From NCBI RefSeq assembly GCF_002752635.1, contig NZ_AYTW01000001.1:56830-120829 (forward strand): DNA of 64,000 bases, written 5' to 3'. A program made the translations under genes and the position numbers. Below the pieces are notes generated by a model. The model had not been told where the DNA came from, searched no databases, and worked only from the letters and a program-made list of their open reading frames with translations. Positions within the stretch are counted from its first letter, which is position 1. Every line of letters starts with the position of its first letter. This document shows, in pieces, positions 1-64,000 of the stretch. The stretch comes from Mesotoga sp. Brook.08.105.5.1. GTDB lineage: Bacteria > Thermotogota > Thermotogae > Petrotogales > Kosmotogaceae.

Positions 1-446
1 TTGCAAATCCTCCCAACTGGTTGGTAACCCCCGGCTATTCTCTGTTCGCCTGTATAGTCGCAAACATCTGGATAGGCCTCCCATTCGTTATTGTGACTCT
101 TCTGGCGGGACTGCAGTCCCTTCCGTCTGATGTATACGAGGCCGCTGAAATAGATGGTGCCGGTGTATTGAAGAGGTTCTTTCATCTCACTCTGCCTCTA
201 ATGAAGAGCTTGATTCTGATCCTTGTTACCTTGAACACTATCTGGACTTTCAACATGTTCGATATCGTCTACTCAATGACAAACGGTGGACCTGGAAACT
301 CTTCAATGTTGCTGTCGCTGTACTCCTATCAGAACGCTTTCGCCTACTTTCAGCAGGGTTATGCTTCTGCAATCGGCGTAATCTGTCTGCTTATTCTCCT
401 TCTACCAGTAACCTTTTACATTAGGGAGGTAAGAAATGAGGCCTAA
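1..446 (+). CDS. Sugar ABC transporter permease, MalF type (5' end outside window)
   Basis: Inner-membrane permease subunit of a carbohydrate-uptake (CUT1) ABC transporter; it forms the channel with the MalG-type partner encoded next. The reading frame is open from the first bases of the window, so the N-terminal half lies upstream and the visible 141 residues are the C-terminal part. The EAA loop that docks the ATPase is visible (EAAEIDGAG, followed by LPLMKS), with hydrophobic segments on both sides. The stop overlaps the next gene by 11 bases, which indicates translational coupling. The binding protein is presumably just upstream, outside the window. The substrate cannot be read from the sequence. 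Confidence 0.9.
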   Translation, partial: ANPPNWLVTPGYSLFACIVANIWIGLPFVIVTLLAGLQSLPSDVYEAAEIDGAGVLKRFFHLTLPLMKSLILILVTLNTIWTFNMFDIVYSMTNGGPGNSSMLLSLYSYQNAFAYFQQGYASAIGVICLLILLLPVTFYIREVRNEA

Positions 447-1263
447 GAGAAGCGTAGTAATTACAATGAACATCGTTGCCTTTGTAGTAGTTCTCCTAAT
501 CCTCTCTCCTCTCTTGATGCTAGTACTAAACTCTTTCAGAGAGACTATGGATATTTATCAGAATCCCCTAAAGCTTCCCGAGAAGTTATATACTGGAAAT
601 TACTCAAAGATCTTCCAGGACACCAGTTTTCGCAGGAACTTTGCGAACAGCATGACAGTTACCCTCGTCACCGTTCTGCTTTGCATAGTCATAACAACGC
701 TGGCAGGTTACGCCATGTCTAGATTCAAGTTCAAGGGCAAGAATCCCTTGATACTTTGGTTGCTAGCTTCCCAGGCTTTTCCGGGAATTCTTATGATTAT
801 TGGCCTCTTTTCTCTTTTGAACCGATATTCTCTTCAGAACAATCCCATAGGTTTGATTATTCTGTACACTACCTTTACTATCCCTTTCTGCAGCTGGCTT
901 CTTAAGGGGTACTTCGATGAGATTCCTCAGGCACTTGAAGAAGCTGCAATGATAGACGGCTGTACTCGCTTTCAGGCAATGAGGAAGATAATCGTACCGA
1001 TGGCCGTTCCGGGGATTGTTGCTGTCGGAACGTTTGCCTTTCTTCTCTCGTGGAATGAGTTCTTTTTCGCACTTGTAATCATGAGAGAGAATGCGAATTA
1101 CACCCTTCCAGTATTTCTCTCAAGGTTTGTTGGAACTGGAGGCGCCGTTGAGTGGGGTGCGCTTTCGGCCGGAGCTCTCATCACTGCTCTTCCTCCTATC
1201 CTTCTATTTCTTCTCTCGCAGAAGTATTTGATCGGAGGCTTAACGAGAGGTGCTGTCAAATGA
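436..1263 (+). CDS. Sugar ABC transporter permease, MalG type
   Basis: Second permease subunit of the CUT1 sugar transporter, 275 residues, the usual length for MalG-like proteins. It has an N-terminal membrane segment, several further hydrophobic segments and the EAA motif EEAAMIDGCTRFQAM near residue 180. The start ATG at 436 has GGGAGG at 424-429 and overlaps the end of the MalF-type gene. The stop overlaps the kinase start as ATGA. No ATPase gene is in this operon; CUT1 systems in this kind of organism often use a shared MalK-like ATPase encoded elsewhere (family knowledge). Confidence 0.93.
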   Translation: MRPKRSVVITMNIVAFVVVLLILSPLLMLVLNSFRETMDIYQNPLKLPEKLYTGNYSKIFQDTSFRRNFANSMTVTLVTVLLCIVITTLAGYAMSRFKFKGKNPLILWLLASQAFPGILMIIGLFSLLNRYSLQNNPIGLIILYTTFTIPFCSWLLKGYFDEIPQALEEAAMIDGCTRFQAMRKIIVPMAVPGIVAVGTFAFLLSWNEFFFALVIMRENANYTLPVFLSRFVGTGGAVEWGALSAGALITALPPILLFLLSQKYLIGGLTRGAVK

Positions 1264-2093
1264 GAGCTGCGGTTATTGGTGCGGCCTCAATCGACAGATA
1301 CTTGATTCTCGATTCATATCCTGAAAGAGATTCCATGGTATTTGCAAAAGGCACACACAATTTCATCGGGGGATCGGGAGCAAATATCGCGCTGAATCTC
1401 TCGAAATATGTTGAGACGGACTTCTACTTTGGTACAGGAAATGATTTAACTTCGGAGTGGATTCTCAAGAGGCTTTCTTCTTCGGAACTGAACCTAAGCT
1501 ACAAAATCGAGGATGGACTTGGTGCTGAGACGATAGTGATGTTGGATTCTCACGGAGAGAGAAGAATCATATCGCTTGGAGGCCACGCTCTCTTTAGCGG
1601 CGTAATCGATGAAAAGAGATACGATGCGATTTGCGTAGCCGACTGTTTCAAGGAAGTAGCTGTCGATGCTTTCCGAAAGGCCTCTGAATCTCTGAAGGTC
1701 TATGTGCCTGGTGGTTGTGGTCTGTATTTCGGCGTAGATGCCGTTATTGAGGTATCCTGTCTGTCGGATTTCACTATGCTCTCGGAGGGTGAAGCGCAGA
1801 CCATTCAAGACAGGATAAATGAGATAACCTCAAACGTAATCATAACCAGAGGATCATCCGAGACGATCTGGATAGACGGAAACAAGAGCCGTCGTTCATT
1901 TGAAGTCGAGAACACTGGAGGAAAGCTCGCGGACACTACAGGTGCCGGCGACGCTTTTGCCGCAGGATTTATAGAGAAGTTCATGAAGTGCGGGGATCCG
2001 GTCCAAAGCATCTACCATGCTCACAGGAAGGCTGCGGAAGTGATCTCGGTGATTGGGCCAAACCTCGTGGAAGGGAGGAAAGACCTACGATGA
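1260..2093 (+). CDS. PfkB-family carbohydrate/nucleoside kinase
   Basis: Cytoplasmic ribokinase-like kinase of 277 residues. The N-terminal glycine-rich substrate loop (NFIGGSGANIA) and the C-terminal PfkB signature DTTGAGDAFAAGF, which holds the catalytic Asp and the anion hole, are both present. An upstream in-frame start at 1152 is possible, but ATG 1260 overlaps the permease stop as ATGA and gives a normal N-terminus, so it is preferred. The neighbours (sugar permeases, ADP-ribosylglycohydrolase, MFS carrier) suggest it phosphorylates an imported sugar or nucleoside, as proposed for E. coli YegV. The exact substrate is unknown. Confidence 0.88.
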   Translation: MRAAVIGAASIDRYLILDSYPERDSMVFAKGTHNFIGGSGANIALNLSKYVETDFYFGTGNDLTSEWILKRLSSSELNLSYKIEDGLGAETIVMLDSHGERRIISLGGHALFSGVIDEKRYDAICVADCFKEVAVDAFRKASESLKVYVPGGCGLYFGVDAVIEVSCLSDFTMLSEGEAQTIQDRINEITSNVIITRGSSETIWIDGNKSRRSFEVENTGGKLADTTGAGDAFAAGFIEKFMKCGDPVQSIYHAHRKAAEVISVIGPNLVEGRKDLR

Positions 2094-3037
2094 AAGGACT
2101 GATGGCCGATAGAGACACAATGATAAAGGTATGCAAACTCTATTATCTTGAAGACCTGACACAGAGTGAAATAGCAAAATTGGTCGGAATATCCAGGCCT
2201 CAAGTGAGCAGGTTACTCACAAAAGCCAAGAACGAGGGGATCGTGAGGATCGAGATCGATTCGGGAAGCCTGGGAAATTCTGAAGAGATCTCAATGGAGA
2301 TGAAAGAGAGATTCGGCCTGAAGAACGTTATCGTTGCGGATGAAGGAACGGAGGTAGGAACAATAACCTCAATCGCTATATCTGCAGCTAAATTTCTTCC
2401 CGATTACGTGAAGAATGGACAGCTTGTGGGGATCTCCTGGGGTCGAACTCTGTACGAAACAGTTGAAAGAGTCGTGTTCAACGGGGAGCTTCCAAACACA
2501 ACATTCATACCCTTAATCGGCGGCGTCGGCCAGTTGCGCCATGAGTATCAAATGAATTCAATAGTTGAGAAGATCGCAAATTCCTTTCACAGTAATCGTT
2601 ACTACCTTTTCGCTCCGGCCTTCATAGAGAACTCGAAGACTCTGAATATGATGCTCGAAGACGGCTCAATAAGATTCATGTCGGAGATGTGGAAGAGGCT
2701 GGATCTGGCAATTGTAGGGATAGGTGAACCCATATCTTTATCCAACGCCTTCAAGAACATCTACGATAAGGAGTTCCTTGCTAATCTTATGAAACACGCA
2801 GCGGTTGGCGACATAGCAGCGAGGTTCTTTGATGCCAGCGGAATACCTTGTGTTTCCGGAAACGAAAACATTCTGGGGATTTCTCTTGAGCAGCTTAAGG
2901 AAGTTCCCGAGGTAATTGGAATTGCCGGTGGAAAGGAAAAGGCTCTGGCGATTCACGCGGCAATTAAGGCCGGATACATCAATTCAATCGTCACGGATCG
3001 GAGTACCGCTCTCCAGATACTCCGGATGGAGAGGTAA
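2090..3037 (+). CDS. SorC-family sugar-responsive transcriptional regulator
   Basis: 316-residue regulator. The N-terminal helix-turn-helix (about residues 10-45: LTQSEIAKLVGISRPQVSRLL) is followed by the SorC/DeoR-type sugar-phosphate-binding domain (VGISWGRT; FIPLIGGVG; GDIAARFFD; ALAIHAAIKAGYINSIVTD). ATG 2090 has GGGAGG at 2073-2078 and overlaps the kinase stop as ATGA, so it was chosen over an upstream start at 1988. Sitting inside the operon, it probably responds to the phosphorylated product of the adjacent PfkB kinase and controls the whole cluster (inference). Confidence 0.9.
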   Translation: MKGLMADRDTMIKVCKLYYLEDLTQSEIAKLVGISRPQVSRLLTKAKNEGIVRIEIDSGSLGNSEEISMEMKERFGLKNVIVADEGTEVGTITSIAISAAKFLPDYVKNGQLVGISWGRTLYETVERVVFNGELPNTTFIPLIGGVGQLRHEYQMNSIVEKIANSFHSNRYYLFAPAFIENSKTLNMMLEDGSIRFMSEMWKRLDLAIVGIGEPISLSNAFKNIYDKEFLANLMKHAAVGDIAARFFDASGIPCVSGNENILGISLEQLKEVPEVIGIAGGKEKALAIHAAIKAGYINSIVTDRSTALQILRMER

Positions 3038-3038
3038 T

Positions 3039-4010
3039 ATGAGAATCGGATTAGTTTACAATCCAAACTCCGGTAAGAGAGAGAATGATCGCAGTCTCAT
3101 GAAGGCACTCGCCTCAAAGCTTCAGGGAATGTATCTTTTCTGCACCAGATCTACTCATTTCCACCTGAAAGAGTATTTCGATCTGGAAGTAATAGGATCG
3201 GAGCCAATATTCAGCGACTACAGGGACACCGTAAACGCCGGCAAAGTCCTTTCAGAGACAGATCTAGTGATCTCAATCGGGGGAGACGGAACTGCATCCG
3301 ATATCATTGCGGGTATGCGCAAGATCGGAAGGCTTGTGCCTGTTGTAGGCGTAGCTCTAGGAACGTCAAATTGCGGACCCTTCATCGTTCTGAGATCGGT
3401 CAGCGATATACATGAATTTGACTTCCTGAATATTGAGCCCATATGGGTAACGGGACTGGATGTCTTTGAAGAAAGGTACGTGGGTTCGGCATTCAACGAT
3501 ATCGTCATTTCCCAGACACTAATTTCGACAGTTGAGGGAGAGACCTGCACTATCGATGCTTCGGATTTCTTCTACAGAAACAAGAGAACGCGTAGAGAAC
3601 CTACATCAATTGCTTCAGCCGCAAGCAGATTGGAGATCAATGGCGAAGAGATCACGCCGAGGTTTCAACCCTCTCAGATAATCATCTCTCCATTCTCTGA
3701 AGACATGAAGTCTCTATATGCATACAGGGCAGTTAATGGGCTCCTTTGCTGGCTGCCGTATTCACTATGCAACTCGGCAATGATTGTCTCTTCGAGGCCG
3801 ATAATAACTATGGTGGAACCGGGCGAGACCGTTTCCGCGGACCTCAAGCAGTTTATCCTTGCCAGCACTGATACAGTGCGGCTATCAGGCTTCAATGCCT
3901 TCTGCGTAATAGATGGCAATCCAAGAGTGGATCTTTCAGTGAGTGTCGGGATTGAAGTGGTAACAAATGAAAGAGCAGGACTCTGTGTACGAAGAAGTGA
4001 TGGAAAGTGA
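3039..4010 (+). CDS. ATP-NAD kinase-like (diacylglycerol kinase fold) protein
   Basis: 323 residues. The N-terminal MRIGLVYNPNSGKREND and the motif ISIGGDGTASDIIAGM (about residues 75-90) are the nucleotide-binding hallmarks of the NAD kinase / diacylglycerol kinase superfamily. The layout resembles AcoX-like ATP-NAD kinase relatives more than canonical short NadK. ATG 3039 is two bases after the SorC stop; an upstream in-frame start at 2916 would run far into that gene. Function is not established. Its place between a regulator and an ADP-ribosylglycohydrolase suggests a role on NAD-derived or ribonucleotide substrates (inference). Confidence 0.72.
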   Translation: MRIGLVYNPNSGKRENDRSLMKALASKLQGMYLFCTRSTHFHLKEYFDLEVIGSEPIFSDYRDTVNAGKVLSETDLVISIGGDGTASDIIAGMRKIGRLVPVVGVALGTSNCGPFIVLRSVSDIHEFDFLNIEPIWVTGLDVFEERYVGSAFNDIVISQTLISTVEGETCTIDASDFFYRNKRTRREPTSIASAASRLEINGEEITPRFQPSQIIISPFSEDMKSLYAYRAVNGLLCWLPYSLCNSAMIVSSRPIITMVEPGETVSADLKQFILASTDTVRLSGFNAFCVIDGNPRVDLSVSVGIEVVTNERAGLCVRRSDGK

Positions 4011-4987
4011 GCAGGATTCTCCGGGCACTTGAAGCATTCGCAGTTGGCGATGCGATGGGAATGGTAACGGAATTCATGACCCGACGACAAATCTATACCA
4101 GGTTCAGTTTTGTAAGTGATCTGCTGGAACCAAACCAATCGCTCATCCACAGAAACCTAGTAAGAGGTCAGATAACGGACGATACGGAGCAGGTCATTTA
4201 TTTAACCAGACTTTATCATGAGAAAGGGAACTTCTCACAGGAGACAGTCAAAGAAGCTCTTTGCAGGTGGGAGGACGAGTGCGACCCTGTTGCGAAAGGC
4301 TACATAGGACCGAACACTAAGAGAGCTATCGAAGCCTTCAAAAATAGGCAGGACTTCGAAAGCCTTGGTACAACCAGCGGAGCACCAATGAGAGTGCTAG
4401 CTCCAGTGTTATGTAATCTAGACAGAAGCGAGAAACATCTTGTCGAAGCAATAAGAAACTGTACTGTCCCTACTCACAACACGAATCTTGCTCTTGAAGC
4501 TTCTCTGGCAGTCGGATTTGCCTATTACTACGCTGCGAGAGGATTGAATGCCAACGGGATCGTCGAGGCCGCAATAAGAGGCTCTAAAGTATGCGAAAAA
4601 CTCACCTGTGCAGAATTTGTAGGACCTTCGGCCGGCGAAAGACTTGCTGCCATCAAAGGTCTCATCGGTGGGCAACATCCTGACGATTTCTTGGACAGGC
4701 TTTACTATGTATTCGGAACAACTATGGAGGCCGTGGATGTTGCCGTGGCAGCGATCGCCATAGGCCTTTTCTGCAGAGATGATGTCTGGTTGGCAATAAG
4801 AATGGGCGCTTCGATAGGTGGTGATACCGATACTATAGCCGCAATAGCTGGAGCACTGTCTTCTCTTCAGGGCGATGCAAACAACATCCCTCACTTCATA
4901 ACCCAGAGAGTCCTGAAGGCAAATGAAGATCTTGATCTTGAGAAGCATGCGAGATACATCGAAAAGATGAGTGACATAGATGATTAA
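4007..4987 (+). CDS. ADP-ribosylglycohydrolase family protein
   Basis: 326-residue member of the ADP-ribosylglycohydrolase (DraG/ARH) family, which hydrolyses N- or O-glycosidic bonds of ADP-ribose or related ribosyl compounds using a dinuclear Mg centre. Visible motifs: N-terminal GDAMGMVTEF, the metal-binding TDDTE near residue 58, and C-terminal GGDTDTIAAIAGAL carrying the second Asp cluster. The GTG start overlaps the previous stop (GTGA). It sits beside a PfkB kinase and an MFS carrier as in E. coli yegTUVW, so small-molecule nucleoside or glycoside hydrolysis is more likely than protein de-ADP-ribosylation (inference). Confidence 0.88.
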   Translation: MSRILRALEAFAVGDAMGMVTEFMTRRQIYTRFSFVSDLLEPNQSLIHRNLVRGQITDDTEQVIYLTRLYHEKGNFSQETVKEALCRWEDECDPVAKGYIGPNTKRAIEAFKNRQDFESLGTTSGAPMRVLAPVLCNLDRSEKHLVEAIRNCTVPTHNTNLALEASLAVGFAYYYAARGLNANGIVEAAIRGSKVCEKLTCAEFVGPSAGERLAAIKGLIGGQHPDDFLDRLYYVFGTTMEAVDVAVAAIAIGLFCRDDVWLAIRMGASIGGDTDTIAAIAGALSSLQGDANNIPHFITQRVLKANEDLDLEKHARYIEKMSDIDD

Positions 4988-6161
4988 ACTCCTCTCCGGA
5001 AGCGCCTCCGTTGGAATTATCTACGGAATCTTCAATTTCGTTCTCATACCCTATCTCAACGGCAAGTTTCACTCGACTGCTCTGGCTGGGAACCTGGTTT
5101 CAGCAGGCATGATTATAACGATCTTCACAGGGATGCTTATCGGCTATCTTGGTGACCGAAGCAAAAAGTATCTTGCCTTCATTAAAGGACTCTTCATCAT
5201 TACGATTATCAGTATGTTCATACTCAGCACTAACAACGAGATCCTGTTGGGTATTGCGGCTGTAGTTTTCACCATGTCGATTTTCAGTTTGCTTACACCA
5301 TACTCTGCCCTTGTCAGCAACGTAAGTAAACCGGGCAGAAAGGACAGAAACTATGGATTCATGATGGGTATTATGAACATCGCCACCTTTCTCTCCTCTC
5401 TCTTTATAGGAGTCACCCTTTCAAGAAGCGGTGAGACAGCCTTTGTGGTTTTCTCAATAGCCGCTGCAGTTCTCGTTGTTCCGCTTTTCTTCTATAGAGC
5501 CGAGTCCCACATAGTTGATTCTGCTGTGGGCATCAAAGAAGAAGATTTGAGGTTCAGAGTTGACAGGAAGATAGTATTTGTGATGATCTCACAGTTTGGC
5601 CTGTGGTTTTCAATGGGCGGGATACTTCCCTACCTGACATCTTTCATAAGCAGTGATATTGGTGTTTCTCTTGGCACTGCATCATCGATAATGGGAATAT
5701 CAACTCTTGTGAGTGGCGTGACTTCTCTCATGACTGGCACTCTGAGCAAAACGCTCGGGCAGAAAAGGCTGCACATTACGGCGCTTTCTATCCTGGCCGG
5801 CGTTTTCTTGTCAGTTAGTATCTTCTACTCTGGATTCCTAGATCTTGACCCATTTCTGATGCTTATCGTGTTGATTCTCTTTAGCTTTGCTTTAGGAATC
5901 GTTCTCGCCCTCAACGTGACGATCGTTTCAGATACAGTCTCCCTTGCAAATCAGGGGAAAATCTTCGGTCTCAATAACATAGTAATGGTGCTCTCTCAAT
6001 CGCTTGCCTTAAGTCTCATAGGTTCTTTGATAACGCTGAGTGGCTACAATCTGGCATTTGCTTTCGTAGCAGGAGGTTTTGCTGCTGCAATATTATTCTT
6101 CGTAATGAGCACGCTTAATTATCAAAGGCCCCTCACCGAGCATAAGGCAGGCAGGACCTAG
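4980..6161 (+). CDS. Major facilitator superfamily transporter
   Basis: 393 residues with about twelve hydrophobic segments and the MFS loop 2-3 motif GYLGDRSKK near residue 60; a weaker equivalent (TGTLSKTLGQKR) lies in the second half. It is a polytopic inner-membrane carrier. The start overlaps the glycohydrolase stop by 8 bases, so it is the last gene of the operon. By analogy with YegT it may carry a nucleoside, giving the cluster two uptake routes (ABC and MFS); the direction and substrate cannot be read. A 49-bp gap separates it from the convergent ParB-like gene. Confidence 0.88.
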   Translation: MIKLLSGSASVGIIYGIFNFVLIPYLNGKFHSTALAGNLVSAGMIITIFTGMLIGYLGDRSKKYLAFIKGLFIITIISMFILSTNNEILLGIAAVVFTMSIFSLLTPYSALVSNVSKPGRKDRNYGFMMGIMNIATFLSSLFIGVTLSRSGETAFVVFSIAAAVLVVPLFFYRAESHIVDSAVGIKEEDLRFRVDRKIVFVMISQFGLWFSMGGILPYLTSFISSDIGVSLGTASSIMGISTLVSGVTSLMTGTLSKTLGQKRLHITALSILAGVFLSVSIFYSGFLDLDPFLMLIVLILFSFALGIVLALNVTIVSDTVSLANQGKIFGLNNIVMVLSQSLALSLIGSLITLSGYNLAFAFVAGGFAAAILFFVMSTLNYQRPLTEHKAGRT

Positions 6162-6210
6162 AAGCAAACCCAGTGATAAAGCTAAACTAATTATCCGAGA
6201 GGAGTATTCT

Positions 6211-6606
6211 CTACATGCTGCTTCGCTTCAGCTTCAGCTCTTCGTGAAGACGTTCGCATCTTTCGTACCAAAGCACTTCATAATCATCGTGATTGATAAT
6301 TCTTTCGACAAGGTCGTACGGAGTGAAAACTCCTTCCTCTACACACCACTTCACACATTCCTTGTATTCCTCAAGGTCCAGCTTCTCGTCTGTTATCTCG
6401 ATGAAGATCGAGTCATAACCTTCGATAATCGCCGCTATGGCTCGTGTATGCCCATCGGCCATAACGAACTTACCGTCTAAATCGATAACCGGAACCGGAA
6501 CACTCTTGAGAGTCTCCTTTTTCCGAATCGCTCTCAGCTTTTCCTTTGATATATATAGCTGGCTTGGCTGGAGATCCTCAATTCGGACTTTGAATCTTTC
6601 TGACAT
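6211..6606 (-). CDS. Small ParB-N/sulfiredoxin-like domain protein
   Basis: 131 residues consisting almost only of a ParB N-terminal-like fold: LQPSQLYIS near the start, VPVIDLDGKFVMADGHTRAIAA in the middle (DGHTRA is the ParB/Srx nucleotide-binding motif) and a short acidic C-terminus. There is no HTH or dimerisation domain, so it is not a chromosome-partitioning ParB. Such stand-alone domains occur widely as small nucleotide-binding or regulatory proteins of unknown role. The start is supported by GGAGG upstream on the minus strand. Confidence 0.7.
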   Translation of the reverse strand: MSERFKVRIEDLQPSQLYISKEKLRAIRKKETLKSVPVPVIDLDGKFVMADGHTRAIAAIIEGYDSIFIEITDEKLDLEEYKECVKWCVEEGVFTPYDLVERIINHDDYEVLWYERCERLHEELKLKRSSM

Positions 6607-6682
6607 CCACTTAGCTCCTCCAAGAACCTTGACTACAGATTTTCAAATGCTCATCAAATAAAGAAGCGTCTGAATGAACGAT

Positions 6683-6877
6683 TCACTTCTCGTAGACTAA
6701 CCTACCATACATTATGAAAAACGCAAGGGCTATCATTATCACTGTTGAAGAGATTCCCTACTTAGTCTTGCCAAACATTATGAACAGGCCGGCCTTGATT
6801 TAGTCCCAGAGACTGCAAAGGGCTAAGGCCAGAAAAGTGCCGATGATTATCTTCAGAAAATTGGACGAAGTTCTCAT
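6683..6877 (-). pseudogene. Possible remnant of a small two-helix membrane protein
   Basis: Reading the minus strand from ATG at 6877 gives a 65-codon frame ending in TGA at 6683, interrupted by one TAA and one TAG. The conceptual product has a hydrophobic stretch near the start (FLKIIIGTFLALALC) and another near the end (STVIMIALAFFIMYG). Both internal stops could come from Gln codons by C-to-T changes. It may be a degraded small membrane protein or a chance frame. The rest of this intergenic stretch shows nothing recognisable. Confidence 0.3.
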
Positions 6878-6901
6878 AAACCTAGTATAAAGGAGGAAAC
6901 G

Positions 6902-7954
6902 ATGATGAAGAGAAGTCTGATTTGGACTACAAGTCTTCTTTTAGTCGTGTTTGCCATCACCAGCTGCATACCCTTTCCGAAAGCGAAAAGCTACCGCGCA
7001 TGGGTAGTGGGACACACAGACACAAACGGAATTGCAATGTTTTACTTCTCGGACGATTCCGGTGAAACCTGGATGCGTCAGGGAATAGATATTCTGCCTG
7101 AAGGAAAGGATTTGGAAGATGTCTATGCCGTTGACCTCAATCGAGTCTGAACTGCAGGTTCCAATGCACTACTATTAAGAACAGACAACGGTGGCTCCGA
7201 CTGGGAGATAATTGAAGTATCGGAAACTGCCACCGATTCATTTTTCGCTTCAATCTCCGTTTATGGAGATAGAATTTGGGTCAGCGGCGACAGCGGACTT
7301 GTCATCTTCTCTGAGGACAATGGCGATAGCTGGACGGTTTGCGACCTTCCCGAAAACGCCGCAGATTACTTGATTCAGGGAATCCATGCAATAAACCAGA
7401 ATGTGATTTATGCGGTTGGAAACAAATCAACACCCAGAGCCGGAATAGTTCTGAAAAGTGAAAATGGTGGCCAAAACTGGGAGGAGATTGATCTCCCCAA
7501 CAACTACAACGATAATGGGTGGATTGGCGTGAAGGCTACGGATGAAAATCATATAGTCATCCACGGTGGCCAAGGTCACTATGCCGTGACTGCCAATGGT
7601 GGGAAACAATGGGTTACAGGAGGCCCGCTCTTTCCAAAAGACCTGAACTCTCTGTTAATGATGGACTGTTCAACTTACTGGGCAGCCTGCGATTTTGATA
7701 CGATAATCCTTACTGAGAACAGTGGTATAAGCTGGGAAGAACAGCCGTCGGCAGGAACAAGCAACTCCTTTTTGTTAGGGATAGATGCGCTCGACAGAAA
7801 CAACGCGTTAGTCGTCGGTTCTTCGGCGGGATACCCGCGATTCGGCAAGATCTTGCGCACAACAGACGGAGGAAAGAACTGGGAAGTAGTTCTTAGTGCA
7901 GAGGAATGTCCAGTTTCCCTCAGTCATGTTTCGATTGCTGAGAAGAGTATGTGA
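6902..7954 (+). pseudogene. BNR/Ycf48-like repeat lipoprotein, broken by an in-frame TGA and truncated
   Basis: The product starts with a lipoprotein signal (hydrophobic core then ITSC) and continues as a beta-propeller of repeats of the type SDDSGETW, RTDNGG, SEDNGDSW, SENGGQNWEEI, TTDGGKNWEVV. These repeats are typical of the Ycf48/BNR sialidase-like family, an extracytoplasmic fold used in many binding roles. A single TGA at 7148-7150 interrupts an otherwise continuous frame; the context VDLNRV-stop-TAGSNALLLRT puts it where family repeats usually have Trp (TGG to TGA). The frame then ends at 7954, directly where the dispersed repeat begins, so the C-terminus is missing. SD AAGGAGG precedes ATG 6902. 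Confidence 0.75.
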
Positions 7955-7955
7955 A

Positions 7956-8165
7956 ACCGGAGTCGGAAAGAGCGGAATAAGACGCAAGGCGCCGGAAAGC
8001 ATCGGCGGACGCAAGGCTGGGAAGAACATCCCAGGTCGCAATGCTGCCTTCGGCAGGAGGCGAGGCCGACTTCTTCGGGAAGTGAGGCTCGCTGACGCGA
8101 GGAAATGATGCCGCTTTCAGCGGGAGGCTTAAGAACCTTGGATCCCGGATCAGGTCCGAAATCGC
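7956..8165 (+). repeat. Dispersed repeat family, copy 1
   Basis: Begins with ACCGG, then GGAATAAGACGCAAGGC, then a second GACGCAAGGCTGGGAAGAAC, followed by CAGGTCGCAATGCTGCC and short palindromes such as GCCTTCGGC. The same blocks occur near 51.0 kb and 62.5 kb on the same strand and near 20.7 and 40.9 kb on the other. It lies directly after the truncated end of the BNR lipoprotein frame. Nothing else is seen between 8166 and the PadR promoter region. Confidence 0.75.
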
Positions 8166-8295
8166 GTGCTCAGTAGCATCAGATAATTGTAAATGAGGAG
8201 TCAGTAGGCTTTTTTGATGCCAGTCTCTTATCTTCTCGAAAGGCAAGCCTAAATTCACAGAAGGTTAACTAACACTATACCATTACGTTATAGTG

Positions 8296-8316
8296 ATACC
8301 GTATATTACACGGTAT
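8296..8316. promoter_or_regulatory. Inverted repeat upstream of padR-like gene, probable operator
   Basis: ATACCGT at 8296-8302 and ACGGTAT at 8310-8316 form a perfect 7-bp inverted repeat with a 7-bp AT spacer, 32 bases before the PadR start codon. PadR repressors typically bind such dyads in their own promoters, so autoregulation of the PadR/HAAS pair is likely (inference). Confidence 0.55.
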
Positions 8317-8347
8317 ACTAATATCAACATAGTACAGAGGTGATGTT

Positions 8348-8671
8348 ATGGATATAGGGAAACTGGCAACGGAAATGAACAGAGGCTTTATACAACTATT
8401 GATAATGGTAATGCTGGATGTACCTATGTACGGGTACGATATCGTTAAGACGCTGGGCGAGAAGGGTTTCTCAATCGATGAGAACACTTTGTACCCGCTT
8501 CTGAGAAGACTTGAAGAGAGGGAGATCCTTTTAAGCGAGTGGAGAGTCGAGGAGAACAAACCGAGGAAGTATTATTTCGTATCCGACACCGGACGTAGAG
8601 TCAGAGAAGAACTCCTTCGGATCTGGCGTGAACAGGAGCAGCTATTGAAGAGCTTTATTGGGGAGGTATGA
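8348..8671 (+). CDS. PadR-family transcriptional regulator
   Basis: 107-residue winged-helix repressor of the small PadR-s2 type: YGYDIVKTLGEKGF (recognition region), ENTLYPLLRRLEERE, and the wing W-V-E-E-N-K-P-R-KYY, followed by a C-terminal dimerisation helix. SD AGAGGTGAT precedes ATG 8348. It is coupled to the next gene, whose start lies 3 bases after this stop. PadR regulators paired with HAAS-domain membrane proteins form a recurrent two-gene unit in Gram-positive and related bacteria (established pattern). Confidence 0.93.
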   Translation: MDIGKLATEMNRGFIQLLIMVMLDVPMYGYDIVKTLGEKGFSIDENTLYPLLRRLEEREILLSEWRVEENKPRKYYFVSDTGRRVREELLRIWREQEQLLKSFIGEV

Positions 8672-8673
8672 AA

Positions 8674-9605
8674 ATGGGAAAAATGAAAAAGTATCTTGAC
8701 GATGTGAGAACGTTTTTACCGGGAACCGATCCAAAAAAGTGGATGAGATTCTTCGAGAGATTGAAAGCCACGTTCTAGAAAGGGCAGAGCGAGAACACGG
8801 CGAAATCAACGACACCACGGTCGCTATGTCCATAAAGGAATACGGTTCACCCGAAGAGGTTGCGGCGAGGTATTATGAGGGCGGCCCGATCATCGCTCCT
8901 CATCTGAAGAACTATCTCTTCATGTACACGGGAATCCTATTCGCGATTCACCTCGGACTGCATCTTATCGCTTTTGTTTTTGGCGAGAATGGCGCGATCT
9001 TTGATTTAAGGGGAACCGATCTACTGAGCCTTCTCTCACAACTTCCAGTGACTTTCGTATTTGACTTCGGACTCGTCAGCTTGATTCTTTATTTCGTGAC
9101 GCAGGCAAAGGGTACTGCAAAGCTCCCCCATTTCACATATTTCATCAGAGAAGAAAAGGCGCCTTCCATTGGCAAGAGGATTGGATCTCTTATAGGAACC
9201 TCTGCTGGCGCCGTGATAACCTTCCTGGCCTTCACATACGGACCGTTCTATCTTGGAAACGGTGAGTTGACAGAGATCGCGATTGTTGCACTTGACTCAT
9301 TCAAGTTCGGTCTCTTCCTGGCTTTTGGATTGTTGATAATAGATTCAGTATCAAATCTGATCAACATTTTCAATTACTCGAGGTTCAGCAAAATCGTTTC
9401 AAATACTCTTGGCCTTGTCTTTCTCTTTCTTGCAGTCTCGCCCGATTACAAACCAGATATCGCATCTTATCTGAGTCTTAACCCTTCAAGTGTCGATCAC
9501 CCCATGCTTGTCGCAATACTATTCTTAATGGCTATAGTATTAATCGTGGATCTGGTGTTCGAAACCATAAAGTTCTGGGCTAGCAGAATTGTAAGAACTA
9601 ATTGA
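8674..9605 (+). CDS. HAAS (DUF1700-like) membrane protein requiring a -1 frameshift
   Basis: From ATG 8674 (GGAGG at 8662-8666) the frame encodes MGKMKKYLDDVRTFLPGTDPKK and then meets TAG at 8776. The family's next residues (VDEILREIESHVLE) are in the -1 frame, starting with GTG 8739 and open to 9605, followed by about six hydrophobic segments and the ending FWASRIVRTN. The switch point is A AAA AAG at 8733-8739, the dnaX-type slippery heptamer in the correct phase for -1 frameshifting. The N-terminal HAAS domain normally senses and binds the paired PadR. Either the full product of about 310 residues is made by frameshifting or slippage, or the gene has lost one base and is dead. Confidence 0.75.
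8733..8739 (+). other. Candidate -1 frameshift site A AAA AAG
   Basis: The heptamer AAAAAAG is phased as A AAA AAG in the frame read from 8674, and a -1 shift leads into exactly the long open frame that continues to 9605. A Shine-Dalgarno-like GGGA (8721-8724) lies 8 bases upstream, which resembles the arrangement in E. coli dnaX. I see no strong downstream stem-loop by eye. A simple one-base deletion in the homopolymer explains the sequence equally well. Confidence 0.5.
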
Positions 9606-9625
9606 GACTGTCCGATGCAAATCCT

Positions 9626-9650
9626 GAGGGGCGTTGCCCCTCTTTTTCTT
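9626..9650 (+). terminator. Rho-independent terminator after the PadR/HAAS pair
   Basis: GAGGGGC-GTT-GCCCCTC stem-loop (9626-9642) followed by TTTTTCTT, 21 bases after the HAAS gene stop. Confidence 0.85.
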
Positions 9651-9942
9651 GCAGATAAGACCTTCATCACAATAGTAAAGTTGAGAATTTCAGATCAATT
9701 TGTTGTTCTTTTGGAGGCTGTTTGTTTCAATAACTAGCTTACTCCGTTGATTAGTCAAGGGGGTAGAGTAAATCAACAATCTCTATCGCATTTTCACTGG
9801 CCAATCTCTCACCCGGAATCTACTTGGTTATACAATTCATTAGGCAGTCTTCATAAGGTCTTGAAGAACTCCCTTTGTTGGAGTCTGACTTTGGAATTCT
9901 GCTTCCGGGTGAGTCATTTTCCTTAGCTGCAGGAGGTACAAT
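9651..9942. other. Intergenic stretch, no gene seen
   Basis: About 290 bases with no supported coding frame. It contains the AGGAGGT Shine-Dalgarno (around 9932) for the following TTG-started permease pseudogene. No clear promoter was identified. Confidence 0.4.
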
Positions 9943-10984
9943 TTGGCCGCTTACATTATTAGAAGACTTCTGTTCTTGCCAGTTGTTGCCTTCGTTGTTA
10001 CGCTGGTTGTGTTCGCAGTCATTTGGTCAATGGGGCCGGACGTATTGCTTAGAGCATATATGACGGGAAACGCTTCGAAGTCCCCGAATGCTGAACAGAG
10101 GATAATCGAGAAGTACGGGCTCGACAAACCGGCAGTTGTCATGTACTTCAAGTGGCTTGGGAACACTATTAAGGGTGACATGGGATACTCATTGACTGCC
10201 AGCTCATCGGTTTCTGAAGCCATTATCTCAAGACTTCCGGCAAGCCTCGAACTGCTCGTGCTTGCACTTATCCCAATAATCTTAGTAGGTTCAAGGCTTG
10301 GTATTAGAGCTGCGATGCATCCAGATGGGGTTTCAGATTCTGTCTTTGGATTTTTTTCAATAGTAGGCTGGGCGACTCCAGATTATGTAATGGCTTTGCT
10401 AATCCTGGTTGGCAGCTTCACCATATTCGGCTGGCTTCCTATAGGCAGTCTGACTACTGGATTGATTAAAGATTGGAACTCCTACACGAACTCCCTAATA
10501 ATCGATTCAATACTTAATCTGCGCTTCGATATCCTTTTGTCTCAAATAATCAATCTTGTACAACCTGTACTGACTCTCTTCATTGTGCACTCGGCTTATG
10601 TTTTTCAGATAAGCAGGGCAACTCCTCTCGATGTCAAGAAAAGAGATTATGTTAGGGCAGCAAGATCAAGAGGTGTGAGCGAAAGAACGATAATGTTAAG
10701 GCATGTTAGAAAGAATGCTCTGATTCCTGTCGCAACTGTTGGAGGCGAGCTCTTTGCATCCTTTTCGCAGGACTTCCTTTGTTGAAACCATCTTTGCGAG
10801 ACCGGGTATAGGAAGGCTGCTAACTGACGCAGCAATAAGCGTTGAAGTGCTGACACTCTCAGGCTGTGTACTTCTGATAGCCGCCATGATGATTATCGTG
10901 AATATCGTTGTAGATATTATCTATTCCTTAATCGACCCACGAATTCTTCTCTGGGATAATGGGAAGGGATCTAGAGCAGATTAA
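9943..10984 (+). pseudogene. Peptide ABC transporter permease, DppB type, frameshifted
   Basis: The first frame (TTG 9943, good AGGAGGT) gives a typical DppB N-terminus, AYIIRRLLFLPVVAFVVTLVVF, and runs through the EAA-like region YVRAARSRGVSERTIMLRHV before stopping at 10785. The remaining C-terminus (FVETIFARPGIGRLL ... LIDPRILL) is in another frame beginning near 10775. At least two small indels separate them, around 10755-10780. No binding protein, DppC or ATPase is nearby, so this is an orphan, decayed permease. The complete system at 52750-58240 is intact by contrast. Confidence 0.8.
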
Positions 10985-11092
10985 CGTTTTCTGGCCGCTC
11001 ACAGAATTTGACTAGCGATTGAGCAGACAGTCTGGAAAGTAGATCGCTTTTGGATGTTGCAGACGTACAATGAACGTTAGGGGGTGAAACCC

Positions 11093-11596
11093 ATGAAGAA
11101 GTCCGTTCTAGTACTTTTCATTCTGCTTGTTGCTTCGCTCTCACTCGGCAGCCTTTCTCTGGGACTGATCAATGCAGCTGCAAAGACCGAGTCTCTTTCG
11201 AACACTCCACTTTCCGGCTTCGTTGGAATAGACGTGCTGGGCATAGATCTGCGGTACGATCTTGGACCTTTATCGTTCGGAGTGGCAACTCCATTTCTAA
11301 TGTTTACTCTCTCTGAAGACACCGGCGTTAAGACCTCTTTTGTGATCCCTGGAGTTGCCTGGTTAGGATATGCAGGGCTGAAGCTTGATATGGGAGTCTT
11401 CTATTTCAGGGGAGACATCGGTCACACATTCGCTTTTGGAGAGCAGTTGCAGCTGGGCTTTTCTCCTCTCAGACTGGGAGTTGGAATGAATATCATTCCC
11501 AATTACTACATAGAGTTCAACACAGCTGTAATTCTCCAGAGATTCAGCGAGACTGTGGGGAAGATCTACGACTTCAAGATCGGTTACAGATTCTGA
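11093..11596 (+). CDS. Small exported beta-barrel-like envelope protein
   Basis: 167 residues with a clear signal peptide (KKSVLVLFILLVASLSLGSLSLG) and a mature part made of alternating amphipathic strands (DLRYDLGPLSFGVA, LGYAGLKLDMGVFYFRGDIG) that ends in KIGYRF. A terminal Phe after alternating aromatics is the usual outer-membrane-barrel signature. AGGGGG at 11079-11084 points to ATG 11093 rather than the GTG at 11084. It is probably a minor outer-membrane (toga) protein of unknown function. The adjacent lipoprotein gene follows after a short gap, so the two may be cotranscribed. Confidence 0.6.
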   Translation: MKKSVLVLFILLVASLSLGSLSLGLINAAAKTESLSNTPLSGFVGIDVLGIDLRYDLGPLSFGVATPFLMFTLSEDTGVKTSFVIPGVAWLGYAGLKLDMGVFYFRGDIGHTFAFGEQLQLGFSPLRLGVGMNIIPNYYIEFNTAVILQRFSETVGKIYDFKIGYRF

Positions 11597-11617
11597 TAGA
11601 AAAAAGAGGTGGTAAAG

Positions 11618-12118
11618 ATGAAGAAATTGCTTGCAACGGCCATTGTGGCAACAGTGCTGGCAATGTCTTGTCTTTCGAGGAATCCCACGATTGAGGTGTA
11701 CAGAAATCGTTTCAACTCAGTTACCTACTACGATATCGAGAAATTCAGCGAGAATTTGAAAACAGAGAGTATCAATATTTCGCGTAATGAGAAGCGTATG
11801 CTGGAAGACGGAGACATTCTTGTTTATCTCACAGACCAGAATAGACTCAGAAAGATGCTTATACTAGAGCTCGACAGGGACAATCGAGGTTTCATGTTCT
11901 TTGACTTTGTTACGTATGACGAGAAGGGGCAAATATTAGTCGAGAAGAAGTATGTGAAGCTTCAGGCTTCGTATATTTTCGACTTCGACAAAGGAATCAT
12001 CCCTGAAAAGACCGAAGGTGTCGAACTATGGTGGCACAATCTGGATGACGTCGAGATGTATCTCGTTCCATGGAATCCAGCGAAGCTCGGAAAATACCCG
12101 ACTGCAGGGCTGAATTGA
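11618..12118 (+). CDS. Hypothetical lipoprotein
   Basis: 166 residues. The N-terminus MKKLLATAIVATVLAMSC contains a lipobox (LAMSC), which predicts a diacylglyceryl-anchored exported protein. The mature part is charged and soluble with no motif that I recognise (YDIEKFSENLKTESINIS; VYLTDQNRLRKMLILEL). The start chosen is ATG 11618 behind GAGGTGG; a GTG at 11609 would overlap the SD. It lies 21 bases after the barrel-like gene. Function unknown. Confidence 0.65.
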   Translation: MKKLLATAIVATVLAMSCLSRNPTIEVYRNRFNSVTYYDIEKFSENLKTESINISRNEKRMLEDGDILVYLTDQNRLRKMLILELDRDNRGFMFFDFVTYDEKGQILVEKKYVKLQASYIFDFDKGIIPEKTEGVELWWHNLDDVEMYLVPWNPAKLGKYPTAGLN

Positions 12119-12243
12119 CAAGCAGCGAACTCGTTCCAAGAAGCGGAGTTTTCACTGAAGGGATTTCAGAACAACCTTGAATCAAAGATTGCTCTCTGTT
12201 AACTAACCGGAACTTGAACGACTCTAGAAGCGAAATCCATTCT

Positions 12244-12678
12244 CTAGAACTCAAGCTGAACGAGAAATGTGGGAACTATCTTCAGGCTAGTATCGACAAA
12301 AAACTCCCCAGGCAGATTAACGGGAAATCCCAGTTCTGCACCGATAAAAAGCCTTCCAAAATCAGTGGCGAACCCATAGTTCGCACCTGCTCGTGCGAGA
12401 AGGAGGCCTTCCATTTCACCGAGGTGAAAAAGGATCTCAGTTCCACCGTGAACTCTCCAGGAGGCGATATCTTTGTAAAGATACAGACCCGGAACCAATA
12501 CAATTGAATCTGTATCAAAGATTACTCCCGCCTTGGCCTGAAATCCAAGAAGCCACGTATCAAAATTTATTGCGGCAAAGGGCTCGAAATGACCGTGTAT
12601 CTTGACGCCGACACCGAAACCAATTCCAATGGCGGATGCAGAAATAACAAGTACCAAAGCAATACAGACAAACCTCAT
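12244..12678 (-). CDS. Small exported beta-barrel-like protein
   Basis: 144 residues with a signal peptide (MRFVCIALVLVISASAIG) and repeated amphipathic strands with glycines (GFGVGVKIHGHFEPFAAINFDTWLLGFQAKAG), ending in Phe (FLVQLEF) like outer-membrane barrels. It resembles the 11093-11596 product in style but is encoded convergently. The start ATG 12678 lies behind GAGGAGG on the minus strand; GTG 12690 overlaps that site. Function unknown. The 125 bases between it and the lipoprotein gene show no feature. Confidence 0.6.
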   Translation of the reverse strand: MRFVCIALVLVISASAIGIGFGVGVKIHGHFEPFAAINFDTWLLGFQAKAGVIFDTDSIVLVPGLYLYKDIASWRVHGGTEILFHLGEMEGLLLARAGANYGFATDFGRLFIGAELGFPVNLPGEFFVDTSLKIVPTFLVQLEF

Positions 12679-12894
12679 GAAAGCATACACCTCCTCGAAT
12701 AGTCCAATTCTATCTCAAGTCGAGTCAATAATCCCTAGAAAGTGCTCAATAGTATAGTACAAAACTCGCTTAGCGAACAGACACCTTCAAGAGTGATAGA
12801 ATTAACTCGTAATTACCACTTCTCTCATCTGTTCTCTGTTACATTCGGCAGGAGTACTTTCCAATCGTCCAATTAAGAGTTTAAGGAGGCTAAG

Positions 12895-14370
12895 ATGGCA
12901 AAGATTGTTATCATCGGAGGTGGAATCGGCGGACTGGCCGCGGGGTGTTTTGCCAGAATGAACGGATTCGACCCGATAATACTTGAGAAGTCAAGCAAAT
13001 TGGGCGGTCTATGCACCTCATAGGATAGAGGCGGATATGTTTTCGATGGCTGTATTCGCCATCTTGCTGGGCTACTTCCGGATACCCCTCTCTACAACAT
13101 GCGGAAGGATTTGGGCGCCATGCCTTCAGAAGTTCACTTCCCCGAAGAGTTGGTGAAAGCAGAAGATCAATCGGGCAATAAGTTCACGGTATACCACGAT
13201 CTCGAAAGACTTGAAACCGAAATGAAGAGAATCGCTCCCGAAGACTCTAATACAATAGGGGACTATATCAACGGAATCCGCAGACTTTCCGACGTGGATC
13301 TTATGGAAGTGGGATTCTGGAAATTCAGAGACTGGATCAAGAACATCTTTGTTCTCATAAAGAACAGAAAGGTCACGAAGTACACGACGATTGCTTTTGC
13401 TCAGAGATTCAAGAATCCTGCCTTAAGGATGTTCTTTCCAGTCATTCAATATGGTTGGGCAATAATCCCCATGACTCTCAATCTTTGAGTAATGGCAGGC
13501 TCCAACGCAAAGAGATACGGAAGGTACTCCGGAGGTTCCGGTAAGTTCATCGAGTCAATCGTGAAGAGATACGCTTCCCTCGGAGGCGAGATACTGTACG
13601 ATTCGTCAGCAGTTAAGGTCATTGAAAGGGAGGGAAAGGCAGTCGGAGTAAGGCTCAAAAGTGGTCAGAGCTTAACGCCGACTATGTGGTTTCAGATGTT
13701 TACGCCTATGATACTTTTAAGAAACTGATAGATGAGAGACACCTCACCGATCGTCTGCGCTCGATGTATTCAAAGCCCTTCGACAGAATGATGATGGCTC
13801 TGCATGTGCCTTTTGGCATTGACATGGACCTGTCACAATTGCCGAATGCAATGTCCCTCTTTCTGGATAAACCGATTGAGATTGCAGGTGACGGTGTTCC
13901 ATAGTAAACCTTCTGAATTACAGTTATGATGGAACAATGGCACCAAAGGGAAAGACCAGTTCAAAGTTATGTATGACACCTATTGGTCTTACTGGGAGGA
14001 ACTCTCAAAGGGCCAAAGAAAATACGAAGAAGTAAAGGAAAAGATTGCCAGTAACACGATCATGGCAATCGAGAGATTCATTCCCGGTATCACCGATGCA
14101 GTTGAAGTAACAGATGTCACAAAGCCAATGACTACAGAGAAGTTCACGTCAAATGGACGAGGCTACGAGAGCAAAGAGGACTTTCGAATGAAAGACACTC
14201 TCAGAGGCTTCCTCAACAAGCCGTTGGTATTGAAGACTCTGAAGAACTTCTACGTGATCGGCCACTCCATAGGAGGAACCAACCTCTACGGCTGTACCGC
14301 GATGGGCAGGAACACCTCAAAAAGATCTGCAAGAAAGAGAAGAAGAGTTTTGTGGGTTCCTGAGATATAG
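12895..14370 (+). pseudogene. CrtI/phytoene-desaturase-like FAD oxidoreductase, multiply broken
   Basis: ATG 12895 behind AAGGAGG starts a Rossmann FAD-binding segment (KIVIIGGGIGGLAAGCFARMNG) typical of the CrtI/amine-oxidase-like family, and later blocks GRYSGGSGKFIESIVKRY and FYVIGHSIGG fit the same family. The frame is interrupted by TAG 13021-13023 (after GGLCTS, before DRGGYVFDGC) and TGA 13486-13488, then at least three frameshifts near 13670, 13900 and 13960. The two stops sit where Trp would fit. The gene is dead. It once encoded about 490 residues, probably acting on an isoprenoid or related hydrophobic substrate. Confidence 0.85.
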
Positions 14371-14444
14371 ATTCAATACGATTACTCTCTGAAGTAGCAA
14401 GGAGAGGAATACTACAAGATCCCTCTCCTCAAAAAGTATCGCCT

Positions 14445-15569
14445 CTACTCTGTCAACTTCAAAGAGCCTGCTCCTATCTTATTCTTTGTAGCTTTGTCGA
14501 AAAGCAAGTAGTTTACTGAAGGAAAGGAGATCTCCATCTTCGAATCAACTACGAAATCGACTCTTCCAAAGACGACTATTGAGAACATCGTGTTCTTGAT
14601 CTTTGCCCTCACCACTGTCTCCATTCCAGAAGGAAGCGTTGAGTAGATAACACAACTATTTGCTCCGCTGTACGGGTTTAGCGTGATGTCCTCCGGTCTC
14701 AAACCAATTATTACTTCGTCACCGTTCTTAACTTCTGCCTCTTTGCTCTTGAAAATCATCTCCATAGTGAGTTCGGCGGTTTCAAGAGAGACTCCATCTT
14801 TCTCAGCACCCTTAACTGTGGCATCCAGGAAATTCATTGAAGGATTCCCGATGAAATCTCCGACGAAAACGTTGGACGGTTGATCGTATATTACGAGTGG
14901 GGGCGCATATTGCTGGAGAACCCCTTCCTCAAGGAGACAAACCTTTGTGGCCAGCGTCATTGCTTCCAGCTGATCATGAGTGACGTAGACTACCGTCGAT
15001 TCGATCTCCCTGTGAAGCCGCTTCAGTTCGGCTCGCATTTCCATTCTCAGTTTGGCATCAAGGTTAGAAAGCGGCTCATCCATCAAGAGGACCTTAGGAT
15101 TTGGAGCAAGTGTTCTTGCGATGGCAACTCTTTGCTGTTGACCGCCCGAAAGTTCTGAAGGATACCTGTCAAGAAGATCGCTTATCTTGACGAGATCGCC
15201 CATCTCTCTTACTCGCTTTCTTATTTCCTCTTTGCTCCACTTCATGTTTTCAAGACCGAAAGCTATGTTCTGATAAACTGTCATGTGAGGCCAAAGTGCG
15301 TAATTCTGGAACAAGAGGCCGACATCCCGCTTATCCGGAGATAGGTTAATCTGCTTCTCACCTGAAAAAACCACCTTACCGCCGATGCTTATCTCACCGA
15401 TTGTTGGCGTTTCAAGCCCGGATATCATTCGAAGTGTCGTGGTTTTACCGCATCCGGAGGGACCGAGAAGCGTCACAAAATCGCGGTCTTCAATCGTAAG
15501 ATCAAGCTTGTCAACCGCGTTGACACTTCCGAAAGTCTTTGTCAGGTTCTTCAATATAATTTCAGGCAT
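14445..15569 (-). CDS. Fe(III)/spermidine-type ABC transporter ATP-binding protein
   Basis: 374-residue ATPase that powers the permease encoded 4 bases upstream. Walker A GPSGCGKTT (about residue 36), Q-loop LLFQNYALWPHM, signature LSGGQQQRVAIART and Walker B VLLMDEPLSNLDAK are intact. A C-terminal regulatory TOBE-like domain contains IGLRPEDITL. The length and the domain pair match FbpC/PotA-like proteins. It is the last gene of the rapZ-binding protein-permease-ATPase operon. A GGAGAGG/CCTCTCC dyad at 14401-14428 follows the stop but lacks a T-tract. Confidence 0.93.
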   Translation of the reverse strand: MPEIILKNLTKTFGSVNAVDKLDLTIEDRDFVTLLGPSGCGKTTTLRMISGLETPTIGEISIGGKVVFSGEKQINLSPDKRDVGLLFQNYALWPHMTVYQNIAFGLENMKWSKEEIRKRVREMGDLVKISDLLDRYPSELSGGQQQRVAIARTLAPNPKVLLMDEPLSNLDAKLRMEMRAELKRLHREIESTVVYVTHDQLEAMTLATKVCLLEEGVLQQYAPPLVIYDQPSNVFVGDFIGNPSMNFLDATVKGAEKDGVSLETAELTMEMIFKSKEAEVKNGDEVIIGLRPEDITLNPYSGANSCVIYSTLPSGMETVVRAKIKNTMFSIVVFGRVDFVVDSKMEISFPSVNYLLFDKATKNKIGAGSLKLTE

Positions 15570-15573
15570 CAGG

Positions 15574-17367
15574 TCAACCTCCTATTCCTTTATCCAGACT
15601 TGCGCCGGTGACTTTATTGATCACGAAATTGAACACAAGAACTATTCCGATTATCAGCAGTACAATCGCATTTGCGTATTGATTCCAGCCCTTTTCGTTG
15701 TACTTGAAAAGCATTGTCGTCAAAATGCTGGTTGACGGTGTAACAAGCAGTATATAGAGGGCTAGTTCTCTCATGCTCGATATGAAAGGAAGAAGATAAC
15801 CGGATATTACCGTGGGCTTCTGAATTGGGATGATTATCTTCACCATTCTCTTCCACCATCTGATGCCCAGTATTATTGCGGCCTCTTCAATTTCCTTGCC
15901 AAGCTGCAGAATCGCGTTAATACCCGCTCTCGATGCAAAAGGCAGATACTTCACCGAACCAACAAGGGCAAGTATCGCAAAAGTACCGTAAAGAGGTGGT
16001 ATGAAACCTCGCTGAACCGAGAACATCGATAGATAGATCGCACCGAAAGCCATGCTAGGAATCAAATATGGAAAGAAGGCCAACCTATCAACCATATTGG
16101 AGCCGAATCTTCCTCTGGTTTTGGCAACGGAATACCCGACCAGTATACCAACTGTGCCTGCTATCAGCGCTACTACGATAGAAAGAGAGAAACTATTGAA
16201 CAAGCCTTGATACACGTACTTATTCTTTAAGATACCCGGCTCACCGTTTGCTATGTCCGGACTACCCTCTCCCGTCCAGAATATCGTAGATAGATTGCTA
16301 AGAGAGTAATTCCCGGGCTCCACAAAGAACGACTGAGCCGCAAAGGTAAGCAGCGGGATTACCGCCACTGCTACCAGGAGTACCAGCATAATTGAGGAAA
16401 TCGGTGTACGAAGCTTTCTCAAATTCACAAGCGAGATGTTTCCGCTCTTTCCCGTTACCGTAGTGAACCCTTTTCTCTTGCCGATAATCAACTGATTTAT
16501 CGTGAGAATTGCCACTCCAACAACTATCATGAATGAAGCGATAATGTATCCGGCACCGGGATTAACTCCGTTGATCGTTCTGTACAGCTGCGTTGTAAGC
16601 ACCTGAAACCTCACCGGACCTCCAAGGAATGAAGGCACGGCAAACGCACTCATAGCGCTGGAGAACACAAGCAAGAACGTAGACAGAATGGCTGGCATGA
16701 CTATTGGCACAGTTATCTTCCATATTATCCGAAATCTCGTTGCCTTGAGAATCACTGCGGCCTCTTCAAGGTTTGCGTCCATGTTTCTCAAGATCCCACC
16801 GATTAGTATGAATGCAAAGGGCGCATAATGCATTCCCAGAACGAGAACTATCGGAATGAATCCATATGCAAACCAGTCTGAAGTCTCAATGCCCGTTAAG
16901 GCCGTGAATATGCCAGGTACGCCACCAATGCTCTTGTTCTTGAAGAAGTTCAGCCAGGCCATAGCCAGTGTCCAGGAGGGCATAATATATGGAAACAACA
17001 TCATCGTGGATATCGGCTTCTTGAATCTGAGATTTGTTCTGGTTACCATCCAGGCGAAGAAGCCTCCGACTATGAGCGCGAAAGCGCAGGTAGCTATTGA
17101 AACCAGCAAAGTGTTTATGAGGGGTTTATAAAACAAGTTGTCGCTTGCAGCACTTTTAAACACGTACTCCCAGTGGTAAGTCGTGAAATCTCCAACACTT
17201 GAACCCCTAATTCTTCTCACTTCTGCAGAATGAACAGTGAAGGTGTCTACTCCTATGTAGAATAGAGGAACTATCGTCAAATATATCAGGATAATGAGCA
17301 GGAGAATCAGAATCGCGTGCTCTGGCTTCGACAAATACCCGAGTAACTTGTTCAGCAACTTCTTCAT
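15574..17367 (-). CDS. Fused two-domain ABC permease, Fe(III)/thiamine (FbpB/ThiP) type
   Basis: 597-residue inner-membrane protein made of two tandem permease units, each with an EAA loop (EEAAVILKATRFRIIWKI near residue 205 and EEAAIILGIRWWKRMVKI near residue 490) and about six membrane segments. This internally duplicated form is typical of FbpB, ThiP and related iron(III) or phosphonate permeases. ATG 17367 follows AAAGGTGG; a GTG at 17376 overlaps the SD. It is coupled to the ATPase gene by a 4-base gap and lies after the binding-protein gene with a strong hairpin in between. Confidence 0.92.
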   Translation of the reverse strand: MKKLLNKLLGYLSKPEHAILILLLIILIYLTIVPLFYIGVDTFTVHSAEVRRIRGSSVGDFTTYHWEYVFKSAASDNLFYKPLINTLLVSIATCAFALIVGGFFAWMVTRTNLRFKKPISTMMLFPYIMPSWTLAMAWLNFFKNKSIGGVPGIFTALTGIETSDWFAYGFIPIVLVLGMHYAPFAFILIGGILRNMDANLEEAAVILKATRFRIIWKITVPIVMPAILSTFLLVFSSAMSAFAVPSFLGGPVRFQVLTTQLYRTINGVNPGAGYIIASFMIVVGVAILTINQLIIGKRKGFTTVTGKSGNISLVNLRKLRTPISSIMLVLLVAVAVIPLLTFAAQSFFVEPGNYSLSNLSTIFWTGEGSPDIANGEPGILKNKYVYQGLFNSFSLSIVVALIAGTVGILVGYSVAKTRGRFGSNMVDRLAFFPYLIPSMAFGAIYLSMFSVQRGFIPPLYGTFAILALVGSVKYLPFASRAGINAILQLGKEIEEAAIILGIRWWKRMVKIIIPIQKPTVISGYLLPFISSMRELALYILLVTPSTSILTTMLFKYNEKGWNQYANAIVLLIIGIVLVFNFVINKVTGASLDKGIGG

Positions 17368-17390
17368 AGCAACCACCTTTGAAGAGACTA

Positions 17391-17414
17391 AGACTCCCCC
17401 GATCGGGGGAGTCT
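17391..17414 (-). promoter_or_regulatory. Perfect GC hairpin between binding-protein and permease genes
   Basis: AGACTCCCCC-GATC-GGGGGAGTCT: a 10-bp perfect stem with a 4-base loop directly after the binding-protein stop. There is no T-run on the minus strand, so it is probably a 3' mRNA stabiliser or partial attenuator that lets the binding protein be made in excess over the membrane subunits. Equivalent hairpins occur at 45250-45272 and 54331-54354. Confidence 0.7.
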
Positions 17415-17425
17415 AGAGAATGTGA

Positions 17426-18508
17426 TTAATATGCGTACATATTCCAGAAGTCTTCTACATCAAGTCTGTGACTGAAAAGGAACTCAGGATCTTCACCAAT
17501 CAATACCTTCTCCCAAACATCGAAGGCATTGTCGCCAGGATACGGAAGGATATTTGGATTAGACGAGTAAGTTCCTTCAGACCCAGCCCAAGGAGCAAAG
17601 CCTTCCTCCGTCAGTAGATACTCGATAAAGAGCTTTGCAGCATTAGGATGAGCGGCATTGTTCGTCAGCATCATGTAGCTGGGATAATAGAAACCGGCAA
17701 AGGGTTCCATTCCCATAATCGGCAGCAGGGCGAGATTCTTGGTGTCTCTGTATCTTACCTTTGAATAGGTGCATAGACCGACCTTGTCAATCCCCTGTCC
17801 TCTTATTCCCAGAGACTCGGCCATCGTTGTGTCACTGTTGATGAAGACCAGTCCATTCTCGAGAACTCCTTTCATCCACTCATAACCGGCGTTTTCTGTT
17901 GTAAGCTTAATTGGTTCCCCAAAATACCTTTCATAAGCGATTTCCAGATCTTCAACAACTTCAGGAGTTGTGAGCATCGTAAGGAAATTCATGTTTACGC
18001 CTTCCTGGAAGGGGTCCTTGAAGAAGAACCTGCCTTTGTAAGCAGGATCCGTAAGCGCCCAAACATTAGTTACGGGCGGGAAAGTGAATGTCTCGGAGTT
18101 GTAAAGGAAGACCTTAGTGATAACCGATAGAACAAGCGGATTCTGCATCGACTCGGGAATTAGATCCTTCATGTCTTCCGGAACATAGTTTATCAAGTAT
18201 CCCGGCTCGATAAGCTCCCCGAATACTCTACCACCGTCCTGGGCAATTACAAAGTCCGCGCCGACGATTCCGTTTCCCACTTCTCTGGAAACCTTTTCAA
18301 TCATCTCGAAGTCTTTCAGGTTATAGGCTTCTACGGCGATTCCATACTTCGCTGTGAAGGCCTCTGCCGCATTGGATATTCTGCTGGTTATAGAATATAC
18401 AACGACCTTCCCTTCCTTCTTGGCCGCCTCGAGCAGCTCCGGGGAAACAGCAAGGATAGAAATGCCTAACATAATGACTAGCACGAGCAAGAACGACCTC
18501 AATTTCAT
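17426..18508 (-). CDS. Extracellular solute-binding protein, Fe(III)-type (family 1)
   Basis: 360 residues: signal peptide (about 1-20, SFLLVLVIMLGISILA), then ELLEAAKKEGKVVVYSITSR, the usual start of FbpA/IdiA-like binding proteins, and later blocks VADFVI-like, ALTDPAYKGRFFFKDPF, FINSDTT and NAAHPNAAKLFIEYLLTEEGF. It captures the ligand in the periplasm for the two-domain permease. Iron(III) is the commonest ligand of this family, but phosphonates and phosphosugars also occur, so the substrate is open. SD AGGAGG precedes ATG 18508. It lies 32 bases downstream of rapZ. Confidence 0.9.
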   Translation of the reverse strand: MKLRSFLLVLVIMLGISILAVSPELLEAAKKEGKVVVYSITSRISNAAEAFTAKYGIAVEAYNLKDFEMIEKVSREVGNGIVGADFVIAQDGGRVFGELIEPGYLINYVPEDMKDLIPESMQNPLVLSVITKVFLYNSETFTFPPVTNVWALTDPAYKGRFFFKDPFQEGVNMNFLTMLTTPEVVEDLEIAYERYFGEPIKLTTENAGYEWMKGVLENGLVFINSDTTMAESLGIRGQGIDKVGLCTYSKVRYRDTKNLALLPIMGMEPFAGFYYPSYMMLTNNAAHPNAAKLFIEYLLTEEGFAPWAGSEGTYSSNPNILPYPGDNAFDVWEKVLIGEDPEFLFSHRLDVEDFWNMYAY

Positions 18509-18540
18509 AAAACACCTCCTAAATCAGTTAAGAATTTGGA

Positions 18541-19422
18541 TCAGGAGTTCTCTTTATGTATCTTTTGCTCTCTGTGATCAAGCGAAAGCCTTACGCTATC
18601 TGTCTTGAGCGCTTCGTACAGACGTTCGGCGATATACACAGACCTATGCTTGCCTCCGGTACAGCCAACAGCTATCTTGATGAAGTTTCTTCCGCTTCCC
18701 GCGAATCCCTCTATCGTTATCCTGCATAGTCTCAGAACAGTGTTGAAATAGCTTTCGATCTCCGGATAGGTCTCCAAATAATCCTTAACTTGCTTGTCCA
18801 TTCCTGTAAGCTCTATGAGATCCTCGTAATAATAGGGGTTGGGAAGGAATCTCACATCGAAAATCAGGTTGGCATCATGAGGCACTCCTTCATTATAAGA
18901 AAAGCTCTCTATTTCTATTCTCATAGGTGGAAGCGAATATCCCTTGCCGCTGATTATCGAAACAATTGCCTCTTTCATCTCTTTCATATCCATTTTTGAA
19001 GTATCGATAACATGATCACAGTGCAGTTTCAGCGGCTCCATGATACTTCTTTCCTTCTGAATCGCTTCTTCAAGTCCTATCTCTTCCTGGAGAGGATGTG
19101 CTCTCCGTGTCTTCTGATATCTGTAGTATAGAACCTCGTCCTCAGCATCGAGGAAAATCGTTGTTACTCCCAACCCTCTCTCTTTAAGCGATTCAATGCT
19201 CTCAATTACCTTATCCATTCCGCCGAACTTCTTGGCCGTACGAATATCGATTACGACGGCACTCTTGTCGATTTCCTGCTCGCCGATTATTCTTACAAGC
19301 TCTCCAATAATCGAAGGAGGAACGTTGTCCATGCAGAAGAAGCCAAAATCCTCAAGAACATCGATTGCCGAAGACTTTCCGGCGCCGGACATTCCGGTTA
19401 CAACGATAATAGATGAAGACAT
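18541..19422 (-). CDS. rapZ: RapZ/YvcJ family nucleotide-binding protein
   Basis: 293 residues. The Walker A is VVTGMSGAGKSSAIDVLEDFGFFCMDNVPPS at the start (only the core GMSGAGKSS is the P-loop), and the C-terminal half carries the family block GCTGGKHRSVYIAERL. In E. coli RapZ binds the small RNA GlmZ and guides RNase E to control glucosamine-6-phosphate synthase. In many other bacteria the gene neighbours yvcK and whiA, which are not present here. Three in-frame starts exist; ATG 19422 has GGTGAT at a good distance. It appears to be the first gene of the iron-type ABC operon. Confidence 0.92.
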   Translation of the reverse strand: MSSSIIVVTGMSGAGKSSAIDVLEDFGFFCMDNVPPSIIGELVRIIGEQEIDKSAVVIDIRTAKKFGGMDKVIESIESLKERGLGVTTIFLDAEDEVLYYRYQKTRRAHPLQEEIGLEEAIQKERSIMEPLKLHCDHVIDTSKMDMKEMKEAIVSIISGKGYSLPPMRIEIESFSYNEGVPHDANLIFDVRFLPNPYYYEDLIELTGMDKQVKDYLETYPEIESYFNTVLRLCRITIEGFAGSGRNFIKIAVGCTGGKHRSVYIAERLYEALKTDSVRLSLDHREQKIHKENS

Positions 19423-19487
19423 TCGTAGCATCACCGCCCAAATGGAAAACATAATTAGAAAACGAGAAATAGAAGATTCTATCTTTA

Positions 19488-19515
19488 ATTATACAACAGT
19501 TTGTAATAACTCCAA
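19488..19515 (-). promoter_or_regulatory. Sigma-A type promoter for rapZ
   Basis: On the minus strand TTGGAG (19515-19510) is followed after 16 bases by TATAAT (19493-19488), about 66 bases before the rapZ start codon. Confidence 0.6.
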
Positions 19516-19650
19516 TTAGTAGCCCGACGCCAGACCGGATTCATGTCTTTCGACATTGTTTTTTCAACACTTGATTCATCCTAACCCCGTGAGACTTCCC
19601 AAGATCAATAGATGCGAGTTTTCAGCCTACATTCGTTGTTATAGATAACC

Positions 19651-20515
19651 TCAATTGCTGTAGAAGAGTTCTAAATCCTTCTTCAGCTCTTCCAGAGCCT
19701 CGGGATTAACATAGATCATGGCCGCCCTCGTAGACTCTGTGAATGATGTTGGCACGAAGAGAATCCGAGATCTTGAGATAATCAATGCTATAGGCAACCG
19801 ATTCAAAGGGGTACTCAAGATCAACCTTCCTCCAGCGACAAAGACTCATAGATAGGGAGCTCTGGTCAAAGCATGTGAAAGAGCATCACTGCATCGGGAA
19901 ATCCCAGGTCAAGTGAGTCAGGCATTTCCGGCTCAGCTTTGCCGCTCTCCCAATTCCTGTTCAGATACACTTCTGCGTTCCCGCTCATTTCGGTAAGGCA
20001 GAATTGTTTCATATCCTCTCTCTCTTGATGTAATCATTTGCGCATGTCTTCAACTGCTCCGAAAGAGTGAACGTTGTACCATCATTTGAGTCCCCCATAC
20101 ATGGTCCGATGGCCGTTATTCTTGAGTCATACACGCTACGGGAGCGGTAGCTCTCTTCTAGCAGCAATGTACAGAAGTCCACCTGGTTCATCCTTAGATT
20201 TCGTTGATAGAATACGGCCGAGCTGATCCCTGTAAGCATTTCCAGAGTCTCTGCGATACTCCGTTTTCTATCGTCTGCAAGCTTGTTTACCTCCCAGAGC
20301 GCGCTTACATACTCCTCCTTCACCCATCTACTTGCCTCTTCAACAAGAGTCTCCAGCTCACCGTAACCTTGCAGTGATACCGGGCAGAAGCGACATAGGC
20401 CGAAATTGAGAGAGCAAATGCCTTGTCCTCCGTTGAACTCCACTGGACTGTTCCGAGATCGAAGACCGGGGAGATGAAAATCAGTCCTGAAGGATAAACT
20501 CGAGCGAGGATCTGT
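19651..20515 (-). pseudogene. S10 serine carboxypeptidase remnant (C-terminal half, frameshifted)
   Basis: Pieces of a peptidase S10-like protein appear in order on the minus strand in different frames: LIFISPVFDL and ALSISAYVASARYH; then ELETLVEEASRWVKEEYVSALWEV, MLTGIS...FYQRNLR and SVYDSRITAIGP; then DYIKRE; SGNAEVYLNRNWESGK; SIDYLKISDSLRANI, RVYEGGH; and finally IYVNPEALEELKKDLELFYSN before TGA... stop at 19651. At least four frameshifts are needed. The catalytic Ser half is absent: the similarity stops at about 20515, where repeat copy 2 starts. Confidence 0.7.
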
Positions 20516-20520
20516 TCTTC

Positions 20521-20905
20521 GTTCCCAGATCCGCTGTACGCCGAAAGATCAGTTGCAAGTTCTCAGTTCCGAGTTGCAAGCATAAGAACCGTAGTGCGCT
20601 TAAAAGCGGAGAACCCGCTGATCGCTGTGAGATTAAGTTCCCCCATCAACTTTTTAGTGGCAAACGGATTTTGGTCTTCCGAGCGTTCAGCGCTCAGCGA
20701 AAAGCGGCTCTTTCCCTGCGAAGCAGGCATTGCTATCACTGATGCTCTTCGGCGCCTTGCGTCTAATGTTTTGTTCTTCTTAACGCCTATAGCTTGCAAC
20801 TTGGAACTGACAACTTGCAACTGTTCTTACGAAGGACGGGTCCATGATCCGAAGGACCAAGGACGTCTCCTCACAGCGCACAAATCTTCTGCTGCCATGC
20901 ATCTC
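20521..20905 (-). repeat. Dispersed repeat family, copy 2
   Basis: Contains CCAGATCCGCTGTACGC, GAACCCGCTGATCGCTG, CAGCGAAAAGCGGCTC, the palindrome CCTGCGAAGCAGG, the reverse complement of the GACGCAAGGC block (CTTGCGTCTAATG, 20758-20770) and, at 20834, GGACGGGTCCATGATC, which recurs at 40629 and 63493. It adjoins the truncated S10 gene. ORFs across it differ between copies and are not believed. Confidence 0.7.
20552..20821. mobile_element. MITE-like unit inside repeat copy 2, bounded by 30-bp inverted repeats
   Basis: GTTGCAAGTT...AGTTGCAAGC at 20552-20581 and its inverted counterpart GCTTGCAACT...AACTTGCAAC at 20792-20821 match at 28 of 30 positions, delimiting 270 bp with no coding capacity. 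No target-site duplication is obvious. Other copies of the repeat family in this window lack these ends, so this may be a separate insertion or a locally duplicated end. Confidence 0.4.
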
Positions 20906-20918
20906 GGAGTCTTTTTAC

Positions 20919-21428
20919 TCAGTCAAGATTGAAATCGTGTCCACAGTTCTTGCAGAAACGATTCTCTTTTTTGTTCAACATATAGCAAAGGCTACATTTC
21001 TTGTAACCAGTTAGAGAAGTTCCGCAACTAGAACACTTGGTTGCCTTGTCGTCATTCTCTGTGCCGCACTCCGGACACCTAGAATAACTCTTACTCTTCT
21101 TCTTCTCGAGTCTTGCCTCTCTATCGGAAACAAAGGTGTAGTCGTAGGTCATTTCCTCCTGAACTTCGCTCCTGCTAACGGGTTCCTGTTCACTAACAGG
21201 ACCGGAGAAGCTCTTCGTCTTCGCCATGCCTAGAAGCATTCTCCCGAGGGTTGTTGCGATGAAGCCCAACACTATAAAAACGAATACACTTCCAAAAACA
21301 AGGCTTAGATACGGAGCCAGAAAGAAACTAGCAAAGCTAAGTATTATCAAGCCTATGCCGACACCGTAGACTATTCCACCGATAACTTTGATTACTGTTC
21401 TCACTGGATCACCAGAGCGGATGTACAT
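20919..21428 (-). CDS. Membrane protein with two C-terminal zinc ribbons
   Basis: 169 residues. Two hydrophobic segments lie in the first third (VIGGIVYGVGIGLIILSFASFFLAP and LVFGSVFVFIVLGFIATTLG), then a charged linker, then zinc-ribbon pairs CPECGTENDDKATKCSSCG and CSLCYMLNKKENRFCKNCG. It is likely anchored in the inner membrane with the ribbons in the cytoplasm. This double-ribbon tail is widespread in small proteins of unknown role. It lies downstream of ybaK on the same strand, but 230 bases away. Confidence 0.72.
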   Translation of the reverse strand: MYIRSGDPVRTVIKVIGGIVYGVGIGLIILSFASFFLAPYLSLVFGSVFVFIVLGFIATTLGRMLLGMAKTKSFSGPVSEQEPVSRSEVQEEMTYDYTFVSDREARLEKKKSKSYSRCPECGTENDDKATKCSSCGTSLTGYKKCSLCYMLNKKENRFCKNCGHDFNLD

Positions 21429-21561
21429 TTCACCACCGTCCTTTCAATTCAATTGTACAATGTCTTTCAATATGATCAACTTAGATTACTCACAGTTCCT
21501 TTTGAGATGGGAAAGAAAAATGTAGAATTGATTGACAGGAGTTTGAAGGGAGAGAAGATTG

Positions 21562-21642
21562 ATGGAGATTTCTACGGTTCTGCTGCTACTGGCCCTTTTC
21601 TTCGGAATAATTTCCGTTCTTGTGATAATTTTCAAAATCTAA
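21562..21642 (+). CDS. Putative 26-residue single-helix membrane peptide
   Basis: MEISTVLLLLALFFGIISVLVIIFKI is what the frame encodes in outline: an acidic N-terminus, about 20 hydrophobic residues and a Lys near the end. GGGAG lies about 8 bases upstream of ATG 21562. It sits alone in the gap between two minus-strand genes. The size and shape resemble small membrane regulators, but nothing identifies it and it could be chance. Confidence 0.35.
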   Translation: MEISTVLLLLALFFGIISVLVIIFKI

Positions 21643-21665
21643 TTGCCAAGCGTAGCCCGGAGCTC

Positions 21666-22160
21666 TCAGTGTTTCTCTTTGGAGAACGAAGCGACATTAC
21701 CTTTCGTAGCGACAACCAGATCCGTCGGCCTTAACCATATCTGAAGGCCCCGCTTGCCAGCGCTCATAGAAATCCTCTCTTCACTCAAGACTTCTCCATC
21801 TATATAGATTTTGAAGCTCTTGTTCATACCCAGAGGAGAGACCCCTCCCCTGACGTAACCTGTAATAGCTAGAAGCCGGTCTGAGGAGACCGTTTCGATA
21901 TTCCTATCACCAGTTATCTCCGGAAGCTTCTTCATATCGATTTCCCGATGCCCACCGAGACAGCACACGAAGACACCGCTTCGATCACCTTTGAGTACGA
22001 TTGTCTTCATCGTTTTAGAAGCTGAAAGTCCAAGTTCGGAAGCGACCTTAACAGCGCCCAGATCACTTTCGTCAACTTCGTACTCAAGAACCTCATACTC
22101 TATGCCGAGACCGTCCAGAATCCTTGTTGCGTTTGTTCTTAGAGGCTTCTCATTCTTCAT
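21666..22160 (-). CDS. ybaK: YbaK/EbsC family Cys-tRNA(Pro) deacylase
   Basis: 164 residues covering the whole YbaK fold: TNATRILDGLGIEYEVLEYE, LGLSASKTMKTIVLKGD (with the conserved Lys), FVCCLGGHREIDMKKL, and GYVRGGVSPLGMNKSFKIYID. In the cytoplasm these proteins hydrolyse Cys wrongly loaded on tRNA(Pro) by ProRS. It is 28 bases downstream of prfA on the same strand, so translation-quality genes are grouped. SD GGAGACAG precedes ATG 22160. Confidence 0.92.
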   Translation of the reverse strand: MKNEKPLRTNATRILDGLGIEYEVLEYEVDESDLGAVKVASELGLSASKTMKTIVLKGDRSGVFVCCLGGHREIDMKKLPEITGDRNIETVSSDRLLAITGYVRGGVSPLGMNKSFKIYIDGEVLSEERISMSAGKRGLQIWLRPTDLVVATKGNVASFSKEKH

Positions 22161-22188
22161 GCTCTGTCTCCTTAGAAGAGGCTCTAGA

Positions 22189-23271
22189 CTAACCGATAAG
22201 TTTCCTGTGGAGCAGTTCCAAACGCTTGTTTATATCTGCAGCGGAAAGCTCTGTTATCAGTTCGTCGAGGTCGCCGTCCATTATATAAAGAAGTCTGTAG
22301 CTAGTGAAGTTAATCCTGTGGTCAGTGACCCTGTTTTGAGGGAAGTTGTATGTTCTTATCTTCTCACTTCGCTCTCCAGTTCCTATTTGCGTTCTTCTGG
22401 TCTCGACAATTTCATTTTCCGCCTTAGAGCTATACATCTCGTAGAGTTTTGCACGAAGTATCTCGAGGGCCCTGGCCTTGTTCTGGTGCTGAGATCTCTC
22501 CTTCTGTACCGCAACAACGATTCCCGTTGGTTCATGAACTATCCTGACCGCTGAATCTGTCTTGTTAACATGCTGACCGCCTGCTCCTGAAGCTCTGTAC
22601 GTATCAATTCTTAGGTCGGCAGGATCGATTTTGACTTCCGTCTCGCTGACTTCAGGAAGAACCGCCACTGTGGCGGTCGAAGTATGGATCCTTCCGCCGG
22701 ATTCTGTAGAGGGAACTCTCTGGACCCTGTGGACTCCGCTTTCATACTTCAGTTTGCTGAATACGCTCCGACCTTTTATCTGAAATACGATTTCTTTTAA
22801 TCCGCCGATGTCTGTTTCATTGGAATCAATGATCTCTGATTTCCAGTTGTTTCGCTCGGCATATCTGCTGTACATGCGGAATAGATCCGCAGCGAAGAGA
22901 GCCGCTTCTTCGCCGCCAGTTCCCGCTCTTATCTCGATAATTATGTTTCTATTGTCTGATAGATCGGGAACCAGTAGTCCCTTTAGATTCAGTTCCTGTT
23001 TCCCAATGCTATTCTCAAGGTCTGATATTGTCTGGGCTATCTCTTCCTGTTCGCTCTCACCGGCAGAATTCTTCATCTCATACCATTCGTCAAGCTCGCT
23101 TTTCATCGATTCTATGTCATTGTAGAGATTTATGATCTCGGAAAGCTCGGAATGTTTCTTGCCGTACTCCATAAGTTTCTCAGGATCGGAGGCAACTTCT
23201 GGTCTGGAGAGCTCCCTTTCAACTTCCTTGAATCTCTCCCTGAATACTTCCATTATCTTTTCTAGATCCAT
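22189..23271 (-). CDS. prfA: Peptide chain release factor 1
   Basis: 360 residues, the normal RF1 length. The peptidyl-transferase-centre motif GGQ is in [17 protein letters not shown]. The stop-codon-reading tripeptide is PST in [15 protein letters not shown], which fits the RF1 PxT class (UAA/UAG) and not the RF2 SPF class. The N-terminal coiled-coil domain is complete. ATG 23271 shares its A with the TAA stop of the upstream pilT-like gene, implying coupled translation. Confidence 0.97.
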
Positions 23272-24320
23272 TAGAAGGCCCTCCTGGCCATGGCGTTCGC
23301 ATCTCTCGCATAGTTCTGAAGCTGATCCTTGTCGATAATGCCCTTCTTGAAAGCATCCATCAACGCATCATCAAAGGTAACCATTCCAAACTTAATGCCG
23401 GCTTGCATCATAGATTCTATCTGATGGAACTTCTGTTCCCTGATAAGGTTCCTTATCGCCTGGTTCACAACTAGAATCTCAAGAATTGCAATCCTCCCTT
23501 TGCCGTCTCTTCTTCTCAGCAGCCTTTGGTAAATGACAGCCAGCAAGGTATTTGCAAGCTGCATTGCTATTTGGTTCTGCTGATGAGGTGGGAAGACTCC
23601 GACTATCCTTTCGGGAGTGGTGGCGGCAGAATTCGTATGAATCGTTGAGAAAACAAGGTGACCGGTCTCCGCAGCGGTCATCGCAAGTTCCATAGTCTCG
23701 CTATCTCTCATCTCGCCAACGAGAATTACGTCCGGGTCCTGCCTCATGGCATACTTAAGGCCGTTGTAGAAGGACTTGGTATCGGGTCCAAGCTCCCTCT
23801 GGTGAATCAAAGCGGTCTTTTGCTCAAAAACATACTCTACAGGATCCTCTATAGTTATGAGGTGTGCATTCCTTGTTCTGTTTATGTTTTCCAGCATCGC
23901 TGCAAGAGTGGTTGATTTACCGCTGCCTGTAGGCCCCGCAACTAGCACGAGTCCCTTGTCCGGCTTGCAGAAGTCTTTGAAAATGGCGGGGTAACCTAGG
24001 TCATCTATAGTCTTAACTGTTTTCGGAATGAGCCTCAGAGCTATCACAGGAAGCTTATTTGAGTAGAAGAAATTTCCTCTTACTCTCGATGAGCTGAAGC
24101 CAAAAGAGAAATCGATTTCCTTACTGTCCGAGTCCTCAAACTCCATCCCCGTAACTTCCTTAAGCTCAGCAATGATCTTTTTCATCATTATCGCATCGGT
24201 AAGAAGCTTGTCCTGAATCAACTCGCCATCGACCCTGTACATCACATAACCCCCGGAAGTCACATGAACGTCGCTCGCATTCATCTGTTCACCCTTGCTC
24301 AGAGTCTCCATTATTAGCAT
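23271..24320 (-). CDS. pilT: PilT-type twitching ATPase
   Basis: 349 residues. N-terminal PAS-like domain ([20 protein letters not shown]), Walker [11 protein letters not shown] near residue 130, Asp/His boxes ([19 protein letters not shown]), Walker [13 protein letters not shown] and the C-terminal PilT signature [10 protein letters not shown], which is the retraction-ATPase hallmark. It works as a hexamer at the base of type IV pili; no pilin genes are in the window. ATG 24320 lies 8 bases after AGGAGG; GTG 24329 overlaps it. It is the first gene of a pilT-prfA-ybaK unit. Confidence 0.92.
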
Positions 24321-24453
24321 CTTCCACACCTCCTAGAACAGACAAGATTTTAACACAATGCGCTGTAGGATAACTATGATAAGATGTAAGATTCTAGGGA
24401 CAGTGATAGTTCTCATGAATCGATCCGATTTTGGACCGCCATAGTCGGGAGGG

Positions 24454-25896
24454 ATGTGCGTGTTCTACGAGCTGTATATAAGATCATTTTGCGATGGCAA
24501 CGGAGACGGAATAGGAGATCTAGTAGGAGCCGAACAGAAACTTGATTATCTTGCAGGTCTCGGTATCGAAGGAATATGGCTCCTACCGATACTTCAGTCG
24601 CCGGCATACCACGGTTACAGTGTCACTGACTTTTTCAGCATTAATCCCATATATGGAAATCTCAAAGAGCTGAGAAGCTTTCTTGCTTCAGCACATAGGA
24701 GAGATCTGAAAGTGATCCTGGACCTTCCGATCAACCACACTTCTCCTAGTCATGAATGGTTTCTCAGGGCTCTCGACGGCGAAAGACCGTACAGGGACTG
24801 GTACCTCTTTCTGCAGAACGAAGACTGGCTAAAGGCAAGGAGACACTGGGACGGGGAGAAGGTATGGACTAATTACTCCGGCCAATGGGCATATACACTT
24901 TTCGGCCCGGGAAGCCCCGATCTCAATTACGAATCAACTTCTCTATGGCAACAGATGAAAGAGGTTCTCACATTTTGGCTTTCGGTGGGATTTGACGGCT
25001 TCAGATTCGACGCCGCAAAACACATCTTCGATTTCTCTATAGAGAAGGGAATATGCGAGTATCAGCACAGCAGAAATATCGCGTTCTGGAAAGAGATGAC
25101 CTCGCACTGCCGATCAATTTCGCCCGATTCGATCTTTGTGAGCGAAGTTTGGGATGATGCAAGAATTGTGGATCTTTATTCTGCGATCTTCGGAATCGGA
25201 TTCAACTTCCCGCTGGCCGAAGACTTGAAGTCAGCAATTGCCAAGAAGGATCCTGAGCTTCTGGTAATATCATTGAAGACAGATTTGAACAGGTGCTTCA
25301 GGGCCAAACGCAGCTACGAATCTGGACTCTTCCTTACGAATCATGATATGAGTCGTTTGGTATCGTCAATGAACGGCGACCGTGAACTCTCGCTTCTTTC
25401 AATGTCTGTAATGCTATCTCTTCCGGGAGTACCCTTCTTCTACTATGGCGAGGAACTGGGCATGGAAGGTGTCTACAATATGTACTTCAACGAAGAACAG
25501 CTGGAACCCTTTCTCTGGTATGAGAACGGCTACGGTCCGGGACAGACGGAATGGAAGGCTCTCGGCAAAAACCATCCTCACAGCGGTGTGTCCTATGAAG
25601 CGCAAGAAGCTGTCGATGACAGCTACTATATGAGATTCAGGGCTATACTTGAATTCAGAAAGAGTAATCCCTGGCTAAGATTTGCCACAATCAAGAGCGT
25701 GAAGCGCAAGGAGACTTTGATAATGTTAAAGGTGGCTGGAGAGAGCAAGAGCGCAAACATACTCCACAATCTCGGAACGAAGAAGATTGCTGTCGATTTG
25801 AACGCTGATGTCCAAGTGATCAACGGCACCGTATCGAGGTACAGGAACAAGAGATATCTTGGCGCCCTAGCTAGTGCGATGGAGGTTACTGAATGA
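24454..25896 (+). CDS. GH13 family alpha-glucan hydrolase (intracellular)
   Basis: 480 residues without signal peptide, so it acts in the cytoplasm on alpha-glucosides or imported oligosaccharides. The (beta/alpha)8 motifs are all visible: ILDLPINHT (region I), FDGFRFDAAKH with nucleophile Asp about 186 (II), SIFVSEVWDD with acid/base Glu about 231 (III), and FLTNHDMSR with Asp about 298 (IV). The N-terminal YIRSFCDGNGDGIGDLVG is typical of the oligo-1,6-glucosidase/neopullulanase-like subfamilies. It overlaps the following CDF gene by 4 bases. Substrate specificity cannot be read. Confidence 0.92.
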   Translation: MCVFYELYIRSFCDGNGDGIGDLVGAEQKLDYLAGLGIEGIWLLPILQSPAYHGYSVTDFFSINPIYGNLKELRSFLASAHRRDLKVILDLPINHTSPSHEWFLRALDGERPYRDWYLFLQNEDWLKARRHWDGEKVWTNYSGQWAYTLFGPGSPDLNYESTSLWQQMKEVLTFWLSVGFDGFRFDAAKHIFDFSIEKGICEYQHSRNIAFWKEMTSHCRSISPDSIFVSEVWDDARIVDLYSAIFGIGFNFPLAEDLKSAIAKKDPELLVISLKTDLNRCFRAKRSYESGLFLTNHDMSRLVSSMNGDRELSLLSMSVMLSLPGVPFFYYGEELGMEGVYNMYFNEEQLEPFLWYENGYGPGQTEWKALGKNHPHSGVSYEAQEAVDDSYYMRFRAILEFRKSNPWLRFATIKSVKRKETLIMLKVAGESKSANILHNLGTKKIAVDLNADVQVINGTVSRYRNKRYLGALASAMEVTE

Positions 25897-26840
25897 ACGA
25901 AGATAGAGCTTCAGTCGCCAGAATGGGTTCGATAATAGGCGTAGCTGGAAATGCTTTGCTTGCGGTGATCAAAGTATTTACCGGCTTCTTCACTGGAAGC
26001 ATGGCTATTCTTGCCGATGGGGTGGATTCAACTACCGACATATTGACATCTATCATAACGTGGATCTCAACATCTGTTTCAAGCAAACCGCCGGATGCTC
26101 AACACCCTTATGGTCATGAAAGAGCCGACGCCGTTGCATCCAAAATTGTGTCCATGATTATCTTTTTTGCCGGCGCCCAGCTTGCTATGAGTTCTGTTCA
26201 GAAGCTGTTTACCGGAGAGTCTTCCGTCGAGAATCTTGAGCTGGTAATTGTGGTTGCGGCAATCTCATCCGTCACGAAATACTTCCTCTATCGCTACAAG
26301 ATGAGCATTGGAAAGAAGATTGACTCTTCTGTTTTTGTCGCAGACGCGATGAATATGAAGCTTGACATAGTAATCTCGCTATCCGTTTTGGGAGGTTCGA
26401 TTTTCGTTGGAGTTACCGGACTGCAGATAATCGACTCGATTATCGGACTGGTTGTATCAGTGCTGGTAATCAAGACCTCTATCGAGATTTTTTGGGAAAC
26501 CAACTACGAGCTTATGGATGGACTGAAGCCGGGCGACAATGTTTACAACATAATCTTCGAAGCGGTTGAAAGAGTTCCGGGAGTTCACAACCCTCACAAA
26601 GTGAGAGTAAGAAAGATGGGTTACAAGTATCTTGTTGATCTAGACATCGAAGTAGACCCCAGGCTGTCTGTTAGGAACGCCCACTTCCTTGCCAAGCAGG
26701 TTGAGGCCGCGATAAAGAAGGATCAGGAAAACGTCTATGATGTACATGTTCACATTGAACCTTCGGGAAATGTTGAAGATGAGAACTTCGGAATAGACTC
26801 TTCGAGGGAGTTTGGAAAAAACACAGATAAAGACCAGTAG
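25893..26840 (+). CDS. Cation diffusion facilitator (CDF) family metal transporter
   Basis: 315 residues: six membrane segments with the metal-site motifs ADGVDSTTDIL (helix 2) and, in helix 5, FVADAMNMKLDI (a normal CDF has HxxxD here; Asp-Ala-Met-Asn-Met-Lys replaces the first His by Asp), then the cytoplasmic domain GVHNPHKVRVRKMGYKYLVDLDIEVDP. HPYGHERAD is also present. It likely exports a divalent metal (Mn, Fe or Zn) by proton exchange. The ATGA overlap with the glycosidase gene couples two functionally unrelated genes. Confidence 0.92.
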   Translation: MNEDRASVARMGSIIGVAGNALLAVIKVFTGFFTGSMAILADGVDSTTDILTSIITWISTSVSSKPPDAQHPYGHERADAVASKIVSMIIFFAGAQLAMSSVQKLFTGESSVENLELVIVVAAISSVTKYFLYRYKMSIGKKIDSSVFVADAMNMKLDIVISLSVLGGSIFVGVTGLQIIDSIIGLVVSVLVIKTSIEIFWETNYELMDGLKPGDNVYNIIFEAVERVPGVHNPHKVRVRKMGYKYLVDLDIEVDPRLSVRNAHFLAKQVEAAIKKDQENVYDVHVHIEPSGNVEDENFGIDSSREFGKNTDKDQ

Positions 26841-27007
26841 AAACTGAGGTGCCTTTCTTGAGACCAAGTCTCCGTGTCGGTTTTCTTTAGAGAGATTCGT
26901 AATTGTAATCGACTTTGTACTATAATCATGTGGAGATGTTCTTTCTCAACCGTAATAAGTTCACACAAAAGTACTCGAAAACAATATCTCGTATTGGGGG
27001 TGAAATC

Positions 27008-27598
27008 GTGAATCTAAAAGGCACAAAGACTCTTGAGAACCTAATGAAGGCATTTGCAGGCGAATCACAGGCAAGAAACAGATACACTTTCTACGCTTCC
27101 GTAGCCAAGAAGGAAGGATTCGAGCAGATTTCCGCTCTTTTCAGGGAAACTGCCGATAACGAGAAGGAACACGCAGAAGTTTTCTTCAAGCACATCATAG
27201 AAGGTATGACAGGCGAACTACCGGTTATGGTCCACGTAGATGCTGACTATCCTGTAGATCTTAGAGGAACGAGAGAGAATCTCAAAGCTGCCGCTGCCGG
27301 AGAAAACGAAGAGTGGACGGAACTGTATCCAACATTTGCCGATGTCGCGGAAAAGGAAGGCTTCAGAACTGTTGCAGAGAGCTTCAGACAGATAGCCAAG
27401 GTGGAAAAACGCCATGAGACCCGCTATTTGAAACTGCTCGAAAACGTCGAAACCGAAAAGGTATTTAAGAGAGAAGAGAAGGTCCTTTGGAAGTGCGGAA
27501 ATTGCGGGTATATACTTGAGGCAAAAGAAGCGCCCGAGCAGTGCCCTGCATGCAAACATTCGAAGGCTTACTTCGAACTCTTCGTTGAGAACTATTAG
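27008..27598 (+). CDS. Rubrerythrin
   Basis: 196 residues. The N-terminal four-helix diiron domain has both Glu motifs ([36 protein letters not shown]), and the C-terminal rubredoxin-like domain has WKCGNCGY and [11 protein letters not shown]. In anaerobes it reduces peroxide with electrons from rubredoxin or NADH-dependent partners. The GTG start at 27008 is set by GGGGGTG 7-12 bases upstream; a longer in-frame start at 26915 would cover the promoter region, where TATAAT stands at 26921-26926. A monocistronic unit with its own terminator. Confidence 0.95.
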
Positions 27599-27618
27599 AT
27601 CATCTCTAGAAGTCATCT

Positions 27619-27645
27619 GGGTCCGGTATTGCCGGGCCCTTTTTG
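27619..27645. terminator. Terminator after rubrerythrin, possibly bidirectional
   Basis: GGGTCCGG-TATTG-CCGGGCCC stem (one T-G pair) followed by TTTTT. It lies between the convergent rubrerythrin and patatin genes and may serve the first mainly. Confidence 0.85.
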
Positions 27646-27651
27646 TCTCTA

Positions 27652-28917
27652 CTATTCCAGGCGGGTCAGAGAACTGAATCCATCTTCGAATACCCTGAAT
27701 TCCTGATCTTCGAGATCTTTCATCTTCGAATTGTCTATTAGAAGCTCAAGAAAACTCACAACTCTTTCACAGGCGATATCGTTATACTTTATGTTCTCAA
27801 TACTTGAGCGCGCAGCAGAAACGATCCGTCCGATCAGAGTCTGTAAAGTGAACAGCTCCAGCTTCCCAAATTCTAGATGTCCTGCAAGCTTCTCTAGGAG
27901 GACCACCCATGTTTCCAAAGGACCGGAGGTTCCGAAATGATCTTGCAATACTGGCATGAGTTGCCCGTAATAAAAGTGGTGAGTAGACTCGCTCTGCCAG
28001 GGTTCAATTCCAAAGATAGCTTTTGCCTCTTTCTTTTTCTTTTCAGGCATTGAGAAGAGCGCTTTTGCAATTGTGTCCTGCTTTGCAAAAACATAGTACT
28101 CCTCTCCGGCAAGATAACCCAGTTCGCTGAGACAGTCAAGATATCCCTCTTTCATGAAGTTTCGAGAGACTTCGGGATCGAAGTCAAGAACATCTCCATA
28201 GAATTCTCTCGGTTTGATTACGAGATGTTTCACTTCATCAAGTCTCTTTAGTGAAACAAGAGTCAGAAGATCTCTAATTCTCTTCGGACCGAGATCGACA
28301 ATAATAATCTCCTTGAACCCTCTGCTCAAAGCCATATTAACGGGGATATTTCTGTAAATTCCACCATCTATGAACTTTTCCAAGCCAATTTGCTCTCTTC
28401 TGAAGACTGGATGATTAGCGCTTGCCAGAATGTAGTCTCTTAGCTCTCCTTCAGGAATATCTTCGATAAAGAGCTCCCTCGGCTCCATATTGCTGAGAGA
28501 ATAAGTGACGATACCAACATCTATCGGGGCTTTTCGAACTTCCTCTTCCTTAAGGAGACGGCCAAAGTTTTTTCTAAGTGGAGCAGGATCGAACCCGCCG
28601 GTCTTGAGTGCACCAATCGCTTTTTCGATCAAGTTGCCGTCAGTTCCATCTACTACCACTTTATCGAAATCGATTTTCAGCCACAATTCGCGTGCGTCTT
28701 CGAACTTGTCCATAGCAACTGCCATTGAGTTTAAGGCGCCTACCGACGTCCCATAGACTCCCCCGATCTCAATTCCACAATCCTTCAGAGCCTTCCAGAC
28801 TCCTATCTGATAAGCGCCTCGGGCTCCGCCTCCCGAGAGCACGAGTCCAATTTTACCGTCGAAATTGACCCTTTCCTTAGCCGGAATAAGAAGTTCGGAC
28901 AGATTCAACTTACCCAC
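27652..28917 (-). CDS. Patatin-like phospholipase family protein
   Basis: 421 residues. The N-terminal patatin domain has the oxyanion loop LVLSGGGARGAYQIG (about residues 26-39), nucleophile elbow GTSVG (Ser about 58) and the catalytic dyad Asp in FIDGGIYRNIP. The C-terminal ~200 residues, with a long helical part, are not recognised. It has no signal peptide and is probably a cytoplasmic or membrane-associated lipid acyl hydrolase. The start taken is GTG 28917 after GAGGTGACC; an upstream ATG at 28965 adds 16 poorly conserved residues. Confidence 0.88.
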   Translation of the reverse strand: MGKLNLSELLIPAKERVNFDGKIGLVLSGGGARGAYQIGVWKALKDCGIEIGGVYGTSVGALNSMAVAMDKFEDARELWLKIDFDKVVVDGTDGNLIEKAIGALKTGGFDPAPLRKNFGRLLKEEEVRKAPIDVGIVTYSLSNMEPRELFIEDIPEGELRDYILASANHPVFRREQIGLEKFIDGGIYRNIPVNMALSRGFKEIIIVDLGPKRIRDLLTLVSLKRLDEVKHLVIKPREFYGDVLDFDPEVSRNFMKEGYLDCLSELGYLAGEEYYVFAKQDTIAKALFSMPEKKKKEAKAIFGIEPWQSESTHHFYYGQLMPVLQDHFGTSGPLETWVVLLEKLAGHLEFGKLELFTLQTLIGRIVSAARSSIENIKYNDIACERVVSFLELLIDNSKMKDLEDQEFRVFEDGFSSLTRLE

Positions 28918-29019
28918 TTTGGTCACCTCTATCCAATTGTATATTAGGCTCCCTCCGAAATCCACAGAAAATTTCCCTCATGGTGCATGTTCAGCTACAA
29001 TGCTTAAAGGAGGTGTTAT

Positions 29020-30390
29020 ATGAACCTAAGAAGTTTTAGAAAGCGCTTCGCGGAAATAACGTCTGAATTGGAGAAGCTAGTTACAGAAGGTGAGATTCCC
29101 GGAATCTCCTGCGGGGTACGTTTTAAGGACACAGTTGAAACTGCCTCTCTTGGGGTCACGAATATCAACCATCCCTTGAAGGTAAGTGATGAGACTTTCT
29201 TCCAGATCGGCTCGATAACCAAGACTTTCGTAGCTCTTGCTGTTATGAGATTGGTCGATGCCGGCAGGATCGATCTGGAAAGACCAATTAAGGAACTCCT
29301 CGAAGATTTCGCTCTTTCAGATAAAGGAGCTGAAGAAAAGATCACGATGAAACATCTTCTGACCCATACTTCTGGCATGAAGGGGGATTACTTCAAGGAT
29401 TTTGGTTATGGTAAGGATGCCCTGGAGAAACTGGTTAGGAACATGTCTTCTCTTCCTCAGATCAACCCTCCAGGAAGAATCCTCTCTTACTGCAATTCAG
29501 GTTTCTATGTGGCGGGAAGAGTCATTGAGGCGGTTACCGGGAAGACCTTCGAAGAAGCAATCATCGAACTGGTTTCCAAGCCTCTCGGTCTGGAGAACAT
29601 TCATTTCTTCCCCGAAGATATAATAACAGAACGTTTTGCGGTCGGGCACCTGATCACAGAAGATCGTATATCTGTTGCTCTTCCTTGGGCCGTTGGAAGG
29701 GCAATACATCCAGCTGGAGGCATCATCACTAACATTAAGGAACTACTTAACTATTCAGCCTTTTATTTTAGTGACAGAGCTTCGGATAGAAATGGAATCA
29801 TAAGTGATGATTCCTTCACAAAACTCATAACTGGAAAGATTGACGCTTCCCCTGCATCTAAGGTCGCACTTGGCTGGTTCGTGGAAGAGATCGATGGAGT
29901 GGCGACAATACAGCATGGTGGTGGCACCAACGGTCAAATATCCTTACTGATGGTCTTCCCGGAGATCGACTTTTCAGCAGCCATTCTAACCAACAGCAAC
30001 GAAGGCAGTAAAGCGACCTCTCTCTTTTCGAGAATGATCGTGGAAGATCTTCTGGAACTGAATCCGGTAATTACTGAACCCGCAACCAATTATCTGGAAA
30101 GGGCGGAGAAGATTGCCGGGCTCTATAGAGGAGAGATGTCAGATCTGGAGATCTTCATTGAGCAGGGGAAGAGCTTCATTAAGGAAATCCCGCGAGTAGG
30201 TTTTCCAGATGAAGACTCTGAACCGGCTCCTCCATCCACTCCACAGGAGATTTCAATATCGGACGAAGGTTTCATAATAAATCTTAGCGAACCTTATTTG
30301 GCAAGTGCGGGGGAGTTCATCGTAAATGAGTCTGGCAGAATAGAAGGTCTAAGGATCGGACTTCGTATCTATAATGAGATTGGATCCTGA
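29020..30390 (+). CDS. Serine hydrolase, class C beta-lactamase/S12 family
   Basis: 456 residues. Active-site motifs: SxxK as SITK (Ser65, Lys68), YxN as YCN (Tyr157, Asn159) and HGG as QHGGG near residue 305. A C-terminal domain of about 110 residues follows (IAGLYRGEM...). There is no signal peptide, so it is probably a cytoplasmic esterase or D-aminopeptidase-like enzyme rather than a periplasmic beta-lactamase. SD AAAGGAGGTG precedes ATG 29020. It stands 109 bases before murA on the same strand. Confidence 0.9.
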   Translation: MNLRSFRKRFAEITSELEKLVTEGEIPGISCGVRFKDTVETASLGVTNINHPLKVSDETFFQIGSITKTFVALAVMRLVDAGRIDLERPIKELLEDFALSDKGAEEKITMKHLLTHTSGMKGDYFKDFGYGKDALEKLVRNMSSLPQINPPGRILSYCNSGFYVAGRVIEAVTGKTFEEAIIELVSKPLGLENIHFFPEDIITERFAVGHLITEDRISVALPWAVGRAIHPAGGIITNIKELLNYSAFYFSDRASDRNGIISDDSFTKLITGKIDASPASKVALGWFVEEIDGVATIQHGGGTNGQISLLMVFPEIDFSAAILTNSNEGSKATSLFSRMIVEDLLELNPVITEPATNYLERAEKIAGLYRGEMSDLEIFIEQGKSFIKEIPRVGFPDEDSEPAPPSTPQEISISDEGFIINLSEPYLASAGEFIVNESGRIEGLRIGLRIYNEIGS

Positions 30391-30499
30391 GCTAATAGAA
30401 TTATTATGGTATGATTCGATCTTTCCTCTGCCCTTACCTCTGATAAAATAAGAGTGCGGTCGTATCTTCTTAACTCGATGAAAAGATTGGAGGGTTATT

Positions 30500-31768
30500 A
30501 TGAGCCAGCTCGTTGTTATGGGAAATACACGTCTCAAAGGCGAGATAAGGGCAAGTGGCTCCAAAAATTCAGTGCTACCGATTCTTGCGGCTACAGTAAT
30601 GATTGAAGAGCCAGTCGTCATAAAGAATGTGCCAGAATTGCGAGATGTCCAGACGATGATATCAATACTTCAGCAAATTGGAAAGACAGTCGCTTTCGAA
30701 AATGAAACCGTCACAATAATGCCTGGAGAGATTCTAGTAGGAAACGTTCCATATGAACTCGTAAGAAAAATGAGAGCCTCATTCAACATTATTGGTCCTC
30801 TTGCTATGATTTGTGGATGGGCCAAGGTTGGAAAACCTGGTGGCTGCAATATCGGCCAGCGTCCTGTTGATTTTCATCTCAAGGGTTTGGAGGCTTTTGG
30901 ATTCAAGATAACCGAAGAGCACGGCGACGTTATGGCCGTGATCCCGCAGAATTTCGAGAAAGAGATAATCTATGCTCTTCCATTTCCCAGTGTGGGAGCT
31001 ACCGAGCAGCTAATGACTACTGCAGCGCTTATGGAGGGGAGCGTGGTAACGATTGAAAACGCCGCGCGTGAACCCGAAATTTCTGATCTTCAGAACTTTC
31101 TTAACAAGTGTGGTGCACAAGTCAGTGGTGCCTCAACTCCAACCATCAAAGTGACAGGAGTTGGAAAGCTTACTGGAGCAGAGTATTCAGTTATTCCAGA
31201 TAGAGTAGAAATCGGAACGTATTTACTCGGAGCGATCGCCACCAAAGGTGACATTAAAATCCATGGGGCAATTGCAGACCATTTGATTGCCCTTTTGAGA
31301 ATTCTCGAAGAGATGGGTGCAGGCATTGAAAAGAGCCATGAATATTTGCGAGCTTTCTGGAAAGGCCCTTTGAACCCTGTTAGAGTATCATCTGAACCAT
31401 ACCCTGGATTTCCAACAGATCTTCAAGCAATAATAACGGCCGTTTTAGCGACGGTTGAGGGCACTTCGGTGCTTGAGGAAAACGTCTTCGAAAATCGTTT
31501 TGGGTATGTAGATGAGCTAAACCGTATGGGAGCTCAGATAAAAGTCTCGAGCAGCCATGCGAATATTCGTGGTGTGAAAAAGCTAAGTGGAGCAGAAGTC
31601 GTTGCGCCAGATATCAGGGCCGGTGCTGCTCTGGTAATGGCCGGGCTAGCTGCGGACGGAGAGACAATCATCAACAATGCCACACACCTATTCAGAGGGT
31701 ATGAAAGATTCCAGGAGAAACTGAGGACACTGGGAGCAAAGATAACTTTCTATCCCGATGAAGAATGA
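30500..31768 (+). CDS. murA: UDP-N-acetylglucosamine 1-carboxyvinyltransferase
   Basis: 422 residues, the usual MurA size. It catalyses the first committed step of peptidoglycan precursor synthesis, moving enolpyruvate from PEP to UDP-GlcNAc. Lys22-Asn23 (SGSKNSVLP) and the active-site Cys116 in GKPGGCNIGQRPVDFH are present, so fosfomycin sensitivity is expected from the Cys. The C-terminal half repeats the inside-out barrel (EENVFENRFGYVDELNRMGA; RAGAALVMAGLAADG). It is a cytoplasmic enzyme. SD GGAGG is at a good distance from ATG 30500. Confidence 0.97.
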   Translation: MSQLVVMGNTRLKGEIRASGSKNSVLPILAATVMIEEPVVIKNVPELRDVQTMISILQQIGKTVAFENETVTIMPGEILVGNVPYELVRKMRASFNIIGPLAMICGWAKVGKPGGCNIGQRPVDFHLKGLEAFGFKITEEHGDVMAVIPQNFEKEIIYALPFPSVGATEQLMTTAALMEGSVVTIENAAREPEISDLQNFLNKCGAQVSGASTPTIKVTGVGKLTGAEYSVIPDRVEIGTYLLGAIATKGDIKIHGAIADHLIALLRILEEMGAGIEKSHEYLRAFWKGPLNPVRVSSEPYPGFPTDLQAIITAVLATVEGTSVLEENVFENRFGYVDELNRMGAQIKVSSSHANIRGVKKLSGAEVVAPDIRAGAALVMAGLAADGETIINNATHLFRGYERFQEKLRTLGAKITFYPDEE

Positions 31769-32078
31769 AGGAGAAACGAGGTTAGGGGTGGTAGGAGGTC
31801 GGATCATGAGAACTGTGGGCCGTTGAGCGGTTTTCCGCTGGCGAAGAAAAAGGAACTGGATGCTGAAACAAGTTCAGCTTGACGGGATGTAAGACTCTCA
31901 GTACGATGTTGGATTGGTTGTACGTAAGGGATTGTTGGTTAGGCGAACTTGCCCGAAGTGTTCCTTTTCCCTCGCTTAGCCCAAACATAATCTTAGTCTC
32001 CCTAGACTCGAATTTGTGTGATAGTATCAGCTCACGGTCTTCCGACAACCTTTAGAGTGAAGAGAAGGAATGGATTGA
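31769..32078. repeat. Intergenic stretch with a short repeat module shared with 63.1 kb
   Basis: No gene is supported in these 310 bases. GGCCGTTGAGCGGTTTTCCG with the following GCTGGCGAAGAAAAAGGA (about 31811-31855) matches, with changes, GGCCGTTGAATGGTTCTCTG and GTCGCTGAGGGAAAAAA at about 63083-63120. In both places a diverged CGAGGTTRGGR block lies some 40 bases before. The rest presumably holds the promoter of the radical SAM/Mrp operon, but no convincing -35/-10 pair was found. Confidence 0.45.
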
Positions 32079-33005
32079 ATGGATTCAAATTTAGAAAAAC
32101 TCGACAGAGTACATAAAGCAATAGAAAAAACGAGAGAAAGACTGCACTCTTGTGACCTGTGCCCTAAGAAATGTCATGTGAACAGGTATGAGACTTCTGG
32201 TTTCTGCATGCAGAGGATTGAACCAAGAGTCTCAGCAACAGTACTACACTTTGGGGAAGAACCACCTTTGGTGAAGGAAGGCGGTGCAGGTGCTGTCTTT
32301 TTTAGTGGCTGCACAATGAGCTGCCTCTACTGTCAAAACTTCGCTTTCAGTCAGAAGAACGCAGGCAAGGTCTTTTCATTTGAAGAGCTATCACGACACT
32401 TCATGAAGATTCAGGAGGAAGGGGCCGCTTGCATCGATCTCGTCACTCCAACTCCTAATTTGCATGGCTTCCTCAAAGCCTACGAACTTGCACTTGAGGA
32501 GGGCTTTTCCCTTCCAGTAGTGTTCAACACTAGCGGTTATGAAGAAGTAAGTACTTTGCAGCTTCTCGATGGAATCGTCGACATCTATCTCACAGATATA
32601 AGATATACCGACGATGCGCTTGGAGAGAAATACTCCCTTGTCCCCGATTACTGGACTGTCACAAAGAAGGCGGTGAAGGAGATGTTTAGACAGACTGGCT
32701 CCTTCAGAGAAGAAAGAATGCGAGGAGTTATTGTCAGGCACCTTGTTCTACCTGAAGGAATAGCGGGTACAGAAGAGATGGCGGAGTTTGTGGCTTTTGA
32801 ATTGTCTTCGTCCGTTCCCATATCGCTTATGTCACAGTATCGACCAGTTTACAGGGCGAGAGAGCACTACGAACTATCAAGAAAAATCTCGGAAGAGGAA
32901 TACGATTATGCACTTGATGTGATAGATAGATTTGGTCTTACTGGATGGATGCAGCATTCCAAATCTAAGGAGAATTTCAGGGCCAAACCTTTGAGGTGGG
33001 ACTAG
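32079..33005 (+). CDS. Radical SAM protein, PflA-like (COG1313 type)
   Basis: 308 residues. The 4Fe-4S/SAM cluster ligands are Cys78, Cys82 and Cys85 in FSGCTMSCLYCQN, and an N-terminal set CDLCPKKCHVNRYETSGFC (Cys25, 28, 32, 43) looks like an additional cluster-binding region. This pattern marks the uncharacterised COG1313 group that is annotated as related to pyruvate formate-lyase activating enzymes. Its stop is immediately followed by the MrpE-like start, so it may be cotranscribed with the antiporter genes. Target unknown. Confidence 0.88.
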   Translation: MDSNLEKLDRVHKAIEKTRERLHSCDLCPKKCHVNRYETSGFCMQRIEPRVSATVLHFGEEPPLVKEGGAGAVFFSGCTMSCLYCQNFAFSQKNAGKVFSFEELSRHFMKIQEEGAACIDLVTPTPNLHGFLKAYELALEEGFSLPVVFNTSGYEEVSTLQLLDGIVDIYLTDIRYTDDALGEKYSLVPDYWTVTKKAVKEMFRQTGSFREERMRGVIVRHLVLPEGIAGTEEMAEFVAFELSSSVPISLMSQYRPVYRAREHYELSRKISEEEYDYALDVIDRFGLTGWMQHSKSKENFRAKPLRWD

Positions 33006-33359
33006 ATGATTTTCGTAATCTCGTTTTTTCTGTGGATCACCTTTTTTGGAAGGTTCACTCTAGCCTCGGTGGTATCGGGTTTGCTAGTATCTGTCCTTGT
33101 ACAGTATGTATCTGCAAGGCTTATCCGTCCCGGTCCTGTTCTTGGTACCGTATTTCGAATTATGCTCGCTTTACCTGTTGCAGTCTTTCAAGCGTTCAGA
33201 CTAATATTCTCCAAACCGATTTTTACTGTGAGAAGCGAGAAAGCACCGGAGAACAGAATCGTGGAATTTGGGAAGATAATATCAATAACGATGACTCCAG
33301 AAGAGGTGGTTATATCCAAAGATAGGGAAGGATTAGTGATCCACGAGGTGAAGAAGTGA
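33006..33359 (+). CDS. mrpE: Mrp/Mbh antiporter subunit E (MrpE/MbhA)
   Basis: 117 residues, two hydrophobic segments at the N-terminus (FVISFFLWITFFG; ASVVSGLLVSVLVQY) and the soluble tail ISITMTPEEVVISKDREGLVIHEV that is typical of MrpE. ATG 33006 follows directly on the preceding TAG. It opens a seven-gene module with 4-base overlaps throughout; the order E-F-G-A(C-term)-B-C-D equals mbhA-H of archaeal membrane-bound hydrogenases. Confidence 0.9.
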   Translation: MIFVISFFLWITFFGRFTLASVVSGLLVSVLVQYVSARLIRPGPVLGTVFRIMLALPVAVFQAFRLIFSKPIFTVRSEKAPENRIVEFGKIISITMTPEEVVISKDREGLVIHEVKK

Positions 33360-33604
33360 CTTTCTACGTTACAATGGTCGCAGTCATTTCATCTATTGTT
33401 ATGCTCGTGTGGTTTGCTGCAGGAAGCGACCCCTGGAGACTTCTTATAGCATACTCATCTATTTCCACAAGGTTATTGATCGGGATAATCTTCATCGAAA
33501 TGGTTACAGGTGTAGATTTCATATCCAGTGTTGCCTTGCTGTTTCTCATTCTCAACACGAGCGGGACAATTATCGCTGCATATTATCTGGGGGTACGACG
33601 ATGA
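33356..33604 (+). CDS. mrpF: Mrp/Mbh antiporter subunit F (MrpF/MbhB)
   Basis: 82 residues with three membrane segments; GSDPWRLLIAYSSISTR followed by the hydrophobic stretch VALLFLILNTSGTIIAAYYLG matches MrpF. The start overlaps the mrpE stop by 4 bases and its stop overlaps mrpG as ATGA. Confidence 0.9.
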   Translation: MTFYVTMVAVISSIVMLVWFAAGSDPWRLLIAYSSISTRLLIGIIFIEMVTGVDFISSVALLFLILNTSGTIIAAYYLGVRR

Positions 33605-33882
33605 TGAGAATAATCGGATACTTATTCCTTATACCCGGCCTCTTTTTCGTTGTTGCAGGCACGTTTAGGGCAATCCGCGCTCACACAATTATCGGAACAC
33701 TTCATTTCTTGACGGTTGCCGACACGGTCGGACTTATATTCATCGTCATCTCCGCTTCTTTCTTTGGCCTATTGACGATAATTGAGATGTTTGCGTTTAT
33801 TGTCGCTTTGATGGTCACCGGCCCTCTCGTTACTCATGTCATTGCAAGAGCGTTCATAAATGCGGGGGGAAGGGATAGATGA
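33601..33882 (+). CDS. mrpG: Mrp/Mbh antiporter subunit G (MrpG/MbhC)
   Basis: 93 residues, three hydrophobic segments. GYLFLIPGLFFVVAGTFRAIR, then HFLTVADTVGLIFIVIS and the end TGPLVTHVIARAFINAG are MrpG signatures. ATG 33601 overlaps the previous stop as ATGA; the longer in-frame start at 33409 lies inside mrpF and is discarded. Confidence 0.9.
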   Translation: MMRIIGYLFLIPGLFFVVAGTFRAIRAHTIIGTLHFLTVADTVGLIFIVISASFFGLLTIIEMFAFIVALMVTGPLVTHVIARAFINAGGRDR

Positions 33883-34568
33883 ATTTCGTCATAATCGCAA
33901 TCAGCTCTCTTTATCTTGTCAGCGCGATAATCGTCCTTTCATCAAGGACTAACTTCCAGAGTGTTATCTGGTTTGGCATTATGGGTTCGGTCTCGGCCGT
34001 CATCATGATGATCATAGGAGCGCCGGATGTCGCGATGACTCAGTTCTCTGTCGGAGTTGCACTGGTTCTAATCGTATACATAATGGCACTTAAGAAACAG
34101 CGCCGTGTCCGTCTCGGATTTCTCGATGTGCCTTCGATGATAGAGGAGTCGCCTTCCGGTCTGAGAGGGCTGGAGTGGGAGATCATTCGGCTTGTTGACG
34201 AAAAGGAAGGTTATCACGTTGAACCAGTTAAGTTCTCTTCAAAGGAAGATGCATTGAATGCCGTTGAGAATCATGAAGTCGATTTGGTTTGTGGAGCATT
34301 TACAGAGGACGACGTTTCAGGTAGAACAAAAGGCATCCCTTATCTGGAGACTTCAATATTTGTCTGCAACGGAGAGGAAATTGATTTTGTGAGACTGAAA
34401 CACTTGAGCAGAAACGCTATTTCCCCGACGCCAGAGTTCCTGAAAAAGAGCCGCTATGTCTTTGTCATTTCCATGAATTCGCCGGATCTGGAAAAGGATA
34501 TTCTTGAAGGACTGAACGAGATTAGATCTTCAGGGAATATCGAAGAGATAGTGGGGCGGTACCTGTGA
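33879..34568 (+). CDS. MbhD/DUF4040 (MrpA C-terminal) domain fused to a periplasmic-binding-protein-like domain
   Basis: 229 residues in two parts. Residues 1-80 are the three-helix DUF4040/MbhD unit that corresponds to the C-terminal piece of MrpA (VIWFGIMGSVSAVIMMIIGAPDVAMTQFSVGVALVLIVYI). Residues about 90-229 read like a family 3 solute-binding (PBPb) domain: LRGLEWEIIRLVDEKEGYHVEPV, VDLVCGAFTEDDVSGR, IPYLETSIFV, and the usual end SPDLEKDILEGLNEIRSSGNIEEIVGRYL. A ligand-sensing domain on a proton-channel subunit is unusual. The gene overlaps both neighbours by 4 bases, so the fusion is not an assembly of separate ORFs. Confidence 0.8.
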   Translation: MNFVIIAISSLYLVSAIIVLSSRTNFQSVIWFGIMGSVSAVIMMIIGAPDVAMTQFSVGVALVLIVYIMALKKQRRVRLGFLDVPSMIEESPSGLRGLEWEIIRLVDEKEGYHVEPVKFSSKEDALNAVENHEVDLVCGAFTEDDVSGRTKGIPYLETSIFVCNGEEIDFVRLKHLSRNAISPTPEFLKKSRYVFVISMNSPDLEKDILEGLNEIRSSGNIEEIVGRYL

Positions 34569-35236
34569 AGATAGCAGGAATCATAGCAGTTACAATAATC
34601 TTTGTCATTGTTATGCTTTCATTTGATCCCTCTGGAAGTATCCCCAGGCCGATAGAGCAAATTGTGGAACGAGTTAACGTGCCCAACGCAGTTACAAGCG
34701 TTTATCTTGAGGCGAGACTCTATGACACGATATTTGAGATAATCGTCTTCACTGTAACGGCTCTGGGAGTCGCCGCCCTTCTTGCATCGCTTCCAGTGAA
34801 CATCGATGAAGGCCAGCAGGTATTTGGTACAGTAACTGTCTACAGCGGGGGCCTGGCCGCCTTGTCGATAACCCTTTTCCTATATGTGGTAATAAACGGC
34901 CATATCACCCCGGGTGGAGGTTTTGTTGGCGGAGTTGTACTTGCAACAGGCGTAATCACTTACGGTCTCACTTCCAGTTTCAAGAAGGCAAGTCTTCATT
35001 ATGATATGCTGAAGATCGGTGTGTTTGAGAAAATCAGTTTCGTGCTAATTTTCGCACTCTCAACTTTGATCATTCTTTTACCAGAAACCCACTCACAATT
35101 ACTTTCTGAGGCTGGCTTCGGTTCGACTTTCAGCGGTGGCTTTATCCCTATACTGAACATTCTCATCGGAATCAAAGTGTACGCCGGCGCATGGAAGATG
35201 TCCAGCGAGTTTATTAGCAGACGAGGAACACTATGA
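34565..35236 (+). CDS. MbhE-MrpB (MbhF) fusion subunit
   Basis: 223 residues. The first ~75 (NAVTSVYLEARLYDTIFEIIVFTVTALGVAALL) correspond to MbhE, the last fragment of MrpA, which carries a conserved acidic motif. The rest is MrpB/MbhF: FGTVTVYSGGLAALSITLFLYVVINGHITPGGGFVGGVVLATGVI. The two are separate genes in archaeal mbh clusters and part of different proteins in Mrp, so this is a fusion. It starts 4 bases inside the previous gene. Confidence 0.85.
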   Translation: MKIAGIIAVTIIFVIVMLSFDPSGSIPRPIEQIVERVNVPNAVTSVYLEARLYDTIFEIIVFTVTALGVAALLASLPVNIDEGQQVFGTVTVYSGGLAALSITLFLYVVINGHITPGGGFVGGVVLATGVITYGLTSSFKKASLHYDMLKIGVFEKISFVLIFALSTLIILLPETHSQLLSEAGFGSTFSGGFIPILNILIGIKVYAGAWKMSSEFISRRGTL

Positions 35237-35592
35237 CAGGAACTATCGTAATCTATTTCTCAATTTTGGGAATGCTCGTGGGGACGATTGGCATGATTCT
35301 CTCGAAGGACCTCATAAAGAAGATTCTCTCTTTAGGTATTGTGGAGACTTCGATAAACCTCATGTACACAGGAATCTCAGCAAGAAGTGGGATAATACCT
35401 CCCATAGTCAGCGGCGATTTTTCGAGTGCTTTCTACGCCGACCCCATACCTCAAGCAGTCATAATCACAGGGATTGTGATATCATTTGCCCTGCTTTGTC
35501 TTTCACTCGTATTCGCGATCATAATATACAACAGATACCACACAATGAACGTTGAGACGATCGAAATGATCTTCGAGAGGGAGAAACAGTGA
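35233..35592 (+). CDS. mrpC: Mrp/Mbh antiporter subunit C (MrpC/MbhG, NuoK-like)
   Basis: 119 residues with three membrane segments, NuoK-like: ILGMLVGTIGMILSKDLIKKILSLGIVETSINLMY, then DPIPQAVIITGIVISFALLCLSLVFAIII. The DPxPQAxxLTGIVI block is diagnostic of MrpC. It overlaps both neighbours by 4 bases. Confidence 0.93.
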   Translation: MTGTIVIYFSILGMLVGTIGMILSKDLIKKILSLGIVETSINLMYTGISARSGIIPPIVSGDFSSAFYADPIPQAVIITGIVISFALLCLSLVFAIIIYNRYHTMNVETIEMIFEREKQ

Positions 35593-37031
35593 TCGCGCTC
35601 GTCTTTCTGCCCGTCCTGGGAGGAATTGTCTGTCTGGTGCTGAAAGACAGGAAGTCGGTCAGTCCGATTGTAGCGATTGTGACTACTTTTGCAAGTGGAA
35701 GCGTTCTTCCTTTCGTTATCTTTGAAGATGCTTCGATTATTCTTGGAAAGTGGGGTTCGCTTGGAATCGGTATGGCTGTCGATGAATTCGCAATTCCCTT
35801 TCTTTTGTCTACATTCATCGTGATGCTTGCGGTGATCCTGAATTCTATCAAGAGAGGCTATGACGGCTTCTTCTACGCCTTGATCCTCATACTTTATGGA
35901 ACTCTGAATTCGATATTCCTTTCGAGGGACCTTTTCAGCATCTTCGTAACCATAGAACTCGCGTCGATTATTTCCTTCATTCTGATTTCCTACGAGAAAA
36001 AGCCCCGTCAGGCCTGGGCCAGCCTTAAGTATCTGCTCCTCTCTTCCCTAGGGCTGAACTTCTATCTACTGGGAATCGGGATTGTCTATATGGAGACGGG
36101 TTCATTTGCGATGGATAGTCTGGAACAGGTTTCAACTATCGCAACCGTTCTGATCTTCGGAGGACTGGCCGTGAAGTCCGGCCTTTTCTTTTTCTCCATG
36201 TGGCTTCCAGACGCTCATTCCAATGCGCCCATAGAAGTCTCTCCAATACTATCCGGCCTCATTGTCAAGCTTGACGTGTACCTGTCTATAAGGTTCATCA
36301 CGTATTCCTCTTTCGGCTGGATGAGAGATACCTATATGATAATCGGCATCGTTAGCGCAATTGTCGGCGTTATCTTCGCCGTCAATTCAAAGAACGCCAA
36401 AAGGGTCCTCGCATACCATACTATATCTCAAGTTGGCTTCATGCTCGTAAACTGTGACAAGTCCTCTGCCTGGCACGGCTTTAGCCATGCAATATTCAAA
36501 ACGCTACTCTTTCTGGTCGTCGGGAATATATCGGCTAGACTTGGTACAAAGGAGTATTCAAAGTGGTCGGGGAAGATCACAAAAGTCGAGTATGCCTTTC
36601 TTTTGATCGGTTCGCTTGCTATAGCGGGATTTCCTATGACATCCGGGTGTGTAACTAAAGAGATCATCATACACGGCGCTTGTTGTCCCTCATTGAAGAT
36701 CCTGCTTCTTATTGCTTCCGCTGGAACGGCAATGAGCTTCTCGAAGTTTATCTTTCTCAAACCCGGTAAATCTTCCTCCTGGCCGGCCGCGAATACCGTT
36801 GCTGCTTACTCCATCTTGTCCGGAGTCATAATAATACACGGGATCATCGGTTTCGAAATATACATGTTCGAATCATTACTTACCGTTATCGCGGGAATGG
36901 CGGGGTATCTTCTGCTGCGCAAGTTCCTTAGACCTCTGCCGGTTTACTTCGAGAGAATCGATTCGGCACTTTCTTCTTATCTCATACTCTTTCTTATTTC
37001 GATCGTGCTGGCAATAATCCTCTCCTCTTGA
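35589..37031 (+). CDS. mrpD: Mrp/Mbh antiporter subunit D (MrpD/MbhH, NuoN-like)
   Basis: 480 residues, about fourteen membrane segments of the proton-conducting NuoL/M/N fold. Key charged positions are visible: Glu in FSIFVTIELASIISF, Lys in GGLAVKSGLFFFSMWLPDAHSNAPIEVSPILSGLIVK (the broken helix 7-8 region) and the His region LAYHTISQVGFML. It is the only large antiporter-like subunit here: no MrpA N-terminal part, hydrogenase or dehydrogenase gene is linked. It starts 4 bases inside mrpC and ends the operon. Confidence 0.93.
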   Translation: MIALVFLPVLGGIVCLVLKDRKSVSPIVAIVTTFASGSVLPFVIFEDASIILGKWGSLGIGMAVDEFAIPFLLSTFIVMLAVILNSIKRGYDGFFYALILILYGTLNSIFLSRDLFSIFVTIELASIISFILISYEKKPRQAWASLKYLLLSSLGLNFYLLGIGIVYMETGSFAMDSLEQVSTIATVLIFGGLAVKSGLFFFSMWLPDAHSNAPIEVSPILSGLIVKLDVYLSIRFITYSSFGWMRDTYMIIGIVSAIVGVIFAVNSKNAKRVLAYHTISQVGFMLVNCDKSSAWHGFSHAIFKTLLFLVVGNISARLGTKEYSKWSGKITKVEYAFLLIGSLAIAGFPMTSGCVTKEIIIHGACCPSLKILLLIASAGTAMSFSKFIFLKPGKSSSWPAANTVAAYSILSGVIIIHGIIGFEIYMFESLLTVIAGMAGYLLLRKFLRPLPVYFERIDSALSSYLILFLISIVLAIILSS

Positions 37032-37056
37032 AAAGGAGTATCGATTCCGCTATAAT
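37028..37056 (+). promoter_or_regulatory. Promoter of tRNA-Trp
   Basis: TTGAAA at 37028-37033, a 17-base spacer and TATAAT at 37051-37056, ten bases before the tRNA. The -35 box overlaps the mrpD stop codon. Confidence 0.8.
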
Positions 37057-37065
37057 CGTCTTTGT

Positions 37066-37141
37066 AGGCGAGTAGCTCAATTGGCAGAGCGACGGTCTCC
37101 AAAATCGTAGGTCGGGGGTTCGAGGCCCTCCTCGCCTGCCA
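37066..37141 (+). tRNA. tRNA-Trp (anticodon CCA)
   Basis: 76 bases folding as a full cloverleaf: acceptor stem AGGCGAG/CTCGCCT, D-arm GCTC...GAGC, anticodon stem ACGGT/ATCGT with loop CTCCAAA (anticodon CCA at 37099-37101), and T-arm GGGGG-TTCGAGG-CCCTC. Discriminator G and encoded CCA end at 37139-37141. Confidence 0.96.
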
Positions 37142-37142
37142 G

Positions 37143-37176
37143 AAAAGAGAGGAATCATCCTCTCTTTTTCTTTTTA
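37143..37176 (+). terminator. Terminator after tRNA-Trp
   Basis: AAAAGAGAGG-AATCAT-CCTCTCTTTT stem-loop with a continuing T-tract directly behind the tRNA; its end touches the stop of the convergent GNAT gene. Confidence 0.85.
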
Positions 37177-37650
37177 TTTATCTCCGATCGCCTTGGCCAT
37201 ATTCATACTGGTTACTTCATATCCCATCTTCTTGTAAAGAGCAACCGCCACGGTGTTATGTGCGAAGACGTGAAGCGAAAGCTGTTCTACTCCGAGCTCC
37301 CTGGCATATTCTTCAAGCGCTTCGAGGCTCAGCTTTCCGTAACCTTTTCCTCTGAATTCTTTGTAGATCACGAAATCATAGATGAATCCCTTATTTTCCG
37401 TAGCGGAGAAAACATGCAGCCAGAGATAACCTATCTTCTTGCCTGTCTCCCTTTCTATAAGGCTCAGGAGTTCATGATTCTCTGTGTTAAGCCCGTTGGT
37501 AAGCAATGAATCGATTTCTCTTCTCGATTTCTCGAGCGCGTCCTTCTCTTCCCATCTTCCCGATTTGACATTCTCTATCGCATAGTTTCTTACCAATCCT
37601 TCGGTAAAGATCTCGAACTCATCGGGCTTCATCTTTTCCAGCCTTATCAT
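37174..37650 (-). CDS. GNAT family N-acetyltransferase
   Basis: 158 residues of the GNAT fold. The acetyl-CoA-binding motif A is FVIYKEFRGKGYGKLSLEALEEYARELG (the core R-G-K-G-Y-G), and the C-terminal motif is HVFAHNTVAVALYKKMGYEV. Such proteins acetylate amines on small molecules, peptides or antibiotics; the substrate is not indicated. Cytoplasmic. An SD AGGAGG lies upstream on the minus strand. It is followed by no further gene and its neighbour HPP is 15 bases upstream, so the two may form a unit. Confidence 0.9.
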   Translation of the reverse strand: MIRLEKMKPDEFEIFTEGLVRNYAIENVKSGRWEEKDALEKSRREIDSLLTNGLNTENHELLSLIERETGKKIGYLWLHVFSATENKGFIYDFVIYKEFRGKGYGKLSLEALEEYARELGVEQLSLHVFAHNTVAVALYKKMGYEVTSMNMAKAIGDK

Positions 37651-37665
37651 TCAGTTACCTCCTTC

Positions 37666-38169
37666 CTAGACAAGATCCAGCAAGTGTTTCTTCAAGAGTT
37701 CTTTTACTGAAAAGACGATGATTATCCCAAGAATGGTTATAGTTGCAGTTCTAACACTGAAACCGTCAAGAGTCAACCCCAATGCAAGTCCGGCAGCCGG
37801 TGGATGCTCTGAATCGGTTATCACCATGGCAAACATAGTTAGACCTATCGCCAAAGATCCCATGAAGGCGAATGAGATGTTATCAGACCACTGAATATTA
37901 GTATGTTTAGTCAGCAGATCCAAAACATGAACTCCAAAAGCTACCAGCAGACCGATTGCGTTGCCTCCCAGAACGTACCTTGCGCTGGATGCCCTAAGAT
38001 TTGGCATCGCAAAGACAATGAATGTCGATGCCCCAAACGAAGCAACAACAACTGCTTCAGAGAGCGCATCAATAAAGAGCAGAATCACGAAGACCGAAAT
38101 GATCGTGAGCAAAGTCTGGAAAACGTACTTGAGCGGATATTGTCGGAACTTGGAATCTAGTGTTATCAT
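37666..38169 (-). CDS. HPP family membrane protein
   Basis: 167 residues with four to five hydrophobic segments and the eponymous motif DSEHPPAAGLALGL; also GASTFIVFAMPNLRASSARYVLGG. HPP proteins are small integral inner-membrane proteins, in cyanobacteria shown to act in nitrite transport; here the ligand is unknown. The ATG at 38169 sits 5 bases behind AGGAGG, so the longer ATG at 38202 is not used. Confidence 0.85.
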   Translation of the reverse strand: MITLDSKFRQYPLKYVFQTLLTIISVFVILLFIDALSEAVVVASFGASTFIVFAMPNLRASSARYVLGGNAIGLLVAFGVHVLDLLTKHTNIQWSDNISFAFMGSLAIGLTMFAMVITDSEHPPAAGLALGLTLDGFSVRTATITILGIIIVFSVKELLKKHLLDLV

Positions 38170-38238
38170 CTTACCTCCTGATTCGCCAAGAAATAACTGC
38201 ATCTCTCAAGAGAAAGATTTAGGTACCATCAACTGATA

Positions 38239-38268
38239 GAATCTTCCTATGAAGAGATAGGAATATTC
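38239..38268. promoter_or_regulatory. Inverted repeat between HPP and acylphosphatase genes
   Basis: GAATCTTCCTAT and ATAGGAATATTC form a 12-bp inverted repeat with one mismatch around GAAGAG. It lies in the divergent promoter region, so it could be an operator or a 5' leader hairpin. Confidence 0.4.
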
Positions 38269-38295
38269 TAAACCATAGGGAGGTCAAGTCGTAGT

Positions 38296-38577
38296 GTGAG
38301 AACGGTTGAAGTTACTCTCGAAGGGAGAGTTCAGAGAGTTGGAATGAGAAACTTCGTGAGGCGGCTTGCAGAAAAACACAGAATCACCGGGTATGTAGAA
38401 AACCTGGAAGATGGGTCCGTAAGAATTGTCGCTAGAGGCAATGAGACTGAACTTGCATTGTTCTTGAGAAAAGTGAAAAAGGGATCTCTTCCCGTAAGGC
38501 TTTCTGGAGGAAAGATCACCAGAATAATCGAACAGCCCTCTCAAGAGCTGGAATTCAGGGGCTTCGAAAAGAGGTAA
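38296..38577 (+). CDS. acyP: Acylphosphatase
   Basis: 93 residues, the full acylphosphatase length. It hydrolyses carboxyl-phosphate bonds such as 1,3-bisphosphoglycerate or carbamoyl phosphate. The loop is EGRVQRVGMRNFVRRLA, where the canonical GRVQGVGFR has Gly; here Arg replaces it, but the phosphate-binding Arg (GMR) is kept. The catalytic Asn is in GYVENLEDGSVRIVARG. GTG start with GGGAGG upstream. A small cytoplasmic enzyme. Confidence 0.92.
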   Translation: MRTVEVTLEGRVQRVGMRNFVRRLAEKHRITGYVENLEDGSVRIVARGNETELALFLRKVKKGSLPVRLSGGKITRIIEQPSQELEFRGFEKR

Positions 38578-38596
38578 TTCCATATGGAGGGAAAAA

Positions 38597-39499
38597 ATGA
38601 TAATTGCCGTAATAATTTTAGTTGCTGTTGCATTTCTGGCCATTGTGGGATTTGTTCTCTCAAATAGGGTCATAAAACCCAGACAGATCCCTTACGAAGA
38701 GACCTACCGCATCGAAGTCGAGAATGGCAGAATGGATCCAGATTGGTTCGAAGAGGTCGAAAAGGAAGAGATTTGGGTTGATTCTCCTTATGGATACAAA
38801 CTCCACGGGTTTCTGATTCCTAACGACAATTCCGAAAGAACCGTAATTATCTGTCACGGCATCACTTATTCACTTTTCGGTTCCATAAAGTATGCAAAGG
38901 TTTTTCACAAGCTGGGCTACAACATCATCGTATATGACCACAGGAATCACGGAAAAAGCGGAGGTACGAATACGACTCTAGGCTTCTACGAGAAGCATGA
39001 TCTTGCCGCTGTAAAGAAATGGGTTCTGGAAAGACTTGGGGCGAATACTCGAATCGGCCTACACGGAGAATCGATGGGTGCTGCAATAGCTCTTCAATAC
39101 CTTTCTCTTGATAACGAGATCGATTTCTGCGTCGCCGACTGCGGTTTTTCTGACCTCGAAGAATTGCTGTCGGTAAGGTTGCGTGAGGACTTTCACCTTC
39201 CCTCGATTCCATTCATTTGGCTGGCTCGATTCTTTGCAAAACTCCTGACTGGCGCGAATCTAAAAGAAGTAAGCCCAATAAAATCCGTAAGAGAGTCGTC
39301 AGTTCCAGTGATGTTCGCGCACGGAGCTGAAGACCATTACGTTCCAACCTATATGAGCGAAAAGATGTACAGAGAAAACAATTCGAAAAACCATCTTCTA
39401 GTAGTTCCCGGAGCTGCTCATGCAGCGTCTCTCCCAACCGATCCGATCACATATGAAAAAGAAGTTGAAAGCTTCCTTCGCAAGCATAAGCTCCTATGA
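38597..39499 (+). CDS. Membrane-anchored alpha/beta hydrolase
   Basis: 300 residues. An N-terminal hydrophobic helix (IIAVIILVAVAFLAIVGFVLS) anchors the protein. The catalytic domain has VIICHGITYS (oxyanion), nucleophile elbow GLHGESMGAA, Asp in MFAHGAEDHYVP, and His in VPGAAHAAS. It belongs to the BAAT/YqkD-like peptidase S9-like hydrolases (annotated as 'alpha/beta hydrolase'). The substrate is unknown. It starts 19 bases after the acylphosphatase gene. Confidence 0.88.
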   Translation: MIIAVIILVAVAFLAIVGFVLSNRVIKPRQIPYEETYRIEVENGRMDPDWFEEVEKEEIWVDSPYGYKLHGFLIPNDNSERTVIICHGITYSLFGSIKYAKVFHKLGYNIIVYDHRNHGKSGGTNTTLGFYEKHDLAAVKKWVLERLGANTRIGLHGESMGAAIALQYLSLDNEIDFCVADCGFSDLEELLSVRLREDFHLPSIPFIWLARFFAKLLTGANLKEVSPIKSVRESSVPVMFAHGAEDHYVPTYMSEKMYRENNSKNHLLVVPGAAHAASLPTDPITYEKEVESFLRKHKLL

Positions 39500-39923
39500 A
39501 AGATTACACTCTCCTTATCATTTATCATATTAAATAAAATATCCAACAAATCGCACTTCAGACTTGAGAATCTAATCTCCTTACCGTACTTTTTCGTATT
39601 TATGTGCCTATGTTTGTCATATTAGCAGTCAAAGGGCCTTATAACTTTGAAATTAGCTGCACTTTATGGATAATCACTTCTCATACTTCTTAATCATTGA
39701 ATACCTTAACTTGGCACTCTTAGAATTATTATGTTGGACTTTGTAATACTTTGATATATGTTCTAATTATTGCAAAATACTGTTGTGTATTACTATGTGT
39801 TTTTATAATAATTGCCATTGAGATGATAATAGTGCACCAAAAAAAATTATTCTACACTATACGTACTAATTAGACGTTCTGTGCAATGTCACAGAACTAA
39901 ATTAAAAAGGGGGCGAAAGAAAT
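39500..39923. other. AT-rich intergenic island, no gene seen
   Basis: About 420 bases with clearly higher AT content than its surroundings (runs such as ATTATTGCAAAATACTG, AAAAAAAATTATTC). No supported frame, tRNA or repeat copy. It contains the inverted repeat at 39876-39897 and presumably the promoter of the following, now broken, binding-protein gene. Confidence 0.5.
39876..39897. promoter_or_regulatory. 8-bp perfect inverted repeat before binding-protein pseudogene
   Basis: GTTCTGTG-CAATGT-CACAGAAC, 27 bases before the putative TTG start at 39924. It is a candidate operator or leader hairpin left from the functional gene. Confidence 0.45.
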
Positions 39924-40568
39924 TGCGTAAGAGACTTACCTTGTTTCTTCTCGTAACTGCACTAGTTTTTGGTGGCAGTATTTTCCTACTGAGAAGGGAC
40001 CAATATCTGATATCATCTACTTCAACGTTAAGATGTCTCAAGAACTAGGTCTGAGGGCAGTCGCCGAAGGACTAACGGATATTTTCATGGAAGGAGTTCC
40101 CGGCCCAACCCTGATGGGAATGGATCAGGCAACTCGAGAAAAATGGATATCTACTCCGTTCCGTCGCTGACTTATACTCTTTTCGTCAATCCATACCCGA
40201 ACGAAGCTCCTTATGTGGGAGAGGTTAATGGAAAAGACTTCTTCAACGTAATGGCTATCAACGAGTTCAGGTATGCTCTCAATGATCTGATCAACAGGTA
40301 GTATATCGTTGACGAGATCCTCGGAGGAGCCGGCGGACCGATGCTCTCTATCGCAACTCCAGGTCAGCCCGGTACCTACAGATACGGTCTGGTAGCGAAC
40401 AAACTCGGCCTTAGCTTTGAAGGTAACGAGACGAGAGCTATCGAGGCCATGAAAAAAGCTCTTGAAGAAGCCTCCAAGATTCCTGAGAATCAGGGGAGGC
40501 TCGTTGAAAGAGCCGGCAAATGGTGCTTCGACAACGAACCCGTCACCGTAAGGTTCGTTACGCTATGA
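39924..40568 (+). pseudogene. Family 5 peptide/oligosaccharide-binding protein, truncated and frameshifted
   Basis: TTG 39924 behind AGGGGGCG starts a signal peptide (KRLTLFLLVTALVFGGS), then pieces of an OppA/DppA-like binding protein in changing frames: SDIIYFNVKMSQELGLRAVAEG, IYSVPSLTYTLFVNPYPNEAPYV, FFNVMAINEFRYALNDLINR-stop-YIVDEILGGAGGPM (TAG at about 40301, where Lys is expected), and LVANKLGLSFEGNETRAIEAMKKALEEAS. It ends after PVTVRFVTL, roughly the first third to half of the family length, and repeat copy 3 follows. A permease or ATPase partner is absent. Confidence 0.75.
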
Positions 40569-40619
40569 ACCCTGCACTCTCGCAGTGAAGCTCTCGACAA
40601 TGCTCTTTCTCGATTGATC

Positions 40620-40985
40620 CTTTCGGTGGACGGGTTCATGATCTGGGACGATGGACCAAGGATGTCTCCTCAAAGCTGATCGCTGCTAAAAACAACGTTG
40701 AACCCAGCAAAAGCTTCCCAGACGAAGTGGGCATTGCGTCCCTGAACAATCTTCGCCGGCATTCCGATTCGGAGGACGATGGACCGTTGACGGTCAACGT
40801 TGTGCTCAGCAGCGTTCAGCGAAAAGCGTCTCTTTCCCCGCGAAGCGGGCACTGCGACCTAGCGTGATCTTCGCTAGCCTTGCGTCTGATGTTTTATTCC
40901 AGCATCACTTTCTGGGGCAGCCAACCTTGCGCCCCGCCGAAGGCGGCAATACATCTTGTGTCAGCGATAACCGGCTCTTGCCATT
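40620..40985 (-). repeat. Dispersed repeat family, copy 3
   Basis: Starts with GGACGGGTTCATGATCTGGG, continues with GCTGATCGCTGCTAAAAAC, AACGTTGAACCCAGCAAAAG, GACGGTCAACGTTGTGCTC, GCGTTCAGCGAAAAGCG, the palindrome CCCCGCGAAGCGGG, and the reverse of the core block (CTTGCGTCTGATGTTTTATT at about 40892), ending with GCCCCGCCGAAGGCGGC. The order matches copy 4. It directly follows the truncated binding-protein pseudogene. The bases 40569-40619 and 40986-41012 show nothing. Confidence 0.75.
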
Positions 40986-41012
40986 CGTCTTATCGACTTC
41001 CAGGAAGATTTC

Positions 41013-41753
41013 TCAACTATGAAGTGAAGGTATAAAATCTTTCTCTTCAGTGATGACTCTGTTTATTTCGCCAACTTCAGCCATCTTGAAGGGAGCAATA
41101 ACATCGAATTTGCTCCTGTCTATTAGAAGTATTCTCTCACTCGAGTTGAGAAGCATTTTTCTCTTTATACTAGCAGAAAACGGACTGAGTTCGAAGGTAC
41201 CTATCTTGCTTCTGAACGAGGCTGCCGAAAAGAAGAACTTGTTTGCATATATGGAGCTCACGAGACTTTCGGCTCTAGGTCCGATGAGCGAATCAAATCC
41301 ATACTGTAGGCTTCCGCCGCTCGATTCAACTGAAAACCCCTGTATTTTCGATAGGGCAAGCAGGATGTTGATTCCATTCGTGATTATGTGCAGTTTATTG
41401 AAAGCCCTGGATAGCTTCAAAGCAAAAACGTAGCATGTGGTGCTTTCATCTATGAAGAGGACATCGTTTTCTTCAACATACTCTATAGCTTTTGAGGCTA
41501 TTATCTCCTTTGACTCTCTCTCTACTCTGAGTCTTCTCAAGAAGAAGCTGTTGGGATCTGTTTCTTGATTCACCGCTCTTACGACTCCGTATCCGTTGAT
41601 AAGGAGGCCGGATTTCTGCAGATCTCTCAAGTCTCTTCTCAGCGTGACGAGAGAAACATCCATTAGGGATGCAAGTTCTTGAGTATTGATCGATTCTCTT
41701 TCGGAAAGAACGCTGAGAATGTTTTGTCTTCTGTCTTCTTTCTTCAAAGCCAT
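41013..41753 (-). CDS. DeoR-family transcriptional regulator
   Basis: 246 residues. The N-terminal winged helix is RRQNILSVLSERESINTQELASLMDVSLVTLRRDLRDLQKSGLLI; the C-terminal sugar-phosphate domain contains DVLFIDESTTCYVFALKL, IITNGINILLAL, and KFDVIAPFKMAEVGEINRVITEE. It lies 24 bases behind the second permease gene of the ribose-type ABC operon and is likely its repressor, responding to a phosphorylated sugar that the adjacent FGGY kinase could make (inference). Confidence 0.92.
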   Translation of the reverse strand: MALKKEDRRQNILSVLSERESINTQELASLMDVSLVTLRRDLRDLQKSGLLINGYGVVRAVNQETDPNSFFLRRLRVERESKEIIASKAIEYVEENDVLFIDESTTCYVFALKLSRAFNKLHIITNGINILLALSKIQGFSVESSGGSLQYGFDSLIGPRAESLVSSIYANKFFFSAASFRSKIGTFELSPFSASIKRKMLLNSSERILLIDRSKFDVIAPFKMAEVGEINRVITEEKDFIPSLHS

Positions 41754-41777
41754 TTGCTCAACTCCAGCATATCTGTT

Positions 41778-42770
41778 TTATCTGACTCTCCTCCTGGCTA
41801 ATCTTAGAGCCTCTACACCAAGGAGGAGTGCACCCCAAAGCGCCAGCGTGAGAAACTGACTTATCCCAAGAAGGTTCAGGCCGCTTGAGATCACTTGCAA
41901 CAAGACCAACCCAAGGAAAACACCGGACACCTTTCCAAATCCACCATTTGGATTGATTCCACCCAGAACTGAAACTAACACGGTAACTAGAAGATATGAA
42001 GAACCATAACCGGCTTTTGCGGAATTGAATCTGGCTATCATTATCAGTGATGCGATACCTGCAAGAAGACCAGATATCATGTATACGAGAATAATCACTT
42101 TGTTCGTATTTATCCCAGAGAAACCGGTCGCCTTGATGTTCGAACCAATCATGTAAGTGGATAGACCCAGACGAGTCTTGTTAAGCAAAATCGCCACTGC
42201 TATCGCGACCGCTATCAGAATGAACATAGGAACGGGGACTCCCAGAAATGTACCGTTGCCGATTACCAGAAGACTCCTGGGGAGGCCCGAAATCACGTAC
42301 CCCCTTGTTATTACGAGGCTTATTCCTTCTAGAAGCGTCATCGTACCAAGTGTCGCAAGAATCGGAGAGATCCCTATATATGCTATTATCACTCCGTTCG
42401 CAAGACCCACTATCAGCGAAATGGACATTCCTGCGAGAATCGCCAGAAACACTATCCAGCCCAATTCACTCCCTCCCATGTTGGGAGTCACATTTCTTGT
42501 CAGAATCATTGCCATGATTATTCCCGAGAGATTCGCCGAGCTTATTATGGAGAGGTTTATCCCACCCGTAAGCATAGTTATCATCATCGCGAAGGCAAGC
42601 ACTCCCAGTTCGGGAAGCTGGAAGGCCATAGACTGAAGATTGCTTGGTCTGAGGAACTTGCCGGGGAGAGCGAGTGAAAACAGCAAGACGAGAATCGCAA
42701 GTATTACTCCCAGGGAGAAAATCTCTGAGTTCTTCGACAGTATTCCTCTCTTAGTGTCACTCTTCGACAT
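41778..42770 (-). CDS. Ribose/AI-2 type ABC permease (RbsC-like), second subunit
   Basis: 330 residues, eight to ten membrane segments. The CUT2 EAA-like region is not conserved in this family, but TRLGLSTYMIGSNIKATGFSGINTNKVIILVYMISGLLAGIAS and GYGSSYLLVTVLVSVLGGINPNGGFG are the typical permease blocks (RbsC/LsrC/D). It overlaps the other permease gene by 14 bases; two distinct permeases per system, as in Lsr and rhamnose transporters, suggest a heterodimeric channel. Confidence 0.92.
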   Translation of the reverse strand: MSKSDTKRGILSKNSEIFSLGVILAILVLLFSLALPGKFLRPSNLQSMAFQLPELGVLAFAMMITMLTGGINLSIISSANLSGIIMAMILTRNVTPNMGGSELGWIVFLAILAGMSISLIVGLANGVIIAYIGISPILATLGTMTLLEGISLVITRGYVISGLPRSLLVIGNGTFLGVPVPMFILIAVAIAVAILLNKTRLGLSTYMIGSNIKATGFSGINTNKVIILVYMISGLLAGIASLIMIARFNSAKAGYGSSYLLVTVLVSVLGGINPNGGFGKVSGVFLGLVLLQVISSGLNLLGISQFLTLALWGALLLGVEALRLARRRVR

Positions 42771-43764
42771 TGATTATCGCCCCTTTTCTCTCGCGCAGTT
42801 TCCTCTGGTATGCTGTTATTCCTACGCTAATGACAATTATGGCCCCAACGAAGACCTTGTGCCAATAAGAAGAGATTCCCAACAGCGTCAACCCGTTCTG
42901 AACAATTACTATTAGACCAAATCCCAGAATCGTTCCGAGGATGCTCCCAGTACCTCCGGCCAAACTCGCACCTCCGAGCACCACCGCAGCCAGGACTTCG
43001 AGCTCTCTTCCCATAAGAGCATTGGGAGCTACAGTGAGCATCATATTCGCCTGGACCGTAGAAGCTATGCCTGCTAGAAAGCCCATGTAACAATAGACGA
43101 AAAGCTGCGTCTTGAGAACGCTTATGCCCACACGTCTTGCGGCTTCTTGATTTCCGCCCACGGCGTATATGTTTCTTCCCAGAGCCGTGTGCTTAAGTAT
43201 CAGCCACGTAAGAATGAAGGAAATAACAAGAACTAGAATCGGTATAGTAATTCCCGGGTTGTCTCCGAATCTGACGAGATTCCTCTCCATGAACCACATT
43301 GGGAAGCCGTAAATCCAGGTACCGCCGCTTATAAATATCAGAAGGCCGTAGAACAGGTTCATGGTTGCGATCGTCACTATTATTGGCGGAGTTTTGAGGA
43401 AATAAATCAGTAAAGCGTTGATAAAACCCAGAGCAATTCCTACAACCCCTCCTATAGCAAAGGCCAGGAACATATTTCCGCCCCAATGTATAACGATAGT
43501 AGCCATTACATACTGCGCAACAGTAGCGATGGCAGTGAAAGAAATGTCAATCCCTCCAGAGATTAGGACAACGAGCACACCCGCAGCCATAATTGCAAGG
43601 AAAGAATTGCTTTCCACCATGCCGTAAATATTGGTGAAGGTCAGGAAGCTTGGCTTCATAATAGTGAAAAACAGAGACACTACGACTATCACAAGCAAGA
43701 GGTAGAATTCGCTCTTGCCGAATGCCTTTCTCAATACTGAATTACTGTCCGTTGATCTTCTCAT
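42757..43764 (-). CDS. Ribose/AI-2 type ABC permease (RbsC-like), first subunit
   Basis: 335 residues with the same CUT2 permease blocks as its partner: VLISGGIDISFTAIATVAQY, TALGRNIYAVGGNQEAARRVGISVLKTQLFVYCYMGFLAGIAS and LEVLAAVVLGGASLAGGTGSILGTILG. It overlaps the ATPase gene by 23 bases, showing tight coupling. Its ends are complete. Confidence 0.92.
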   Translation of the reverse strand: MRRSTDSNSVLRKAFGKSEFYLLLVIVVVSLFFTIMKPSFLTFTNIYGMVESNSFLAIMAAGVLVVLISGGIDISFTAIATVAQYVMATIVIHWGGNMFLAFAIGGVVGIALGFINALLIYFLKTPPIIVTIATMNLFYGLLIFISGGTWIYGFPMWFMERNLVRFGDNPGITIPILVLVISFILTWLILKHTALGRNIYAVGGNQEAARRVGISVLKTQLFVYCYMGFLAGIASTVQANMMLTVAPNALMGRELEVLAAVVLGGASLAGGTGSILGTILGFGLIVIVQNGLTLLGISSYWHKVFVGAIIVISVGITAYQRKLRERKGAIINVEE

Positions 43765-45232
43765 ACAGCTCTTTCTCCGTAAGCTCGCTGGAATTATACT
43801 TACCGACTATTCTGCCCGCACTCATTATGTACGTCGTATTTGAATGGTATATGGCTTCTTCAGCTTCATCGGTGATCATGATAATAGAAATGCCTTCTGC
43901 CGCCAGTTCTCTTACTATCTTATATATGCTGTCTTTTGCGGCAACATCGATTCCCACCGTCGGCGAATCAAGGATCAACACCTTCGGGTTTATTGCAAGC
44001 CACTTGGCGATTACAACTCTCTGCTGGTTGCCGCCGGAAAGAGTATTCACGGGAGAATCAACAGACGGAATCTTTATCGAAAGTTCATCGACCCAACGCC
44101 TCACTTCTGTTCTCTCCTTGACCTTGCTCAAGAGCCTGATTTTCGACAGTATTCTCTTCAGAAACGTAAGCACAATGTTCTTGCTTACTGACTGTTCCAT
44201 AACGAGACCATGTTGCAATCGATCCTCGGGCACATATGCAATCCCAGCTCTCATAGCGGCCAGGGCACTTCGAGGGTTGATTCTCTTCCCTTCTAACAAG
44301 ATCTCTCCGTCGTCGGGAGGATTCATTCCGAATAGAGAGAGAACGAACTCGGTTCTGCCTGAACCCATCAACCCTGTAATACAGACTATCTCTCCCTTGT
44401 GAACCTTTAGATCAATGTCTTTGTAGTTGTCGGTTCTGGAAAGCTTTCTCACTTCAAGAACGACTTCATCGCCAGAATATGGAGGAAGCTTCGAGTATTC
44501 GAACTCTTTTCCCGTCATGAGATATGAGAGTTTCTGTCTTGTAAGCTCCGAAGCGTCAAACACTCCGACTTTCTTTCCGTCGCGAAGAACCGTAACTCGT
44601 TGGGCCACAGCCATTATTTCATCAAGTTTGTGGCTGACGAAAAGCGTGGCTATCTCTCTGTTCTGAAGCTCGTTGATCACTTTAATGAGAGACTGAACTT
44701 CATTCTTGCTGAGAGAAGCTGTCGGCTCATCCATAATCACCAGCCGTGCATTCGCGTTTATTGCCCTGCAGATAGCAACTATTTGTCTTTCTGCAATGGA
44801 TAGCTGGCTGACTTCCCTTCGAGTATCAAGAGAAACTCCGATCTTCTTCATGGTTCTGACGGCCTCTTTTTCGGTCTCTTTCCAGTTCATTAGACGGCTT
44901 CCGGTCTCCACTCTGGAAGAGATGGCGATGTTCTCGGCCACAGTCAAATTCGGGAAGAGCGACAAATCCTGATATATTACCTGAATACCTTCCCTTACGC
45001 TATTTGAAGACTTCTGGTGACTTATTCTCCTGCCGTCAACATATATCTCGCCGCCGGGATCGGGCGAGTGAATACCCGAGATGATCTTTATCAGGGTACT
45101 TTTGCCCGAACCGTTCTCACCAACCAGGCAGTGGACCTCTCCCTTCTCCATTTCGAAATCGACTGAATCGAGGGCAAGTACACCTCCGAATCTCTTCGAG
45201 ATATTCTTCATCTCCAACAACTTCTCAGCCAT
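43742..45232 (-). CDS. Ribose/AI-2 type ABC transporter double ATPase (RbsA-like)
   Basis: 496 residues containing two nucleotide-binding domains, as in RbsA/LsrA. The first has Walker A GENGSGKSTL (about residue 37), signature LSIAERQIVAI and Walker B RLVIMDEPTASLS; the second has the degenerate loop TGLMGSGRTEF (about residue 290), signature LSGGNQQRVVIAKWL and KVLILDSPTVGID (Asp-Ser instead of Asp-Glu). It is the cytoplasmic motor of the system. A hairpin separates it from the binding-protein gene upstream. Confidence 0.93.
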   Translation of the reverse strand: MAEKLLEMKNISKRFGGVLALDSVDFEMEKGEVHCLVGENGSGKSTLIKIISGIHSPDPGGEIYVDGRRISHQKSSNSVREGIQVIYQDLSLFPNLTVAENIAISSRVETGSRLMNWKETEKEAVRTMKKIGVSLDTRREVSQLSIAERQIVAICRAINANARLVIMDEPTASLSKNEVQSLIKVINELQNREIATLFVSHKLDEIMAVAQRVTVLRDGKKVGVFDASELTRQKLSYLMTGKEFEYSKLPPYSGDEVVLEVRKLSRTDNYKDIDLKVHKGEIVCITGLMGSGRTEFVLSLFGMNPPDDGEILLEGKRINPRSALAAMRAGIAYVPEDRLQHGLVMEQSVSKNIVLTFLKRILSKIRLLSKVKERTEVRRWVDELSIKIPSVDSPVNTLSGGNQQRVVIAKWLAINPKVLILDSPTVGIDVAAKDSIYKIVRELAAEGISIIMITDEAEEAIYHSNTTYIMSAGRIVGKYNSSELTEKELYEKINGQ

Positions 45233-45249
45233 AATTACATCACCGGAAA

Positions 45250-45272
45250 GAGAGGGGGGCGGACCCCCTCTC
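45250..45272 (-). promoter_or_regulatory. Perfect GC hairpin between binding-protein and ATPase genes
   Basis: GAGAGGGGG-GCGGA-CCCCCTCTC: a 9-bp perfect stem four bases after the binding-protein stop, with no strong T-run. Same position and type as at 17391-17414 and 54331-54354. Confidence 0.7.
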
Positions 45273-45276
45273 GAAA

Positions 45277-46281
45277 TCAGAACCCGTAAGAAAGGGCGTT
45301 TTCAGCAGTTATATCGATTTGCGCGTCAAATTTGACTATGTTTCCTTCGAGAGTTGCCTTTCCAAGACCGGGTATCTCAAAGCCATCGACGACCACCGGC
45401 ACAATACCTTCCGGAACTCCGGCCTCTGCAAGAGCATTCTTTGCGTCCAGCAGTGTTTTCGCAAGATAAACCTGTGCAAATCCGGCATCCTTCGGATCCC
45501 ACAGGTAACCCCACTGCATCAAACCCTGCTTCAGGTAAGGGTCAGCGTGACTCGGAATTACCGTACCTACAATCTGAACCTTTCCCTTCATGTTCCTTGC
45601 GTTGAGAGCCTGAGAGGCACCGATCGGGCCTAGAGAGCCGAACCCGACTATGCCCTTCAAGTTCGGGTAAGCATTGAGAAGCTCGAGTGTCTTCTGATAG
45701 GAAAGCTCCACACTTTCGCCACACGGAATCCTCTCGGTCACCAACTTCATGTTCGGATACTTCTCTGCAACATATGCAAGGCCTACATCTGCCCAGAAGT
45801 TGTGAAGCGGAACTGTAAGCCCGCCGACAAATACCGCAAACTCTCCTTCTCCGCCCATCAGCTGCGCGAGCTTTTCGAAGTTCGCCTCTCCGAACTTGAC
45901 GTTGTCTATCGTTTCAACGTCCCAGTCGCCACCCTTCTGCTCTGGCGACTCGTGAGTGATGATAATGATGCCGTTCGCTCTTGCCTTCTCGAAGACAGGC
46001 TCAAGAGCCTTAGCATCATTAGGTACTACACAGATTGCATCGACGCCCTTGGCAATAAGGTCTTCAACAATCTTCACCTGCTGAGCAGGATCTGCATCTG
46101 AAGGCCCTATCTGGTAAGCGTTCACCCCGAGTTCTGAAGCGGCATCTTTGACACCGACTTCCATTCTGTTGAACCAGGGAATTCCACCGATCTTAACAAC
46201 AACGGCGATTTCATAGTTGGCTGCTAAGACAGCAACTGTAAACAAGACACAGAGCAGGAGCATCAGAAATTTCTTGTTCAT
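45277..46281 (-). CDS. Ribose/AI-2 type sugar-binding protein (LsrB/RhaS-like)
   Basis: 334 residues: signal peptide (FLMLLLCVLFTVAVLA), then a type I periplasmic-binding fold starting EIAVVVKIGGIPWFNRMEVGVKDAASELGVN, ligand region GPSDADPAQQVKIVEDLIAKGVDAICVVPNDA. The arrangement (GPSDAD near residue 60) is that of LsrB and rhamnose-binding RhaS rather than RbsB itself. The start ATG 46281 is 7 bases after AAGGAGG; ATGs at 46287 and 46323 are less well placed. The ligand is probably a pentose, deoxyhexose or similar polyol (inference from the kinase and aldolase). Confidence 0.9.
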   Translation of the reverse strand: MNKKFLMLLLCVLFTVAVLAANYEIAVVVKIGGIPWFNRMEVGVKDAASELGVNAYQIGPSDADPAQQVKIVEDLIAKGVDAICVVPNDAKALEPVFEKARANGIIIITHESPEQKGGDWDVETIDNVKFGEANFEKLAQLMGGEGEFAVFVGGLTVPLHNFWADVGLAYVAEKYPNMKLVTERIPCGESVELSYQKTLELLNAYPNLKGIVGFGSLGPIGASQALNARNMKGKVQIVGTVIPSHADPYLKQGLMQWGYLWDPKDAGFAQVYLAKTLLDAKNALAEAGVPEGIVPVVVDGFEIPGLGKATLEGNIVKFDAQIDITAENALSYGF

Positions 46282-46323
46282 TCGCATCCCTCCTTCTATG
46301 TGACCGGTAGGCCGGCCCATCAA

Positions 46324-46796
46324 AAAACCATAGAAAACTACTTAAAACACTAACCTGATAACTTGTGATCAAACTCATTTTATCAATTCATTCTTTCAAA
46401 TCCATACCCGAAGGAATCTGATTATTGAGACTTACGGCTGATGAATGACATTTAAGCTTTGATAGTCTCGATTCTTGTATGATATCGGCCGTGGTTCCTC
46501 TTTGAGAAGAATAATGAGTTTTATGATGATTAGAGAGTCCGAACTCCTGTAACTCAAGTCCCTTCTAAAGCCCTTTGTGGAATAGCGATTGACGCACGTT
46601 TTTGACCCAGAGCAGTTGTAATCGCAAGAGTCTCCCGTTACTTGTCTCTAATCCGATTTCACATTGCTTGAATCTTTTTGGTAAGCTTAATAAGTGTAGG
46701 CGATATGAAGTAATCACTTTGTTGATACACTTTACTCACACTGTTAATCAGCAAAAGTGTTGTCCACAAGTGCAGATGGAATATCAGGAGGCAGTA
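46324..46796. other. Divergent control region between sugar ABC operon and kinase gene
   Basis: About 470 bases between the divergently transcribed binding-protein and kinase genes; no coding frame is supported (the long upstream extension of the kinase frame is not preceded by a usable start site). It must contain both promoters and the DeoR operator. ACACT...AGTGT (about 46739-46761) is a possible weak dyad close to the kinase gene. No clear sigma-A boxes were identified. Confidence 0.4.
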
Positions 46797-48308
46797 ATGA
46801 AGGAAGGGATTCTGTCCATCGATCTGGGAACAATGGGAGTCAAAGTCACTCTTGTCTCCATGAGTGGTGAGATTCAGCGATCTGCTTATGCCGAGTATCC
46901 TATAATTTCTGAACTACCGGGACAGGCCGAGCAGGACCCTGCGCTCTGGTGGAAGGGGATTATCGATTGTATAAAGGAGCTCAAGTCTCATGACGCCTGC
47001 CTTCCCAAACTTGTAAATGCGATTTCGATCTGCGGTCAGATGCACACTCACGTCTATCTCGACTCTGAAGATAATCCTATAGGCCCTTCGATTACCTGGC
47101 TCGATCAGAGAAGCAGCGAAATAATAGAGCAATGGAACAAAGATGGAAGGGCAGATAGGCTCTTCGAACTCACATGGAACTTTCCAACGACTACATATGC
47201 AGCACCGCAGATTTGCTGGGTGAAAAAACACAGACCACAAGTCTTCGCGAAAACGAAGTCGATAATGATCGCCAAGGATTACATAAAGTACCTGCTGACC
47301 GGCAACAAAATCACTGATCCATCCGACGCGTCCGGGACAGCAGTTTTCGACATAAGAACCAACAAATGGAGCCCCGAAGCCCTTGACCTGATAGGCTTGG
47401 ACGGCCATCTTCTTTCCGATGTAATGCCTTCGGCAAGAATAATGGGCCACATAACCGAAAGGGCAGGGAAGGAAACTGGTCTGCTGGAAGGAACTCCAGT
47501 TGTCAACGGAGGCTCAGACCACTCTGTGGCCGAATTAGGCTCCGGCCTTCTCGGCGAAGGCGAGGTATCCTGCATAGTTGGCACTGCCGGAGTTGTGGCG
47601 GCATGTACATCTACACCCGTTATCGACCCAAAAAAGAGAGTTATGTGCTGGAGCTATCCCCTGGAAGGCTACTGGGACATTCTTGGAATAACTCAAACCG
47701 CCGCTTCCAGCTTAACGTGGTTCAGAAACACATTCGACAAAGAAAGAAGCAACGAAGTCTTCGACGAATACTCTTCGATGGCCGAAAAGGTTTCTCTCGG
47801 ATCCGAGGGGCTGGTCTTCCTCCCCTATCTTATGGGAGAGAGAACGCCTCTCTGGGACTCAAAGGCTCGCGGTGTTTTCTTCGGACTTACAATCAAGCAT
47901 TCCAAAGCCCACATGGTTCGGGCAATCATGGAAGGGGTCTCCTTTTCAATAAAGGATTGCATGAAGGTCGTTGAAGAGCTGGGTGTGAGTTTCGACAGCG
48001 TGAATGTCATGGGCGGAGGAAGCAAGAGCCCTGTTTGGAGAAGGATCCAATCCGATGTCTATGGAAAGAAAGTCATGACGCTCGAGACCCAGGACACAGG
48101 CTCTATAGGAAACCTAATACTCGCCCTTCTTGCAACAAAGGAGATACGCGACCCCCTGGAGGCGGCCCATCTCATAAGGCGTGTCGAGAGGGTCGATCCC
48201 GATCCCGCTAGAGCAGAAAAATACGACAACTTATTTGGTATATACAAGAGAATCTACGATAGAACACGTTCAATGATGGCAGAATTGGAGGCGTATGCGG
48301 ATGAATAA
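46797..48308 (+). CDS. FGGY-family carbohydrate kinase (xylulokinase-like)
   Basis: 503 residues. The phosphate-1 loop GILSIDLGTMGVKVTLV, substrate motif ISICGQMHTHVYLD and ITWLDQRS, the catalytic-Asp region GGSDHSVAELGSGLLGEGEVSCIVGTAGV, and adenosine motif NVMGGGSKSPVWRRIQSDV match XylB/FGGY kinases. AGGAGG stands at 46786-46791, 5 bases before ATG 46797. It overlaps the aldolase gene, so kinase then aldolase suggests phosphorylation followed by cleavage to a triose phosphate and an aldehyde. The sugar is unknown. Confidence 0.92.
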   Translation: MKEGILSIDLGTMGVKVTLVSMSGEIQRSAYAEYPIISELPGQAEQDPALWWKGIIDCIKELKSHDACLPKLVNAISICGQMHTHVYLDSEDNPIGPSITWLDQRSSEIIEQWNKDGRADRLFELTWNFPTTTYAAPQICWVKKHRPQVFAKTKSIMIAKDYIKYLLTGNKITDPSDASGTAVFDIRTNKWSPEALDLIGLDGHLLSDVMPSARIMGHITERAGKETGLLEGTPVVNGGSDHSVAELGSGLLGEGEVSCIVGTAGVVAACTSTPVIDPKKRVMCWSYPLEGYWDILGITQTAASSLTWFRNTFDKERSNEVFDEYSSMAEKVSLGSEGLVFLPYLMGERTPLWDSKARGVFFGLTIKHSKAHMVRAIMEGVSFSIKDCMKVVEELGVSFDSVNVMGGGSKSPVWRRIQSDVYGKKVMTLETQDTGSIGNLILALLATKEIRDPLEAAHLIRRVERVDPDPARAEKYDNLFGIYKRIYDRTRSMMAELEAYADE

Positions 48309-48945
48309 AGATGAATTTGCAGGACTGGTGCTGGATGCCTGTAAGAAAATGGAAGATCGGGGTATGACTGTTGGAACATGGGGAAACATAAGCGTTAAAG
48401 TGAATGATGAAACCTTCCTAATAACTCCGAGCGGGATGAGCTATGGCTGCTTGAAGATCGATGATATTGTGATGGCAGATATGGAAGGCAATACTATTGA
48501 CAGCAAGCGAAAGCCAAGTATAGAGCATGCGCTGCACAGGATGATCTACAAACACCGGTCAGATGTTGGGGCGGTGATTCACACTCATCCTCAGTACTCA
48601 ACGGCATTCGCCATAGCAAGAAAAGATGTGCCCGCAGTTTCGGAGGAACTCGTACAGATAATCGGAGAAGGCGTCAAGTGTGCAAAGTATGCGCTTCCCG
48701 GGACTGAGGAATTGGCCATTAACGTTGTGGAGGCTCTCGGAAACAGTAATGCAGTGCTTCTCGCGAACCACGGAGCAGTCTGCGTTGGTAGCAACCTGAG
48801 CGATGCTTTCAAGGTGGCCGAGGTACTTGAGAAGTCGGCAAAAACGATTATCATGGCAACAATCATAGGAACTCCTCAGGTAATTTCTCACGAGGAGTGT
48901 CTTAAGATGCAGGACTTCGTAAAGAATCACTACGGACAGAAATGA
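48301..48945 (+). CDS. Class II aldolase, L-fuculose-phosphate type
   Basis: 214 residues of the zinc-dependent AraD/FucA family. Zinc ligands and the catalytic Glu appear in KPSIEHALHRMIYKH, VIHTHPQYSTAFA (two His) and LLANHGAVCVG (third His). It cleaves a ketose 1-phosphate (as FucA or RhaD do) or epimerises a ribulose 5-phosphate. ATG 48301 is 9 bases after GGAGG; ATG 48295 is only 3 bases away. It lies downstream of and overlaps the kinase gene, and a strong terminator follows. Confidence 0.92.
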   Translation: MNKDEFAGLVLDACKKMEDRGMTVGTWGNISVKVNDETFLITPSGMSYGCLKIDDIVMADMEGNTIDSKRKPSIEHALHRMIYKHRSDVGAVIHTHPQYSTAFAIARKDVPAVSEELVQIIGEGVKCAKYALPGTEELAINVVEALGNSNAVLLANHGAVCVGSNLSDAFKVAEVLEKSAKTIIMATIIGTPQVISHEECLKMQDFVKNHYGQK

Positions 48946-48981
48946 ATCCTAAAAACCCTTACCACCGATCGACCAACCGCT

Positions 48982-49012
48982 AAGAGCCGACCGATGTCGG
49001 CTCTTTTCTTTT
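48982..49012 (+). terminator. Terminator after the kinase-aldolase unit
   Basis: AAGAGCCGAC-CGAT-GTCGGCTCTT perfect 10-bp stem (48982-49005) with TTTCTTTT behind it. Confidence 0.9.
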
Positions 49013-49126
49013 CCGTTGTCAATTCCAACCGATACTTGTCAAAGACTCTCCACGAGTGGGAAAATGATATGACAATATGGCATGATTGTGATTGATAAGT
49101 ATACATTACCTGGAGGGGGTTATAGT

Positions 49127-50248
49127 ATGGTTTCGCTGGGAATAGATGTCTTGCGGAAAAGAGGTTTCAAAGATCTAAGAAACAAGGCGATCGGTCTCGT
49201 CACGAACTACTCATTCGTTGACTCAGATCTGAAGTGGGGAATTGACCTCATGTTCGAAAGCAAACTCAATGTGAAAAAGATCTTCACCCCTGAACACGGA
49301 CTTGGAGGAGTAGCCGACGGGGCGCATGTAAACGACGATCTCCATCCAAAATACGGCATTCCTGTGGTAAGTCTATACGGGGATAAGCGCAAACCTTTGC
49401 AGGAAGATCTCGAAGGGCTTGATGTAGTCGTATACGACATTCAGGATGTTGGCCTGAGATTCTACACATTCATCTATACTCTCGCCTATACAATGGAATC
49501 AGCGGCGGAAGCCGGAATTCAGTACGTAATTTTTGACAGGCCGAACCCGCTGGGCAGAGGGGTCTTCGGAAGCAGAATAGATGACGAGTTGCAGACCTTT
49601 GTTGGTGGCTATAGACTGCCCCTCCAGTACGGACTTACGGCAGGAGAGCTTGCCCAATATTTCAAGAAGCTCATGAAACTCGATCTCGACCTGCAAGTCG
49701 TGAAGCTTGAAGGTTGGAACGGCGAAACTTACGATGCCACGTCTCTTTTGTGGAATGTGCCTTCACCAAATGTGCCGACCTACGAATCTCTTCTAGGTTA
49801 CGCGGGAACCTGCTTCTTTGAAACCACAAACGTCTCTGAAGGCCGCGGCACATTCAAGCCCTTTATCTTGATAGGCGCTCCGTGGATCAATGGATCGGAT
49901 TTCGCAGCATTTCTGAAGAGAGAGTTTCCCGATCTCAGATTACGAAGCCGTGAATTCATGCCCTTCTACCGGAAGTACGCAAATGCCAGCTGCAGCGGGG
50001 TAGAGTTCTTTCCGAGAAATGACGACAACTTCTTTGTGATAACTTTGAAGATGATGGATTATTTGCTAAAATATGAACAATTTGAGATAATGGACCGCTC
50101 AGATGATCTTATCGGCATTGCGAATAGCGCACAGAAGATTAGAACCGGAAAGCTTGACTACAGCCAATGGAAACAGTCAGGGATGGAGTTCATAGAGTTC
50201 GCTGAGGATTGTCTCCTCTATCCCGGTGAACTGAATTATCGTGATTGA
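49127..50248 (+). CDS. DUF1343/NamZ-type exo-beta-N-acetylmuramidase
   Basis: 374 residues. Motifs of the DUF1343 family: FTPEHGLGGVADGAHVND, YDIQDVGLRFYTFIYTL, FDRPNPLGRGVFGSRIDDE and FETTNVSEGRGTFKPFILIGAPW. Bacillus NamZ, of this family, removes MurNAc from the non-reducing end of peptidoglycan fragments. No signal peptide is present from ATG 49127 (GGAGGGGG upstream) or from the longer in-frame start at 49082, so this version appears to be cytoplasmic. It couples by 4 bases at most to the GntR gene region. Confidence 0.88.
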   Translation: MVSLGIDVLRKRGFKDLRNKAIGLVTNYSFVDSDLKWGIDLMFESKLNVKKIFTPEHGLGGVADGAHVNDDLHPKYGIPVVSLYGDKRKPLQEDLEGLDVVVYDIQDVGLRFYTFIYTLAYTMESAAEAGIQYVIFDRPNPLGRGVFGSRIDDELQTFVGGYRLPLQYGLTAGELAQYFKKLMKLDLDLQVVKLEGWNGETYDATSLLWNVPSPNVPTYESLLGYAGTCFFETTNVSEGRGTFKPFILIGAPWINGSDFAAFLKREFPDLRLRSREFMPFYRKYANASCSGVEFFPRNDDNFFVITLKMMDYLLKYEQFEIMDRSDDLIGIANSAQKIRTGKLDYSQWKQSGMEFIEFAEDCLLYPGELNYRD

Positions 50249-50259
50249 AGGGGGCCATC

Positions 50260-50988
50260 ATGGGTGAAACGCCGATTCCACTATACTACAAGTTGTACGT
50301 TGACTTGAAGGAATCCCTCAATTCCGGAAAGTATCAGAAGGGCGATAAGCTTCCCACGGAAAAGGAGCTTTGCCAACAGTACAGCATAAGCAGACTTACT
50401 GTCAGGAGAGCAATGGATGAGCTAAGAAGAGAGGGGTTCATCGAAAGGCTTAAGGGGAAGGGGACCTTCGTCACAGGATCTAAGCGCGAAGAGCAGCTTG
50501 CCATACTCACAGGATTCACGGATGAGGCTAGAAAGCGCGGCAGTGAGACCCGGTCTGTAGTTTTGGAGAACAGACTAGTCAGAGTCCCAGCAGATGCAGT
50601 AGAGCTCTTCGATATCCCAGCAGACGCAATGGTCGTGCTCCTGAAAAGAGTTAGATTTCTCGAAGGAGAACCCTACGCAATTGAAGAAGCATATCTAAAT
50701 GTGGGAGCGGATATCCGTTTGCTCAATATTACACAGAGAGACATGGAAAAGGAGTCTCTGTACGGAATCCTAAGAAAGGAGTACGGAATCAATATCTCTT
50801 ATGCAGAAGAAGAAATGGAACTCACAAGGCTAAAGAAAGAAGAAGCCCGTTTTCTTCGTCAGGAACTGGATGACTGCGCAATAATGAGAAAGAGATTCAC
50901 GTACACAAAGAGTGATATCTGCATCGAGTATGTTATCTCATTGTACAGAGCAGACAAAAGCAAGTTTAAAATAGTAAGAAGGATATAG
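50260..50988 (+). CDS. GntR-family regulator with UTRA domain
   Basis: 242 residues. The N-terminal winged helix is IPLYYKLYVDLKESLNSGKYQKGDKLPTEKELCQQYSISRLTVRRAMDELRREG; the UTRA effector domain starts at about LAILTGFTDEARKRGSET and includes VRFLEGEPYAIEEAYL. It is the HutC/NagR-like subfamily that binds small sugars or acids. ATG 50260 is behind AGGGGG; TTG 50245 is less likely. It probably represses the recycling locus, with candidate operators at 49099-49104 and 51614-51632 (inference). Confidence 0.93.
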   Translation: MGETPIPLYYKLYVDLKESLNSGKYQKGDKLPTEKELCQQYSISRLTVRRAMDELRREGFIERLKGKGTFVTGSKREEQLAILTGFTDEARKRGSETRSVVLENRLVRVPADAVELFDIPADAMVVLLKRVRFLEGEPYAIEEAYLNVGADIRLLNITQRDMEKESLYGILRKEYGINISYAEEEMELTRLKKEEARFLRQELDDCAIMRKRFTYTKSDICIEYVISLYRADKSKFKIVRRI

Positions 50989-51009
50989 ATGACCGAGGTT
51001 ACGGGTAAC

Positions 51010-51428
51010 ACCGGTTGGGGGTTGGAGTGGAATAAGACGCAAGGCTCCGAAAAGCACGATATCCTGGCCTGAAGCAGGATGTCGCGAAGGGATGTAGTGA
51101 GCAGCCCTGCCCCGAAGATCCGCTGCGCGCTTAAGAACTTGAACCCGCTGATCGCTGACGAAGACAACGTTGAACCAATAAAAGCTTCCCCACGAAGCGC
51201 GCATTGCGACCTGAACCGTTCTTGCCCAGTCCTGCGTCTGATGTTTTATTCCAGCATCACTTCTACTCTTGTTGATTTCGGAGGACGGTGGACTGTTGAC
51301 GGTCAACGTTGTGCTCAGCAGCGTTCAGCGAAAAGCGGGTTTATTATGCCTCCTGCCGAAGGCGGCAATGCGTCTTGTCTATGCGATTGTTTTGCCACGA
51401 GAACGCTCTTTCTTGTTCTTCTGAACTA
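51010..51428 (+). repeat. Dispersed repeat family, copy 4
   Basis: Forward block ACCGGTTGGGGGTTGG...GGAATAAGACGCAAGGC, then AAGATCCGCTGCGCGCTTAAG, CCCGCTGATCGCTGA, AACGTTGAACCAATAAAAGC, reverse core CTGCGTCTGATGTTTTATTC, GGAGGACGGTGGAC, GACGGTCAACGTTGTGCTC, GCGTTCAGCGAAAAGCG and palindrome TGCCGAAGGCGGCA. Bases 51113-51340 are nearly identical to the reverse complement of about 62930-62700. It starts 20 bases after the complete gntR gene. Open frames across it (both strands) recur in the other copy only because the DNA is conserved. Confidence 0.85.
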
Positions 51429-51584
51429 ACCGCGCTAGGTTAGCCGTCAAATATCATGACATAGATGGAAGCGTATGGTGCAGCATTATTGAGTAAATCA
51501 CAAAAGCCTTGATTTGATGTTTTGCAGACGTTACCCGAAGTATGATATAACTAATTATTAGAAAGCCGAGTCTATCAATCCATT

Positions 51585-51612
51585 TTGATGAAGTAGTGAT
51601 TTAAGGTATTAT
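51585..51612 (+). promoter_or_regulatory. Probable promoter of the epimerase-Dpp operon
   Basis: TTGATG (51585-51590), 16 bases, TATTAT (51607-51612), followed immediately by the dyad at 51614-51632. Confidence 0.5.
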
Positions 51613-51613
51613 T

Positions 51614-51632
51614 GTATAGATGTTTTCTATAC
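51614..51632. promoter_or_regulatory. Candidate GntR (HutC-type) operator
   Basis: GTATAG-ATGTTTT-CTATAC inverted repeat at the expected transcription start of the epimerase operon; GTATA...TATAC half-sites are common for HutC-type GntR regulators. A related GTATAC lies at 49099-49104 before the NamZ-like gene. Confidence 0.5.
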
Positions 51633-51674
51633 TTTTTGGTAGTGGATAGTACTTTCATATTTGGGGAGGAAAGG

Positions 51675-52709
51675 ATGAGGATCAAGGACCTGCGTTTCAC
51701 CGAAAAGAAATGGGACTTCGTAAAACCTTTTCACATTGCAAACAATGTCTCCAGCTCCAAAGTAAATATTGAAGTTGAATTAGTTCTGTCGGACGGAACG
51801 ATCGGTCTGGGCGAATCTTCTTCGTCTTTCAGAGTTAATGGAGAGAGCGGAGCCGCCATTTTTCAGCTCCAGAAAGAAATTCTCGAGATGATAAAGGATC
51901 TCGATGTTCGAGACTACAGAAGGATTTTCGCAAAGCTCGATTCATATTCTAGAACGGCGCCAAGTTTGAAAGCTGCCATTCAGTTTGCCACTCTTCACGC
52001 CTTTTCCAGATTGATCTCTACACCTGTCTATCAGATTCTTGGCGGAATGAAGGATTACGTCGAGACCGACAAGACGGTCAGCATAGGCAGTCTGGAAGAG
52101 ACGGTCCATGACGCTAAGGAGATCTTCGAAGCGGGGCATAAAGTTATCAAGATGAAGGTCGGCGAAGATGTTAAGAGCGACATTGCCAGGGTACTGGCAG
52201 TCAACGATGTGATCAAGGGTGTCAGGTATGTGATAGATGCAAACACAGGCTATACACCCAAAGAAGCTTTGAGATTCATAGATGCAATGTACAGAAACGA
52301 TGTGCCCGTGGGGATATTCGAACAACCGGTGCCTGCCGAAGATTTCGAAGGGCTGAAAATAATCAGGCAGGGCTCCATGTATCCTGTTGGCGCAGATGAA
52401 AGCGCAAAGACGAAGTATGACGTTATGAGACTCATAAAGGAAGGCGCAGTTGATTACGTGAATATCAAACTCATGAAGTCGGGACTCTCAGACGCTCTTG
52501 CGATTGTAGAGATGTGTAACAGCGCGGGTATAGGTCTTATGATCGGCTGCATGAGCGAGTCTGGTGTAGGAGTCTCTCAAAGCGTCCATTTCGCTGCTGG
52601 AACCGGCGCATTCACGTATCACGATTTGGATTCTCATTTATTGCTTAAGAATGTCGATCCTGTCGGATTCAGACAGGAGAAAGATAGACAGTATCCTATT
52701 TTGTTCTAA
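51675..52709 (+). CDS. L-Ala-D/L-Glu-type dipeptide epimerase (enolase superfamily)
   Basis: 344 residues. The muconate-lactonising-enzyme subgroup residues are all visible: KxK motif in VIKMKVGED, metal ligands in YVIDANTGYT, GIFEQPVPAED and PVGADESAK, second-side Lys in VNIKLMKSGLSDAL, and dipeptide-binding DLDSHLLL near the C-terminus. It is closest in style to Thermotoga TM0006 and B. subtilis YkfB, which convert L-Ala-D-Glu from murein to L-Ala-L-Glu. ATG 51675 is behind GGGGAGG. It precedes a dipeptide ABC transporter, consistent with murein peptide use. Confidence 0.9.
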   Translation: MRIKDLRFTEKKWDFVKPFHIANNVSSSKVNIEVELVLSDGTIGLGESSSSFRVNGESGAAIFQLQKEILEMIKDLDVRDYRRIFAKLDSYSRTAPSLKAAIQFATLHAFSRLISTPVYQILGGMKDYVETDKTVSIGSLEETVHDAKEIFEAGHKVIKMKVGEDVKSDIARVLAVNDVIKGVRYVIDANTGYTPKEALRFIDAMYRNDVPVGIFEQPVPAEDFEGLKIIRQGSMYPVGADESAKTKYDVMRLIKEGAVDYVNIKLMKSGLSDALAIVEMCNSAGIGLMIGCMSESGVGVSQSVHFAAGTGAFTYHDLDSHLLLKNVDPVGFRQEKDRQYPILF

Positions 52710-52749
52710 TTTTGTCATCACCCTGTACGTGGGAAAAGGAGGTGCAAGA

Positions 52750-54321
52750 ATGAAGCGAAGCTTCATATTGATTTCACTAATGGTACTTCTTGTTGCAGCC
52801 ATGGGATTTGCTGCAACTCCAAAAGACACTCTTGTAATAGGCGCAAACACCGGTATTTTTATTACCATGGATCCTGCCGTTGCCTATGAGGTCTTTCCGA
52901 ACAAAATCGTCGCTGCCATCTATGCTCAATTAGTCAAGCTAGAGGCAATTGACGGCGTCATCGTTCCAGTCCCAGACATTGCCGAGAGCTGGGAGATTTC
53001 CGATGACGGACTTACCTACACCTTTAATATCAGGAAGGGAGTCAAATTCTCCAACGGTGATGCCCTAACAGCCGAGGATGTTCTCTTCTCTCTGAAGAGA
53101 CCAGTTGTTCTCGAGTCTGTTTCTGCGTGGTTCTTGGTCGATATCTTCGGCATAAACAAGGACAACGTGGACGAGAAGATAAAGCAGATCGACGATTACA
53201 CTGTGTCCATAACCTTGAACGCTCCTTATGCAGAAAACATCACACTTGGGATTCTATCCAACATGTTCACAGGTATCGTCAACAAAGACGTAGTCCTTGA
53301 ACACGAAGTAGATGGAGACCTTGGTGGCGCATGGCTTACAGATCACTCCGCTGGTGCAGGCCCATACGTTCTCGTTCAGTGGGAGAGAAACAACGTTATC
53401 CTTCTTGAAGCCAATCCGAATTACTACGGCGAACAGCCCCCTCTGAAGAGAATCATGATTAGAGACATCCCCGAAGCATCTAACCAGAGACTTCTTCTTG
53501 AAAGAGGAGACATCGATGTTGCCTGGGATCTTACGCCACAGCTGCTTGAAGAGGCCAAGAGAAATCCCGACATAGTTGAAGTCAAGGTTCCGGGACATTC
53601 AAACGAGTATCTCGCGATGAATGCTACCTGGGGACCCCTTGCGAACCCTAAGGTAAGAGAAGCCGTAAGGTTCTCGATCAATTACGAAGAGATCGTCGAA
53701 GACATTATGCTCAATAACGCTCTCCTAGTACAGGGGTTCATAAACAAGGGCTACTTCGGCTATGTGGAAGAAAACCCATTCTACCAGGATATCGAAAAAG
53801 CTAAGGCTCTTCTCGCCGAAGCAGGATACCCTGATGGATTCGAAGTTGAGCTTCTGACCAGCAATACTGACACGAGAAAGGCAGAGGCCGAGAAGATCCA
53901 GGCAGACCTGGCGCTTTCAGGAATAAAGGCCAATATAGTAATAATGCAGTCTTCTCAGATGTACGCCAAGTATCGTGCACAGGGTCATCAGATGATCATT
54001 GCCGGCTGGGGCAATGACTATCCCGATCCGGACAACCTTGCAATGGCTCATGCAAACTACAGGGCAAAACAGCTAGCGTGGAGAAATGCATGGTTCGACG
54101 ATTATGCAGCGACACTTTGTGAATGGGGTCAGATAGAACCCAATCCAGACAAGCGTGAACAAATTTACAAGGATCTTACAGAATACTGGTTCCATAATGG
54201 GCCTTTTGCGATGCTATACCAGACTGTAGAGTTCTGGGGAATTCGCAAAGAAGTCAAGAACTTTGAAGAAGCGGCTTTCGGCTACGGAATGCTGTTCGAC
54301 TTCACAAAGGTTTCTAAGTAA
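52750..54321 (+). CDS. Peptide ABC transporter substrate-binding protein (family 5)
   Basis: 523 residues: signal peptide (RSFILISLMVLLVAAMGFAA), then the family 5 core: PDIAESWEISDDGLTYTFNIRKGVKFSNGDALTAEDVLFSLKR, GAGPYVLVQWERNN and the C-terminal block IAGWGNDYPDPDN. It catches peptides in the periplasm for the Dpp-like permease. Start ATG 52750 behind AGGAGGTG; an upstream in-frame start at 52651 is inside the epimerase gene. The ligand is probably murein tri- or dipeptide, from its neighbours (inference). Confidence 0.95.
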   Translation: MKRSFILISLMVLLVAAMGFAATPKDTLVIGANTGIFITMDPAVAYEVFPNKIVAAIYAQLVKLEAIDGVIVPVPDIAESWEISDDGLTYTFNIRKGVKFSNGDALTAEDVLFSLKRPVVLESVSAWFLVDIFGINKDNVDEKIKQIDDYTVSITLNAPYAENITLGILSNMFTGIVNKDVVLEHEVDGDLGGAWLTDHSAGAGPYVLVQWERNNVILLEANPNYYGEQPPLKRIMIRDIPEASNQRLLLERGDIDVAWDLTPQLLEEAKRNPDIVEVKVPGHSNEYLAMNATWGPLANPKVREAVRFSINYEEIVEDIMLNNALLVQGFINKGYFGYVEENPFYQDIEKAKALLAEAGYPDGFEVELLTSNTDTRKAEAEKIQADLALSGIKANIVIMQSSQMYAKYRAQGHQMIIAGWGNDYPDPDNLAMAHANYRAKQLAWRNAWFDDYAATLCEWGQIEPNPDKREQIYKDLTEYWFHNGPFAMLYQTVEFWGIRKEVKNFEEAAFGYGMLFDFTKVSK

Positions 54322-54330
54322 TGTGTCCCC

Positions 54331-54354
54331 CGCCCCGTTCTCTTGAACGGGGCG
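54331..54354 (+). promoter_or_regulatory. Perfect GC hairpin between binding-protein and permease genes
   Basis: CGCCCCGTTC-TCTT-GAACGGGGCG, a 10-bp perfect stem ten bases after the binding-protein stop, followed by TATTCTTTCT. It may be a partial terminator or mRNA stabiliser that raises binding-protein levels. Confidence 0.75.
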
Positions 54355-54396
54355 TATTCTTTCTGAAAAATCAGATATTGATGCGGGGGTAATTCT

Positions 54397-55407
54397 ATGA
54401 ACTTCGGACAATTCTTACTCAGAAGACTATTCTTGATGGTCATAGTGCTTTTCGGTGTCGCCTGTATTGTCTTCTTTATAGCAAATGTAATACCCGCCGA
54501 CCCGGTTGGGGCTATTCTCGGGGGAAACGCACCGCCTGAGGCCGTTGATAGATTGAAGGCGAAGCTTGGATATGACCAACCACTTGCAATTAGATTTGTC
54601 AACTTCATTACCGGCGCGGTTAGAGGTGATTTCGGCGTTTCTTTGAAGACCTCGAATCCCGTCATGAAAGATATAATGAACTACTTCCCTGCCACGATGG
54701 AGCTTGCCTTAGTTGCGATAATCATCTCTATCTTTTTAGGTATTACTCTTGGAATATTGTCGGCCGTTCACCGTAACAAAGCTATAGACCAGTTTTCGAG
54801 AGTCTTTTCGATACTGGGTGTCTCTATGCCGGTATTCTGGATAGGACTTCTTCTTCTGCTTGTCTTCTACTTCAAGCTGGGATGGCTTCCCGGAAGCGGA
54901 AGGCTGGGCTTTTTTACCAACCCACCTCCGAGAGTTACGGGAATGTACCTGATAGACTCGATTATCGCCGGTCAGTGGGACACTTTCAAGGAAGCCTTGA
55001 TGCACATTCTTCTTCCTGCTTTTGTTCTAGGCTATAACGCTACGGCATCCATCGCAAGGATTACGAGAGCCAGTATGCTCGACGTACTGCGACAGGACTA
55101 CATAAGAACTGCAAAATCAAAGGGTTTGAGAAAGAACGTCGTAATTTATCGCCACGCGCTGAGGAATTCTCTGATACCAACCGTTACGATAATCGGGCTC
55201 GTCTTTGGAGGCTTGTTGGAGGGAGCCGTTCTTACAGAAACGGTCTTTTCTTGGCCAGGTCTCGGAAGATACATTACCACCGGAATGCTCTTCCTTGACT
55301 ATCCTGCAATAATGGGTGGTACTTTGTATATAGCACTTATTTACTCGATTGCGAATCTCATTGTAGATATTCTCTACGCTCTTCTCGATCCAAGGATGAG
55401 GATGTGA
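54397..55407 (+). CDS. dppB: Peptide ABC transporter permease, DppB type
   Basis: 336 residues. N-terminal FLLRRLFLMVIVLFGVACIVFFIANVIPADPV and the EAA region QDYIRTAKSKGLRKNVVIYRHALRNSLIPTV near residue 245 are typical. The end is VDILYALLDPRMRM, i.e. complete, unlike the broken DppB at 9943. Inner membrane; partner of the DppC encoded 5 bases downstream. Confidence 0.95.
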   Translation: MNFGQFLLRRLFLMVIVLFGVACIVFFIANVIPADPVGAILGGNAPPEAVDRLKAKLGYDQPLAIRFVNFITGAVRGDFGVSLKTSNPVMKDIMNYFPATMELALVAIIISIFLGITLGILSAVHRNKAIDQFSRVFSILGVSMPVFWIGLLLLLVFYFKLGWLPGSGRLGFFTNPPPRVTGMYLIDSIIAGQWDTFKEALMHILLPAFVLGYNATASIARITRASMLDVLRQDYIRTAKSKGLRKNVVIYRHALRNSLIPTVTIIGLVFGGLLEGAVLTETVFSWPGLGRYITTGMLFLDYPAIMGGTLYIALIYSIANLIVDILYALLDPRMRM

Positions 55408-55412
55408 TCTAG

Positions 55413-56285
55413 ATGGAAAAGACAGTAAAAGTATCTAAACCATTCATGGATGATTTAAAGCATACAGTCTTTCTCTGGAGAAAGAGCCGCCTCACGATGA
55501 TCGGATCGGCGATAATCCTGATATTCCTGCTCATGGCCGCCTTCGCGCCTCTGATCGCGCCATTCGATCCGGTCCAGCAAAATCTACAGAACAAGCTCCA
55601 GGCTCCCAGCTGGCAGCATCTCTTCGGAACAGATCAGTTCGGTAGGGACATCTTCAGCAGGGTAATTATCGGATCGAGAATCGCTCTGTGGATCATATTC
55701 CTGGTTTCGGTGATCAGCGGATCGATCGGTATCATAGTGGGTGTCACGGCAGGCTACTTTGGAGGGATTGTTGACGAAGTTCTCATGAGGATAACCGACA
55801 TGTTCCTAGCCTTTCCAAGTCTGGTGCTCGCCATGGCCTTTGCGGCTATGTTGGGGCCAAATCTGACAAACACGATAATTGCCATATCTGTTGTCACTTG
55901 GACAACTTATGCGAGGCTATCAAGGGCAGAAGCAACAAAAGTCAAATCACAGCCATACATTGAAGCTATACGTGCGGCAGGTGGTGGCAATCTCAGGATA
56001 ATGTTCCTTCACGTTCTACCGATGTGCATCTCTCCCGTTCTAGTTCAGCTGACCCTAAGGATGGGAACGATAATCCTCACCGCAGCAAGTCTCGGCTTTC
56101 TCGGATTAGGAGTTCAGCCCCCGACGCCTGAATGGGGAGCCATGGTTTCCGACGGCAGGAATTACCTGATAGACCAGTGGTGGATATCCACCTTCCCTGG
56201 AATATTCATCGCGTTTGTCGTCCTGGGATTCAACCTCCTCGGTGACGGAATAAGAGACATGCTCGATCCAAGGTTGAGGAGGTAA
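55413..56285 (+). CDS. dppC: Peptide ABC transporter permease, DppC type
   Basis: 290 residues. The N-terminal OppC-like segment LWRKSRLTMIGSAIILIFLLMAAFAPLIAPFDPVQ is followed by the block HLFGTDQFGRDIFSRVIIGSRIAL and the EAA loop SQPYIEAIRAAGGGNLRIMFLHVLP. It ends with DGIRDMLDPRLRR. Its length and blocks match DppC. The ATPase gene starts 4 bases further on. Confidence 0.95.
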   Translation: MEKTVKVSKPFMDDLKHTVFLWRKSRLTMIGSAIILIFLLMAAFAPLIAPFDPVQQNLQNKLQAPSWQHLFGTDQFGRDIFSRVIIGSRIALWIIFLVSVISGSIGIIVGVTAGYFGGIVDEVLMRITDMFLAFPSLVLAMAFAAMLGPNLTNTIIAISVVTWTTYARLSRAEATKVKSQPYIEAIRAAGGGNLRIMFLHVLPMCISPVLVQLTLRMGTIILTAASLGFLGLGVQPPTPEWGAMVSDGRNYLIDQWWISTFPGIFIAFVVLGFNLLGDGIRDMLDPRLRR

Positions 56286-56289
56286 TCTT

Positions 56290-57282
56290 ATGGAGCTGAA
56301 AGGAAAACTACTGGACGTATCCAACCTGAAGGTATCTTTCTACACATACAGGGGAGTCGTCCAGGCACTCAATGGTGTCGACCTCTGGATGGATTCCGGT
56401 GAGAGACTGGGAGTCGTCGGGGAGACCGGTTGCGGGAAGTCAGTTACATCTCTGGCAGTAATGCGATTGATAGAACAGCCCGGTGAGATTCAGGAAGGAA
56501 AAGTGATTTTCAATGGCACGAATCTCGTCGAACTCACCGAAGAGAAGATGAATCGGGTAAGAGGCGCCGAAATGTCTATGATATTCCAGGAACCACGTTC
56601 ATCGCTGAACCCGGTAATGAAGGTAGGCTATCAGATCGGTGAGTCAATAGCGAAATCCAAGAAACTCAAGATCAAGCACACCTACCCCGAGGTCAAAGAG
56701 ATACTACGCCTTGTCGGGCTTGATCCCGAAAGAGTTATGAACAGCTATCCACACGAACTCAGCGGTGGAATGTCTCAGAGAGTAATGATTGGCATGGGAC
56801 TTGCAAGTCATCCAAAACTGTTAATAGCCGATGAACCAACATCTGCTCTGGATGTTACCATTCAAGCTCAGATTCTTGAGTTGCTCGACGAACTGGCTAG
56901 AAAGATGGGGAACGCCGTCATGTTGATTACACACGATATGGGAGTCGTTGCGGAATTCTGTGACAAAGTACTTGTAATGTACGCCGGAAACTCGGTCGAA
57001 TATGCATCTACTGCCAGACTGTTCGAAAAGCCGTTACATCCTTACACGGGTGGTCTGCTTCAGGCGGTACCGAGAGTAGGAAGAACAGATGAACTCAAGG
57101 CAATAAAGGGAACTGTTCCCGATCTGGTGAACCCTCCTTCCGGTTGCCGATTCCACCCGAGATGTCCGCACTCGATGGATATCTGCAAAGTGGAAAGACC
57201 ACCATTTGTGGAGATCGAGCCCGATCATTACGTTGCCTGCTATCTCTTCGAAGGAAAGAGCGAGGTGAGAGAAGATGCCTGA
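56290..57282 (+). CDS. dppD: Peptide ABC transporter ATPase, DppD type
   Basis: 330 residues: Walker A GETGCGKSVTS (about residue 43), signature ELSGGMSQRVMIGMGLA, Walker B LLIADEPTSALDVT, then the oligopeptide-ATPase C-terminal cysteine cluster CRFHPRCPHSMDIC (Fe-S-like region of DppD/OppD). It overlaps dppF by 8 bases. Cytoplasmic, forms the heterodimeric motor with DppF. Confidence 0.95.
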   Translation: MELKGKLLDVSNLKVSFYTYRGVVQALNGVDLWMDSGERLGVVGETGCGKSVTSLAVMRLIEQPGEIQEGKVIFNGTNLVELTEEKMNRVRGAEMSMIFQEPRSSLNPVMKVGYQIGESIAKSKKLKIKHTYPEVKEILRLVGLDPERVMNSYPHELSGGMSQRVMIGMGLASHPKLLIADEPTSALDVTIQAQILELLDELARKMGNAVMLITHDMGVVAEFCDKVLVMYAGNSVEYASTARLFEKPLHPYTGGLLQAVPRVGRTDELKAIKGTVPDLVNPPSGCRFHPRCPHSMDICKVERPPFVEIEPDHYVACYLFEGKSEVREDA

Positions 57283-58240
57283 GACCTTAATCAAAATAAG
57301 AGGACTTAAGACTTACTTTCCGGTGAAGAAGTCGATCTTCTCGAAGAAGCTCTTTGTTAGAGCAGTAGACGACGTGAATATGGACATTCCAACGGGCTCA
57401 ACCTTTGCCGTGGTCGGAGAGTCTGGCTCGGGAAAGACGACTCTTGCAAGAACCATTCTCAGACTAATAGAACCGACTTCAGGTGAAATAGAATTCGAAG
57501 GAAAGGACATACTTGGACTCAAAGGCAGGGACCTGCTCGAAGTTAGAAGAAATATGCAGATCGTTTTCCAGGACCCATACAATTCTCTTCATCCCAGAAA
57601 GCTTATAAAGAACATAATTGGGGAAGGGATGAAGATTCATTTCAAGATCACCGACGTCGAAATACGAGACAGGATTGCGGCCGTTCTTAAAGAAGTAGGG
57701 TTGATAGACGATCACATGTACAGATACGCACATGAATTCTCTGGTGGGCAAAGACAGAGGATTGCATTTGCGAGAGCCATGGTTCTCAAACCGAAGTTCA
57801 TCGTTCTTGACGAACCTACATCGGCACTGGATGTCTCAGTTCAGGCAATGGTTCTGAAGATGATGAAGGAAATAAAGGTTCAAGAAAACCTGACGTATAT
57901 GTTCATAACACACAATCTATCCCTTGTGGATTACATCGCCGATAGAGTGGCCGTTATGTATGTCGGAGAAGTAGTTGAGATGGGAGACAAGAATACGATC
58001 TTCAAACATCCCTCTCACCCATACACTGATCTGTTAATGGCTTCCAACCCTGTCCCGGATCCGAAGTTCGTAAGGGAAAAGCGTTTGTTGAAAGGGGAGA
58101 TACCCAGTTCGATCAATCCCCCTTCCGGCTGTAGGTTCCACAACAGATGCCCCTTCGCAGACGAACGCTGCGCTAAAGAGGCCCCCGCTCTCAAGGAGAT
58201 AGGACCCGATCATCATGTGAGGTGTCACTATCCTCTCTAG
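57275..58240 (+). CDS. dppF: Peptide ABC transporter ATPase, DppF type
   Basis: 321 residues: Walker A GESGSGKTTLARTI, Q-loop MQIVFQDPYNSLHPRK, signature EFSGGQRQRIAFARAMV, Walker B FIVLDEPTSALDVS and the C-terminal cysteine cluster CRFHNRCPFADERC. Last gene of the epimerase-Dpp operon; a strong terminator follows at 58257. Confidence 0.95.
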   Translation: MPETLIKIRGLKTYFPVKKSIFSKKLFVRAVDDVNMDIPTGSTFAVVGESGSGKTTLARTILRLIEPTSGEIEFEGKDILGLKGRDLLEVRRNMQIVFQDPYNSLHPRKLIKNIIGEGMKIHFKITDVEIRDRIAAVLKEVGLIDDHMYRYAHEFSGGQRQRIAFARAMVLKPKFIVLDEPTSALDVSVQAMVLKMMKEIKVQENLTYMFITHNLSLVDYIADRVAVMYVGEVVEMGDKNTIFKHPSHPYTDLLMASNPVPDPKFVREKRLLKGEIPSSINPPSGCRFHNRCPFADERCAKEAPALKEIGPDHHVRCHYPL

Positions 58241-58256
58241 TTCTTGAGACTGATTT

Positions 58257-58286
58257 AAGGCATGTCTCTCAAGACATGCCTTTTTT
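58257..58286 (+). terminator. Terminator of the Dpp operon
   Basis: AAGGCATGTCT-CTCA-AGACATGCCTT stem with a TTTTTT run, 17 bases after the dppF stop. Confidence 0.92.
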
Positions 58287-58301
58287 GTGCAGGGAACCGT
58301 G

Positions 58302-59174
58302 CTACCCGACAACTTTTATCTTTGACTTCTGAACTATGAGTACCCCGAGAAGAATCGCACCCATTGCCAGGATCATGAGGAAGTTGATCTTTTCATCAAG
58401 GAAGATGGCTCCTAGTGAGACGGCAACCAGTGGATTTATATAAGCATAAGTACCCGCCTTCGTGGCCGGCCACTTCTGAAGAAGATATATATAACTGCTG
58501 TAGGCAATCAGGGACCCGAAAACAACGAGATAAGCAATTGCCAGAAGCGAGTTCATCGAGAACCTAACTCTTGAAAATTCACCAGTTATGCCCGAGACAA
58601 ACATAAGCCCCACACCACCTGCAAACATCTGAATCCCGATATTTGATACTATCGAACTGTTCCCCTTGAAGGTTTTTGACAGTACCGTTCCAGTAGACCA
58701 GAGGAAGCTGGCAGAGAGAAGCATAAGTATTCCTGGGATGTCGATAGAAATACCGTGTTCGGCCGGAACCAGAAGAAAGTAGACACCGAAAAAACCCAGC
58801 AGAAGTCCCGAAAGCGCCTTCAAAGTCAACCGTGTCGTTCTTATGAAAAAGTGCTCCAATACCCCGGCAAAGATCGGGATGGTAGCCATTATGAGAGAAG
58901 CAACGCCTGAATCAACCCACTGTTCGGCATAGACGACGAGTCCATTTCCACCAAGAAGCATGAAAAGACCAACCAGCCAAAGTCTAGAAAGCTCCGACTT
59001 GCTCGAAGGAAAGGAGTATCCTCGGACGACAGAGAAGACCAGCATAATAGAGCCCGCAATGAGAAATCTCACTCCGGCAAAGAACATAGGCGGCATGCCT
59101 TCAACGCCGATCTTTATCGCCAGATAAGTAGATCCCCAGAAGAAACTCACTAGAACGTACGCAAGTATGGCCAT
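58302..59174 (-). CDS. EamA-family (DMT superfamily) transporter
   Basis: 290 residues with ten hydrophobic segments in two EamA repeats: N-terminal LVSFFWGSTYLAIKIGVEGMPPMFFAGVRFLIAGSIML and C-terminal VFGSLIAYSSYIYLLQKWPATKAGTYAYINPLVAVSLGAIFLDEKIN. The pattern is that of RhaT/YedA-like metabolite exporters. Inner membrane; substrate unknown. ATG 59174 (behind GTGGAG) is preferred over TTG 59195. It is convergent with the Dpp operon across the 58257 terminator. Confidence 0.9.
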   Translation of the reverse strand: MAILAYVLVSFFWGSTYLAIKIGVEGMPPMFFAGVRFLIAGSIMLVFSVVRGYSFPSSKSELSRLWLVGLFMLLGGNGLVVYAEQWVDSGVASLIMATIPIFAGVLEHFFIRTTRLTLKALSGLLLGFFGVYFLLVPAEHGISIDIPGILMLLSASFLWSTGTVLSKTFKGNSSIVSNIGIQMFAGGVGLMFVSGITGEFSRVRFSMNSLLAIAYLVVFGSLIAYSSYIYLLQKWPATKAGTYAYINPLVAVSLGAIFLDEKINFLMILAMGAILLGVLIVQKSKIKVVG

Positions 59175-59195
59175 TCCATCTCCACTTCTCTTCAA

Positions 59196-59643
59196 AGCTC
59201 AACCTCATGCGTCCGAACAAAGCACGGAGTAATGATCGAATTATCCGACAACAAAAGATGAAAAACAATACGGCTTAGAAACTTTTGTGAAAAGAAGGGG
59301 CTATTCACGCAGCTCTGTTCACGGAAATACCTGGATCCAGCTGGACGATCCGAGGTCCTAGATATCAAGATAAGGCTGCAGGTGCTTCTCATAGACAGAA
59401 TACTGAGAGTTCTCACTGAAAAGAGACAATTAAGTGGCACATATTATCCGTTAATCTTTGGCCTCAGGGGCTGAAGGACAAGGCAACACACATAAACCTT
59501 CAACAGGAGAAGCTCTCTGATAAGCCTGGCAGTTGTAACCGTCTTCTGAGAAGTTGAACTGCATTCATCCATGCAGCCTTCTGATGGAAGAGAGCAAGCC
59601 GGCCACTGTTTAATCGAACTATGGGAATCAGCGAACGGTCGTA
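59196..59643. other. Intergenic stretch, no gene seen
   Basis: About 450 bases between the DMT gene and the alpha/beta hydrolase remnant. Open frames on both strands have no recognisable product and no good ribosome sites. No dispersed repeat core was found here. Confidence 0.4.
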
Positions 59644-60510
59644 CTACTTCAGAAAAGCAATCAACTGACCGGCGATCTTTTCCGGAAACTGATAGATAGC
59701 TCCGTGCCCTCCGTTACTAAGTCTCACGAGACATGAGTTTTCTATCGCTTCTGCGAGGATCAGAGAGTTCTTTGCGGGAACAATAATATCGTCCGTTCCC
59801 GTTATTATGATCGTTTCTGACTCGATCGACTTCAGTCTCTCGAAGGTTCCGCTCCAGCTGCCAGCGGCAGTGTACTGATCAGAAATTCATCTTTGCTCTC
59901 CACTCTCTTCCTGACTGGAGGAGCCCGTAAATCTCGCAGCGACCTCCAGATGAGCCAGGGTCCAGTCGGTGAGGAAGAGAACCTTCAAAAGCACCTCAGG
60001 ATCGCCCATGTTCTGGAGCATAGAGATCTCCTCATCCGAAGGAGGTATCGACTCGGATCCTCCGCAGCTTGTCGAGAGAAGGATGAGTTTACCTGTCAAC
60101 TCGGGATATTTTAGAGCGAACTCCTGCGCGATATACCCTCCCATAGACCAACCCATCACACTGACCTTTTCAGAACCGATGGTTCTGACAAGATCGGCTG
60201 CATCTTTTGCAAACGGCTCTATTGAAGGAGTTGCATTAGAAGTTGTCGATCTTCCGATCCCTCTGTTATCGAATACTATAACGGTGAACTCTTTTGAGAG
60301 TGCAGAAACAACATACGAATCCCAGCTCTCGAGGGGCGAACCATATCCTGCGATCATCAACAGAGGAGAACCTTTTCCAAAGACCTTGTATGCCATTCTT
60401 TTATCGCCGACCTGCACTTTCTTAACCGGAGCGGAATACAATTCAGGAACGTCTTGAGCGAAAAGCGATGCCGATAGAAGAGCAATTACGGCAAGAACTG
60501 AGTTTTTCAT
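59644..60510 (-). pseudogene. Exported alpha/beta hydrolase with a single in-frame TGA
   Basis: One frame of 289 codons from ATG 60510 (SD GGGGGATTGAG) to TAG 59644, broken only by TGA at 59887-59889. The product has a signal peptide (NSVLAVIALLSASLFA), oxyanion region LLMIAGYGSPLESW, FDNRGIGRSTT, nucleophile elbow SVMGWSMGGYIA, and, after the TGA, IIITGTDDIIVPAKNS (acid) and LSNGGHGAIYQFPE (His). It resembles the alpha/beta hydrolases that process peptides or lactones outside the cytoplasm. All catalytic residues survive, so the stop is recent or is read through. Confidence 0.7.
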
Positions 60511-60528
60511 CTCAATCCCCCCGTACAA

Positions 60529-60943
60529 ATAAACAACAGATTATACTCCAGGAACTATAACTGCAATCTCTTTCCTTCGACAGAATCGTGCGCTTCCCAC
60601 GCTTCACACAAAGAATGAATCCCGGAACTCGATTGTTTGCAGTGTATCTGTCTATAGCTATCGGGAAAGCAACCTTTCAATACCTTACCCAGTCTCGTCG
60701 CCTACACTTTCAAGTGTCATCGATGGGTCAACTATCTGGGTCATCGAGATCGCATCCGGGTCGCTTACAGCGGCCTATATCTAATCTAGCTCATAGATGT
60801 ACTGAACTTGGCCGTATTGGGATCGATTTTCAAATCCAGATCAGTCTATTCTCTGGTTGTTTCTTGTCTTTATCCAGATTTGACGTCAAACGATAACCAT
60901 TACTGAGCAACCGGGAGAAGCTTGGCTAAACAAATACCGCTCA
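60529..60943. other. Intergenic stretch, no gene seen
   Basis: About 415 bases between the hydrolase and aminotransferase genes. An open frame at 60588-60896 on the plus strand has no recognisable content. Nothing else found. Confidence 0.4.
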
Positions 60944-62164
60944 TTATTCTCTCCGGTATCTTTCAATGAGCTGTACCGTTCGTTTAATTGCCTCCACTGC
61001 AAAGTGATGATCTTGAGAGAAATTGATCCGAAAACTATTGGTAAACTGAGGGCCAAATTCCGTTCCGATTGTCACCGTAACATCGGCTTGAAATCTTAGG
61101 ATTTTCACAAACTCTCTCATGGTGACTCTCAACTCGGGAATTCTCACAAAAAGATAACTACCGGCTTCTGTTTTTCTGACTTTGACACCTTCCACGCCGT
61201 GAAGCAGTGCCACCAGATCATCTCGAATCCTTTGATGTGCACTTATTCGATCTTCCATCCATCCCTCTGGTTCGTTGAACCACGATGTAAGTACCGCTTG
61301 AGAATATCCTCCGGCCCGCAGAGAGACTATTGCCTGTAGTTTTTCCATTCGTGCAATGATGTTTTTGGAGCCAAAAGCAACTCCCAAACGATAGCCGCTT
61401 AAAGACTCTGTTTTGGATGGACCGATGATTGTGATTAGACTGACGGGTTTCGTGTCTTGGGCACACAGATGTGTATACACTCTGCCATCGAATATCTGTC
61501 TTGCATACAGTTGATCTGCGATAACTGATACATCATATTTCTTTGCAAGGAAAGCGATAGATCGAATCTCATCATACGAATAAATGACACCGGTCGGGTT
61601 ATTAGGATTGGAGAACAAGAAGACCCTAACACCAGTTTTGAAAGCATCTTCAAGCTCGGCTAAATTCAAACCGGCTCGTCTACCAGATTCCAGAAAATCC
61701 AATGCAACTGGAATGACTTCTCCATCGAAGAATTGCACCAGTTTTCTGTTGGCGAAATAGTCGGGCTCAACTATTGCAACCTTATCTCCACGGCCAATTG
61801 ACGATCCCATTGCCAGAAAAAGCGCCCCCTGGGTTCCCGGTGTAATAATGAGTTGCGTATCTGGAGAAATTGTAGTGTTGGTGAAAGCAGAAAGCTTTTC
61901 AGACAACCATTCTCGTATGTTGCCTCTTCCTTTGTACTCAGTATACGCTTGCTCACCGCCCAAGTGAACGCCTTCTACAAATGCATCTAATGACCCCGGG
62001 ATCGGTTCAAACGCATTGACATCCCCATGAGAAAAATCAACCGGTCTTCCGGTAATCTTCTCTCCTATCAGTCGAAGCCCCTCGCCATCTTGAAGAGTCT
62101 CCTGTCCAGGAGCGTTATCTACACCAAGCATTGAAAACTTTCCTATTAACTGATCCATCATCAC
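60944..62164 (-). CDS. PLP-dependent class I/II aminotransferase
   Basis: 406 residues of fold type I. Visible blocks: ITPGTQGALFLAMGSSIGRGD, IVEPDYFANRK, VFLFSNPNNPTGVIYSYDE (Asn binding the PLP ring environment), Asp-Tyr region SVIADQLYAR, Schiff-base Lys in IIGPSKTESLSGYRLGVAFG, and the carboxylate-binding Arg in FRINFS. The amino-acid substrate is not clear. ATG 62164 lies 7 bases behind AAGGA; an upstream TTG/ATG at 62203 gives an atypical N-terminus. Cytoplasmic, monocistronic. Confidence 0.9.
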   Translation of the reverse strand: MMMDQLIGKFSMLGVDNAPGQETLQDGEGLRLIGEKITGRPVDFSHGDVNAFEPIPGSLDAFVEGVHLGGEQAYTEYKGRGNIREWLSEKLSAFTNTTISPDTQLIITPGTQGALFLAMGSSIGRGDKVAIVEPDYFANRKLVQFFDGEVIPVALDFLESGRRAGLNLAELEDAFKTGVRVFLFSNPNNPTGVIYSYDEIRSIAFLAKKYDVSVIADQLYARQIFDGRVYTHLCAQDTKPVSLITIIGPSKTESLSGYRLGVAFGSKNIIARMEKLQAIVSLRAGGYSQAVLTSWFNEPEGWMEDRISAHQRIRDDLVALLHGVEGVKVRKTEAGSYLFVRIPELRVTMREFVKILRFQADVTVTIGTEFGPQFTNSFRINFSQDHHFAVEAIKRTVQLIERYRRE

Positions 62165-62458
62165 ATCGTCCTTCCATATGATATCGTTCCACACTCGGTT
62201 CACTCACAGACGCCCGATGCTTCAACGATCTGCCCATTTATAGAAATCACTCAAGATCCTCTTCAATAAAGAACCAACAGTACAAGCAAGTTCGGATTTC
62301 TTTTGCTATGACACTTCTCTTCTGGCGGAAATCTGCGGCTACATTTATCGAAGCTCTCCTCAATAAGAATGCATACTAATCCTGAAGAAAACCAAGAATG
62401 CCCTCATTTTATCATTTAGTAAATGAAATCGAAACTGCGGAAAGCCGTTGTCGTGGAT

Positions 62459-63130
62459 AGCGGGTTTGGGTTGGAAAGAGTGGAATAAGACGCAAGGCTG
62501 GGAAGAACAACCCAGGTCGCAATGCTGCCTCCGGCAGGAAGTGAAGCTCGCAGCGCGAGGAAGTGATGCTGCTCAGGAAGTGATGCCCGGAAAAACGTCC
62601 GGGGAAGTTATGCGCCGAAAAGCATCAGCGGAAGTGATGCCACCTTCGGTGGGACGTAATGCACTGAAGAGCATCAGTGGACCCAAGCCCCGCTTCGCGG
62701 GGAAAGAGCCGCTTTTCGCTGAACGCTGCTGAGCACAATGTTGACCGTCATCGGTCCACCGTCCTCCGAAATCAACAAGAGTAGAAGTGATGCTGGAATA
62801 AAACATCAGACGCAGGGCTGGGCAAGAACGGTTCAGGTCGCAATGCGTGCTTCGTGGGGAAGCTTTTATTGGTTCAACGATTCTTCAGCAGCGATCAGCG
62901 GGTTCTTGTTTTTAAGCGTACAGCGGAACTTCAGGAGCCAGTCTGCTAACACAGGTCAGTTCCGACTTCTCGGGCGAAGGAGGCGTTGAACGCTTGAGAG
63001 AACATGCTGGGCGCTGTGAAGAGCAGTTGCAGGGAAAACGAGAGACGAGGTTGGGAATCGGAAGAGCAAGGCGAGATCGGTTGGCCGTTGAATGGTTCTC
63101 TGGTCGCTGAGGGAAAAAACCTGTTTTTCC
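62459..63130 (+). repeat. Dispersed repeat family, copy 5 (longest)
   Basis: Two direct core blocks (GGAATAAGACGCAAGGC at about 62483, and GGAATAAAACATCAGACGC at about 62795), each followed by CAGGTCGCAATGC; between them hairpins such as CCCCGCTTCGCGGGG and ACCTTCGGTGG; CGCTTTTCGCTGAACGC and GAGCACAATGTTGACCGTC (reverse of copies 3 and 4); then GCAGCGATCAGCGGGTTC. The last part (from about 63040) is the short module shared with 31.8 kb. Bases 62204-62458 before it show nothing. Confidence 0.85.
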
Positions 63131-63480
63131 AGAGCGAGGGTCTGTTCTTCTTAATTCAACCATTTATCCAAAGAATAGAGAGAAGGGGAAAGCAAAGAGG
63201 CCAAGTAACGATCTGAGATCTCCAAAAGCCTTGAAGGGTTCTTTAATCCCCTCTCGAGCTCATTATTTCCATAAGTCAGAGAGTTGGTGAGAAATCATAT
63301 GATGCTCTTCCTCCCTTAACAAGATATGCTGTGTCAGGCTCTTGATTATCTTGATCTTATGTCCTCTCTCGCGATGGATCGAGATCTTGGCCAGAATCAT
63401 GCCAGATGACGTGAAGTAGGAAAAGACTGGGGATTCCAGATCTGCTCTTCCGACCTCTTGCCTCTGACCTCAGGCTCTTC
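63131..63480. other. Intergenic stretch, no supported gene
   Basis: A 70-80 codon frame on the minus strand (reading MILAKISIHRERGHKIKIIK) is open, but I recognise nothing in it and see no start site. No promoter or RNA gene was found. Confidence 0.3.
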
Positions 63481-63577
63481 CCAACGCCAAGGACGGGTCC
63501 ATGATCTGGGACGAAGGACTAAGGACGGCTCTTCACAGCGTTCAGCGGGTCTTTGTTCTTAAGCTTACAGCGGATCT
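63481..63577 (-). repeat. Dispersed repeat family, copy 6 (partial)
   Basis: GGACGGGTCCATGATCTGGG, CTCACAGCGTTCAGCGGG-type blocks and TTAAGCTTACAGCGGATC recur from copies 2, 3 and 4. It stops where the group II intron similarity begins. Confidence 0.65.
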
Positions 63578-64000
63578 TCGTCCAGTGTACAAAGGGGATT
63601 TCATACGACCTCATCTTGTCTGTTTGCTCCTTCCTTGTCTCTGTTCACAGTTCCTCCCTTTCGGTTGTCTGCACAGAGTTGGTTGACTAACCTACAAAAC
63701 TGGATAACACAGTCCCTTCGCTCCACTCCCATTACAGGAGCTTCATCACTACTACGGACTGTTCCGCCCCTGAATCTGGCATCGGTACTTTCACCCTCGT
63801 GGGTCTTCCACTTGTGGCTTTTCCCTTAACATCCAGATCCAGGTTCCCAAGTTCCTAATCGAAGCCTGTACCAGGGTCACGCCACCTATATGCCGGTCAT
63901 CATCTGGACAGTAAGCAGGTTTCCTCCAGACTTATCCCGGGATAGTTCCACCCCCCGGTTTAGATGACACTAGTAGTTCTTACGACACGTTCACGGTGGT
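63578..64000 (-). mobile_element. Group II intron fragment (RNA domain and start of reverse-transcriptase ORF)
   Basis: On the minus strand the sequence carries blocks well known from bacterial group II introns: GGGGGGTGGAAC, TAAGTCTGGAGGAAAC, CTGTCCAGATGATGACCGGC, GGTGGCGTGACCCTGGTACA, AAGTACCGATGCC and AGTAGTGATGAAGCTCCTG, continuing into the intron-protein lead-in EAPVMGVERRDCVIQ...NRQDEV. The reverse transcriptase core is missing: the frame is broken near 63590 and is cut by repeat copy 6. The 5' end of the intron lies beyond the window. Recognised from memory, not from a search. Confidence 0.75.

What the first reader, a model, noticed from the sequence alone, without database searches (positions are those of the whole stretch)
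7956..63577. Uncharacterised family of modular, palindrome-rich dispersed repeats
At least six intergenic copies (about 7956, 20521, 40620, 51010, 62459, 63481) share blocks such as GGAATAAGACGCAAGGC, CAGGTCGCAATGC, GCGTTCAGCGAAAAGCG and GACGGTCAACGTTGTGCTC, in varying order and orientation and separated by short GC hairpins with GAA or TTCG loops. Copies 4 and 5 are nearly identical over about 230 bp in inverted orientation, so spread or conversion is recent. They encode no transposase. They look like a REP/BIME- or MITE-type family, but the modular shuffling is unusual.
Basis: seen in the sequence. Interest (0 to 1): 0.85.

Follow-up and report, generated by a model that had tools for sequence, protein, structure and literature searches.

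The report
Mesotoga's shuffled arrays of DNA hairpins
Bacteria of the genus Mesotoga carry, between their genes, arrays of tiny hairpin-forming DNA pieces strung on one fixed 11-letter linker; an array stands at one site in one strain and is missing from that site in a close relative, and the arrays likely spread and reshuffle as DNA, by recombination, rather than working as RNA.

Summary
The repeats are real and go well beyond the window. The "blocks" are pieces of one grammar: an 11-nt linker (GGAAGTGATGC or sister forms) alternating with short hairpins of about a dozen types. The exact linker occurs 116 times in this genome against 2 for the reversed control. Stems pair far above an arm-shuffling control. 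Mismatches are as often A-C as G-T (16 each), unlike tRNA stems of the same genome (39 G-T, 0 A-C), so the pairing does not look kept as RNA. Linkers exceed the control in 7 of 10 Mesotoga genomes and not in 3. Content differs between species at the same site; at one site an array is present in an M. prima-like contig and absent in a relative 98.6% identical upstream. Y1/RAYT transposase genes do not track the arrays. I read them as a nearly genus-restricted, non-coding palindromic DNA repeat that likely spreads by recombination and segment copying. It resembles REP/BIME, but tag, stem length and layout differ from described GTAG and CGTC REPs. The mobilising enzyme and any function remain unknown.

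The parts
7980..8122 (+). Array 1: six linkers (AGACGCAAGGC, GGACGCAAGGC, GGTCGCAATGC, GGAGGCGAGGC, GGAAGTGAGGC, GGAAATGATGC), each followed by a hairpin (stems GCCG, TGGG, TGCC, CGAC, TCGC, CGCT)
   Evidence: 7965-8046 has a 98% match in another species (G009:C26) at a place that is not the syntenic one; closest copy in the window 92% over 59 nt
20716..20764 (-). Array 2: two linkers (20754-20764, 20727-20737) with hairpins GCCGAAGAGCATCAGT (mismatched arms) and CTGCTTCGCAG
   Evidence: sequence
40838..40934 (-). Array 3: linkers at 40924, 40902, 40877, 40849, the last followed by hairpin CCGCTTCGCGG
51190..51264 (-). Array 4: linkers at 51254 and 51201 with an imperfect one between; lies in the segment copied, inverted, at 62709-62879
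62488..62700 (+). Array 5a: nine linkers, followed by hairpins TGGG, TGCC, TCGC, a shortened TGCTCA, CCGG, GCCG, CACC, ACTG, CCGC
   Evidence: parts recur at G000:C22:7432-7570 (94%) and G000:C13:56554-56682 (89%)
62783..62857 (+). Array 5b: three linkers; inverted copy of array 4
62709..62932 (.). Segment nearly identical, inverted, to 51114-51338 (225 nt, 93.3%); spans array 5b and neighbouring non-array modules, so the copied unit is not one array
51114..51338 (.). Partner of 62709-62932
63491..63580 (.). Other intergenic modules shared with 40628-40676 and 51113-51157; no linker-hairpin array

Best explanation
These are arrays of short, mostly fully paired hairpin sequences joined head to tail by one fixed linker, and they likely spread and reshuffle as DNA, by recombination through the shared linkers and by copying of whole stretches between intergenic regions, with no transposase of their own. 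Shown here: the grammar, the pairing, the absence of an RNA-type mismatch pattern, mostly intergenic placement without a consistent strand preference, restriction almost wholly to one genus, different content at the same site in different species, and high-identity copies with varied ends. Inferred: linkers and flanking modules serve as short homologies for cassette exchange and conversion; stems stay paired because copying or correction acts on the DNA palindrome (for example template switching), not because an RNA fold is selected. Not shown: any enzyme, any transcript, any benefit to the cell.
For: Grammar: 548 inter-linker segments (all loci held at that time, several genomes, repeats of the same context removed) peak at 11, 12, 16 and 17 nt. 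The 4-bp stems are wholly Watson-Crick in 90 of 105, 41 of 47, 171 of 221 and 74 of 93; with 3' arms reassigned among units the means are 20%, 84%, 23% and 27%, so the 12-mers, nearly all of one stem type, are uninformative. Among 177 distinct hairpins with at least 3 of 4 pairs, 125 are complete in register and 0, 1 and 0 when the partner is slid by 1, 2 or 3 nt in one direction. Without assuming a linker, the commonest 8-mers before hairpins of intergenic DNA are linker pieces. The loop motif ARRANCRT sits in 42 of 65 distinct, fully paired 16-mers, across the four commonest stems. DNA rather than RNA: 16 G-T, 16 A-C and 30 other mismatches in 438 units (28 units with under 3 pairs dropped; 15, 13 and 24 in distinct hairpins), or 32 G-T, 30 A-C and 38 other when a fifth pair is counted in the longer hairpins, against 39 G-T and 0 A-C in 34 tRNAs of the same genome (Fisher p 2e-7, distinct 1.5e-6). 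Placement in G000: tandem genes, same strand 13, opposite 11. Spread: at the window-51010 site the gap between syntenic genes is 100 bp in G007 (no exact linkers) and 677 bp here by the same alignments, and differs wholly in G004, G009 and G001. 3' of an FAD-oxidase gene, an M. prima-like contig (L096) has an array 31 bp after the stop where G001, 98.6% identical over 3,659 bp upstream, has none for 1.1 kb. 257 within-genome alignments (60 nt or more, 90% or more, at least one linker) are held in 263 kb of stretches; the 40 longest have varied ends. Hairpin type is tied equally to the preceding and the following linker (MI 1.09 and 1.07; shuffled 0.32 and 0.33), so no one-sided [linker+hairpin] cassette stands out.
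Against: Recombination through linkers is not observed directly: any two arrays share linkers, so alignment ends cannot test it. Order is not random (EF 28 against 10.4 in shuffles, AE 20 against 6.7, HJ 16 against 4.3), which fits block copying as well as shuffling. A 4-hairpin form recurs in 12 copies in several genomes with one 3' flank (exact in 6, near in 4) and a few similar 5' flanks, as a discrete mobile unit would. In G001 placement is less even: the downstream gene is on the array's strand in 24 of 36 cases and only 2 of 36 lie between convergent genes, against 13 of 67 gaps. Folding energies of one array are only moderately better than shuffles (RNA z -2.4, DNA z -2.8, other strand RNA z -1.9). 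An equal G-T/A-C count also follows from plain neutral decay, so it speaks against RNA constraint more than for a DNA correction mechanism.
Confidence: 0.55

Rival explanations
1. REP-like mobile DNA: a Y1 (RAYT or IS200/IS605-type) transposase would recognise the hairpins as single-stranded DNA and move arrays, as proposed for REPINs.
For: Y1_Tnp (PF01797) matches exist in G000, G004, G009, G006 and G007; the longer proteins are about 250-340 aa, and two from G000 were confirmed in Pfam. Array units lie on both sides of a Y1 gene in G009 and a degenerate Y1 gene lies next to an array in G000:C16. A 4-hairpin form recurs in 12 copies with recurrent flanks.
Against: No Y1_Tnp in G001 (2 contigs, 89 exact linkers), G002, G005 or G008, all with arrays (G005 and G008 are only about 80% complete); present in G006 and G007, which have 2 and 0 exact linkers: 3 of 7 array-rich genomes against 2 of 3 array-poor ones. 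Around two Y1 genes of G000 another repeat is found (GGGACAGACTCCAT, 5 and 7 times in 9 kb).
Confidence: 0.2
2. Structured RNA: arrays would be transcribed and act as multi-hairpin RNAs (mRNA 3' ends, sponges, or sites for an RNA-binding protein).
For: Conserved unpaired linker and loop motif with variable paired stems is the usual mark of a structured RNA. One array folds better than shuffles as RNA (z -2.4). In G001 the downstream gene is on the array's strand in 24 of 36 cases.
Against: No excess of G-T over A-C mismatches, against 39 to 0 in tRNAs. No consistent strand or gene-end preference over the two genomes sampled. No Rfam match in the window's arrays. Array content at one site differs between species and, at one site, between close relatives.
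Confidence: 0.12
3. DNA-level structural or protein-binding sites: linkers would bind an architectural or regulatory protein (as BIMEs bind IHF or gyrase in E. coli, recalled), kept for chromosome organisation.
For: High copy number and a conserved linker.
Against: Linkers are not above control in G003, G006 and G007 of the same genus; content at one site differs between relatives.
Confidence: 0.1

Closest known systems
REP / BIME / REPIN (GTAG-tagged, RAYT-linked)
   Same: Short, high-copy, intergenic palindromes arranged in mosaics
   Different: GTAG or CTAC in 6 of 466 units; no correlation with Y1 genes; hairpins of different sequence on one linker, head to tail, rather than inverted doublets of one REP (PMC3116915, passages; PMC3733652, passages and section 6)
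CGTC-tagged REPs, CGTC-3 family, already reported for M. prima and K. olearia (PMC3733652)
   Same: Small palindromes in Mesotoga without a dedicated transposase; 160 of 466 units have GACG (CGTC on the other strand) at the hairpin foot
   Different: The paper gives 8-9 bp stems with AT in the first two positions, mostly head-to-head dimers, head-to-tail negligible (section 6). Here AT at the foot in 1 of 466, 4-6 bp stems, head-to-tail arrays. Its Figure 2 with the sequences is not held, so I could not compare letters.
Small dispersed repeats (SDR) of cyanobacteria
   Same: Recalled: 20-30 nt mobile repeats with hairpin potential and compensatory changes
   Different: The original paper was not listed, only papers that name it; comparison from recall only
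Repetitive hairpin-forming / double-hairpin elements of mitochondria (PMC2800124)
   Same: Hairpins dispersed in intergenic DNA, sometimes in tandem double or triple hairpins, GC-rich in some species
   Different: There stems are conserved and loops vary (passages); here linker and loop motif are shared and stems differ in type
RepRanger palindromes of M. prima (PMC12306157)
   Same: A table lists 1,814 for M. prima in what I read as its palindrome column (passage)
   Different: A generic k-mer palindrome count (section 15); in the abstract, passages and two sections that I read no arrays or linker are described

Membership tests
GTAG REP / REPIN | unpaired GTAG tag at one end | tested here: not met
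   GTAG or CTAC in 6 of 466 units
GTAG REP / REPIN | RAYT (Y1 transposase) in the genome, flanked by the repeat | tested here: not met
   no Y1_Tnp match in 4 of 7 array-rich genomes (two of them about 80% complete), match in 2 of 3 array-poor ones; array units do flank one Y1 gene in G009
GTAG REP / REPIN | high-copy intergenic palindromes | tested here: met
   (7 of 97 arrays overlapped an ORF of 200 aa or more, from a simple ORF picker that discards shorter ORFs over arrays)
CGTC REP | CGTC tag next to the stem | tested here: inconclusive
   160 of 466 units, the GGACGC dialect only
CGTC REP | 8-9 bp stem with AT in the first two positions | tested here: not met
   AT in 1 of 466; stems 4-6 bp
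CGTC REP | mostly head-to-head dimers | tested here: not met
   units are head to tail in arrays
MITE | terminal inverted repeats and target duplication at fixed ends | tested here: inconclusive
   ends of high-identity copies vary, but a 4-hairpin form has recurrent flanks; segments inside a CRISPR array are flanked by about 16-20 nt of repeated sequence that may be only the CRISPR repeat itself
Structured non-coding RNA | G-U tolerance in stems | tested here: not met
   16 G-T, 16 A-C against 39 and 0 in tRNAs
Structured non-coding RNA | transcription | not testable with these tools
   no RNA data
CRISPR | identical repeats with unique spacers | tested here: not met
   the parts between linkers are recurring self-complementary hairpins

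The most novel reading that the evidence does not exclude
A new kind of bacterial repeat: an 'alphabet' of interchangeable DNA hairpins on a fixed linker, written and rewritten in intergenic DNA by palindrome-aware copying, without a transposase and without an RNA role.
Probability: 0.3. Interest if true: 0.75.

Novelty: new variant of a known kind. Interest (0 to 1): 0.55.

Why it matters
Small palindromic repeats are common in bacteria, but how they arise, stay paired and multiply without a transposase is open; the 2013 survey of CGTC repeats leaves it open for its own families (passages). These arrays give hundreds of related, oriented units with a shared linker, genomes of one genus with and without them, and sites whose content differs between relatives. 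That makes the question testable: does the pairing come from DNA copying or from RNA selection? The mismatch-polarity test used here (G-T against A-C, calibrated on tRNAs) can be applied to any palindromic repeat family.

Tried and rejected
AAGAGC as a common insertion point: AAGAGC is the commonest hexamer of 79 kb of intergenic-like DNA, but AAGADC is at most 2.9-fold enriched at the edges of linker-free repeat alignments and stands directly before the first linker in 3 of 60 arrays; rejected as the arrays' insertion signal. One ancestral long array thinned by deletion: rejected because order is not monotonic (for example F before A 21 times, A before F 34). That tally assigned hairpin types M, P and Q only at array ends, so I draw nothing from their position. 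A [linker+hairpin] cassette with one polarity: not supported. A 1.44 kb 'IS' carrying the array: its reading frame is an FAD-linked oxidase (PF02913, PF01565). Presence in other phyla: of 15 stretches found in 84,980 species genomes, 8 are other tandem repeats by reading (L087, L088, L090-L093, L098, L099; dropped from the counts). The other 7 are Mesotoga/Kosmotogaceae contigs (5) or look mis-binned (L096: 98.6-99% M. prima-like over 3.66 kb; L094: judged by its array only). Viral contigs (exact two-linker pattern), plasmids and phages (one 502-nt copy): no match. In print: the listings of searches show no paper on these arrays; beyond the papers named in this report I saw titles and abstract starts only. 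Of the 58 papers holding one of three linker strings only 10 were listed, and none of those titles concerns Mesotoga. PMC4603820, a Mesotoga genome paper, was seen in passages only; its repeat passages concern CRISPR.
Full report
What was checked. The window is G000:C1:56830-120829 of a 2.99 Mb, 61-contig genome. The genus is Mesotoga by inference from contig lengths: G008 contig C22 has 18,922 bases, as has contig WOZY01000027.1 of a Mesotoga sp. record; the lineage is Thermotogota, Kosmotogaceae. All six places of the finding share blocks with others of the set.

Grammar. Printed side by side, the copies split into an 11-nt linker and a hairpin, repeated head to tail. Periods of about 22-23 and 27-28 nt recur. 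Linkers come in two dialects, GGAAGTGATGC/GGAAGTGAGGC and GGACGCAAGGC/GGACGCAATGC/GGTCGCAATGC. Each hairpin type has preferred linkers on both sides, with equal mutual information (1.09 preceding, 1.07 following; shuffled 0.32 and 0.33). Hairpins fall into a small set: TGCC, CGAC, TGGC and CACC stems mostly with a TTC loop; TCGC with TGGC; CCGG, GCCG, ACTG, TGGG, TGGC and CGGC with longer loops. The last C of one linker can pair with the first G of the next, so stems are 5-6 bp. An unguided scan for hairpins in intergenic DNA returned linker pieces as the commonest preceding 8-mers.

Pairing. Fully Watson-Crick 4-bp stems: 90 of 105 (11-mers), 41 of 47 (12-mers), 171 of 221 (16-mers), 74 of 93 (17-mers); with 3' arms dealt out anew among units of the same length the means are 20%, 84%, 23% and 27%. 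The 12-mers are nearly all one stem and carry no information. The units come from several genomes, so some are inherited together. Among 177 distinct hairpins with at least 3 of 4 pairs, 125 are complete in register and 0, 1 and 0 when slid by 1, 2 or 3 nt in one direction; choosing at least 3 pairs favours the register. The loop motif ARRANCRT is found in 42 of 65 distinct, fully paired 16-mers, spread over the four commonest unrelated stems. So linker and loop motif are shared while stems differ and still pair.

RNA or DNA. If an RNA fold were selected, G-U would be tolerated, so G-T should exceed A-C on the linker strand. It does not: 16 to 16 cells, with 30 of other kinds, in 438 units (28 units with fewer than 3 pairs left out); 15 to 13, with 24 other, in distinct hairpins. 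Counting a fifth pair in the 16- and 17-mers gives 32 G-T, 30 A-C and 38 other single mismatches among 466 units, 336 being perfect and 30 having two or more. Thirty-four tRNA genes of this genome give 39 G-T and 0 A-C. Relative to neighbouring genes, G000 arrays show no strand preference (tandem genes: 13 same, 11 opposite; 24 tandem, 13 convergent, 12 divergent, 11 unknown, against 66, 24 and 24 for all gaps). In G001 the downstream gene is on the array's strand in 24 of 36 and the upstream gene in 15 of 36, and the settings are 23 tandem, 2 convergent, 11 divergent, 1 unknown, against 39, 13 and 15. So the two genomes do not agree on a pattern. Genes were called by a simple ORF picker, and the stretches were chosen because they hold arrays.

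Distribution. Exact linker counts on both strands, with the reversed control in brackets: G000 116 (2), G009 133 (2), G001 89 (0), G004 44 (1), G002 39 (1), G008 14 (0), G005 12 (0), G006 2 (4), G003 0 (2), G007 0 (2). Of 40 relatives searched with one copy, 7 matched: 6 of the genus and G010, another genus of the family, with one match; an array was read there. A scan of 84,980 species genomes for two linkers 11-17 nt apart gave 15 stretches, of which 7 are such arrays.

Turnover. Between the two genes flanking the window-51010 array, G007 has 100 bp against 677 in the window by the same alignments, with no repeats seen; G009 has 679 against 412, G004 1.1 kb against 372, and G001 4.2 kb against 475, the last including a group II intron. 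Repeat content differs wholly. Downstream of an FAD-linked oxidase gene, the first array linker lies 31 bp after the gene in L096, 43 in G009, 49 in G005, 131 in G008, 156 in one G002 copy, 174 in G000 and 469 in G004. The intact G001 copy and the other G002 copy show no array in the 700 bp printed (one or two lone linker-like matches in about 2 kb), and in G007 and G006 the next reading frame starts about 30 bp after the stop. L096, a contig filed under Acidobacteriota, matches G001 at 98.6% over 3,659 bp and then holds an array where the G001 copy at that point has none; there the first array-like linkers come 1.1 kb on, on the other strand. That G001 gene copy is internally deleted, so a wider rearrangement is not excluded, and whether the array was gained or lost is not known.

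Copies. Within 263 kb of this genome's stretches, 257 alignments of at least 60 nt and 90% identity hold a linker (reciprocal ones removed where coordinates agreed); the 40 longest (110-653 nt) start and stop at many different points and often span other module families. Window 7965-8046 has a 98% match over 82 bp in G009 at another place, while neighbouring genes match G009 at 74-83%. A 4-hairpin form was found in 12 copies over several genomes, with the 3' flank GGAGGCAAAAACCAAAGAAAAAGAGC exact in 6 and near in 4, and a few related 5' flanks. Order of hairpins is neither fixed nor random; GF (15 against 10.1) and FG (11 against 9.9) lie within the shuffles.

Enzymes. Y1_Tnp matches were found in G000, G004, G009, G006 and G007 and not in G001, G002, G005, G008 or G003, so they do not track the arrays; G005 and G008 are about 80% complete. 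Group II introns were found in 7 of 10 genomes, and several sit in another module.

Known families. The arrays miss the GTAG tag (6 of 466 units). CGTC-3 REPs have been reported in M. prima (PMC3733652, section 6), with 8-9 bp AT-footed stems, CGTC elements being mostly head-to-head dimers; the arrays have an AT foot in 1 of 466, 4-6 bp stems and head-to-tail order. In 160 of 466 units the neighbouring linker does carry CGTC on the other strand, so remote kinship with CGTC REPs is not excluded. REPIN (PMC3116915) and mitochondrial hairpin elements (PMC2800124) were read in passages only. SDRs are compared from recall.

Verdict. The repeat family is real, nearly genus-restricted and changing, with a regular architecture that I have not seen described. 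The reading that it spreads and keeps its pairing at the DNA level is the best supported, at moderate confidence.

Noticed in passing
window 63594-64000; L135, L128, L130-L132, L153-L164: The window's end matches at 98.5% part of a multi-copy group II intron region of G001; RF01999 has 13 matches in G000 and 14 in G001. Several copies sit at the same point inside another intergenic repeat (CAGTTGCAAGTTG-like), as if that repeat were their homing site.
   Followed up: partly
L128 3166-4651, L129 6666-9719 (G001): Composite repeat segments with hairpin arrays occupy spacer positions at one end of two CRISPR arrays of G001: 7 near-identical ones of about 256 nt with constant junctions and 2 of another make-up (298 and 832 nt).
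   Followed up: partly
L113 2977-3885, L114 3725-4645, L116 6876-7760, L118 5340-6224: RAYT-like Y1 transposase genes of about 300 aa; GGGACAGACTCCAT occurs 5, 7 and 2 times in L113, L114 and L118, a repeat family separate from the arrays.
   Followed up: partly
L118 3400-5345 (reverse strand), L137: A second array type with linker GGCCAGTC (or GACTGGCC) and hairpins such as TTTGCTTCGCAAA and CACCTTCGGTG, sharing hairpins with the main arrays (by reading).
   Followed up: no
intergenic stretches of G000: AAGAGC is the most frequent of all 4,096 hexamers in intergenic-like DNA and, by reading, often joins different repeat modules (for example GGTTGG-AAGAGC).
   Followed up: partly
L113, L114, L118, L128: Palindromes such as GAGATCCCGTA...TACGGGATGAC, possibly the CGTC-3 REPs reported for M. 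prima; not compared letter by letter. GTCATCCCG is absent from the window itself.
   Followed up: no
L096, L094: Contigs filed under Acidobacteriota and Bacteroidales MAGs carry Mesotoga arrays; L096 is M. prima-like DNA, so probably mis-binned.
   Followed up: partly
L195 4040-4304 (G001): An FAD-oxidase gene copy in G001 is internally deleted where L096 has a full-length reading frame.
   Followed up: no
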